A stretch of DNA of 36,129 nucleotides from Candidatus Zixiibacteriota bacterium (GTDB lineage: Bacteria; RBG-13-66-14; B26-G2; WVWN01): contig JAUWLW010000030.1 of NCBI GenBank assembly GCA_030613505.1, positions 1 to 36,129 on the forward strand, read 5' to 3'. Below, in pieces: positions 1 through 36,129 of this stretch. A program made the position numbers and the translations under genes. Position 1 is the stretch's first letter; every line of letters starts with the position of its first letter. The notes below the pieces were generated by a model, which had not been told where the DNA came from, did not search any database, and worked only from the letters and a program-made list of their open reading frames with translations.

Positions 1-95
1 TAAATAGCGCCCAATATTATTCCTAATATCGGGATTATGAAAGAGAGGCCGTACCACAGCCAGGCGGGCTCGAGCGGTTTTTCGCCGTTACTCAT
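1..95 (-). CDS. Small membrane protein, 5'-terminal part only
   Basis: The first 31 codons lie in the window; the rest runs off its left edge. The translation begins MSNGEKPLEPAWLWYG and continues into a hydrophobic helix. It closely matches the start of the next gene (MAENKTTLEPRWLWY...), so the two are tandem paralogues only 10 bp apart. A purine-rich stretch (GAGAGAAG) precedes the ATG and could act as ribosome binding site. The shared L-E-P-x-W-L-W-Y segment followed by a Pro-containing transmembrane helix suggests a small inner-membrane protein. I do not recognise the family. Function is unknown. Confidence 0.6.
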   Translation of the reverse strand, partial: MSNGEKPLEPAWLWYGLSFIIPILGIILGAI

Positions 96-105
96 CGCTT
101 CTCTC

Positions 106-336
106 TTATTTCATCCATTCCGCGGCGCCGAGCACGAATAACCAAACGACATAGAAGGTCAAACAAGCTACAACGCCGACGATGGCCGCGATTGTGGTTC
201 TTTTGCCGAATTCTTTACTTTCGGGCGCTTCTTTGCGGCGGTAGATAATACCCAAGAGTATGCCTACGACGGGCAGGATAAAAGAAATCGCGTACCAGAG
301 CCACCTCGGCTCGAGCGTCGTTTTGTTTTCGGCCAT
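106..336 (-). CDS. Small two-helix membrane protein, hypothetical
   Basis: The protein has 76 residues, starting at MAENKTTLEP. A longer upstream in-frame extension exists but reads through GC-rich non-coding sequence, so I chose this start because it aligns with the paralogue downstream. It has two predicted membrane helices (about residues 12-31 and 50-70) separated by a short charged loop (R-R-K-E-x-x-E-S-K-E). The first helix and the preceding L-E-P-x-W-L-W-Y motif are shared with the partial gene at 1-95. No clear Shine-Dalgarno sequence precedes it. I cannot name a function; the layout resembles small DUF-type integral membrane proteins that occur in tandem arrays. Confidence 0.65.
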   Translation of the reverse strand: MAENKTTLEPRWLWYAISFILPVVGILLGIIYRRKEAPESKEFGKRTTIAAIVGVVACLTFYVVWLFVLGAAEWMK

Positions 337-428
337 AGCTAAGAGGTATTTATCGGTCGCATCGCCCGTTCGCGGCCCTTGACGTTGGATTACGCTAACA
401 TAGTTCTTGCCGAAAGTATAGTTTTTTT

Positions 429-1901
429 TTACTCGCCTTTGCCGGCCGAGCCGGCCTCGCGGTTGCGGCCGCCGAAGCCGAGGATCTCCTTTATAGCCGC
501 GACATCCTCGCCCCCCAACGTGTGCAACAGGAACAACAGGGGTACGTAGAGGCCGGCGCCGATCACGATAAGCGAGGGCCAGGGCAGGAACGGCCGTACG
601 GCCCATATAGCGACGCCCATCACCGCGGCCGCGACGGCCGTTCGGGCCGCGGCGCCGCCCAGCCGGCTCCGGTAGACGAGCGCGAAGGTGAAGAGGTAAT
701 TCTGGACCAGGGCCACCGTCAGCGATATCAGCAGCGCGGCCGCGGCTCCCACCGCCCCCCAGCGCGGTATCAGCCAGATCCCGCTCGCCGCCATTACCAA
801 AATGTTTACGACCAATATGAAGACGCTTTTGAATTGCTGCTCCGCGGCGAACAGCGCTCGGTAGAAGACGTTATTCATATAGATGGGGATAACGGCGAAT
901 ATCAGGAGGGAGAGCACCGCCACCGAACGCGCGAAGTCCACCTCGTAAATAAGCAGGACCACCGGTTCGGCCAATACGTACGCGCCCACAGCCGCCGGAA
1001 GCGCGAACGCGACCAGGTACCGCAGCGAACGCTCCGCCAGGCGGACGAACTGCGGCCGGTCCTCGCGCCACGTCCGCGCCATGTTGGGGTAGACCGCGTT
1101 CATGAACGATTCCGGAACGAGCGTCAGTAGGAACATCAAACGATACGACGCCGAGTAGATGCCGACTTCGGCGGGCCCCACCATCCGTTGCAGCAAGAGG
1201 ACGTCGAGGCGCCAATATATCGACGCCAGGACCGCGAGGCCCGCGAACGGCGTAGCGCCCCGCAGCAGCCGGCGAAGGAACGCCCAGTCGAGGCGAACGC
1301 GCCCGGCGCGCGTTTGCCACACGCACAGCGGCACCGAAAAAGACGCCGACGCGAACTCCACCGCCGCCCGCACGACGAGCAGGCCCACCACGCCGTACCC
1401 GAGCCACAAGACCAGTATGCTTATGGCCGTTACCAGCGTGCGCTTGACGAACGCGAGCAGCGTTATGAACTCCGCCTTCTCGATGCCTATGAAGGAGGAT
1501 TCCGCCGCGGCGCCCAGCGACGCCGGCACGAGGCCCAGCGAGGCTACGACCGCGGCGAGGTAGGTATCCCGCCCCAGGCCGTACGCCGCGGCCGCGCCGT
1601 TCATCACGGCGACCAGCACCAGCGCCGCGCCGCCCACCAGGACCGCGGCGTGGACGAAGTACTTCCCGGCCTCCTCCCGCCGCCGGCCTATCTCCCGCGG
1701 GAGATAGTTCTGCAGGCCGAAGAAGGATATCAACTCGAAGGTCAGGTAGAAGGCTACGACGAAGGAATATTTGCCGAAGTCCTCGACCCCCAACCGCCGG
1801 GAGGCGTATACCACCAGTAAAAAGCCCGCCACCTGGTTGATGATCCGGGTGGCGAGGAGGGCGGTGGTATTCTTCGCGATGCGACGCTTCATCGGGGCCA
1901 T
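429..1901 (-). CDS. Polysaccharide/oligosaccharide flippase (MOP superfamily, Wzx-like)
   Basis: The 490-residue protein has about 12-14 hydrophobic helices along its whole length. The N-terminal pattern (A-K-N-T ... Y-A-S-R-R-L-G-V-E-D-F-G-K-Y-S-F) is typical of the Wzx/RfbX branch of the MOP exporter superfamily. These proteins flip undecaprenyl- or lipid-linked glycans across the inner membrane for O-antigen, capsule or exopolysaccharide assembly. Length is normal for the family. The start is ATG at 1901 or, nine bases in, ATG at 1892 (MKRRIAKNT). A promoter at 1911-1938 places transcription initiation within a few bases of the 1901 ATG, so the mRNA may be leaderless. No glycosyltransferases are adjacent, so the substrate cannot be inferred. 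Confidence 0.88.
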   Translation of the reverse strand: MAPMKRRIAKNTTALLATRIINQVAGFLLVVYASRRLGVEDFGKYSFVVAFYLTFELISFFGLQNYLPREIGRRREEAGKYFVHAAVLVGGAALVLVAVMNGAAAAYGLGRDTYLAAVVASLGLVPASLGAAAESSFIGIEKAEFITLLAFVKRTLVTAISILVLWLGYGVVGLLVVRAAVEFASASFSVPLCVWQTRAGRVRLDWAFLRRLLRGATPFAGLAVLASIYWRLDVLLLQRMVGPAEVGIYSASYRLMFLLTLVPESFMNAVYPNMARTWREDRPQFVRLAERSLRYLVAFALPAAVGAYVLAEPVVLLIYEVDFARSVAVLSLLIFAVIPIYMNNVFYRALFAAEQQFKSVFILVVNILVMAASGIWLIPRWGAVGAAAALLISLTVALVQNYLFTFALVYRSRLGGAAARTAVAAAVMGVAIWAVRPFLPWPSLIVIGAGLYVPLLFLLHTLGGEDVAAIKEILGFGGRNREAGSAGKGE

Positions 1902-1910
1902 CGTTTCGCA

Positions 1911-1938
1911 AGCATAACATAACGCGTTGCCCAGTCAA
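1911..1938 (-). promoter_or_regulatory. Sigma70-type promoter of the flippase gene
   Basis: Read on the minus strand, TTGACT (1938-1933) is followed by a 16 nt spacer and TATGCT (1916-1911), with a TG one base upstream of the -10. Expected initiation near 1904 leaves almost no leader before the ATG at 1901. Confidence 0.6.
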
Positions 1939-1987
1939 GGGTTAAGGCCGGGGGTGGCTTCCCAAGTGGCCGTCGAAAGGGGACATA

Positions 1988-1996
1988 TGTTATAAT
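1988..1996 (+). promoter_or_regulatory. Extended -10 promoter element upstream of mfd
   Basis: TGTTATAAT is a perfect -10 hexamer with the TGn extension. No good -35 is visible, which is common for extended -10 promoters. Initiation near 2003 gives a leader of about 24 nt with no evident Shine-Dalgarno sequence before the mfd ATG at 2027. Confidence 0.6.
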
Positions 1997-2026
1997 TAAA
2001 GAAGTATTTTTCCCGCTTCTGTTCCT

Positions 2027-5000
2027 ATGGATTATTGCGAAAAAGTCGCCCGCCACGCCGTATTTCGCGACGTCGCAGACGAGCTGCGCGCGGGCCGCGG
2101 CCGGACCGTCCCCGTGGGCGGCCTCGCCGGCGGCGCCGCGGCGTTGTTCGTCGCCGCGCTGCGTCGCGAGCTCGACGTCTCGGTGCTGACGTTGACGCCG
2201 ACCGCCGAGCAGGCGGAGGCGTTCGCGGCGGACGGCGAGAGCTACGCGGGCGAGGAGGCCGCGCTGCTCGAGCCGCACAACGTCGTTCCGCTCAAGGCCG
2301 TGTCGCCCAGCCTCGAGACGTCGGCGTCGCGCGTCAAAGCGCTTTTGTCGCTGGCGGAGGGGCGGCCGTGGTGCGTGGCGTCGGCCGCGGCTTTCCGCTG
2401 GCGGCTGGCGCCGCCCGATACGCTCCGGCGCGCCGTCCGGCGGTACCGCGCCGGCGATACGTTGGATTTAGCCGCGCTCGAGCGGTACTTGCCGTGGCTC
2501 GGCTACGAGCGCGTGGGCATGGTGGAGGGGCCGGCTCAATTCGCGCGCCGCGGCGCGATACTGGATATCTTCCCGGCGGGCGCCGAGGGGCCGGCGCGCC
2601 TCGAGCTATTCGGCGACGACGTCGAGTCCGTGCGCGGCTTCGACGTGTCGACGCAGCGGCGCGCCGGCGAGCTGGGCGAGCTCGCTGTCTACCCCACGCG
2701 GGAAGTGGTCCTTTCCCCCGAGCGCGTGAACCGCGCGGTGCGAATTATCCGTTCGCGCTTCGGCGACGACGCCGCGGAAGTGGCGTACGAAGCGCTGGAC
2801 GTGCACCGGTACGTCGACGGCGTCGAGAACCTCTTGCCCTTTCTATTTAACGAGACGGCTACCGTCGCCGACTACTTCGGGGGGACGCCGCTGCTGGTCC
2901 TGTACGACGCCGATGGCGTCGCCGCGGCCGCGGCGGAGGCCGGCGAACCCGCAAAGCCCTCCTTTCCCTTTCCGCGCCCCGACGAACTCTTTATCGATTT
3001 CGACGAATTTTTAGCGGCTTTCGCTCGGGCGGGCGGCAACGTTCTGACGGTGCAGGCCGGCGCGGCGGGGGACGGCGCCAATTTCCACGCCCGCGAAGTC
3101 GACCACCTCGCCGGGCGGCTGGATTTGTTCGTGGACGAGGTGCGCGCGTTCGGGCGCCGGGGCCGGGCGGTGGTGCACGTCGACCGCTCCGAGCAGGGCG
3201 AGCGGTTCCGGGAGATCGTCGCCGGCCGCGCCGACGAGCTGCCGCTGCAATACGACGTCAAACCCTCGCGGCGGGGCTTCGTGTGGGAGGACGTAGGCCT
3301 GGCCGTCTTCCCCGCCAGCCAAGTGTTGGGACGCAGGCCCGCGGCGCGCCGGCGGCACGCCCCCCGCTTTGAACCGGGCGAGGACGCCGTGAAGATAACC
3401 TCCGCTTTCGACCTCGAGCCCGGCGACCTCGTCGTCCACGCCGACCACGGCGTGGGGCGGTTCGAAGGGCTCGCCACCCTTCCGGTGGGCGACCACCGGG
3501 AGGAGTTCATCACGCTCACCTACGAGGGCGGCGACCGCCTTTACGTCCCGGTCTACAATCTGCGCGTCGTGTACAAGTACGTGGGCGGCGACCCCAGGAC
3601 CAGGGCCCTCGACCGGTTGGGCGGCGCCTCCTGGCGGCGCGCCCGTTCCCGCGCCAAGAAGTCGGCCGAGAAGCTCGCGCGCAAGCTGATAGACATCTAC
3701 GGCGCCCGGGCCGCCCGTCCCGGCCACGTCTTCGTGGGCGAGCCGTCGTGGGAGCTGGAGCTCGCCGAGACCTTCCCCTACGCCGAGACGCCGGACCAGC
3801 TCCGCGCCGTAGAGGAAGTGGCGGAGGATATGGCCGCCGCCAAACCCATGGACCGGCTGGTATGCGGCGACGTCGGCTTCGGCAAAACCGAGGTCGCGGT
3901 GCGGGCCGCCCTCAAGGCCGTGGCCGACGGCAAGCAAGTCGCGGTCCTGGTCCCGACGACGGTGCTGGCCGACCAGCACTACTCGACTTTCCGCGAGCGC
4001 CTGGCCCCCTTCGCCGTACGGGTCGAGATGTTGAGCCGTTTCAAAAAGCCCAAAGAGCAGAAGGAGATACTGGCGGAGCTCGCGGCCGCCAAGGTCGACG
4101 TCGTCATCGGGACCCACCGCCTCCTCTCGCGCGACGTATCCTTCGCGGACCTGGGCCTGCTGGTCGTGGACGAGGAGCAACACTTCGGCGTCGCCCACAA
4201 GGAACGCATCAAGGAGATGCGTAAGCTGGTCGACGTTTTGACGCTCACCGCCACGCCCATACCGCGCACGCTACACATGGCGCTCGCCGGCCTGCGCGAC
4301 CTCTCGCTCATCGGGACCGCGCCGCTGGAGCGTTTGCCCATCCACACCGTCGTCGCGCCCTTCGACGAGGACCTCATTGCCGACGCCGTCACCCGCGAGC
4401 TGGGCCGGGGAGGCCAGGTATTCTTCGTCCACAACCGCGTGCAGACCATCGACGGCGTGGCGGATTACTTGCGGGGCCTGGTGCCGGAGGCGCGGTTCGG
4501 CGTGGCCCACGGCCAGCTGAAGGAGCGCGAGCTGGAGCGCATCATGCACGAATTCGCCGATGGCAAGTTCGACGTGCTGGTTTCGTCCGCCATAATAGAG
4601 GCGGGGCTGGACTTCCCGAACGTGAATACCATAGTAATCAACCGCGCCGACAGCTTCGGCTTGAGTCAGCTCCATCAGTTGCGCGGGCGGGTGGGTCGCT
4701 CCCACGCTCGGGCGTACGCCTACCTGCTCACGCCGCCGAGCAACGTCCTCACCGACGCCGCGCGCCAGCGGCTGGCCGCCCTCAAGGACGCCACCGAGCT
4801 CGGTTCCGGCTTCCGCCTCGCTATGCGCGACCTCGAGATCCGAGGCGCCGGCAACCTGCTGGGGCCGGAGCAGAGCGGCGCCTTGGCGGCCGTGGGGCTC
4901 GAGCTCTTTACACGGATATTGGCCGCCGAGGTCGCCAGGTTGAAGGGAGAGGAAGTGCTCCGGCCGGCGGAGGTGAACGTGCGCTTGGACCTTGACGCGT

Positions 5001-5455
5001 TCATACCGGCGTCGTATATTCCGGACGAGAGACAGCGGCTCGGCATCTACCGACGGCTGAGCGAGGCCGGCGACGACGACGCGGTGGCGGGTCTGGCGGA
5101 GGAGCTCCGCGACCGCTTCGGGCCGCGGCCGGCGGCGGTGGACCATTTATTGGCGGTGCGAAAAATAAGTCTGTGTGGAGCTCGAGCCGGCGTCCGCGTT
5201 GTCGACATAAGCGGCCCGTCGGTGAGGTTGGAATTCGGCAAGGGCCAATTCGAGCGGGCGTCTACCGCCGACGTCCCGACCGAAGTGACCGGCGTCGACG
5301 TGAGGGCGGGGCGGGGCGGCAAGACTTCGGTGACCTTTACCGTCGGCGAGGGGGCGGCGGTCCAGGACGTAACGCTGGCGATGTTGGCCCGCTTCGCGGA
5401 AGGGGCCGGCCAGGTTCAGCTATCGAGTGAGAAAGATGCGGTCCGAGATGGCTAG
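2027..5455 (+). CDS. mfd: Transcription-repair coupling factor Mfd
   Basis: The 1142-residue protein matches Mfd length and layout. An N-terminal UvrB-like damage-recognition module (about 1-400) is followed by a CarD-like RNA polymerase interaction domain at about 460-530 (G-D-L-V-V-H-x-D-H-G-V-G-R-F). The superfamily 2 translocase then shows Walker A (G-D-V-G-F-G-K-T-E, about 612), DEEQ (about 714), T-A-T-P-I-P-R-T-L, and motif VI Q-L-R-G-R-V-G-R-S (about 884). The C-terminal TRCF domain closes the protein. Mfd displaces RNA polymerase stalled at lesions and recruits UvrA for nucleotide-excision repair. The gene ends inside the start of the next one (8 nt overlap), implying a shared transcript. 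Confidence 0.97.
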   Translation: MDYCEKVARHAVFRDVADELRAGRGRTVPVGGLAGGAAALFVAALRRELDVSVLTLTPTAEQAEAFAADGESYAGEEAALLEPHNVVPLKAVSPSLETSASRVKALLSLAEGRPWCVASAAAFRWRLAPPDTLRRAVRRYRAGDTLDLAALERYLPWLGYERVGMVEGPAQFARRGAILDIFPAGAEGPARLELFGDDVESVRGFDVSTQRRAGELGELAVYPTREVVLSPERVNRAVRIIRSRFGDDAAEVAYEALDVHRYVDGVENLLPFLFNETATVADYFGGTPLLVLYDADGVAAAAAEAGEPAKPSFPFPRPDELFIDFDEFLAAFARAGGNVLTVQAGAAGDGANFHAREVDHLAGRLDLFVDEVRAFGRRGRAVVHVDRSEQGERFREIVAGRADELPLQYDVKPSRRGFVWEDVGLAVFPASQVLGRRPAARRRHAPRFEPGEDAVKITSAFDLEPGDLVVHADHGVGRFEGLATLPVGDHREEFITLTYEGGDRLYVPVYNLRVVYKYVGGDPRTRALDRLGGASWRRARSRAKKSAEKLARKLIDIYGARAARPGHVFVGEPSWELELAETFPYAETPDQLRAVEEVAEDMAAAKPMDRLVCGDVGFGKTEVAVRAALKAVADGKQVAVLVPTTVLADQHYSTFRERLAPFAVRVEMLSRFKKPKEQKEILAELAAAKVDVVIGTHRLLSRDVSFADLGLLVVDEEQHFGVAHKERIKEMRKLVDVLTLTATPIPRTLHMALAGLRDLSLIGTAPLERLPIHTVVAPFDEDLIADAVTRELGRGGQVFFVHNRVQTIDGVADYLRGLVPEARFGVAHGQLKERELERIMHEFADGKFDVLVSSAIIEAGLDFPNVNTIVINRADSFGLSQLHQLRGRVGRSHARAYAYLLTPPSNVLTDAARQRLAALKDATELGSGFRLAMRDLEIRGAGNLLGPEQSGALAAVGLELFTRILAAEVARLKGEEVLRPAEVNVRLDLDAFIPASYIPDERQRLGIYRRLSEAGDDDAVAGLAEELRDRFGPRPAAVDHLLAVRKISLCGARAGVRVVDISGPSVRLEFGKGQFERASTADVPTEVTGVDVRAGRGGKTSVTFTVGEGAAVQDVTLAMLARFAEGAGQVQLSSEKDAVRDG

Positions 5456-6170
5456 ACGCTGTATTCTATGTGGAGCAGAGAATCCGGGCGACGCGACGAG
5501 TTGCGGCGAATGCGGCGCGGAACTCGAGGTCGACGCCCCGGCCGACGTCGAGATAGAAGTCTACGACGTGGAGCCGGTGACGGGCGACAAGCCGAGCTAC
5601 TTCGAGGAGACGTTGGCCGCGGCCCGCAAGAGCGTTCGGCGAGAGAGGGCCGACTCGCCGGGGGATATATCGCAAGACCCTTTAATTCGAAAAGAGCTGG
5701 AGGCCGGTTACGAGATCCGTAAGCGCAGGCTCAGCCATCGCCTGCGCCGGCCGCGCAACCTCGTCATAGCGATCGCCGGTGCGGCATTCGCGGCGTTCGT
5801 AATCTACGGCGTCCAGTGGGCGGTGGCGCGCCTGCCGAAGTACGCGTACGCCGAGCCGGCCCACGTGGCGGCGACGAACGTAGCGTTGGAGGCGGCGGCC
5901 GAGCTCGAATCCGTCAAAGTCGAAGTCGCTCCGGAGGGAGGCGCGCCGCCGGCGGTTTTGGCGGTCGGAGGCGAGGGGGGGAAGGTCTTCGTAGACGGCA
6001 ACTACGTGGCGGACGCGCCGGCCGAAGGACTCGGCATCCCGTTGGGGCGGCACCACGTTATGGTAAAGAGGGGGAACGCGATCACGCTCGACGAGACGAT
6101 CGATTTCAAGCTGGGCGAGGGTTACGCGCTCGAGCCGTCGAGCGCGGCCGAGCTCGGGCGCACGCCTTAA
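5448..6170 (+). CDS. Zinc-ribbon single-pass membrane protein with PEGA-like C-terminus
   Basis: This 240-residue protein begins with a four-cysteine zinc ribbon (C-I-L-C-G ... C-G-E-C-G within the first 25 residues). An acidic, then basic, cytoplasmic stretch follows, then one membrane helix at about residues 106-126, and a C-terminal domain of about 110 residues. The end of that domain (G-G-K-V-F-V-D-G-N-Y-V-A-D-A-P and H-H-V-M-V-K-R-G) resembles PEGA-type beta repeats found in envelope proteins. I chose ATG 5448 because it starts directly at the zinc ribbon and overlaps the mfd stop by 8 nt; ATGs at 5427 and 5436 are also in frame. Its role is unknown. Linkage to mfd is probably only transcriptional. 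Confidence 0.75.
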   Translation: MARRCILCGAENPGDATSCGECGAELEVDAPADVEIEVYDVEPVTGDKPSYFEETLAAARKSVRRERADSPGDISQDPLIRKELEAGYEIRKRRLSHRLRRPRNLVIAIAGAAFAAFVIYGVQWAVARLPKYAYAEPAHVAATNVALEAAAELESVKVEVAPEGGAPPAVLAVGGEGGKVFVDGNYVADAPAEGLGIPLGRHHVMVKRGNAITLDETIDFKLGEGYALEPSSAAELGRTP

Positions 6171-6200
6171 ACCGCCCGCCCGCGGGGACGAGGTCTACGA

Positions 6201-8744
6201 TCAAGGCCGGCGGCGTATCCCTCGCGCCGGCCTGATAACGTCCGCGATGCTCGGGACGCGTTCCGGCCGGTGCCACAGGCCGTAGAAATTCCTGGCCTTG
6301 AAGTAATACGCGTCGTTTTTTCGGAAGTTTATAAAATTCGTCGCCAGGCCGTCGACGTACGGTATGACCTCGCGGTCGAGCTTTATCAGCGCCGCTTCCT
6401 CCCAGCTGATGCCCTCGTATTTCTTGTGCCAGAAGGGGCCGAGCCACCTGATGAGCCTTTGGAGTCGCTCGGTGCCGGCGGCGCCTTTCTTTTGGAGGGG
6501 GAACCTCTTCCGGCCCCGCGAGTACTCGTAAAGGTCCTTACGGAAGCGCGCCAGGAACGGCGAGAGATCCCCTTCGCAATCTTCCACGAAGTAGTCGACG
6601 CCCTCGTTTCGACCGGGCGTCGCCGGGTCGTCGTAGACTTCCGTTATGATTACGCGCATCGCGCCCGGGCCGGCGTTGTACATCGCGCCGGCGAGCTTGA
6701 CGCGGTTAACCCGCCCCTCGGCCGACGCCCACGACAGCACGCCGTCCCCCGTCGTCGCCCGGGCGAAGGTTTTGCCGAACGAAGCGCTGTTGGCCTGGTC
6801 GACGACCTCCCGCAAAAATTGCGCGCCGATCTCGACGTTGAAGCGGGCGACGTTGCGCACTGCGTAGCGCGAGTTATACGGCAGGCGGTTTATGCGCGTG
6901 GCGACCAGGCCGTCGGCGGTGGGAAAGGTTATCTTGTAGTTCGTCCCCTTGATGAGGTCCGCCGTGCACTGCATGTAGCCGGTGGCCGAGCCGCGGCCCC
7001 GCCCCACGCGGTAGCAGATGCCGTCCGACAGCGTGTGCACGAAGCCGCATTCCTGATACGATATCGCCATAAGTATCGCGACGAAGTCGGCGTCCGAGGG
7101 GTCGTACTTTTTGCCGGGCGTCGGCGCGCCCGAGGCGGGCGGCGAGCTGTAGCGCCGCCTCTCGGCGTTGACCCGGCCTCCCACCTCCCAGAAGGTATGG
7201 TAGAGGCTGTGGTAGGGGTCGCTCTCGTCGTGCGCTTTGTAGTTGTCGAACTCGCGCAGCGGCAGCTCGGTTGGAAAACCTCGTATCGCAAATTTTAAAT
7301 TTAACAGGTGCTCGAGCGTAGGCCGGCCCAAAATGCGGCCCAGCTCCTCGTCGGTCGCGGCGTAGCCTCGAGCCGGCGGCAAGTTGTTCACGTCGTCGAG
7401 GATGCGCTCCTCACCCGAGGTGTCGTACGGCAACCGCTTGCGGAGCTCGACCAGTTTGGCCACCAGCTCGTCGTCGTAGACGCCGGAGATGTTGCGCAGC
7501 GGCGTGTATTCGTAGGCCGGGTCGCACTCGGCCAGCGTCGCCAGCGCCAGGTTCACGGCGCGCTTGACGTAGAAGACGGCGCCGGAAGCGACGGCTGCGC
7601 CGTCGGCGCCGGCGGGCGAATAGTAAAGGAACGTCGGCTCGTCGTACTCTTCGCCGAGGGCGTAAATGTTTTCGACGCCTTCGAGCGGCCCCAGGATAGG
7701 GTGAGTTGCCCGCGGGCTGTAGTAGGGAAACGCGTTGCGGCCGCGGTCGTCTTGGGCGATTACGGGGCGGGGGTTGTACCGCGGGTCCGACGAGGCCGGC
7801 AGGACGGCGACGGTCAAAAACTCCGATTTGACGTTGGGGGGGAAGGCGTAGAAGACGTCGTCGCCGGCCCGGACCGACAGCCGCGCGTCGTACAGGCCGG
7901 GCGGCAGCGGTTGGTAGGCGTGCGCCCCTTTGTTCGCTATCCCGTACCAGGTGAACTTGTTTACGGGAGCTGTGCCTAGCCGGAGCGGGAAACCCGCCGC
8001 CGGGTCGACGTAGCCGTCGCTGGCGGCGTCGAAGACCTTCTCGCGGCCGCCGCCGGGCTTGCGGGCGAATACCTCCATCCGCACCACGTCGCCGGGGCGC
8101 GGCGGCGGCTCGAGCGAGTAGCGGAAGACGATGGCCGGCGATTGACGGCCCGGCTCGTCGTCGGCGAAGAACCGGAAGTCGGCCTCCTCGAGCGCTACCT
8201 CCAGAAAACCCTCGTTGTCGAAGTACCCGCCCTCGGGGCCGCCCGCCGTAAGCCGGTCCGTAAGGCGGAGGCGGACGGCGCGGCCTCGTCCCGCGACGTA
8301 GTACGTATAGCGGTGGTTGGCCTCGTCGCGAAGGTCGGCGGTCGCCAGGCGGTCGTCTATGACCAGCGACGAGCGCGGCGTGTCGAAGGGGTCGCTCTCC
8401 GTCACGAACTCCGCGTCGTAGCGGCGGCCGTCGCTCGCGCCGACGTACGTCCCGCTGACGATTAACTTGTACAGTTTTCCTTCGAGCAGCGTATGGGGGA
8501 GCGTGATTTCGGTGCCGTCGGTGGGAAGCAGGACGACGCCGGCGTCGCCTTTATCGAAGGGCGTCAGGACGAGGACGACTACTGCCGCCGCGGCCGCCGC
8601 ACCCTTTAGCTTCGTGCGCCGCGGCCTGGTCCACAAGTAACGCGCGACGGCCGCGACGCCCCGACCGCACGCCATTAGCGCGGCCCACACCGCGCGCAGG
8701 CCGGCGACGGCCCACGCGCCCGGGTTTGACGACGAGCCTTTCAC
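6201..8744 (-). CDS. Large membrane-anchored protein with lytic transglycosylase domain
   Basis: About 847 residues are read from a GTG at 8744, whose GTGA overlaps the stop of the upstream gene; a longer in-frame extension would run fully across that gene and is rejected. An N-terminal hydrophobic helix (about 45-60) anchors the protein, and a large beta-rich periplasmic region follows. The SLT-like domain at about 545-700 carries the expected motifs: Y-Q-E-C-G with probable catalytic Glu565, G-Y-M-Q, N-V-E-I-G-A-Q-F-L, and M-Y-N-A-G-P-G-A-M. Such domains cleave the MurNAc-GlcNAc bond of peptidoglycan to 1,6-anhydro products. The long beta-rich region ahead of it is unusual for the family. 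The gene converges with the zinc-ribbon gene. Confidence 0.8.
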   Translation of the reverse strand: MKGSSSNPGAWAVAGLRAVWAALMACGRGVAAVARYLWTRPRRTKLKGAAAAAAVVVLVLTPFDKGDAGVVLLPTDGTEITLPHTLLEGKLYKLIVSGTYVGASDGRRYDAEFVTESDPFDTPRSSLVIDDRLATADLRDEANHRYTYYVAGRGRAVRLRLTDRLTAGGPEGGYFDNEGFLEVALEEADFRFFADDEPGRQSPAIVFRYSLEPPPRPGDVVRMEVFARKPGGGREKVFDAASDGYVDPAAGFPLRLGTAPVNKFTWYGIANKGAHAYQPLPPGLYDARLSVRAGDDVFYAFPPNVKSEFLTVAVLPASSDPRYNPRPVIAQDDRGRNAFPYYSPRATHPILGPLEGVENIYALGEEYDEPTFLYYSPAGADGAAVASGAVFYVKRAVNLALATLAECDPAYEYTPLRNISGVYDDELVAKLVELRKRLPYDTSGEERILDDVNNLPPARGYAATDEELGRILGRPTLEHLLNLKFAIRGFPTELPLREFDNYKAHDESDPYHSLYHTFWEVGGRVNAERRRYSSPPASGAPTPGKKYDPSDADFVAILMAISYQECGFVHTLSDGICYRVGRGRGSATGYMQCTADLIKGTNYKITFPTADGLVATRINRLPYNSRYAVRNVARFNVEIGAQFLREVVDQANSASFGKTFARATTGDGVLSWASAEGRVNRVKLAGAMYNAGPGAMRVIITEVYDDPATPGRNEGVDYFVEDCEGDLSPFLARFRKDLYEYSRGRKRFPLQKKGAAGTERLQRLIRWLGPFWHKKYEGISWEEAALIKLDREVIPYVDGLATNFINFRKNDAYYFKARNFYGLWHRPERVPSIADVIRPARGIRRRP

Positions 8745-9619
8745 CACACGATGCGGACGAAAGAGGTAAGGATGGCCCAGGAGCCGGCGGCGAATAGGGC
8801 GGCCGCGGCCGCCAAGTACGCGCCGCGCAATAGGGCACGGGGCCTCCGGCCGTCGGCGCCGACGCCCTCGAAGCGATACTGGACTTGCGGCCAGGCTTGA
8901 CGGAAGAGAAATATCAGGCCCGACGCGACGACGACGTCGACCAGCGCGGCGGCGCCTATAACCGCGGGCCACGACGAATCGTGGAGCTTGAGTGCGACGC
9001 CCGACGCGCACGTGAGCGCGCAGACGCTGGCGTACGTCAAGTTGGCTTGCCACGAGCGCAGCCCGGTCCACTTGCCGGCGGACGAGGAGAGCGCGTCGTA
9101 CAGCGCTCGGAAAAGCCGTTCCAGCTGCGCGTGCTCGTTACCCGCCGCCCATATATATGACCGTTCCGCGGCGGCGCTACTTTTCAATTGTACGAGTACG
9201 TTTGTCGATGGTGACAGGTAAGATATCTGAAACGACTTAGGCCGGATCTTACGCTGGCGGTCGAGCCAGGCCAGGAACGGCGCCACGCCCCGGTACCTAC
9301 AACTCCGCTCGTCGCCCCCGGAGGTGAAGTCGAGTTCGAAGTGGGGCCGCAGCTTGCGCAGCGTCCGTTCGTAGTAGGCGAGCGTTACGTTGGCCAGTTC
9401 CGAGGTCGGGATGCCCTCGCGGCGCCGGTCCGCGTACCAGCGCCGCGTCACCTCGGCCGCCTCGAGGCGGGCGAAATCGTACAGCACGCGGTCCAGCTCG
9501 GCGAGGAGGACGGGGTGGACGGAGGCCGCCTTCACCTTTCTGAATATTTCGAACCGGCCCGTTCTCTCGACGCGGCGCGCGAGGGTTTTTACGCTTACGC
9601 TCGGCGCTTTTTTACTCAT
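8741..9619 (-). CDS. Hypothetical membrane protein, coupled to the transglycosylase-like gene
   Basis: The 292-residue protein starts at MSKKAPSVSV with a strong SD (GGAGG) just upstream. The N-terminal two thirds look soluble, alpha-helical and rich in Arg/Leu. The last third has two or three hydrophobic helices (about 200-245 and 262-285). I recognise no family. It overlaps the next gene by 4 nt (GTGA), so the two are co-translated and probably act together, plausibly in envelope or peptidoglycan turnover. It is transcribed from a promoter at 9631-9658. Confidence 0.7.
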   Translation of the reverse strand: MSKKAPSVSVKTLARRVERTGRFEIFRKVKAASVHPVLLAELDRVLYDFARLEAAEVTRRWYADRRREGIPTSELANVTLAYYERTLRKLRPHFELDFTSGGDERSCRYRGVAPFLAWLDRQRKIRPKSFQISYLSPSTNVLVQLKSSAAAERSYIWAAGNEHAQLERLFRALYDALSSSAGKWTGLRSWQANLTYASVCALTCASGVALKLHDSSWPAVIGAAALVDVVVASGLIFLFRQAWPQVQYRFEGVGADGRRPRALLRGAYLAAAAALFAAGSWAILTSFVRIVW

Positions 9620-9630
9620 CGACCTCCGTG

Positions 9631-9658
9631 ATTATACAAAACGAAGGCGGGTAGTCAA
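9631..9658 (-). promoter_or_regulatory. Promoter of the membrane protein/transglycosylase operon
   Basis: On the minus strand TTGACT (9658-9653), 16 nt, TATAAT (9636-9631). The -35 lies inside the loop and stem of the terminator that ends the ahcY transcript, so the two signals overlap. Confidence 0.65.
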
Positions 9659-9666
9659 CCCGCCTT
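9644..9666 (-). terminator. Rho-independent terminator after ahcY
   Basis: An inverted repeat A-A-G-G-C-G-G-G / C-C-C-G-C-C-T-T with a 7 nt loop is followed on the minus strand by CGTTTTG. It sits 20-45 bases beyond the ahcY stop. Confidence 0.7.
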
Positions 9667-9688
9667 TAAACCTGCGGCGCGCCGTCCG

Positions 9689-10945
9689 CTACGTCCCCAT
9701 GCGCCACGACGCCAGGTACTCCACCTGTTCGTCGGTCAGCACGTCGACGTCTATGCGGAGGGCGCGGAGTTTAAGCCGCGCTACTTCGTCGTCGATATCC
9801 CGAGGGACGGTGTACACCAGATTTTCGAGCGTATCCGATTTCGCGCTCAGGTACGCCGCCGTTAGCGCCTGGTTCGCGAACGACATGTCCATTACGGCCG
9901 CGGGGTGTCCTTCCGCGGCGGCGAGGTTTACGAGACGTCCCTCCGCCAGCACGTAAATGTGCCGGCCGTCGGCGAGCGTGAACTCTTCCACGTTGGGCCG
10001 GATGGTCCGCCGCGATGCGGCCATCTTCGCGAGCGCGTCGAGGTCGAGTTCGACGTTGAAGTGCCCGGAGTTGGCGACGACCGCGCCGTCCCGCATCAGC
10101 TCGAAGTGCTCGCCGCGCACGACGCGAATGTCGCCGGTAAGCGTGACGAAGAGGTCGCCCAACGGCGCCGCCTCCGCCATGGTCATAACGCGGTAGCCGT
10201 CCATTTGGGCCTCGAGGGCGCGCACCGGGTCGACCTCGGTTACGATCACGTGGGCGCCCAGGCCGCGCGCCCGCAGGGCGAAGCCGCGGCCGCACCAGCC
10301 GTAACCGGCGATGACCACCGTCGAGCCCGCGAACAACATATTGGTCGCGCGGAGGATGCCGTCCACGGTGGATTGGCCGGTGCCGTAGCGGTTGTCGAAG
10401 AGGTGCTTCGTCCGGGCGTCGTTGACGGCGACGACGGGGTACGCTAATTCGCCGTCGTCGGCCATGGCGCGCAGGCGGATGACGCCCGTCGTCGTCTCTT
10501 CCGTCCCGCCCAGGATGTTTTCCAGCAGGTCGCGACGTTCGGTATGGACCGTGAAAACCAGGTCCGCGCCGTCGTCCATCGTTATGGTCGGCTTGTGGTC
10601 GAGGGTTTGGTTGATGTGTTTATAGTATAAATCCCGCGACGCGTCGTGCACCGCGAACACCGAGACGCCGTAATCCTCGACGAGCGAAGCCGTGACTTCG
10701 TCGGAGGTCGAGAGAGGGTTGGAGGCGCAGATCGCCACATCCGCGCCGCCGGCCTGGAGCGTCCGCGCCAGGTTGGCGGTCTCGGTCGTTACGTGGAGGC
10801 AGGCGCTGATGCGCTGGCCCGCGAGGGGTCGGTCGCTCTCGAAGCGTTCGCGGATGAGCGCCAGGACCGGCATGTGCCGGTCGGACCATTCGATTTTGGT
10901 CTTTCCTACCGGAGCCAACTTGGCGTCTTTTATATCGCTCGGCAT
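9689..10945 (-). CDS. ahcY: Adenosylhomocysteinase (S-adenosylhomocysteine hydrolase)
   Basis: The 418-residue enzyme hydrolyses S-adenosylhomocysteine to adenosine and homocysteine in the methyl cycle. Signature stretches are visible: [11 protein letters not shown] near the N-terminus, [19 protein letters not shown] (substrate/NAD site), and the Rossmann loop G-Y-G-W-C-G-R-G. It lacks the usual eukaryotic/proteobacterial insertion and the C-terminal K-P-x-x-Y-R-Y, ending S-W-R-M-G-T. This is the shorter form typical of archaea and Thermotoga-like bacteria. It lies 17 bp downstream of metK on the same strand, so enzymes making and recycling the methyl donor share an operon. Confidence 0.96.
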
Positions 10946-10962
10946 CGTCGCTCCTCGCTTAT

Positions 10963-12123
10963 CTATAGTCCCGCGGCGCGGCGGAGTTCGTCGGCGCGGT
11001 CGGTTTTTTCCCAGGTGAAATCGGCCTCCTCGCGGCCGAAGTGGCCGTAGGCCGCGGTTTGCTTGAATATCGGGCGCCGGAGCTCCAGGTAATCGATGAT
11101 GGCCGCCGGCCGGAGGTCGAAGTGGTCGCGGATGAGGGTCGCGATTTTTTCGTCATCTATCTTGCCTGTCCCGAAAGTATCCGCCGTTACCGAGACCGGG
11201 TGCGCGATGCCTATGGCGTACGCCACCTGCACTTCGCACCGGTCCGCCAGGCCGGCGGCGACGACGTTCTTGGCGACGTGGCGCATCATATAGGCGCCCG
11301 AGCGGTCGACTTTGGAGGGGTCCTTGCCGGAGAAGCAGCCGCCGCCGTGCCGTCCCATGCCGCCGTAGGTGTCGACGATTATCTTGCGGCCGGTCAGGCC
11401 CGCGTCCGCCTGGGGCCCGCCCAATACGAACCGGCCGGTAGGATTCACGTAATATTTAGTATTATCGTCCAGCATTTCCGCCGGGATAACGGGCCCGACG
11501 ACGTGCTCGAGGACGTCCGTCCGTATTTCTTCGGACGATACTTCCGGGTGGTGCTGGCACGCGACGACGACGGCGTCGACGCGGGAGGGCCGGCCGTCGA
11601 CGTACTCGACCGTGACCTGCGACTTCCCGTCCGGCCTGAGCCAGGGCAGCGTGCCGTCGCGACGAACCGCGGCGAGGCGCCGCACGAGCTTGTGGGCCGC
11701 CATAATGGGAAACGGCATCAGTTCGGGGGTTTCGTTCAACGCGAACCCGAACATCATTCCCTGGTCGCCGGCGCCCTGTTCGCGGGCGTCGGTGGGGAGG
11801 ACGCCGGCGGCGATGTCGGGCGATTGCTCGTCTATAGACGTTAACACGGCGCAGGTTAGGAAGTCGAAGCCGTATTCGGCGTCGGTATACCCGATGTCTT
11901 TTATCGTGTTCCGTACGATTTTGGATATATCGACGTAGCAGTCGGTGGTGATTTCGCCGCATACCAGCGCGAGGCCGGTATTGACCGTCGTCTCGCACGC
12001 CACGCGCCCGAATTTGTCCTGTTCGAATATATGGTCCAGGATGGCGTCCGAAATCTGGTCCGCGACCTTGTCGGGATGTCCCTCGGTTACGCTTTCGGAC
12101 GTGAACAAGTACTGGCGGGGCAT
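10963..12123 (-). CDS. metK: S-adenosylmethionine synthetase
   Basis: The 386-residue enzyme makes S-adenosylmethionine from methionine and ATP. Family motifs are present: [16 protein letters not shown] at the N-terminus, the [10 protein letters not shown] signature in the middle, and [16 protein letters not shown] in the C-terminal part. Length is normal. A strong SD (AGGAGG) lies 4-5 nt before ATG 12123. The first gene of a metK-ahcY operon, it is preceded by an approximately 83 nt leader with potential secondary structure. Confidence 0.98.
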
Positions 12124-12241
12124 TTTACCTCCTAAATAAAATATCGAGGCAACTCACGGCGCGGTCAGGCCGTTCCGCGGAGATTACCGTGCTTCGTAAC
12201 AATTTGACGCACAAACTAACATATTCGGCGGTTTAAATCAA
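12124..12241 (-). promoter_or_regulatory. metK-ahcY promoter and structured leader
   Basis: On the minus strand TTGATT (12241-12236), 17 nt, TAGTTT (12218-12213) with an upstream TGn. The predicted leader of about 83 nt can form a nested stem: CACGG pairs with CCGTG, and CGCGG pairs with CCGCG inside it, just before the SD. It does not match the SAM-I, SAM-II, SAM-III or SAH riboswitch consensus that I know. Confidence 0.4.
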
Positions 12242-12440
12242 ATTAAAATTACGCCGGGGTAAGGATAACGGGCTTCGAACGCCGGGCGGCGAGGGCGGCC
12301 TCGGCCGGAGTGGCAAATGCCCTTTACTCGGCGTGACCCCTTGGGTTATAATTAAAATAAACCCGCGACCGCTTATGCGGGCCCTCGTTTTCCAACCGCG
12401 GCGGCCCGGGTTACGGCGTGCCGCGGGCGTCTGGGGCGGG

Positions 12441-12469
12441 TTGCCGTGGCGCTCGAGTTATTATATAAT
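12441..12469 (+). promoter_or_regulatory. Promoter of the truncated tRNA-Leu copy
   Basis: TTGCCG (12441-12446), 17 nt spacer, TATAAT (12464-12469). It is identical in both elements to the promoter of the intact tRNA-Leu, so it should still be active. Confidence 0.65.
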
Positions 12470-12510
12470 TATATCCGGCCCGTAAGCCGGGAAGGTTGAC
12501 GGCCGAATTC

Positions 12511-12549
12511 GCGAGAGTGGCGGAACTGGCAGACGCGCTGGATTTAGGT
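12511..12549 (+). pseudogene. Truncated tRNA-Leu (5' half only)
   Basis: 39 nt matching the acceptor 5' strand, D arm and anticodon 5' strand plus loop of the intact tRNA-Leu at 13893, with a single C/T difference. Similarity stops at the last base of the anticodon loop. The following sequence bears no anticodon 3' strand, variable arm or T arm. Confidence 0.9.
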
Positions 12550-12576
12550 ACCTTTAAAGGCAGCTTTTATAAGTTT

Positions 12577-12613
12577 AGCGGTTGCAACCCGTTGCGTCGT
12601 AACCGCTTTTTAT
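12577..12613 (+). terminator. Terminator-like hairpin after the truncated tRNA
   Basis: AGCGGTT (12577-12583) pairs with AACCGCT (12601-12607), with an inner GCAAC/GTTGC stem, followed by a run of Ts. Together with the promoter at 12441 it could define a short chimeric transcript. Confidence 0.5.
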
Positions 12614-12681
12614 TTCAGCGCTATGCGCTCCTTGATAATTAACCGCTATTACTCGTAGTTACTCGGAATGCGGCGAAATTT

Positions 12682-12701
12682 TAACACAAAATTGACACAA
12701 A
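12682..12701 (+). repeat. Short direct repeats resembling recombinase arm sites
   Basis: TAACACAAA (12682-12690) and TGACACAAA (12693-12701) are spaced 11 bp apart, one helical turn. Similar A-rich direct repeats next to tRNA attachment sites bind tyrosine recombinases in many integrative elements. No recombinase gene is present here. Confidence 0.3.
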
Positions 12702-12728
12702 AAAACGCCCGGCACGAACCGGGCGTTT
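12699..12728 (-). terminator. Rho-independent terminator of the first NHL gene
   Basis: CGCCCGG/CCGGGCG with a 6 nt loop, followed on the minus strand by a long T run. It lies about 20-45 bases beyond the stop at 12745. Confidence 0.8.
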
Positions 12729-12744
12729 CCTGAGGAGTATGCCC

Positions 12745-13716
12745 TCACCTGAACAACGCCTTCACGCGGCCCAGCGACGTGGGGGTGACGGCGACGTTGA
12801 CCCACTTAAAGTACTGGATCCAGTGGTTGTCGTAATCGGAGACGTAAACCCGATCGCCCGAGGGGTTTACGGCCACGTTAAAAGGTTGTTCGAATTGGCC
12901 CTTGCCCGACCCTCGCGAGCCCCACTTGCCGAGAAAGGAGCCCGACGCGGTGAAGTATTGTATCCGGTAATTGCTGCTGTCGGCGACGTAGACGTCACCG
13001 TTCGGCGCGACGGCGACGTCGTAAGGTGTTTTAAATTGGCCGTCGCCAGCGCCGAAGGAACCCCACTTGCCGAGGAACGAGTCGCTCGAGGTGAAGTACT
13101 GGATGCGGTGGCTGCTGGTATCAGCGACATAGACGTTGCCGTTCGGCGCGACGGCGACTCCCTCGGGACCGATGAATTGGCCGTCGCCGGTGCCAAAAGA
13201 GCCCCACTGGCCGAGGTACAAGCCGTAACGGTTGAAATATTGAACCCGGCAGGTAAACTCGTCAACGACGTAGACCCTATTGCCGTCCGGGGATGTCGCG
13301 ATACCAACGGCTCTTTCGAATTGGCCGTCGCCTGTACCTTCGGAACCCCAAATATTATACAATGAGCCGGTGGCGTTGAAATGCTGGATCCGGAAGTTGA
13401 ACGTATCCGCCACGTAAACGTGGCCCTTAACGCCGACGGCGACGTCCCAGGGCATTTTAAATTCGCCGTGACCGGAGCCTCGCGAGCCCCACTTCCCGCG
13501 GAACTTACCTTTAGGGCCGAAGTACTGGATGCGGTTGTTAGCGGTTTCGACGACGTAGACCCTGCCCCCCGGGGCTACGGCGATGCCGTTAGGCCTGCGG
13601 AATTCGCCTTCGCCGCCGCCGAGGGAGCCCCACTGGCCCTCGTAGACCCAATCGCCGAAGACATAAACGGCCGCCAGCGCCAGCGCCGCGGCCACAATCG
13701 TCGTTACCTTCTTCAT
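12745..13716 (-). CDS. Secreted NHL-repeat beta-propeller protein with C-terminal SLGRVKALF motif
   Basis: 323 residues from ATG 13716, preceded by AAGGAGG; an upstream in-frame ATG lacks an SD. A signal peptide (MKKVTTIVAAALALAA) is followed by six NHL repeats of about 47 residues, each built on G-x-F-x-x-P-x-G-V-A-V-A-P-N-G-x-V-Y-V-A-D and R-I-Q-Y-F and ending G-K-W-G-S. The repeats predict a six-bladed propeller. The protein ends in T-P-T-S-L-G-R-V-K-A-L-F-R, a tail shared with three other proteins in this window. Function is unknown; NHL propellers usually bind proteins or glycans. The gene lies between the two tRNA-Leu repeats, and a same-length paralogue is at 19776. Confidence 0.9.
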   Translation of the reverse strand: MKKVTTIVAAALALAAVYVFGDWVYEGQWGSLGGGEGEFRRPNGIAVAPGGRVYVVETANNRIQYFGPKGKFRGKWGSRGSGHGEFKMPWDVAVGVKGHVYVADTFNFRIQHFNATGSLYNIWGSEGTGDGQFERAVGIATSPDGNRVYVVDEFTCRVQYFNRYGLYLGQWGSFGTGDGQFIGPEGVAVAPNGNVYVADTSSHRIQYFTSSDSFLGKWGSFGAGDGQFKTPYDVAVAPNGDVYVADSSNYRIQYFTASGSFLGKWGSRGSGKGQFEQPFNVAVNPSGDRVYVSDYDNHWIQYFKWVNVAVTPTSLGRVKALFR

Positions 13717-13754
13717 TTCACCGGACCTCCTTCTGCTATTGCCCCTTACGCTGG

Positions 13755-13783
13755 ACTGTAGCACGGGGCCTATCACAAGTCCA
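13755..13783 (-). promoter_or_regulatory. Possible promoter of the first NHL gene
   Basis: On the minus strand TGGACT (13783-13778), 17 nt, TACAGT (13760-13755); each hexamer matches four of six consensus bases. It lies about 40 bases upstream of the ATG. Confidence 0.4.
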
Positions 13784-13817
13784 CTGAAAAGGGCCGGCGC
13801 TAACGGCGGCGCAACGC

Positions 13818-13974
<157 letters not shown>

Positions 13975-13994
13975 AATCTTTTCATGGGAAAAGT

Positions 13995-15197
13995 ATGGCC
14001 GAAGCGAAGAAGATAGGCAAGAATACGGTCCGCGTCGACGTGGAGATACCGCCCGCGGAGGTGCAGGCCAAGGCGGCGGAGGTCTACGCCGAACTCGCCC
14101 GCACCGTTAAGGTCCCGGGGTTTCGGAAGGGGAAGGTCCCGCGGCGCATCCTCCAGCGTTCCTACGCCGACCGCGTCCTCCAGACGGTGGTGGACGAGCT
14201 GGTGCCGGTGGCCTTCGAGCGCGCCGCCGCCGAGCTCGGCCTCGACGCCGTGGGCTCGCCGCGTTATGACGTCGCGTCCGCGACCGAGGAAGGGCCCATC
14301 TCCTTCACCGCGGAGGTGGCCGTCTTCCCCGAAATAACGCTGCCCGATTACGCCAAGTTCGTCGTGAAGCGCGACCGGCCCGAGGTAACGGACGACGACC
14401 TCGCGAAGGGGCTCGAGAACCTGCGCGCCGCGAACGCGCGCCTCGAGCCGGTGGAGGAGCGCGGCAGCCTTGACGGCGACCTCGTTATCCTGAAATTTCT
14501 CGACGAGGAACCGCCCGAAGGTTTTTCCCAGCCTACGGTGGGCGTGTGGGCCGGCGTCCGCGACGAGGAAGATGCCTTCGCGCGGCAGGTGATGGGCAAG
14601 GCGCCGGGCGATACGTTCGCGCTGGCCGTAGAGTATCCGGCCGACTACCCCTCCAAAAGGCACGCCGGCAAGAAGGTCAACGCGCCGGTGGAGGTCGCCG
14701 AAGTCAAGAAGAGGGTTCTGCCCGAGCTGGGCGACGAGTTCGCCAAGGACCTGGGCGAGGACGACTTGGGCGCTTTGCGGGCGAAGTTGAAGGTGCGGCT
14801 GGAGGCTCGAGCCGAGGAGATGTCGTACGCTAACGCGTACCGGCGCTTCGTGGAGGACGTCGCCGCCCACGCCGACGTCCCGCTGGACGACGCCTTCGTC
14901 GAGCAAATTTCGGCCGGGGACGACGAGGGGGAGGGCGGCAAGAGCCGCGACGAGCGTACGGCGGAAGCGCGCCGCGAGCTGAGCCGCTATTTCGTCGTGC
15001 GCGAGCTGGCGCGCCGCGAGGAAGTGGAGGTTGCGGCCGAAGAGGTGCGCGACGCCATAACCGCGGCCGCCTCCCGGCCGGGCGCGCCGCCCGAGCGCCC
15101 CGCCGCGGTCTTCGACCGCCTCCTCAACGAGAAGCTGGCCTCGAAACTTATTCCCCGGGAGGGCCTCGCCGAAGGGGGGAAGGCGGATGGAAGTTAA
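13995..15197 (+). CDS. tig: Trigger factor
   Basis: The 400-residue ribosome-associated chaperone and peptidyl-prolyl isomerase is slightly shorter than the usual 430-450. The N-terminal ribosome-binding domain contains P-G-F-R-K-G-K-V-P (about residue 41), the family signature. A degenerate FKBP-like domain follows (about 150-240, G-S-L-D-G-D-L-V), then the helical C-terminal domain with R-V-L-P-E-L-G-D-E-F-A-K-D-L-G. It binds nascent chains at the ribosome exit. Transcription probably starts at the tRNA-Leu promoter. The 3' end overlaps the methyltransferase gene by 11 nt. Confidence 0.95.
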   Translation: MAEAKKIGKNTVRVDVEIPPAEVQAKAAEVYAELARTVKVPGFRKGKVPRRILQRSYADRVLQTVVDELVPVAFERAAAELGLDAVGSPRYDVASATEEGPISFTAEVAVFPEITLPDYAKFVVKRDRPEVTDDDLAKGLENLRAANARLEPVEERGSLDGDLVILKFLDEEPPEGFSQPTVGVWAGVRDEEDAFARQVMGKAPGDTFALAVEYPADYPSKRHAGKKVNAPVEVAEVKKRVLPELGDEFAKDLGEDDLGALRAKLKVRLEARAEEMSYANAYRRFVEDVAAHADVPLDDAFVEQISAGDDEGEGGKSRDERTAEARRELSRYFVVRELARREEVEVAAEEVRDAITAAASRPGAPPERPAAVFDRLLNEKLASKLIPREGLAEGGKADGS

Positions 15198-15963
15198 AGC
15201 GCCGCAACCCGAGGCCGCGGATAAGTGCGAGCTCTTCGGCGGCCGGCTGGTGCTGGCGCAGCCGCGCGAAGGCTACCGCTTCTCCTTGGACTCTATCCTG
15301 TTGGCGTGGTGGGCGGATTTCGAGCCCGACGACCGCGTCCTGGACGCGGGGTGCGGCGTAGGCGTCGTCTGCCTCGCCCTCGCGCGCTGCCGGGGCGCCC
15401 GCGACGTTACCGGCGTAGAGCTTCAGCCGGATTTGGCCGCGCTCGCCCGGGCGAACGTCGTCGCCAACGAGGCGTCGGCCTGGGTGTCCGTCGTGGAGGC
15501 CGACTTGCGACAGCTGCCGCCGATGTTCGGCAACCGCTTCGACGTGGTGTGCGCCAACCCGCCGTTTTACGAGGAGGGCGCCGGCCGGTTGAACCCGTCC
15601 GCCGGGAAGGCCGCGGCCCGTCACGAGCTAACGTTGACAGTCGACGAGCTCGCGCTGGCGGCGGCCTTCACGCTTAAGAAACGCGGCCGGTTTTACTTCG
15701 TCCACCAGCCGCGTCGGCTGGCCGAGATATTTTCGGCCCTCGGCGACCAGGGGTTCAACGTCGAGCGGCTCCGCTTCGTGCAGCCGCGCGCCGGCGAAGC
15801 GGCGAACCTGGTTTTGGTCGGGGCGCGTTTGGGCGGCGCGCGCGAAATGGTCGTCATGCGGCCGCTGGTGATATACGACGCCCCCGACGAGTACGGCGCC
15901 GAGGTCGCGGCGATTTACGGAGGCCGGGGTGGGCCGCTGTACGGCCGGCGGACGGAAGTATGA
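15187..15963 (+). CDS. TrmN6-like tRNA (adenine-N6) methyltransferase
   Basis: A 258-residue class I SAM-dependent methyltransferase. Motif I is V-L-D-A-G-C-G-V-G-V-V (about residue 49), and the adenine-N6/glutamine methylase signature N-P-P-F-Y lies at about residue 123. Its start (L-A-Q-P-R-E-G-Y-R-F-S-L-D-S-I-L-L) matches the TrmN6/YfiC family, which modifies A37 of tRNA-Val in E. coli. Its substrate here is inferred only. It overlaps tig (11 nt) and the lipase-like gene (ATGA, 4 nt), so all three are translationally coupled. Confidence 0.85.
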   Translation: MEVKAPQPEAADKCELFGGRLVLAQPREGYRFSLDSILLAWWADFEPDDRVLDAGCGVGVVCLALARCRGARDVTGVELQPDLAALARANVVANEASAWVSVVEADLRQLPPMFGNRFDVVCANPPFYEEGAGRLNPSAGKAAARHELTLTVDELALAAAFTLKKRGRFYFVHQPRRLAEIFSALGDQGFNVERLRFVQPRAGEAANLVLVGARLGGAREMVVMRPLVIYDAPDEYGAEVAAIYGGRGGPLYGRRTEV

Positions 15964-17036
15964 CGGGGCTGACGGATAGCGGAAGCTGCGGCGTCCTGCG
16001 CGACGCCGCGGCGCTGCCGGTTTTGCTCATCGGCGTCTTTATGCTGGTCTCGATGGGGACCCAGGACGACCTGCCATCCCCCGAGGACCGCCTCTTCGCC
16101 GGCATCGGCGGCGACTACCGCGTGACGAATTTCGGCGTCCACGGCACCGCCGGCGTCTACCCGCTGCGCATCAAGTACTTCGACCATCCGGACTACGGCG
16201 GCCCGCCGGTCATTTTGGTCCACGGCATGGGCACCTCGGACGCGTACTTTTGGCGCGTGCACGGCGAGGTAGAGGTATTCGCCGGCTTCATATACTCCGA
16301 GCAACGCGACATTTCCGCGGTGGGCCACGGCCAGGGGTTGGTCGACCTTGGCTACGACGTCGTTACCTATACTTACCCCGACTCGCGCAACCGTCCCCTC
16401 GAGTACCAGGCGTACGACCTCGCCCGCGTCATAAAATGGACCAAGGAAAGGTTTATTAAGGACAAGGTCATACTGGTCGGCCACAGCACCGGCGGCCTCA
16501 TCTGCCGTTACTACGTGGAATCGGGCCAGCCCGGTCGCAAGAACTACCAGTTCCCCTATAAGGAGAAACGCGATTATACCTGGAACCGCTTCTACAACGT
16601 GTCCGACTTCGAGATGCGGCGCTTGCGGTACCGCTACGACGTCGCCAACCTCGTCCTCATCGCGACGCCGAATTTCGGTAACCTCAAGGAGGACGGCCGC
16701 GACTACCGGAGCCCGGCGCTGTTCGAGATGAAGGAGAACAGCGGCTTCGTCACCTGGCTCGAGGAGGGGCGAAGCAACGCCGAGGCCAAGGGTTACAAGA
16801 GGCCGCCGGTGTGCGTCGTCGTCGGCACCAAGTACGACAACTATATGGGCGAGGGGCCGCTCGACTTCGGCGACGGCATGGTGGCCGTGCCGTCCGCGGT
16901 GGGGCCGTTCGGCGAGGACGCTCGAGCCGGGGTCTACTACTTCGACCTCGACCACTTCGAGCTGGCCATGGACGGCGCCGTGCTCGCGAAGATCTACAAC
17001 GCGTTGAATAAAGACGAGGCCGAGCCGGCGTCGTGA
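15960..17036 (+). CDS. Alpha/beta-hydrolase, lipase-like, membrane-anchored or secreted
   Basis: The 358-residue protein starts at ATG 15960, overlapping the previous stop. A hydrophobic segment at about 12-32 can serve as signal anchor. The alpha/beta-hydrolase core shows the oxyanion stretch V-I-L-V-H-G-M-G and the nucleophile elbow G-H-S-T-G-G (Ser176). A late D-x-D-H-F motif contains a likely catalytic His332, with an acidic residue around D303 (F-G-D-G-M-V). This resembles the triacylglycerol lipase/PGAP1-like group; the substrate is unknown. The last 66 bases of the gene and its terminator are duplicated at 19649. Confidence 0.8.
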   Translation: MTGLTDSGSCGVLRDAAALPVLLIGVFMLVSMGTQDDLPSPEDRLFAGIGGDYRVTNFGVHGTAGVYPLRIKYFDHPDYGGPPVILVHGMGTSDAYFWRVHGEVEVFAGFIYSEQRDISAVGHGQGLVDLGYDVVTYTYPDSRNRPLEYQAYDLARVIKWTKERFIKDKVILVGHSTGGLICRYYVESGQPGRKNYQFPYKEKRDYTWNRFYNVSDFEMRRLRYRYDVANLVLIATPNFGNLKEDGRDYRSPALFEMKENSGFVTWLEEGRSNAEAKGYKRPPVCVVVGTKYDNYMGEGPLDFGDGMVAVPSAVGPFGEDARAGVYYFDLDHFELAMDGAVLAKIYNALNKDEAEPAS

Positions 17037-17060
17037 ATCGCAAAACGTGCTTAATTTAAA

Positions 17061-17083
17061 AGCCGCCCCAAAGGGCGGCTTTG
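17061..17083 (+). terminator. Bidirectional terminator after the lipase gene
   Basis: AGCCGCCC/GGGCGGCT with a 4 nt loop, flanked by A-rich and T-rich tracts. It can serve the lipase operon and, on the other strand, the tRNA-Lys copy. Confidence 0.75.
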
Positions 17084-17095
17084 CGTTCTGGAATT

Positions 17096-17170
17096 TGAGC
17101 CGGCTGGGATTCGAACCCGGGACTCCCGGCTTAAAAGGCCGGTGCTCTGACCGGGCTGAGCTAGCGCCTC
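17096..17170 (-). pseudogene. Decayed tRNA-Lys (UUU) copy
   Basis: The 75-nt sequence keeps the lysine anticodon arm (CCGGC-CTTTTAA-GCCGG) and D arm of the intact gene at 21824. The acceptor stem has two mismatches (G4-G69 and C7-C66) and the T stem one C-A mismatch. No promoter lies upstream, whereas the intact copy has one. It is best read as a non-functional duplicate. Confidence 0.75.
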
Positions 17171-17459
17171 GTTTGGCCGGGGGGACGGGGCGACGAAAAA
17201 TGGAAGAGGATATTTTTTAATCGATGGGGGGAGATTATATAATTGATAACGGTCGGGTTTTTTGTTATTGTAATAAGCTGGTTATTAACGACTTTGGCTA
17301 ATGCTTCTGTTCCCCCGCGGCTTAGCTAGCCCGAGCATTTCGCGGTTCGTATAGGCCCAAACGATGTAGGGCCCTTACAGCCCGGACTAAGCCAATAAGT
17401 CTCTTCGAAAAAAAGAAAGCCTTTAGACGGTGGCCTATCGGCCTCCGTTGGAGGAGGTA
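17171..17459 (+). other. AT-richer gene-free stretch before the inositol cassette
   Basis: No ORF with coding character. A TATAAT at 17238-17243 lacks a good -35 and is far (about 217 nt) from the next start. This is probably part of the inserted segment following the decayed tRNA-Lys. Confidence 0.4.
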
Positions 17460-18266
17460 GTGTCCCAAACGGATACGACGCTGGCCCATCTCGAGGCCCT
17501 TTTCCTCGAGGTGCGGCGTGCTGTTATGAGGGCGGGTGCAGGTTCGGCCGTTGAGGTTAAGTTCAACGCCAAAGGGGACCGCGTCAGGGCGTTCGACGTA
17601 GCGGCTAACGAGGCCGCTTGTGCCTACCTGGGGGACCGGTTCCCTTGGCCGGTCGAAGTGTTGTCGGAGGAGTCCGCGCCCCGGCGGCTCGGCGCCGGCG
17701 AGCCGGAGTTCACGGTGGTCCTCGACCCGGTGGACGGTTCGGATAATTTCGCCCGCGGTATTGCCCCTTCGGCCGTAGCGGTGGCGCTTGTCCCGGCGGG
17801 GGAGCCGATCGCGGTCGATACGGTCCAGTTCGCCTTAGTGGGGGATTTGTTGACCGGCGAAGTGTGGCGCGCCCGGCGGGGACGTGGGGCATGTAGCAAC
17901 GGCCGCGCCCTTCGAACCGCCGCCGTAACGTTACTTGAAGAGGCTATGTTAAGTTGCGAGATGAACCATTTCGCGGTCGGGGAGAAACTGACGGGTGTAC
18001 TGTCGCGGGCGCGAGGTGTCCGCGCCTTCGGTTGTGCAACGTGGGCGCTCGTTATGGTGGCCGGCGGCCGGCTCGACGCCCACCTCGATTTGCGCGGGCG
18101 CCTTACGCCGGAGAATTTCCTGGCGCCGTCTCTTATCTTAGCCGAGGCCGGCGGCGTGGTGACCGACGGCGAAGGGAAGGCGCTGCCCCCGGTTCGAGGT
18201 CTTACGGAACGTTTTTCCGTCGTGGCCGCGGCGACGCCGGACCTGCACGCGGCGCTAATGCGGTAA
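17460..18266 (+). CDS. Inositol monophosphatase-family phosphatase
   Basis: 268 residues from GTG 17460, which has a perfect SD (GGAGG) 5 nt upstream; the upstream GTG at 17430 has none. The IMPase/FBPase metal-site motifs are present: S-E-E-S (about 67) and D-P-V-D-G-S-D-N-F-A-R-G (about 89). A late W-A-L-V-M-V-A-G-G-R-L-D-A-H-L-D segment matches the second family signature. Placed 19 bp before an IPCT/DIPPS-like gene, the likely job is removing phosphate from di-myo-inositol-1,3'-phosphate-1'-phosphate or from inositol-1-phosphate. That role is inferred from context. Confidence 0.85.
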   Translation: MSQTDTTLAHLEALFLEVRRAVMRAGAGSAVEVKFNAKGDRVRAFDVAANEAACAYLGDRFPWPVEVLSEESAPRRLGAGEPEFTVVLDPVDGSDNFARGIAPSAVAVALVPAGEPIAVDTVQFALVGDLLTGEVWRARRGRGACSNGRALRTAAVTLLEEAMLSCEMNHFAVGEKLTGVLSRARGVRAFGCATWALVMVAGGRLDAHLDLRGRLTPENFLAPSLILAEAGGVVTDGEGKALPPVRGLTERFSVVAAATPDLHAALMR

Positions 18267-18285
18267 TTGAACGAAAGCTTTCGGC

Positions 18286-19689
18286 ATGAATAATAAAACC
18301 ACGCGTGGGCGCGAAGCCACTTACGCTTTGCCGGTAGTAATTTTAGCGGCCGGCGAAGGTTGTCGCCTGCAGGCGGGGAACGGCGGAAAGCCGAAACCTC
18401 TCACGCGGCTTCTGGGGCTTACCTTTCTGGAGCGGGTTATCCTATCCTGCCGCGAGGTGGGCGTCCGGGAGTTTTACGTAGTGACGGGTTGTTATGAAGA
18501 CGAACTCATCCGCCACGTCGAAGAGTTGGGGCGGCGGCTCGGCATTTCGATTCGGCCGGTGCATAATCCTAATTGGCCGGACGGGAACGGCACTTCGGTA
18601 TTGGCCGTTTCCCCCTATATCGCCGGGCCCTTCCTGCTGGTGATGTGCGACCACCTCTTCGACCCCGATATCCTTCGCTGCCTTATGGAAGCTATGGACG
18701 ACGGCGAAGGCTGCCTCCTCGCGGTAGACCCGCGCGTCGACCGGGTCTTTGACCTGAAGGACGCGACCAAGGTCTGCCTCGACGGCCGGAACGTCACGGC
18801 CATCGGTAAAGGGCTCGCCCCGTTCGACGCGGTGGACACGGGCCTCTTCCTTTGCCGGCCATTTCTCTTCGACGCGTTGGCGGAGGCCCGGCGCGGCGGG
18901 GACGGGTCCCTCTCCGGCGGCGTCCGGCGGTTGGTCGAGGAGGGCAGGGTCCGCGCGGTTGACGTCGCCGATCGCTTCTGGCTCGACGTGGATACCCCCG
19001 AGAGCCTCTCCCTCGGAAAGAAGCACCTGCTGACCGGACTTGCTAAGCGGGGCGACGACGGCATTATATCGCGCCGTTTAAACCGCCCCCTTTCGCGCCG
19101 GATTTCCCAACTTCTCGCCGCCACCCCGCTTACCCCCAACGCTATTACCGTTTTGAGTTTCCTGAGCTGCCTCGGCGGCGCCTTCCTCTTCGGCCTGGGT
19201 ATATACGGGTGGACCGTCGTCGCGGGGTTTCTGGTCCAATGGGCCTCGGTCCTGGACGGCTGCGACGGCGAGGTCGCCCGGCTCAAGTTTCAGGGCAGCC
19301 GCTTCGGCGCCTGGTTCGATACGGTCCTGGACCGCTACGCGGACGTCGCGGTCGTTGTGGGCATTTCTTACGGCTATTGGCTCGCCCATCCCCGGCCGCT
19401 CGTCTGGCTGGCGGGCGCGGTGGCTTTGACCGGCTTCGTCCTGGCCAGCTACACGAAGAAAGAATACGCCCTCCGTTTTCGACTTCAGCCGCCGGGCGGC
19501 GTGCTGAGTAATTTGGCCAAGAGGGACGTGCGCCTCTTCGCGTTATTCTTGGGCGCCCTCGTCAATCGGCCCTTCGAGGTTATGGTCCTCGTAGGCCTTC
19601 TTTCCCATACGATTATAGGTTGGTTGTTCTTCGCCGTTTACCGGCAGAGACGGCGCCGTGCTCGCGAAGATCTACAACGCGTTGAATAA
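18286..19689 (+). CDS. Bifunctional IPCT/DIPPS-like protein (CTP:inositol-1-P cytidylyltransferase + CDP-alcohol phosphatidyltransferase)
   Basis: The 467-residue fusion starts with a nucleotidyltransferase domain (about 1-250; L-A-A-G-E-G-C-R-L, K-P-x-x-R-L-L-G, V-M-C-D-H). A CDP-alcohol phosphotransferase domain (about 255-455) carries D-G-C-D-G-E-V-A-R-x8-G-x3-D-x3-D at about 322 and several membrane helices. This order is that of IPCT/DIPPS, which makes CDP-inositol and condenses it with inositol-1-phosphate to a di-myo-inositol-phosphate precursor, a solute of hyperthermophiles. A phospholipid-headgroup role is an alternative. The last 10-12 codons come from the duplicated lipase 3' end read in another frame, so the native C-terminus was replaced. 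Confidence 0.8.
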   Translation: MNNKTTRGREATYALPVVILAAGEGCRLQAGNGGKPKPLTRLLGLTFLERVILSCREVGVREFYVVTGCYEDELIRHVEELGRRLGISIRPVHNPNWPDGNGTSVLAVSPYIAGPFLLVMCDHLFDPDILRCLMEAMDDGEGCLLAVDPRVDRVFDLKDATKVCLDGRNVTAIGKGLAPFDAVDTGLFLCRPFLFDALAEARRGGDGSLSGGVRRLVEEGRVRAVDVADRFWLDVDTPESLSLGKKHLLTGLAKRGDDGIISRRLNRPLSRRISQLLAATPLTPNAITVLSFLSCLGGAFLFGLGIYGWTVVAGFLVQWASVLDGCDGEVARLKFQGSRFGAWFDTVLDRYADVAVVVGISYGYWLAHPRPLVWLAGAVALTGFVLASYTKKEYALRFRLQPPGGVLSNLAKRDVRLFALFLGALVNRPFEVMVLVGLLSHTIIGWLFFAVYRQRRRRAREDLQRVE

Positions 19690-19762
19690 GGACGACGCCG
19701 AGCCGGCGTCGTGAATCGTAAAACGTGCTTAATTAAAAAACCGCCCCGAGGGGCGGTTTCGC
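19649..19762 (+). repeat. Repeat B: displaced lipase 3' end and terminator
   Basis: Matches 16971-17085 (offset 2678) with few substitutions and small indels in the A-rich tract. It begins within the end of the IPCT/DIPPS-like gene and stops after the terminator, where the NHL gene region starts. The original lipase reading frame is still open through its stop codon. Confidence 0.9.
19735..19760. terminator. Bidirectional terminator between inositol cassette and second NHL gene
   Basis: AACCGCCCC/GGGGCGGTT with a GAG loop, flanked by six As and by TTTCGCTTT. It serves the plus-strand cassette and the minus-strand NHL gene. Confidence 0.8.
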
Positions 19763-19775
19763 TTTAGGGGGCGAG

Positions 19776-20747
19776 TTATTTAAACAACGCCTTAATCCGG
19801 CCCACGGACGAAGGGACGACCGCGGGATGCGATTCCCGGAAGTATTGGATGCGATCATTAAAGGTATCGGCGACGTAAACGCGAGAACCATCCGCAGAAA
19901 CTACTACGCCTTCCGGGCAATAGAATTCGCCGTTCCCGGAGCCGCGGGTGCCCCACTTGCCGAGGAACGAGCCGACGGGAGTGAAGTACTGGATCCGGTT
20001 GTTGTAGATGTCGGTTACGAAGACGTTGCCGTTGGGGGCTGTCGCGACGCCGTAAGGACGGTTGAATTGGCCGTCGCCGCTACCCTGCGAGCCCCATTTG
20101 CCGACGTAAGACCCGCCTGAGGTAAAGTATTGGACGCGGAAGTTAAGGCGTTCGCCGACGTAAACGCGGGCCCCCGACGGCGAGACGGCAACGCCCATCG
20201 GGCGGTTAAATTGGCCGTTACCCGAGCCGGACGTACCCCACTTGCCGAGGAACGAGCCGCTAGCGGTGAAGTATTGAACGCGGTCATTCTCGGTGTCGCC
20301 TACGTAAACGTTCCCGTTGGGCGCCACCGTTATCCCGTTAGGTTTATCGAACTGGCCGTCGCCTTTACCCTGTGAGCCCCACTTCCCGAGGAACGGACCC
20401 GCCGGCGTGAAATATTGGATCCGGTGTCGAGCCGTATCAGCGACGTAAACGTTCCCTTTGGTAGCGACCGCGATACCTTCGGGGTACCTGAATTCACCGT
20501 TGCCTGAACCGGATTTGCCCCAATTACCGCGAAAATGACCGTTCCACGTGAAGTACTGGACGCGGTGATTGTACGTATCCGCGACGTAAACGTTGCCGTT
20601 TGCTGCTAAGGCAATACCCATAGGCTGATTAAATTCGCCTGACTGGGACCCGGGCGAACCCCACTTGCCCTCGTAGACCCAGTCGGGTAAAGCCGGGGCA
20701 GCCGCGGCCGCCAAAACGGCAACTACGTAAAACGCGGTCCTTTTCAT
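19776..20747 (-). CDS. Secreted NHL-repeat beta-propeller protein with C-terminal SVGRIKALF motif
   Basis: 323 residues, the same length as its paralogue at 12745. A signal peptide (MKRTAFYVVAVLAAAAAPALP) precedes D-W-V-Y-E-G-K-W-G-S and six NHL repeats with the V-A-x-x-G-N-V-Y-V-A-D-T and R-V/I-Q-Y-F pattern. It ends V-P-S-S-V-G-R-I-K-A-L-F-K. A good SD (AAAGGAGG) precedes the ATG. The predicted six-bladed propeller is extracellular or periplasmic; ligand unknown. Nucleotide repeats between blades make recombination within the gene likely. It lies in the tRNA-Lys island, as its paralogue lies in the tRNA-Leu island. Confidence 0.9.
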   Translation of the reverse strand: MKRTAFYVVAVLAAAAAPALPDWVYEGKWGSPGSQSGEFNQPMGIALAANGNVYVADTYNHRVQYFTWNGHFRGNWGKSGSGNGEFRYPEGIAVATKGNVYVADTARHRIQYFTPAGPFLGKWGSQGKGDGQFDKPNGITVAPNGNVYVGDTENDRVQYFTASGSFLGKWGTSGSGNGQFNRPMGVAVSPSGARVYVGERLNFRVQYFTSGGSYVGKWGSQGSGDGQFNRPYGVATAPNGNVFVTDIYNNRIQYFTPVGSFLGKWGTRGSGNGEFYCPEGVVVSADGSRVYVADTFNDRIQYFRESHPAVVPSSVGRIKALFK

Positions 20748-20800
20748 CTCGCCTCCTTTACACCGAGTACCGGACCCCTAAGCGAGGGGCCCGGGTATAA

Positions 20801-20824
20801 AAGGGCGAACGGCCGTTCGCCCTT
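20801..20824 (-). terminator. Terminator after the 247-residue secreted protein gene
   Basis: A perfect 24-bp palindrome (AAGGGCGAAC + its complement) overlaps the stop codon and is followed on the minus strand by TTTTAT. It separates this gene from the downstream NHL gene. Confidence 0.75.
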
Positions 20825-21566
20825 ACTCTAACAGCGCCTTGACGCGGCCGAGGGACGCGGGTTCGACTTTTGACGAATTACGATAAAAGTAGATATAATC
20901 GGTCGCGTCGTCAACTACCTGAACTTCGACTACCGAGCCCTTTACCATTATGGCGATATTACCGAAGCCGGTGGGGGTTTTGATACCCGTAATTACGGGT
21001 TTGCCTTCCTCGTAAACGGCGTGTGTTGCCGAATCCGTAACGAAGAACTCGCCGGGGTAGCCGCCGCACGCCGTGGGCCGCGAGCCGGGCGCGTTGAACG
21101 TACTTACCAACGAACCCGTATTCTCGTCTACGACGGCGATAACGTTCCGCCCCGGGATCGGCACGTAAAGCTTGGAGCCAAACCCCCTGTCCATGTCGGC
21201 GGGCCCGGGGACCGGGCACCGGAACGAACGAACTACGGAACCGGTCGCGGTAACTTCGTAAATCCAGGAACTCCTTTCGTTAGATAAGTACATGTTCGAA
21301 CCGGGGCCTGGACATATGCCCCAAGCCCCCCGGCCGCCCGGCGCCGGGAAACTCGCCATAATACTCGACGTATACCAATACATCCGATAGACGTACGGCG
21401 TAGGGCCGTCCTGGACGATATATCCCCTGAAATCACCGTCGCTCGTATAACCGCGGGGATTAGGCCCGGGCGTTGGATAGGAAGCGTAAAGCTCCCAGGT
21501 GGCCGCTCCCACAGCTAATGCTAAGATAACCGTACAGGCGGCCGTCCAAATCGATTTATCTCTCAT
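20823..21566 (-). CDS. Secreted propeller-like protein with C-terminal SLGRVKALL motif
   Basis: A 247-residue protein with a signal peptide or N-terminal anchor (I-W-T-A-A-C-T-V-I-L-A-L-A-V-G-A-A). The mature part has short beta-propeller-like repeats: A-S-F-P-A-P-G-G-R-G, N-M-Y-L-S-N, N-T-G-S-L-V-S-T-F-N-A-P-G. The same phrases recur in the protein at 30049. The C-terminus is V-E-P-A-S-L-G-R-V-K-A-L-L-E, the motif shared with both NHL proteins. No enzymatic residues are evident. It starts 2 bp after the 46-residue protein gene, so the two are co-transcribed. Confidence 0.75.
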   Translation of the reverse strand: MRDKSIWTAACTVILALAVGAATWELYASYPTPGPNPRGYTSDGDFRGYIVQDGPTPYVYRMYWYTSSIMASFPAPGGRGAWGICPGPGSNMYLSNERSSWIYEVTATGSVVRSFRCPVPGPADMDRGFGSKLYVPIPGRNVIAVVDENTGSLVSTFNAPGSRPTACGGYPGEFFVTDSATHAVYEEGKPVITGIKTPTGFGNIAIMVKGSVVEVQVVDDATDYIYFYRNSSKVEPASLGRVKALLE

Positions 21567-21568
21567 GA

Positions 21569-21709
21569 TTACTGCTCTCCTACGACTACGTCGTCCTCCA
21601 AGGCCGGCTTGTAGTTGTGCTTAGTTGCCGTGAGCTTGCCGTCGTTGAAATACAAAACCGCCGCTACCGCGAACGGCGCGCCGGCTGAGTATAATTCCCT
21701 ATAGGCCAT
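21569..21709 (-). CDS. 46-residue hypothetical protein
   Basis: The start at M-A-Y-R-E-L-Y-S-A-G is favoured over a longer ORF because GGGAGGAG lies just upstream. The sequence has a short apolar middle (A-P-F-A-V-A-A-V-L-Y-F) and an acidic end (E-D-D-V-V-V-G-E-Q). It is the first gene of the small operon leading to the secreted protein at 20823. I recognise no family. Confidence 0.5.
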   Translation of the reverse strand: MAYRELYSAGAPFAVAAVLYFNDGKLTATKHNYKPALEDDVVVGEQ

Positions 21710-21783
21710 GCTCTCCTCCCAGTATACTCTAATAAATCGTATAACCCAAATCGGGCGCCTTGTCAAGGGATTTTTTCGACATC

Positions 21784-21812
21784 AAAAAAACCGCCCCGAG
21801 GGGCGGCTTTTC
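21784..21812 (-). terminator. Terminator after tRNA-Lys
   Basis: CCGCCCC/GGGGCGG with a GAG loop, followed on the minus strand by seven Ts, just beyond the tRNA 3' end. Confidence 0.8.
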
Positions 21813-21898
21813 ATTCTGGAATTTGAGCCGCTTGGGATTCGAACCCAAGACTCCCGGCTTAAAAGGCCGGTGCTCTGACCGGGCTGAGCTAGCGGCTC
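21786..21898 (-). repeat. Repeat C: terminator plus intact tRNA-Lys
   Basis: Third piece of the lipase/terminator/tRNA-Lys repeat family, matching 17061-17170. The motif TTCTGGAATTTGAGCC between terminator and tRNA is shared with copy A. Repeats B and C together equal copy A split by the secreted-protein genes. Confidence 0.85.
21824..21898 (-). tRNA. tRNA-Lys (anticodon UUU)
   Basis: 75 nt with full pairing of acceptor (GAGCCGC/GCGGCTC), anticodon stem (CCGGC/GCCGG, loop CTTTTAA) and T stem (TTGGG/CCCAA). CCA is not encoded. It is followed by a terminator and preceded by a strong promoter, unlike the copy at 17096. Confidence 0.95.
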
Positions 21899-21910
21899 GC
21901 GACGGCCTAT

Positions 21911-21939
21911 TTTATAACAAATATCGCGACCTTTTGCAA
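21911..21939 (-). promoter_or_regulatory. Promoter of tRNA-Lys
   Basis: On the minus strand TTGCAA (21939-21934), 17 nt, TATAAA (21916-21911) with an upstream TGn. Confidence 0.7.
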
Positions 21940-21947
21940 CCCCGCCG

Positions 21948-23228
21948 CTACGGGAATATCTCCCGGCGCATAAAACCTTCCTCGCGACTCGGGCCGGTGG
22001 AGACGAGCGCCACCTCCGCGCCGACGAAGTCCTCGATGAAGTCGACGTACCCTTTGGCGGCCGCGGGGAGCGCGCCGTACGAGGTGGCGCCGCTCGCGCC
22101 GTCCGGCCAGCCGGGCAACTCCTCGTATACCGGCTTGACCTTTTCGAGGTAGTCGAAGGGCGCCGGCGCGCGCTCGAGCCGTTCGCCGTCGAGCTCGTAC
22201 GCCACGCATACCTTGACCGGCTCGACGCCGTCCAGCACGTCGAGCTTGTTTAGCGCAATAAGGTCGACGCCGGCGACTTCGACGCTATATTTTAATAATA
22301 CCAGGTCGAGCCAGCCGCACCGCCGCGGCCTGCCCGTCGTCGAGCCGTACTCGTTCCCGTGCTGCCGCAGCCGCTCGCCCGGCTCGTCTTCGAGCTCGGT
22401 CGGGAAGGGGCCCTCGCCCACGCGCGTTTGGTACGCCTTTACGACGCCGAGGATGCGGTCGACGAAGCCGCAGGGCAGGCCCAACCCGGCCGCGGCGCCC
22501 CCCGCGTGCACCGTCGAGGAGGTGACGAAGGGGTACGTGCCGTAGTTAAGGTCGAGCAGCAGGCCGTGGGCGCCCTCCAAAAGGACCTTCTCGCCGCCGG
22601 CGACTTCCTCCCGCATCGCCGCGGCGACGTCGCCGGCGTAGCGCTCGAGCTTGGGCGCCGCCTCCTTAAGGCCTGCCATGACCTCTTTTTCGTCCACGTC
22701 GACGCCCAGCGCCTTGAGCGTCGGCGCGTGCCGGTCGGCGAGGGCCCCCAGCCGCTCGGTAAGCCGCTTCTCGTCGAAGAGGTCGGCCAGCCGGAGGCCG
22801 AGGCGGCTCGCCTTGTCGGCGTAGCAGGGGCCTATGCCGCGACCCGTCGTGCCGAGGCGCCAGCGCCCCAGCGTCTCGTCGCCGGCTTTGTCCAGTTCTA
22901 TGTGGTAGGGCAATATGAGGTGGCAGTGCCAATCGACGGTCAGGTTGTCGGCGCTCACGTCGAGGTCGCGGAGGCGGCCCAGCTCCTCCAGCAGGTACGC
23001 CGGGTTCACGACGCAGCCGCGGCCTACGTAGCAGCGGACGTCGGGCCGCAGGATTCCCACCGGCACCAGCCGCAGGACTATTTTCGTTTCGCCGACGACG
23101 ACGGTGTGGCCGGCGTTGTTGCCGCCGTTGAAGCGCGCCATCGCCGCGGCCTCGCGCGACAGCACGTCCGCTATTTTGCCCTTACCCTCGTCGCCCCACT
23201 GGGCGCCTATCATCGCGACTACCGACAT
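21948..23228 (-). CDS. purA: Adenylosuccinate synthetase
   Basis: The 426-residue enzyme catalyses GTP-dependent formation of adenylosuccinate from IMP and aspartate, the first committed step to AMP. The N-terminus shows the signature Q-W-G-D-E-G-K-G-K with catalytic Asp, N-N-A-G-H-T with catalytic His, and later G-T-T-G-R-G-I-G-P and L-E-G-A-H-G. C-terminal guanine-site residues (N-K-L-D-V-L) are in place. Length is normal. Its leader carries a hairpin right at the predicted transcription start. Confidence 0.98.
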   Translation of the reverse strand: MSVVAMIGAQWGDEGKGKIADVLSREAAAMARFNGGNNAGHTVVVGETKIVLRLVPVGILRPDVRCYVGRGCVVNPAYLLEELGRLRDLDVSADNLTVDWHCHLILPYHIELDKAGDETLGRWRLGTTGRGIGPCYADKASRLGLRLADLFDEKRLTERLGALADRHAPTLKALGVDVDEKEVMAGLKEAAPKLERYAGDVAAAMREEVAGGEKVLLEGAHGLLLDLNYGTYPFVTSSTVHAGGAAAGLGLPCGFVDRILGVVKAYQTRVGEGPFPTELEDEPGERLRQHGNEYGSTTGRPRRCGWLDLVLLKYSVEVAGVDLIALNKLDVLDGVEPVKVCVAYELDGERLERAPAPFDYLEKVKPVYEELPGWPDGASGATSYGALPAAAKGYVDFIEDFVGAEVALVSTGPSREEGFMRREIFP

Positions 23229-23260
23229 GGAAGACCTCCGCTGACGCGAGACACAGAAAA

Positions 23261-23315
23261 ACGGGCGAGAAACTCGCCCGTTGGGAAATTATATCAAATA
23301 CGAGAAATAATGCAA
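23261..23315 (-). promoter_or_regulatory. purA promoter with 5'-terminal hairpin
   Basis: On the minus strand TTGCAT (23315-23310), 16 nt, TATAAT (23293-23288). The inverted repeat ACGGGCGAG/CTCGCCCGT (23281-23261) begins at the expected start of the RNA and is followed by five Ts. It could be an early attenuator or an RNA-stabilising 5' stem-loop. Confidence 0.55.
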
Positions 23316-23605
23316 GTAAGAAAAAGGCCGGCGCCTATTTCGGCCTCAACCTAAAAGCTACACGATTTATTTATCGCGAGGCAAGACACCCCTGGAGGCG
23401 AGGCGCCTTTGGCTTAGGGAGTCGTCGACTAGGTCTCTCGGATTCACAAGGATCGACCCTCGGGCGTCAGCGTAGTATAACGGGTTCGGCGAGGTATTGT
23501 TCCCTTCGGGCCGAGTATACGAAACTACGATGCGAACGCAAACGGATATTAGGCTGGCTAGGTCGTCGAAGCCCGAAAATATTTACCTTGCGTCCGGCGG
23601 GGTGG
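23316..23605. other. Gene-free stretch
   Basis: No convincing ORF, tRNA or repeat. It separates the divergent purA and beta-barrel promoters; sequence composition is mixed and AT-richer than coding DNA. Confidence 0.4.
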
Positions 23606-23614
23606 TGTTATATT
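23606..23614 (+). promoter_or_regulatory. Extended -10 element before the beta-barrel gene
   Basis: TGTTATATT, with no good -35 at the right distance. It lies about 22 bases before the ATG at 23637, which has AAGGGG-type SD bases upstream. Confidence 0.4.
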
Positions 23615-23636
23615 TTAAACAGTAGTAAGGGGCAAG

Positions 23637-24299
23637 ATGCGAAAGATAGTGGGATTATCCTTGGTATTTTTTTGGGGGGGGGCAGTTCACGGCGCGTACG
23701 AAGTGCCCGGCGAGGTCGGTTTCGAATTCGGTTGGGGGGCCCTTTACCCTTGGCCGGGATTAGTGGACCTCGCCGCCTCGGTACAAATACCTTTCGGTAT
23801 TTATACGACGCATATACGTTACCGTCATACCCACTACCTCCCGATCCTCGAAGAACATAAGGAATACCACGCCTATAGTAATGACCTTACGCTCGGCGGC
23901 GGTTGGCATTTCCGGAGCGAACTGCCCGCCATGCGGCTCGGCGCTTATATCGGGGCCGGAATAGAGGAGCACGATTGGGATAGCCCGGGTACCGGTACTT
24001 ATATCGGCGGCGTTCGTTATAACTTGTCGGTTTTCTCGGGCGAAAATTGGTTCGACGTCGGTAGTGGCTTATCCGCCCGCGGGAGCTTGCGGGAAGGTAC
24101 GTGGTATCGGCCTTCGTTTTTAGTCCCATTAAACTTAAGTTATTCGTGGCGGCGCGGCGAAAACGTCGGCCTTGCTTTTTACCTCGATTACTGGGTTACG
24201 GTGTATCATATAGAATATATTTCGTACGGTGAGAAGAAAACGGAGATGCGCTTCCGAGGGGCGGGCAGTTTTCGTTTGGGGCCCATATTTTATTGGTAA
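23637..24299 (+). CDS. Outer-membrane beta-barrel protein, hypothetical
   Basis: The 220-residue protein has a signal peptide (about residues 1-19, ending V-H-G-A). The mature sequence alternates polar and apolar residues and is rich in aromatic and Gly residues (G-F-E-F-G-W-G-A-L, L-R-L-G-A-Y-I-G-A-G). It ends in a terminal aromatic strand (F-R-L-G-P-I-F-Y-W), the usual BAM insertion signal. Eight or so strands are plausible. The family is not recognised. It resembles the protein at 29189 in general design only. Confidence 0.65.
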   Translation: MRKIVGLSLVFFWGGAVHGAYEVPGEVGFEFGWGALYPWPGLVDLAASVQIPFGIYTTHIRYRHTHYLPILEEHKEYHAYSNDLTLGGGWHFRSELPAMRLGAYIGAGIEEHDWDSPGTGTYIGGVRYNLSVFSGENWFDVGSGLSARGSLREGTWYRPSFLVPLNLSYSWRRGENVGLAFYLDYWVTVYHIEYISYGEKKTEMRFRGAGSFRLGPIFYW

Positions 24300-24586
24300 T
24301 CTCTTAGGCGGATGTCGAGGGGGTGGTACGCGCCGGGGGTCGTCCTTTAAAATCTCGATCGAGTTTTTAACACGCGCCCTAACCTGGGGGCCGAGCCGTT
24401 CGACGTCTTTAAACGCCGACGGTTTAACTTTTATACGTTACAAATCAAAGCTCGGCTTTTACCGTTTCCCAGTCGAGGTCCGGTTCGTCCTCGGGCTTAT
24501 TTAATGTTTGATATTGGCGGTGCGTTATGGTATAGGGAAAACACGCGTTTAGAAACATCGGCTCGAAAATCCCAAAGGAGGACAAG
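24300..24586. other. Gene-free stretch
   Basis: No ORF with coding character, RNA gene or clear repeat is visible. The only signal is a strong SD (AAAGGAGG) for the next gene at its right end. Confidence 0.4.
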
Positions 24587-25015
24587 ATGACGAACGTGAG
24601 AGCTCGGGCGGTTTTCGTCGCCGTGCTCGCGGCGGCTTTGGCGCCGGCCGCGCTGGCCTACATCCACAGTTACTCCGGCTTTCTGACCGGCACCGGCGAC
24701 GTCGACACTTTCTCCTTCACCACCGACGCGGCGACCATCGAGATAGAGTTCAATTGCTTTACCGAGGCCAAGCTCGACGTCGACGTGACGCGGGACGGCA
24801 AATATCTGTGCACCTTCGGCATCGACGGCGTGGCCGGCATCGCGCACATGGTCGACATCACCGATGCGGAGCGCCCCACCGGCAACGTCCGGTTGCAGGA
24901 CGTGGACGGCCAGGCGCACGTCCGCATCAAGGGCGGCGGCGAGTTCTACATCGCCGTACACTCGAAGCAGGGCTCGGCCGAGTGGGGGTTCACCTGGAGC
25001 GAGGCCACGGATTAG
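24587..25015 (+). CDS. Small secreted beta-sandwich protein, hypothetical
   Basis: 142 residues with a clear signal peptide (V-F-V-A-V-L-A-A-A-L-A-P-A-A-L-A) and cleavage before Y-I-H-S-Y. The mature domain of about 118 residues has the rhythm of a bacterial pre-peptidase C-terminal (PPC) beta-sandwich: S-G-F-L-T-G-T-G-D-V-D-T-F-S-F at the start and F-Y-I-A-V-H-S near the end. No catalytic site is evident. It is followed by a REP-like palindrome at 25041. Confidence 0.65.
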   Translation: MTNVRARAVFVAVLAAALAPAALAYIHSYSGFLTGTGDVDTFSFTTDAATIEIEFNCFTEAKLDVDVTRDGKYLCTFGIDGVAGIAHMVDITDAERPTGNVRLQDVDGQAHVRIKGGGEFYIAVHSKQGSAEWGFTWSEATD

Positions 25016-25040
25016 GAATTATCGATAAGGATAAGAAGCG

Positions 25041-25063
25041 ACGGCGGCCTTGACGGCCGCCGT
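25041..25063. repeat. REP-like palindrome 1
   Basis: ACGGCGGCC-TTGA-CGGCCGCCGT type inverted repeat, one of seven related palindromes at 25.0-32.4 kb with a G/C stem and T/A centre. This copy sits between two convergent genes. Confidence 0.7.
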
Positions 25064-25112
25064 TTAAGTTTACCTTGGCCCTTTAAACTCGGGCCACGCG
25101 TCGAAGCTGTTT

Positions 25113-25691
25113 TTATGTTACCCCTACCTCCGCCGGCCGCCAGCTCGCGGCGCGGCGCTTGCGGACCGCCAACAAGTCCGCGAACCACTTCTTATGCGAG
25201 TAGCGCGCCATGTCCGGATCGTTGGGCGGCTGCGGAACGAAGGACTCCGGCGCCAGCTCGAGCGCCAGCGCCAGGTACCGCCGGCACTCCTCCTCGTCGC
25301 CGGCCTCGGCCCAGTAGCAGCCGAAGTTGTAGTAAACGCGGAAGTCGTCGGGCGTGTTCTCCAGGCCCAGCTGGAACGCCTTCTCGGCCTCCTCGCGGCG
25401 ACCCAGGCGGTGGAGGACCAGGCCCAGCGTGGCGTAGGAAAGGCCCGGGTACTGCGCGAGTTCGACCGCCTTCTCCGCGTACGCCAGCGCTTCTTGGGCC
25501 TTTCCGAGTTGCGAAAGGCAGAGGGCTTTGCCCCTTATCGCGCGTACGCGGTGCGGCTCGAGCGCGAGCGCCTGCTCGAAAGCGGCGGCGCCGGCGTCGA
25601 AGCGGCCACGGTCGTGGAGGTCTATGCCTATTTGCGTCAGCGCCGCGGCGCGGCGCTTCCTCTCCCCTTCGGATGATAGTTTGAATTCCAT
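25113..25691 (-). CDS. Tetratricopeptide-repeat protein
   Basis: The 192-residue, apparently cytoplasmic protein is mainly four TPR units from about residue 20 to 155. Typical positions are seen in G-I-D-L-H-D-R-G-R-F-D-A-G-A-A-A-F-E-Q-A-L and Y-N-F-G-C-Y-W-A-E-A-G-D. No signal peptide or enzyme domain is present. TPRs scaffold protein-protein contacts; the partner is unknown. The promoter places the RNA start about 2 nt from the ATG, implying a leaderless mRNA. Confidence 0.85.
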   Translation of the reverse strand: MEFKLSSEGERKRRAAALTQIGIDLHDRGRFDAGAAAFEQALALEPHRVRAIRGKALCLSQLGKAQEALAYAEKAVELAQYPGLSYATLGLVLHRLGRREEAEKAFQLGLENTPDDFRVYYNFGCYWAEAGDEEECRRYLALALELAPESFVPQPPNDPDMARYSHKKWFADLLAVRKRRAASWRPAEVGVT

Positions 25692-25699
25692 ACGTGATA

Positions 25700-25728
25700 A
25701 TTATAACAGATTGGCGGCCTGGAGGCAA
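25700..25728 (-). promoter_or_regulatory. Promoter of the TPR gene, likely leaderless
   Basis: On the minus strand TTGCCT (25728-25723), 17 nt, TATAAT (25705-25700) with TGn. The -10 ends only 8 nt before the ATG at 25691. Confidence 0.7.
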
Positions 25729-25780
25729 AATAGCTCAAGGCCCTCGCCTTATAAGTCTTTGTTTTTGAGGCAGTAACGGC

Positions 25781-26197
25781 TTACCGCGAGACGTAGGGGA
25801 ACGGCTCGGGAGGCCGTACTATCCGGCCCGCCTCGTCGAAGTAGAGCTTCACGCGGACGCCGACGCGGTCCGTATGCCACGTGATCGACGTTTCCTCGCA
25901 CGCCGGGCACACCCGCCGTATGGCCTCGAGCTGCTCCGGCGTGAACGCGACCGTCACCTCAGGCCGCTCGCTGTCGCGGTTCCGTTGCCGCTGCCGCTCG
26001 AGCTCTTCGCGCTGTTCCGCCGTAAGCTCGAGGAGCAGCCACTTCCTACCCGTACCCTGGTCATCGAGGGAGCTTTTGACTTCGGCCTCGTCCGGCGGCG
26101 AGGCGGTTCGCTCGCTCTCGGCCGCCTTTCCGCCCGAGCCGCCGCACGCCGCGGTTGTTAACGTAAATACGAAGGCTAACGCGATCGCGCTTTTCAT
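25781..26197 (-). CDS. Small lipoprotein, hypothetical
   Basis: 138 residues with a lipoprotein signal peptide: K-S hydrophobic core then L-T-T-A-A-C, Cys18 being the lipidation site. The mature part has a charged helical stretch (L-T-A-E-Q-R-E-E-L-E-R-Q-R) and a C-P-A-C pair that could bind metal or form a disulfide. It ends in a beta-like segment (V-R-V-K-L-Y-F-D-E-A-G-R-I-V). I recognise no family. A good SD (AAAGGAGG) precedes the start. Confidence 0.7.
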   Translation of the reverse strand: MKSAIALAFVFTLTTAACGGSGGKAAESERTASPPDEAEVKSSLDDQGTGRKWLLLELTAEQREELERQRQRNRDSERPEVTVAFTPEQLEAIRRVCPACEETSITWHTDRVGVRVKLYFDEAGRIVRPPEPFPYVSR

Positions 26198-26271
26198 CGC
26201 CGCCTCCTTTCGCGTCGACGCTATTCTATCAGAACGGGCTGTCGTGTCAAATGCTTTCCCCTTCCGCTGTG

Positions 26272-26294
26272 GCGGCGGCCTTGACGGCCGCCGC
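26272..26294. repeat. REP-like palindrome 2
   Basis: GCGGCGGCC-TTGA-CGGCCGCCGC type inverted repeat, nearly the same stem as copy 1, upstream of the transposase remnant. Confidence 0.75.
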
Positions 26295-26320
26295 TTCGGA
26301 CTAATCCGGTGTTCCCGGGA

Positions 26321-26343
26321 GCGGCCGGTTTTAGACCGGCCGC
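26321..26343. repeat. REP-like palindrome 3 (variant stem)
   Basis: GCGGCCGGT-TTTAG-ACCGGCCGC inverted repeat. The stem differs from the other copies, but it has the same size and T/A centre and lies between copies 2 and 4. Confidence 0.6.
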
Positions 26344-26362
26344 GCAGTGATAGAGGTCGAAA

Positions 26363-26385
26363 GGGCGGTCTTAAGGGCCGCCGCT
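26363..26385. repeat. REP-like palindrome 4 with GTAG end
   Basis: Imperfect GGCGG...TTAA...CCGCC palindrome. On the minus strand it begins with GTAG followed by the GC-rich stem, the classic form of REPs linked to RAYT transposases. It lies 29 bp before the transposase ORF. Confidence 0.7.
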
Positions 26386-26413
26386 ACGTGCGGGCGTTAT
26401 GTTATTATCGGGT

Positions 26414-26891
26414 ATGGATTACGCTAAGTATAAGGGCCGTCCATCCCTGCGTTTGGAGGGAGTCGATTACGGCGAACAGGTTACGTACGCCGTTACCTTT
26501 AATACGAACAATCGAGTACCACACTTCAAAGACCCGGGGCTGGCGGCCTCCCTATTTGTCGATAATAATCCGCGCCCGGCTGGAAGTACGTTTCTACGTT
26601 TACGGTTACTGCATAATGCCCGACCACGTTCACTTAATGGTGCAGCCGCATGGGGCGACAACGCTTTCCCGAATCGTCCGTTCCGCAAAGGGCCCGATGA
26701 CGGCGACGTTCCGCAAATTTAAACCCGGCGTTACGCTGTGGCAACGGGGATACGTCGATGACGTTATAAACAGCGAAAAGGAATTCGTAAACGTACTGAG
26801 ATATATATTTCTAAATCCGGTTAAGGAGGGGCTGAGCGAGGGCGAGTTCGATTACCCTTTTAGCGGGGCGTTGGATTATTTTACTCTTTAG
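26414..26891 (+). pseudogene. REP-associated tyrosine transposase (RAYT), frameshifted
   Basis: The N-terminal part (M-D-Y-A-K-Y-K-G ... T-Y-A-V-T-F-N-T-N-N) is in one frame. The rest, with the HUH motif P-D-H-V-H-L-M and the tyrosine motif R-G-Y-V-D-D-V-I, is in a second. The switch is at ATAATAAT, 26561-26570, so one base was lost or gained in a short repeat. Joined, it gives about 158 residues, the size of a Y1/RAYT single-strand transposase. Such enzymes cut and join at REP hairpins, and seven are nearby. As written it would be inactive; a sequencing error is possible. Confidence 0.8.
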
Positions 26892-26905
26892 GGGAGAAAG
26901 CGGTA

Positions 26906-26930
26906 ACGGCGGACTTTAAGTCCGCCGCTG
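26906..26930. repeat. REP-like palindrome 5
   Basis: Near-perfect ACGGCGGACTT-TAAGTCCGCCG inverted repeat just downstream of the transposase remnant. With copy 4 it brackets the RAYT gene. Confidence 0.75.
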
Positions 26931-26991
26931 CCGGGCGCGAGCGGTTTTTTATAATGCGAGGATAGCGATCCCGAAGAAGGAGAGGATCTTT

Positions 26992-28656
26992 ATGGCGGTA
27001 GGGAGCAAGCCGCGCACGGTCCGCGCGCCGCGGGGCGCGACGCTCAGCTGCAAGGGCTGGCACCAGGAGGCGGCGCTGCGGATGCTGATGAACAACCTCG
27101 ACCCGGACGTCGCCGAGATACCCGAGGAGCTGGTCGTCTACGGCGGCGCCGGCAAGGCCGCGCGCAGTTGGGAAGCGTTCGACAAGATAGTAGAGACGCT
27201 CCGGCGGCTGGATAACGACGAGACGCTGCTCATTCAATCCGGCAAGCCGGTGGGGGTTTTCAAGACGACGCCGGATGCCCCGCGCGTCCTCCTCGCCAAC
27301 TCCCTTCTCGTGCCGGCCTGGGCGAACTGGGAGACGTTCTGGGAGCTGGAGGGCCGCGGCCTCATAATGTACGGCCAGATGACCGCAGGCTCCTGGATCT
27401 ACATCGGGACTCAGGGGATCCTGCAGGGAACGTACGAGACCTTCGCCGAGTGCGCGCGCCAGCATTTCGGCGGCTCGCTCGCCGGCAAATGGGTCCTCAC
27501 CGCGGGGATGGGCGGTATGTCCGGCGCGCAGCCGCTGGCCGTCACGATGAACGAGGGCGTCGTCGTCGACGTCGAGGTCGACCCGGCGCGCGTCCAGCGT
27601 CGCGTGGACCAGGGCTTCTGCGACCGCATGACGGCCGACGTCGACGAGGCGCTGCGCTGGCGCGATGAGGCGCTGAAGAAGAAGGAACCCTTGTCGATAG
27701 GCCTGGTGGCCAACGCCGGCGACGTCCACCCCGAGCTCGCGCGCCGCGGCGAGGTCCCCGACGCGCTGACGGACCAGACGTCGGCCCACGACATGCTCAA
27801 AGGCTACGTCCCGGCGGGGATGACGCTCGCCGAGGCGCTGGCGCTCCGCGAGAAGGACCCGGAGGGATATCAGGAGCGCGCGTTCGAGACCGTCGCCGTT
27901 CACGTCGAGGCCATGCTCGCGATGCAGAAGGGGGGCGCCGTCACCTTCGACTACGGCAACAACATCCGCGCGCAGGCGAAGAAGGCCGGCGTCGCGGACG
28001 CGTTCGCGTTCCCGGGGTTCGTGCCGGCGTACATCAGGCCGATGTTCTGCCGCGGCAAGGGGCCGTTCCGCTGGGCCGCGCTCTCCGGCGAGGCGGCCGA
28101 CATCGCCGCGACGGACGAGGAAGTTTTGCGCCTTTTCCCGGAGGACGAGGCGCTCGCGCGGTGGATAAGGCTGGCGCAGGAGAAGGTCCCGTTCCAGGGC
28201 TTGCCCAGTAGGATATGCTGGCTTGGCTACGGCGACCGCGCCAAGATGGGCCTGGCGATGAACGAGCTCGTTAAATCCGGGAAGGCGAAGGCGCCGTTCG
28301 TGATAGGCCGCGACCACCTCGACGGCGGCTCGGTGGCGTCGCCGTACCGCGAGACGGAGGGGATGCGCGACGGCTCGGACGCCATCGCCGATTGGCCTAT
28401 CCTGAACGCGTTGCTCAACGCCGTCTCCGGCGCGACGTGGGTGAGCGTGCACCACGGCGGCGGCGTCGGCATCGGCTACTCGCTGCACGCGGGCCAGGTT
28501 ATCGTAGCCGACGGCACCGGGGAGCAGGCGGCCCGCCTCGAGCGCGTCCTGACCAACGACCCGGGGACGGCGGTTATGCGCCACGCCGACGCCGGCTACG
28601 ACGAGGCCATAAAGGTCGCGAAGGAGAAGGGCGTCGACCTGCCGAGCGTGGAATAA
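26992..28656 (+). CDS. hutU: Urocanate hydratase
   Basis: The 554-residue enzyme converts urocanate to imidazolone-propionate in histidine degradation, using tightly bound NAD as electrophile. Conserved blocks are seen: W[15 protein letters not shown], [20 protein letters not shown], and [15 protein letters not shown] with probable active-site Cys353. A start with SD (AAGGAGAGG) and a TATAAT at 26950 precede it. No hutH, hutI or hutG lies in the window. The last 22 codons are duplicated twice downstream. Confidence 0.97.
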
Positions 28657-28672
28657 CCACTAAGCGATCGAA

Positions 28673-28696
28673 ACGGCGGCCTTTAAGGCCGCCGCC
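28673..28696. repeat. REP-like palindrome 6
   Basis: Perfect ACGGCGGCCTT-TAAGGCCGCCG inverted repeat, 17 bp after the hutU stop. Confidence 0.8.
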
Positions 28697-28717
28697 GGCG
28701 AAAACTGAGGAGCGTTG

Positions 28718-29077
28718 ATGGAATACTCCATTCATACCGACGTGAAGTACGGGCCGCTGGAGGTCGTAGACGTCGGCGCGCTGGCCGACGAGTGCGCCGA
28801 ACGCTGGTGGAACCAGACGCTCTGCCGCGTAGGCGACAGCGTAGCGCGCCTCGCCGTGCTGGAGGGCGAGTTCCACTGGCACCGGCACGACCGCGAGGAT
28901 GAGTTCTTCTTCGTCCTCGACGGCAAGCTCCTGATCGATTTGGAGGGGCGGACGGTGGAGCTCGGCCCCCGGCAGGGCCTCGTCGTACCTAAAGGCGTAT
29001 TGCACCGGCCGCGCGCGCCCCAGCGTACCGTCGTCCTCATGTTCGAGAGGGAGACCGTTACGGCCACGGGCGACTGA
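28718..29077 (+). CDS. Cupin-domain protein
   Basis: A 119-residue single-domain cupin. Motif 1 is H-W-H-R-H-D-R-E-D-E-F-F-F-V-L-D-G (metal ligands His/His/Glu). Motif 2 is P-K-G-V-L-H-R-P. The start is ATG 28718 with GAGGAG 5 nt upstream; an in-frame TTG at 28715 is less likely. Such small cupins are often isomerases or metal-dependent dioxygenases of sugars or amino acids; substrate unknown. It lies between the true hutU end and a displaced copy of that end. Confidence 0.85.
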   Translation: MEYSIHTDVKYGPLEVVDVGALADECAERWWNQTLCRVGDSVARLAVLEGEFHWHRHDREDEFFFVLDGKLLIDLEGRTVELGPRQGLVVPKGVLHRPRAPQRTVVLMFERETVTATGD

Positions 29078-29084
29078 CGGAATA

Positions 29085-29150
29085 GCCGGCTACGAGGAAG
29101 CGATACAGGTTGCTCGGGAGAAGGGCGTCGATTTGCCGAGCATCGAATAA
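29085..29150 (+). pseudogene. Displaced hutU 3' end, copy 1 (22 codons with stop)
   Basis: Translates [21 protein letters not shown]-stop against [21 protein letters not shown]-stop in hutU. Length is identical; most base changes are silent, and the four amino-acid changes are conservative. That suggests a diverged functional hutU as source rather than random decay. It has no start codon of its own. Confidence 0.85.
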
Positions 29151-29188
29151 TTAAAAAGTACTTTGAAGGTCAAGAGGAGGCGAGTGAA

Positions 29189-29929
29189 ATGGCGAGGGAT
29201 TTATATCGCTTATTGGCGGTGGCCGCGGCGTTAGGAGCGGCAGGAGTCGGGCCGGCGCCGGCGCTCGAGCTGAGCCTCGCGCCGTTGTTCGGGATGACGG
29301 CCGCGGGCGGTTTCACGTACGACGATTACGGCGATGCCTTCCACCGCGCGTACGCCGGCGATTGGTTTCCGTATTATTGGGGCGGCCGGGCGCACGCGCG
29401 GATAGCTGAATATCAAGGCGACGTTGCGGCTTTCTCGTTGAATTCCTTTCACGGCGTACGGCGCATACCCGGTCTGCACATAAATTTAAAGGCGCGGGAG
29501 ACGCTCCTTGTCGTCGATGCGGGGCGTAGTTTCGGCGACGGGAGAATCCGCCCGACGGCGAACGTGAGCGGTCGTTGGTCGCGCGCACACGGCGTATACG
29601 AAAGTCACCCTTACACCACGTACGACATAAATAGTTACTTCGGCGGCGTAGGCTGGGGTATGGAATTTTCGCATACGTTGCTGAGCGGTGGCGTTGGCGC
29701 TACTGCGGGCTACCACTACGTTAGTTACTATTACGACGGGCGCACGGCGTGGGATAATAGACGTATCGCCGGCCTCTTGGACTTGGGGGTACGTTTTCAC
29801 GTCGCAGCTTGGTTCGCTGTTCGCGGCGACGCGTCCATTTTCGCGGACGTGATCGATCTGGGTAACTCGGGCCCCTCGTGGAGCGAAGCCCGTTTTTGCG
29901 TCGGCCCGGAATTTATCCTTACGATGTGA
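29189..29929 (+). CDS. Outer-membrane beta-barrel-like protein, hypothetical
   Basis: 246 residues with signal peptide (M-A-R-D-L-Y-R-L-L-A-V-A-A-A-L-G-A-A-G) and probable cleavage near A-P-A-L-E. The mature protein is rich in aromatic, Gly and alternating residues (W-F-P-Y-Y-W-G-G-R, Y-F-G-G-V-G-W-G-M-E-F, H-Y-V-S-Y-Y-Y-D-G-R), as in outer-membrane barrels. The leader and signal-peptide DNA are almost the same as those of the gene at 30049, although the mature proteins differ. SD GAGGAGG precedes the ATG. Confidence 0.65.
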   Translation: MARDLYRLLAVAAALGAAGVGPAPALELSLAPLFGMTAAGGFTYDDYGDAFHRAYAGDWFPYYWGGRAHARIAEYQGDVAAFSLNSFHGVRRIPGLHINLKARETLLVVDAGRSFGDGRIRPTANVSGRWSRAHGVYESHPYTTYDINSYFGGVGWGMEFSHTLLSGGVGATAGYHYVSYYYDGRTAWDNRRIAGLLDLGVRFHVAAWFAVRGDASIFADVIDLGNSGPSWSEARFCVGPEFILTM

Positions 29930-29943
29930 GTTCCGGCGGGGCC

Positions 29944-30009
29944 GAAGGTTACGACGAGGCGTTCCGCGAGGTGGAAGATAAGGGCGTAGATTTGCCGAGT
30001 GTCGGATAA
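29944..30009 (+). pseudogene. Displaced hutU 3' end, copy 2 (22 codons with stop)
   Basis: [21 protein letters not shown]-stop: still in frame and of the same length, but more diverged than copy 1. It follows directly on the stop of the gene at 29189. Confidence 0.8.
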
Positions 30010-30048
30010 TAAAAGAAGCGGTTTGAAGGTTAAAAGGAGGCGAGTGAG

Positions 30049-30813
30049 ATGGCGAGGAATTTATGTAGCGTATTGGCCGTAGCGGCGGTATTAGCCCCAA
30101 CCGCCGGCGCGCTGATGTGGCCGCCGCAGCTTATAGCCTCGTTCCCGGCGCCGCCGGGCGCGATAGACGTGGCGTTCGAGCACGGGCCGCTGTACGCCCT
30201 GGCTGGCGGAGCGACGCCAACGGTGTTCACCTTGAATTATTGGAACGGCTCGATAACCGGTAGCTTCAGTATACCGCTGCCGAACGGCGCGCGGGGCATT
30301 GCGACGACCGGCTACAGCCCAACTCATATGTGGGTAAGCAACCGCTTGAACGGGTTCCTTTACCGCTTGACCACGAACGGTTCCCTGCTCGGTTCGTTCG
30401 CATGCCCCGGCGGAACGCCTTTTGGCCTCGGCGGCTTCCTGTACGGTTACGAGCCCGACGACGGGTACCTTACCGTATCCTGCCGGGACGAGAATCATAT
30501 TTTACGGGTGAACCATACGACGGGGTCCTTGGTCTCGAGTTTCGCCGGTCCGGCGACCGCGGTCATAGGTTACGACGAATGGCTTGCCGTCGACCGTTAT
30601 ACTAGTTACTTGTATTGGAATCACTACGGGAGTTGGCAAGTTCTCGATACGCTACCGGCGCCGCCTTGGGGCGTCGGGACGACCGTTATGTGGACTACCG
30701 GCCACGGCGTTCGCGCCTACGTGTTGTGCCATGACGGATATATTTATCATTATAGCGGTTATACCGCTGTCGCGCCGGCGTCGCTGGGCCGGGTGAAGGC
30801 GTTGTTTCGGTAA
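30049..30813 (+). CDS. Secreted propeller-like protein with C-terminal SLGRVKALF motif
   Basis: 254 residues; signal peptide M-A-R-N-L-C-S-V-L-A-V-A-A-V-L-A-P-T-A-G. The mature part has WD/NHL-like repeats with G-S-I-T-G-S-F, T-N-G-S-L-L-G-S-F-A-C-P-G and T-T-G-S-L-V-S-S-F-A-G-P, similar in phrase to the protein at 20823. The end is V-A-P-A-S-L-G-R-V-K-A-L-F-R. No catalytic residues are evident. The gene follows a displaced hutU end and shares its 5' region with the barrel gene at 29189. Confidence 0.8.
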   Translation: MARNLCSVLAVAAVLAPTAGALMWPPQLIASFPAPPGAIDVAFEHGPLYALAGGATPTVFTLNYWNGSITGSFSIPLPNGARGIATTGYSPTHMWVSNRLNGFLYRLTTNGSLLGSFACPGGTPFGLGGFLYGYEPDDGYLTVSCRDENHILRVNHTTGSLVSSFAGPATAVIGYDEWLAVDRYTSYLYWNHYGSWQVLDTLPAPPWGVGTTVMWTTGHGVRAYVLCHDGYIYHYSGYTAVAPASLGRVKALFR

Positions 30814-30825
30814 CGTAAGGATTTC

Positions 30826-30918
30826 GTGGCAGGGCAGAAGCGCATCGTGAAATCGCCGGCCAAGGCCATCGCGCTCGCCCTGGGCGGCTTCGGCGCCGTC
30901 AAGGCCATAAGAGGATAA
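30826..30918 (+). pseudogene. Short gene-end fragment (30 codons) of unknown origin
   Basis: A GTG-initiated reading frame ends K-A-I-A-L-A-L-G-G-F-G-A-V-K-A-I-R-G-stop, without an SD. By analogy with the displaced hutU ends, it may be the 3' tail of another gene left by an insertion. A tiny real protein cannot be excluded. Confidence 0.3.
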
Positions 30919-30946
30919 GGGCTTGATTAAGGAAGAAGGAGTGCTT

Positions 30947-31561
30947 ATGCTTCAACATGCGATATTAATAATCGGCGTTGCTGTGTTTCTCGTTGTAGCC
31001 GTCTCCTGCGCCGGGGCTCGAGAGGAAAAGACGCCGGACCCGAAGGCGTACGTAATCCCCCCCGGCGCCCGCGTCGAGACGGCGGCGTATATGGAGACGC
31101 TCGCGACGGGCCGCGAGGACGATACGCTGCTGGTCGACGGCGAGGCGGAGTTTAAAACGCGGGTATACGGCGACAAGCTGCTCGAGGCGCCGGTTACCGG
31201 CCAACCCTGCCTTTACTATTGGCTCGAGGTGGCGTACGAGACGCCGAAGGCCGACTACCACCTCATAACCGACATAAGCGCCAACGATATCTATGTCTCC
31301 GCCGGCGGCGCGTACGTCGAGGTGGGGCGGGCGAAGCGAGGCCCCGACGCGGACGTCGTGAAGACGTATAAAACGGGCGAGGAACCGGCGGCCTTCCCGG
31401 CCCCGGCGCATACCTATCCGGAGGTCACGTACCGGTTGTGGCTGCTCGAGCCCGGTGTGGAGTATCACGTCCGCGTGGAGAAGTTCGGCTCAGCCATCGA
31501 GCCCGAGGACCCGGAGGGCGACGTTATCTACGAGACGTATTATCATTTTACTTTCAGGTAG
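30947..31561 (+). CDS. Lipoprotein with GIDE/MUL1-like domain
   Basis: 204 residues from ATG 30947 (AAGGAG upstream; an in-frame TTG at 30923 is less likely). A lipoprotein signal (L-V-V-A-V-S-C) gives lipidation at Cys21. The mature part contains L-L-E-A-P-V-T-G-Q-P-C-L-Y-Y-W-L-E-V-A-Y-E, which strongly recalls the bacterial relatives of the GIDE (MUL1) domain (A-P-x-S-G-x-P-C-x-Y-Y). The zinc RING part of eukaryotic MUL1 is absent. Function in bacteria is unknown. Confidence 0.6.
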   Translation: MLQHAILIIGVAVFLVVAVSCAGAREEKTPDPKAYVIPPGARVETAAYMETLATGREDDTLLVDGEAEFKTRVYGDKLLEAPVTGQPCLYYWLEVAYETPKADYHLITDISANDIYVSAGGAYVEVGRAKRGPDADVVKTYKTGEEPAAFPAPAHTYPEVTYRLWLLEPGVEYHVRVEKFGSAIEPEDPEGDVIYETYYHFTFR

Positions 31562-31607
31562 GCGGGCGTGAGGGCAAAAAACTTGCGCGTAACCGAGGAG
31601 GTTAGGA

Positions 31608-32336
31608 ATGTTGCGGGGAATGAGATTATTCGCGGTCGCGCTGGCGGCGGTGGCCGCGTTGTCGGCGGTCGCGGGCGGCCAAGCGACGGGCGAGGGCGAG
31701 GAAGAAGAGACGAGAATATGCCCCGGCTGCGGCGCGGAGATTCCGGCCACGGCCGTGTTCTGCCCGAGCTGTCACCGGTATCTGCCGGACGCGATACCAG
31801 GAGCTAAGGCCAAAACGGAGGCGACTGAGGTTGCAGTATTACCCGGCGACGAACCGGCGAGGCGGCGATTTGCCAGCCGCGTAAAAGGTGGCGTATTGGT
31901 GGGATCGGGCATGACCAACGCCGGCGTGTGGGCTTTGGTGGGCTTACGAGCTACCGACCTGATCGTTATAGGCTTAGGTTTTGGTTATCAGGATTACCCC
32001 AACGGTAACTCGTTCCCTATATGCGCGGCTTTCCGTGTGAATTTAACCCGAGGGAAGATAGCGCCGATAGTTTATGCGGAGGTAGGCTACAACAAGGCCA
32101 AGTTCGAACAGTCGTTTACAGGCGGCGAAGACCCCAGCGGCCCGGTTATTGCCGTCGGCGGCGGCTTAGATGTATTAGGCCGCGCGGGCGTCGGCTTGGC
32201 CTTCGAAGCGGGCGCGCGCTTCGAGTCGTCTAAAGAATTTTGGAAGTATTATTACCCGGGCGGTTACGTAGGACCGGTTATGAGTAAGGAAAAGGCTTTT
32301 TCCTACTTCCAAGTCGCGTTAGGCGTCGTATTTTAA
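31608..32336 (+). CDS. Secreted zinc-ribbon plus beta-barrel-like protein
   Basis: 242 residues: signal peptide (about 1-24), then a four-cysteine zinc ribbon (C-P-G-C-G ... C-P-S-C-H at about 38-56), a linker, and a C-terminal 160-residue Gly/aromatic-rich beta-barrel-like domain ending F-Q-V-A-L-G-V-V-F. Zinc ribbons usually work in the cytoplasm, so one right after a signal peptide is odd. A strong SD (AGGAGG) precedes the ATG. The first cysteines share the zinc-ribbon pattern of the protein at 5448. Confidence 0.7.
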   Translation: MLRGMRLFAVALAAVAALSAVAGGQATGEGEEEETRICPGCGAEIPATAVFCPSCHRYLPDAIPGAKAKTEATEVAVLPGDEPARRRFASRVKGGVLVGSGMTNAGVWALVGLRATDLIVIGLGFGYQDYPNGNSFPICAAFRVNLTRGKIAPIVYAEVGYNKAKFEQSFTGGEDPSGPVIAVGGGLDVLGRAGVGLAFEAGARFESSKEFWKYYYPGGYVGPVMSKEKAFSYFQVALGVVF

Positions 32337-32400
32337 AAGCGGCCGGTAATCGCTTCCGTAATAAGCCCCGTCCTCTCGGGCGGGTTATCTCATATAAAGA

Positions 32401-32425
32401 AGCGGCGGGTTTTAAACCCGCCGCT
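32401..32425. repeat. REP-like palindrome 7 with GTAG end
   Basis: AGCGGCGGGTT-TTAAACCCGCCGCT. The minus strand begins GTAGCGGCGGG, the RAYT-associated REP form. It lies between two convergent genes. Confidence 0.8.
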
Positions 32426-32444
32426 ACGGAAGTCTTCGCCTGAA

Positions 32445-33497
32445 TTATTTCTTCCCTATAGTCGTCACCCAGCCGTACTTGTCCGGCGCCTCCTTGAGCA
32501 TTATGGCGTTGAGCTGGTCGTAGAAGAGCCGCGAGTACTTGCCGACGCCGCCGTCGCCGATGGTCACGTCCTCGCCCTCGACGTTCACCACGCCGATGGG
32601 CGTGATGACGGCGGCGGTCCCGGTGCAGAAGCACTCGTCGGCGTCGTAGATCTCCGGGAGCATCACGTCGCGCTCGGCCGCGTTAAGGCCTTCGTCGACG
32701 GCGAGTTGCAGCACGCTCTCCCGCGTGTAGCCGGGAAGTATGCTCAGGTCCTCCAGCGAGGGCGTCGCGAGTTCCTCGCCTTTCCGTAAAAAGAAGTTCG
32801 CCGCGCCCACTTCCTCGAAGTGCTCGTGGTTGACGTCGAGGTAGAGGAGCTCGGCGTAACCCTCTTCCTTGGCGAGCGAGTTAGGGTACATACCGGCGGC
32901 GTAGTTGCCCGCGGCCTTGACGGAGCCGACGCCCTCGGCCGGCGCGCGGTGGTACTCCTTCGATACCTTCAACTTAATGGGGTGGAAGCCACCCTTGAAG
33001 TAGGGCCCCACCGGACTCACGAAGACTACGAAGAGGTATTCGTCGGCGGGCTTGACGCCCAGGACCGGGCCGGAGGCGAACATCACGGGCCGGATGTACA
33101 GCGCGCCCTGCTCGTCGGTCGGAAGATAGGCTTTATTCGCGAGGACGGTTTGCTTCACCGCCTCCACGAATTGACCCTCGTCGTACGCCGGCATCATCAA
33201 CCGCCGGCAGCCGTCGGCCATGCGGCGCGCGTTATCCCCCGCGCGGAAGAGGACGATCTCGCCGTCGTTGGTAAGACGGGCCTTCGTCCCCTCGAAGAGG
33301 GCCTGGCCGTAGTGGTAAGCGCCGGCCGCGGGGTGCATCCAGAACTCGCCCACGGGCATTAGGCCGTGGTCGGTCCACGCGCCGCCCTCATACCGCGCGA
33401 CGTACATCTTCTCGGTGGGGATGAACGTGAAGCCGAGATTGTCGAAATCTATCTCGGCCGGCGGCACGGGTGCTATGGGCTTTATTTCGAATTCCAT
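32445..33497 (-). CDS. ilvE: Branched-chain amino acid aminotransferase
   Basis: A 350-residue class IV (fold-type IV) PLP enzyme of the BCAT-2 branch, which swaps amino groups between Leu/Ile/Val and 2-oxoglutarate. Motifs are Y-G-Q-A-L-F-E-G-T-K-A, R-P-V-M-F-A-S-G, and the PLP lysine in G-S-V-K-A-A-G-N-Y-A (Lys194). C-terminal F-C-T-G-T-A-A-V-I-T-P-I-G is typical. Length is normal. Confidence 0.95.
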   Translation of the reverse strand: MEFEIKPIAPVPPAEIDFDNLGFTFIPTEKMYVARYEGGAWTDHGLMPVGEFWMHPAAGAYHYGQALFEGTKARLTNDGEIVLFRAGDNARRMADGCRRLMMPAYDEGQFVEAVKQTVLANKAYLPTDEQGALYIRPVMFASGPVLGVKPADEYLFVVFVSPVGPYFKGGFHPIKLKVSKEYHRAPAEGVGSVKAAGNYAAGMYPNSLAKEEGYAELLYLDVNHEHFEEVGAANFFLRKGEELATPSLEDLSILPGYTRESVLQLAVDEGLNAAERDVMLPEIYDADECFCTGTAAVITPIGVVNVEGEDVTIGDGGVGKYSRLFYDQLNAIMLKEAPDKYGWVTTIGKK

Positions 33498-33549
33498 ACT
33501 GTCCCTCGCTGGAGCAAAAAGTTAAAGAGCCGCTCTTCTTCTTCCGCGA

Positions 33550-33578
33550 AATATAACACGGCCGACGGCGAAACCCAA
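33550..33578 (-). promoter_or_regulatory. Promoter of the aminotransferase gene
   Basis: On the minus strand TTGGGT (33578-33573), 17 nt, TATATT (33555-33550) with TGn upstream. Confidence 0.5.
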
Positions 33579-33765
33579 GTGAAAATCGTTCCGCCGTTTC
33601 GAAAAACGGCCCCGGCGGGTTTATGAATTCCGGCAACGCCTGGCGGGCGGGCGCTGCGGATGCGTTTTAACTTAACATAAAGCGGCTATCGTTTTTACGT
33701 ATTCGAGGGACTGCCCAAACACGCGGTAGCGCGTTTAATTGCCGACCCGTCTGTGGATTTTTTCC

Positions 33766-33794
33766 TTGACAGCCCTTTTCCGGTATGTTATATA
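33766..33794 (+). promoter_or_regulatory. Promoter of tRNA-Thr
   Basis: TTGACA (33766-33771), 17 nt, TATATA (33789-33794) with TGn. A perfect -35, as expected for a tRNA. Confidence 0.75.
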
Positions 33795-33842
33795 TTTTAA
33801 GGAATCGGCGACCTTTAGTGCTCCCGAAGATAAAGACCGTTT

Positions 33843-33915
33843 GCCCACTTAGCTCAGTTGGTAGAGCACATGCATGGTAAGCATGAGGTCGCCAGTTCGA
33901 TCCTGGCAGTGGGCT
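33843..33915 (+). tRNA. tRNA-Thr (anticodon GGU)
   Basis: 73 nt. Acceptor GCCCACT/AGTGGGC pairs fully; anticodon stem CATGC/GCATG with loop ATGGTAA gives GGU; T arm GCCAG-TTCGATC-CTGGC. CCA is not encoded. Confidence 0.96.
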
Positions 33916-33950
33916 AATACCTGATATCCCTAAGCCCCCCCCCAATACCC

Positions 33951-33980
33951 GTGTCGGGCGTCCTTTTGGCCGCCCGGCAC
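33951..33980 (+). terminator. Hairpin after tRNA-Thr
   Basis: GTGxCGGGCG pairs with CGCCCGxCAC around a 10 nt loop. No T run follows, so this may be a processing or first stop hairpin before the terminator at 33992. Confidence 0.45.
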
Positions 33981-33991
33981 ACTTAAATTAA

Positions 33992-34014
33992 GCCGCCCGA
34001 GGGGCGGCCTTTTT
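33992..34014. terminator. Bidirectional terminator between tRNA-Thr and TonB-like gene
   Basis: GCCGCCC/GGGCGGC, followed by TTTTT on plus and an AT-rich tract on minus. Confidence 0.8.
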
Positions 34015-34040
34015 GATAAATATATTACGTACTTCGCGCG

Positions 34041-34682
34041 TTAGGTCCCGCTGGCCACGAATACGAACGGGTAGACCACCGTGGACTCGCCCTGCGCCCG
34101 GGGGAACTTCCAGCTCCGGACGCGCCTCAATATGCCGGCGCGCAGCCCGGCGCTGCCCACGGTATCCTCGACGATCTCGGCCGAAGTCACGTTGCCCCGG
34201 CTCGATATAGTGAAGCGGACCGTGACCTTGCCGCCGCCCAGCGTGGGGTTGTTCTTCAGCAGCGCGTTGTACTCGCTCTGGATGCCGGCGCGGCGCTTGG
34301 TAATCGTTTGATTTATCTGGTCGGCGGTGAGGCCCCGGGCCGGCGTTCGAGGCGTAACAACCTCCGGCGGCCTGGCGGGAGGCGGGGCGGGTTGCGGAGG
34401 CGTCGCGGGCGCCGGGGCCGGCTCCTCGAATACTATAACGTCCTCGGCCGTCGCCGCGGTTTCGGGCGTCGCCGGGACTTCCTCCGGGACCTCGGCCGCG
34501 GCGGTCTCGGCGGTAGCCGCGGTTTCCTCGGGTTCTTCCTCCTCGGGCGCGCAGAGGCAGCCGCGGCTGAACAGCAGCGCGCCGACTACGACGCCCAGGC
34601 CGAAGACGGCCGCGTAGCCGAGCCACTTGCCGCGCCGTTCGCGGTATGCGTAATAACCTTCGTCGTCGCTCTCGTACGTCAA
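34041..34682 (-). CDS. AgmX/PglI-type protein with TonB-like C-terminal domain
   Basis: 213 residues: short cytoplasmic start, membrane helix at about 22-40, Glu/Ala/Pro-rich spacer to about 115, then a C-terminal domain of about 95 residues. The C-terminal part (Y-N-A-L-L-K-N-N-P-T-L-G-G-G-K-V-T-V-R-F-T-I, W-K-F-P-x-x-x-G-x-x-x-V-x-Y-P-F-V-F) is the AgmX/PglI C-terminal family, a TonB-like fold. It probably spans the periplasm and contacts outer-membrane partners; ExbB/ExbD are not here. A strong promoter is at 34710. Confidence 0.85.
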   Translation of the reverse strand: MTYESDDEGYYAYRERRGKWLGYAAVFGLGVVVGALLFSRGCLCAPEEEEPEETAATAETAAAEVPEEVPATPETAATAEDVIVFEEPAPAPATPPQPAPPPARPPEVVTPRTPARGLTADQINQTITKRRAGIQSEYNALLKNNPTLGGGKVTVRFTISSRGNVTSAEIVEDTVGSAGLRAGILRRVRSWKFPRAQGESTVVYPFVFVASGT

Positions 34683-34709
34683 CGCTCAAACCTCTCTGTA
34701 TTTACGTAA

Positions 34710-34738
34710 ATTATAACGGCTCAGCGAGCGAGAGGCAA
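34710..34738 (-). promoter_or_regulatory. Promoter of the TonB-like gene
   Basis: On the minus strand TTGCCT (34738-34733), 17 nt, TATAAT (34715-34710). Confidence 0.7.
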
Positions 34739-34761
34739 GGCGGCCATAAAGAAAGGCCGCC
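34739..34761. repeat. Hairpin, possibly a diverged REP
   Basis: GGCGGCC and GGCCGCC separated by ATAAAGAAA. The stem matches REP copies 1, 2 and 6, but the loop is longer. It lies between the TonB-like promoter and the HEPN operon end and could also act as terminator on minus. Confidence 0.4.
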
Positions 34762-34798
34762 GTAAGGGGCGGGTTAAAATTTTCCCGTGGGATTATTT

Positions 34799-35314
34799 TT
34801 AAGGAATATTTAAAGGTATTTTCTTTTCTAATTCCGTTAGTAGCTTTTGGGTCTTTTCGTATAGATTATTTATTAACGCTCTATCTCTGTTCGGGGGATA
34901 GTTCATATGACATATAAAATTCCTTGGGCCTAGAGTATTTTCTAAGTCTATAATGTATTGGTAAATATCTTTTAATATTGGTTCTATTAGATGGGAATTC
35001 TGTTCGGCGATATCTTTTAAATCGGATAAAAAAATATGGTATATCCCATGGTTCCAAGGCGCGGAACGGCTAGGCCTAATTTTTAACCTTTTATAATGCC
35101 GGTCCCTATTTTTTAACGCATCTTTCTTTTTTTTAGGATTCATTATTAAATCCCACCAGTCGGGGCCAATTTGGACTGATAGGACGGTATTAATTATTAT
35201 CCTTAAGCAGTTTTCTATTAAGAATAATTTAGAATAGTTATATTTCCCTATATTTATACCCGAGCGTAGAACTCGGTGGGGGGAGAACGGCCATTTTTTA
35301 TAATCCACAAACAT
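34799..35314 (-). CDS. HEPN-domain protein (Swt1-type), putative RNase
   Basis: 171 residues, Lys/Ile/Asn-rich and from AT-rich DNA unlike the rest of the window. An N-terminal helix L-F-L-I-E-N-C-L-R-I-I-I-N and D-W-W-D resemble the start of Swt1-type HEPN domains. The C-terminal part has R-N-F-I-C-H (Arg131 to His136), the R-x4-H catalytic motif of HEPN RNases, in P-R-N-F-I-C-H-M-N-Y-P. HEPN proteins cut or adenylylate RNA in toxin-antitoxin and anti-phage systems. The ATG follows the HTH gene's stop with no gap. The assignment rests on motifs only. Confidence 0.6.
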   Translation of the reverse strand: MFVDYKKWPFSPHRVLRSGINIGKYNYSKLFLIENCLRIIINTVLSVQIGPDWWDLIMNPKKKKDALKNRDRHYKRLKIRPSRSAPWNHGIYHIFLSDLKDIAEQNSHLIEPILKDIYQYIIDLENTLGPRNFICHMNYPPNRDRALINNLYEKTQKLLTELEKKIPLNIP

Positions 35315-35530
35315 TTATGGCTTTTTCTTTTTTGGCTTTTTTTTAGTTTTCCTGGATTCGTATAAGTGGGTCGCGATTACTTGGGGCGTAGTATCTAATA
35401 GGTCGGCTATTTCTGAGTTAGTAAATCCAGATAAGCTCAATTTATAAGCTTTATCTTTTTGGCTTCCTCTCATATTTTCTATTAGTAGAAGCGCTAATAA
35501 TTTTTCTATCCTCTCGTTATTATCTTCCAT
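35315..35530 (-). CDS. Small HTH protein (sigma-region-4-like)
   Basis: 71 residues. Middle part L-S-L-S-G-F-T-N-S-E-I-A-D-L-L-D-T-T-P-Q-V-I is a helix-turn-helix of the sigma-70 region 4 / LuxR-like class. The C-terminus is a lysine-rich tail (K-T-K-K-K-P-K-K-K-K-P), likely for nucleic-acid binding. SD AAGGAG precedes the ATG. It shares architecture with the next gene (A-G-L-D-N-A-T-I-A-E-V-L-N-T-T-R-Q-S-I). Probable transcription regulator or antitoxin-like partner of the HEPN protein; this is inference. Confidence 0.7.
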   Translation of the reverse strand: MEDNNERIEKLLALLLIENMRGSQKDKAYKLSLSGFTNSEIADLLDTTPQVIATHLYESRKTKKKPKKKKP

Positions 35531-35542
35531 CGTATTACTCCT

Positions 35543-35770
35543 TTAACGGCTTTTACGCCTTCGTATATTTGCGGTTAAAACGCTTATAGATTGGCGCGTT
35601 GTATTAAGTACTTCCGCTATTGTTGCGTTGTCAAGACCCGCGATTTTTAAAATCCTTGCTCTTTCCGTCATAGTCGCTTCCGGCCCTAGCGAATTCGCTA
35701 GGCTCATACTAAGTAATTTAATCATTAGTTCTAATTTGTCGAAGACCTTTTTTTCGGTTTTTTTATCCAT
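35543..35770 (-). CDS. Small HTH protein (sigma-region-4-like), first gene of HEPN operon
   Basis: 75 residues: a helical N-terminus (K-V-F-D-K-L-E-L-M-I-K-L-L-S-M-S-L), then an HTH (R-I-L-K-I-A-G-L-D-N-A-T-I-A-E-V-L-N-T-T-R-Q-S-I) and a basic end (N-I-R-R-R-K-S-R). It is a diverged paralogue of the following gene, 12 bp away. SD AGGAG is present. Transcribed from a near-consensus promoter at 35848-35876. A pair of such HTH proteins could form a heterodimer on operator DNA; inference. Confidence 0.7.
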   Translation of the reverse strand: MDKKTEKKVFDKLELMIKLLSMSLANSLGPEATMTERARILKIAGLDNATIAEVLNTTRQSISVLTANIRRRKSR

Positions 35771-35847
35771 TACCGGCTCCTATTTTTTGCGGATTTAAGT
35801 ATTTCACAACATCGGTTTTTCCTTGGCCTATTTAATCCTTTTTAATA

Positions 35848-35876
35848 AATATAATTAAATCTTTTCGGCCTGTCAA
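35848..35876 (-). promoter_or_regulatory. Near-consensus promoter of the HTH-HTH-HEPN operon
   Basis: On the minus strand TTGACA (35876-35871), 17 nt, TATATT (35853-35848). This is one of the strongest promoters in the window. Confidence 0.8.
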
Positions 35877-36001
35877 TAGTATTTATATAAATGGTCTTTG
35901 TCTTTGCCGGTTGTACCTCCCCATTTAATTATAGTCAATCCGCCCAGCGCGAAGGCCGCGGCCTGCGCCAGCGTCTGGTTAAAATTAACTCGTGCGCGTT
36001 T
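35873..36001 (-). other. In-frame tail after the nucleotidyltransferase stop
   Basis: 42 codons without a start ATG continue in frame from the TGA at 36002-36004 and end Y-K-Y-Y-stop at the operon's -35. A central A-A-A-F-A-L-G-G-L-T-I-I-K-W-G-G recalls the fragment at 30826 only loosely. It could be the remnant of a gene cut by insertion of the HEPN operon, or chance. Confidence 0.25.
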
Positions 36002-36129
36002 TCAGCCGGCATAGAGCTCTACCCCCTCGCACGCGGCCTCTTCGTAGATTACCCCCGGGATGTCGCCGAAGCGAGCCATTATATCTTCCGTTGCCACGAT
36101 AACGTCGATCGGTTTCCCCAAACCGCCGA
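36002..36129 (-). CDS. MNT-type nucleotidyltransferase, C-terminal part
   Basis: The 41 visible C-terminal codons read G-K-P-I-D-V-I-V-A-T-E-D-I ... F-G-D-I-P-G-V-I-Y-E-E-A and end G-V-E-L-Y-A-G. This pattern (D-V-I-V-x-T-x-E-D ... D-x-P-G ... A-x-x-E-G-x-x-L-Y) is the end of minimal nucleotidyltransferase (MNT/MntA-like) domains, which pair with HEPN toxins. The catalytic G-S-x-A-R lies outside the window. Codon composition is like the chromosome, not like the AT-rich operon beside it. Confidence 0.65.
   Translation of the reverse strand, partial: GGLGKPIDVIVATEDIMARFGDIPGVIYEEAACEGVELYAG

What the first reader, a model, noticed from the sequence alone, without database searches (positions are those of the whole stretch)
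12436..30813. One recurrent architecture at three loci: accessory secreted genes beside displaced ends of resident genes, without integrase
tRNA-Leu, lipase/tRNA-Lys and hutU all show duplicated ends bordering inserted genes, and each locus carries at least one protein with the SLGRVKALF tail. Chance duplication at three separate sites within 18 kb, always next to the same protein class, seems unlikely. A cassette-type mobile system acting at gene ends, with a recombinase encoded elsewhere, would explain it.
Basis: inference. Interest (0 to 1): 0.75.

Follow-up and report, generated by a model that had tools for sequence, protein, structure and literature searches.

The report
Small gene insertions duplicating gene ends
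The copied gene ends are real and come from repeated, integrase-free insertions of small DNA pieces found across this uncultured bacterium's genome with many kinds of cargo, so they look like an already described insertion pattern and not a dedicated cassette system for one protein class.

Summary
Observation confirmed. Direct duplications of resident gene ends flank inserted genes at tRNA-Leu (117 bp, 95%), lipase/tRNA-Lys (117 bp and 114 bp, 91%) and hutU (66 bp at 82%, plus an older copy at about 70%). Related genomes show empty or differently filled sites.

A genome-wide scan found 14 such pairs in 1.29 Mb of this genome, against 1 in 1.06 Mb of other bacteria. They are commoner near tail-protein genes (22 vs 3.8 per Mb). 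Yet only 6 of 97 tail genes lie inside a duplication-bounded insert. The other cargo is mixed: a BglII-like restriction-modification system, a short-chain dehydrogenase, AT-rich small ORFs, inositol phosphatase plus CDP-alcohol transferase, cupin. Inserts share no ends. No resolvase-type recombinase was found, and two relatives have only two tyrosine recombinases.

The anatomy matches "insertion with long target duplication", described for Helicobacter restriction-modification genes. Displaced copies are no more decayed than functional ones, and no clean own-genome pair exceeds 97% identity. This suggests the two copies came from different strains, i.e. additive one-sided recombination of imported DNA, possibly by transformation (comEC and dprA present). 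The mechanism is inferred, not shown.

The parts
12436..12552 (+). Displaced copy: upstream region plus 5' half of tRNA-Leu, ending in the anticodon loop
   Evidence: D3
12699..13788 (-). Inserted cassette: NHL-repeat secreted protein with SLGRVKALF tail (12745-13776) and its terminator; 85% identical over 1102 bp to a copy on contig C92 of the same genome
13818..13934 (+). Resident copy: promoter region and 5' half of the intact tRNA-Leu (13893-13974)
   Evidence: collinear with G001 from 13789
16971..17087 (+). 3' end of the intact lipase-like gene plus terminator
   Evidence: D4
17096..17170 (-). Second tRNA-Lys copy with mispaired acceptor stem (decaying)
   Evidence: D6, 54
17172..19648 (+). 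Insert: inositol monophosphatase-family gene and NTP-transferase/CDP-alcohol phosphatidyltransferase gene; absent from G001 at this site
19649..19765 (+). Displaced lipase 3' end and terminator; the CDP-alcohol transferase frame runs into it
   Evidence: D4
19776..21566 (-). Two tail-bearing secreted genes; counterparts at the same site in G003 and other tail genes there in G002
21786..21899 (-). Terminator and intact tRNA-Lys next to purA
   Evidence: D6
28591..28656 (+). 3' end of the intact hutU (26992-28656)
   Evidence: D5
28715..29077 (+). Cupin gene lying between hutU and the displaced hutU end; also present in G001 and G003
29085..29150 (+). Displaced hutU 3' end 1, reading frame and stop kept
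29189..29929 (+). Secreted protein gene without tail, in a unit that repeats the displaced hutU end and signal-peptide region
29944..30009 (+). Displaced hutU 3' end 2, older; corresponds to a decayed remnant in G003
30049..30813 (+). Tail-bearing secreted gene next to displaced end 2

Best explanation
The three loci are separate, sequential horizontal acquisitions of small DNA pieces at intergenic positions. Each left a long (64-240 bp) direct duplication of the neighbouring gene end, the pattern called insertion with long target duplication. Most likely step by step: (1) DNA from a related strain, carrying a homologous gene end next to a new gene, enters the cell; (2) the homologous part recombines with the resident gene; (3) the other end is joined illegitimately within about 60-240 bp of the resident gene's end; (4) the resident gene stays whole, now completed by the incoming allele, and its old end is displaced beyond the insert. 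Short displaced ends survive because longer repeats would recombine out. Shown: the duplications, the empty or alternative sites in relatives, diverse cargo, no shared ends. Inferred: steps 1-4, the transformation route, and selection for short repeats. Tail genes are enriched around these sites because they too occupy the variable positions, not because they are the mobile unit (inference).
For: Duplications. Empty sites: insert next to comEC (L177 252-374/1350-1472) against a single 120-123 bp target in both G001 and G003; lipase/tRNA-Lys against G001 and tRNA-Leu against G003. Variable content at one site: metK/tRNA-Leu holds a tail NHL gene here, a different tail gene in G002, a sulfatase plus sulfatase maturase in G001, nothing in G003. 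Foreign-looking cargo: insert GC 0.38-0.43 against flanks 0.57-0.68 in four cases; BglII-type endonuclease fragment plus N6/N4 methylase in L124. Two-lineage origin of copies: changes fall equally on functional and displaced copies (27 vs 32; 70% displaced rejected, p=0.008); third-codon bias 34/26/69 and one indel in about 1270 aligned coding sites; the clean own-genome pairs are 82-97% identical, none identical. Competence genes: comEC in this genome, dprA in all four.
Against: No donor allele or illegitimate-junction microhomology was identified. At comEC the duplication reaches into both neighbouring genes, which a simple one-sided event explains less naturally than a staggered cut. Functional copies may have been replaced by other strains' alleles after insertion, which would mimic a two-lineage origin. 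Homology-facilitated illegitimate recombination is rare in laboratory strains (PMC5361080) and often deletes recipient DNA (general knowledge).
Confidence: 0.5

Rival explanations
1. True long target-site duplication: two nicks 60-240 bp apart on opposite strands are filled in while a foreign fragment is captured, giving identical copies that later diverge or are replaced by other alleles.
For: At comEC both flanking genes stay intact and the target is single in two relatives, exactly as a staggered cut predicts. Same geometry at L134 7226/8431.
Against: No clean own-genome pair is above 97% identical even around unameliorated AT-rich inserts; displaced copies are not more derived; no Ku.
Confidence: 0.28
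2. A dedicated cassette system: a recombinase encoded elsewhere moves tail-protein genes into gene ends.
For: Recurrence at three loci and 4-6 fold enrichment around tail genes.
Against: 91 of 97 tail genes are not inside such an insert; cargo is diverse; no shared ends; no resolvase and only two tyrosine recombinases in G001 and G002; signature also in G004.
Confidence: 0.05
3. Assembly chimeras: two strains in the metagenome were stitched together, leaving strain-divergent duplicate ends.
For: All genomes are drafts or possibly scaffolded, and the copies differ at a strain-like 5-9%.
Against: Decayed hutU-end remnants beside the same cupin gene occur in three independently held genomes; a displaced tRNA-Lys end occurs in G002 and displaced gene ends in G004, both single-contig; stitching would need sequence overlap between insert and displaced end, which is not seen.
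Confidence: 0.07
4. Tandem duplication of an accessory gene together with the end of its neighbour, followed by divergence of the gene bodies.
For: Fits the hutU unit repeat 29088-29234/29947-30094 and tatC (L178, two paralogous genes each preceded by the tatC start).
Against: Does not explain inserts with no paralogue on either side, such as comEC, L124, L134, L140, L208 and the tRNA-Leu insert.
Confidence: 0.1

Closest known systems
Insertion with long target duplication (Nobusato et al. 2000, Gene 259:99-108; described in PMC1643837, PMC3031569)
   Same: Inserts flanked by long, variable-length direct repeats of the target, single-copy target in a relative, no transposase; one case here carries a restriction-modification system.
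   Different: Most cargo here is not restriction-modification; the two copies appear to derive from different alleles and not to have been identical when formed (inferred).
Homology-facilitated illegitimate recombination with displaced remnants (Vibrio cholerae T6SS immunity arrays, PMC5361080)
   Same: Homologous anchor on one side, illegitimate joining on the other, resident end shifted downstream and piling up in arrays, as at hutU.
   Different: Single housekeeping gene ends and tRNAs here, not effector-immunity modules; the event itself was not observed.
Minimal mobile elements of Neisseria (MME literature)
   Same: Different genes between the same two conserved genes in different relatives (metK/tRNA-Leu).
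   Different: MMEs are exchanged by homologous recombination in both flanks (general knowledge) and need not leave displaced ends.
tRNA-integrating genomic islands
   Same: tRNA-Leu, tRNA-Lys and another tRNA-like gene are used as sites.
   Different: The 5' half or whole tRNA is duplicated; no integrase in the inserts; protein gene ends are used equally.

Membership tests
Insertion with long target duplication | Insert bounded by long direct repeats of the target | tested here: met
   14 pairs in 1.29 Mb, about 64-240 bp
Insertion with long target duplication | Relative with an empty site holding a single target copy | tested here: met
   comEC site in G001 and G003; lipase/tRNA-Lys in G001; tRNA-Leu site in G003 without insert
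Insertion with long target duplication | Restriction-modification cargo | tested here: inconclusive
   Met in one case (L124, BglII-like fragment and methylase), not in the window's three loci
Insertion with long target duplication | Copies identical at formation | tested here: inconclusive
   Functional and displaced copies equally changed; clean own-genome pairs at most 97% identical
Homology-facilitated illegitimate recombination | One homologous end, one illegitimate end with microhomology | tested here: inconclusive
   Junctions inspected; donor sequence unknown
Homology-facilitated illegitimate recombination | DNA uptake machinery present | tested here: met
   comEC, dprA; activity untested, and dprA is common in non-competent bacteria too
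Integron-type gene cassettes | Common recombination site at cassette ends and a matching integrase | tested here: not met
   No shared ends; no surplus tyrosine recombinase in G001/G002
tRNA-targeted integrative islands | tRNA 3' end repeat and element-borne integrase | tested here: not met
   5' half of tRNA-Leu duplicated; no integrase in inserts
Minimal mobile elements | Alternative gene content between the same conserved genes in relatives | tested here: met
   metK/tRNA-Leu in four genomes
Minimal mobile elements | Exchange by homologous recombination in both flanks during transformation | not testable with these tools
   Needs population genomes or experiment

The most novel reading that the evidence does not exclude
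An undescribed enzyme-driven insertion process in this phylum makes cuts 60-240 bp apart at gene borders and captures single genes, sparing both neighbours, with tail-protein genes as one favoured cargo.
Probability: 0.07. Interest if true: 0.8.

Novelty: new member of a known kind. Interest (0 to 1): 0.4.

Why it matters
Insertion with long target duplication was described in 2000, mainly for restriction-modification genes, and I found no settled mechanism for it. A genome with about 11 such sites per Mb, empty sites in relatives and mixed cargo gives many replicate events. The observation that both copies look like separate functional alleles points to recombination between strains over a cut-and-fill mechanism. 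It also warns against reading displaced gene ends as proof of an integrase.

Tried and rejected
A shared mobile element: inserts compared all against all, no common sequence beyond NHL/tail paralogues. Terminal inverted repeats or end motifs: none. End joining by Ku: absent. Resolvase-type recombinases: absent. Tyrosine recombinases: only two in G001 and G002. Tail genes as the mobile unit: 6 of 97 inside a bounded insert. The tail as a known sorting family: no NCBIfam or Pfam model for it was hit, and a literature search on sorting signals found nothing. The open-access library does not hold Furuta et al. 2010.

Full report
What is there. The window is contig C18 of a 2.86 Mb draft genome in 100 contigs. 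Its closest hutU hits in named genomes are 64-75% identical and come from many phyla, so the organism belongs to an uncultured lineage that I could not name. Tail-bearing genes sit at each locus.

Comparison with relatives. Three genomes of the same genus are held. G001 has lipase, tRNA-Lys and purA in a row with single copies, so the window's 4.6 kb between the two tRNA-Lys copies is extra relative to it. G003 and G002 carry tail genes between lipase and tRNA-Lys, so that part of the insert is older. The inositol phosphatase/CDP-alcohol transferase pair with the second tRNA-Lys was seen at this site only in the window. Between metK and tRNA-Leu, G003 has 270 bp, G002 a different tail gene, and G001 a sulfatase with its radical-SAM maturase. 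After hutU, G001 and G003 share the cupin gene, followed by decayed remnants of the hutU end (L118 near 2800; L120 near 6680-6740). G003 has a further piece inserted between hutU and another displaced hutU end (L120 near 6240). The hutU locus is therefore a pile-up of several events of different age.

Genome-wide test. With one fixed criterion (60-300 bp, at least 80% identity, one copy holding a gene or tRNA end that the other copy lacks) there were 11 and 3 displaced-end pairs, 22 and 3.8 per Mb. Another 1.06 Mb from 80 stretches of other bacteria gave one, and 1.22 Mb from G001-G004 gave six, two of them the same place. The excess in this genome over other bacteria has p=0.0016, and the excess around tail genes p=0.003 (0.017 without the window). 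One or two of the 11 pairs involve NHL or tail-family genes that the motif filter missed, so the enrichment is approximate. The enrichment is regional only: 6 of 97 tail motifs lie inside a duplication-bounded segment.

Nature of the inserts. Clean cases (coordinates in the fetched loci) are L177 252-374/1350-1472 at comEC, L124 319/2107, L134 711/1856 and 7226/8431, L140 3808/4906, L165 6183/7080, L208 10239/11397, and G004 L249, L254 and L245. Inserts are mostly 0.8-1.7 kb. Cargo: a BglII-type endonuclease fragment with a DNA methylase, a short-chain dehydrogenase, a nitroreductase, a likely outer-membrane barrel, and small unknown ORFs. Four inserts are far more AT-rich than their flanks. 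They share no sequence and no end motif. The tRNA-Leu insert is 85% identical over 1.1 kb to a segment on contig C92.

Mechanism. At comEC both G001 and G003 hold the target once, and the insert lies between two copies of exactly that stretch. This is the geometry of insertion with long target duplication, reported from Helicobacter pylori for restriction-modification genes (PMC1643837, PMC3031569). If the copies had been identical at birth, the functionless one should carry most later changes. With outgroups the changes are 27 on functional and 32 on displaced copies. The coding parts show third-position bias and almost no indels, and no clean own-genome pair exceeds 97% identity. Both copies therefore seem to have diverged as working gene ends in different strains. 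The closest proposed process is homology-facilitated illegitimate recombination, which the Vibrio cholerae authors invoked for displaced gene arrays (PMC5361080). Uptake genes comEC and dprA are present. The alternative, a staggered cut followed by allelic exchange, is not excluded. A recombinase-driven cassette system is unlikely.

Limits. Only part of each genome could be read, gene calls come from a simple hexamer model written here, and all genomes are draft-like. The polarised-change test rests on 59 changes at ten segments, 18 of them from one hutU copy.

Noticed in passing
window 12745-13776, 19776-21566, 30049-30813; 97 motifs in G000: The C-terminal tail P-x-S-[LV]-G-R-[VI]-K-A-L-[FY]-[RK] occurs about 60-100 times per genome in this genus and at most 5 times in each other genome of the phylum, 0 in reversed controls; no family model was hit. 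It looks like an undescribed sorting tag of secreted proteins.
   Followed up: partly
window 12700-12777 vs L121 17611-17688: At metK/tRNA-Leu the window and G002 share the tail-coding end and terminator (79 bp, 85%) but have different gene bodies (NHL propeller vs unrelated protein), suggesting body swapping next to a fixed tail.
   Followed up: partly
window 26399-26891: Broken Y1-type (REP-associated-like) transposase directly upstream of hutU; 4 Y1 transposase hits in this genome, 1-5 in relatives.
   Followed up: partly
L124 448-1988 (contig C7): BglII-like endonuclease fragment and N6/N4 methylase between 98-bp duplications of a neighbouring gene's start: a textbook restriction-modification case of long target duplication.
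   Followed up: yes
L178 15775-17847: Tandem duplication of a secreted gene that carries along a copy of the tatC start, a related but distinct way to displace a gene end.
   Followed up: partly
many repeat ends, e.g. L134 711, L140 3910, L165 6183, L121 9269: Several duplications end at the T-run or A-run of an intrinsic terminator; whether this reflects mechanism or module borders was not tested.
   Followed up: no
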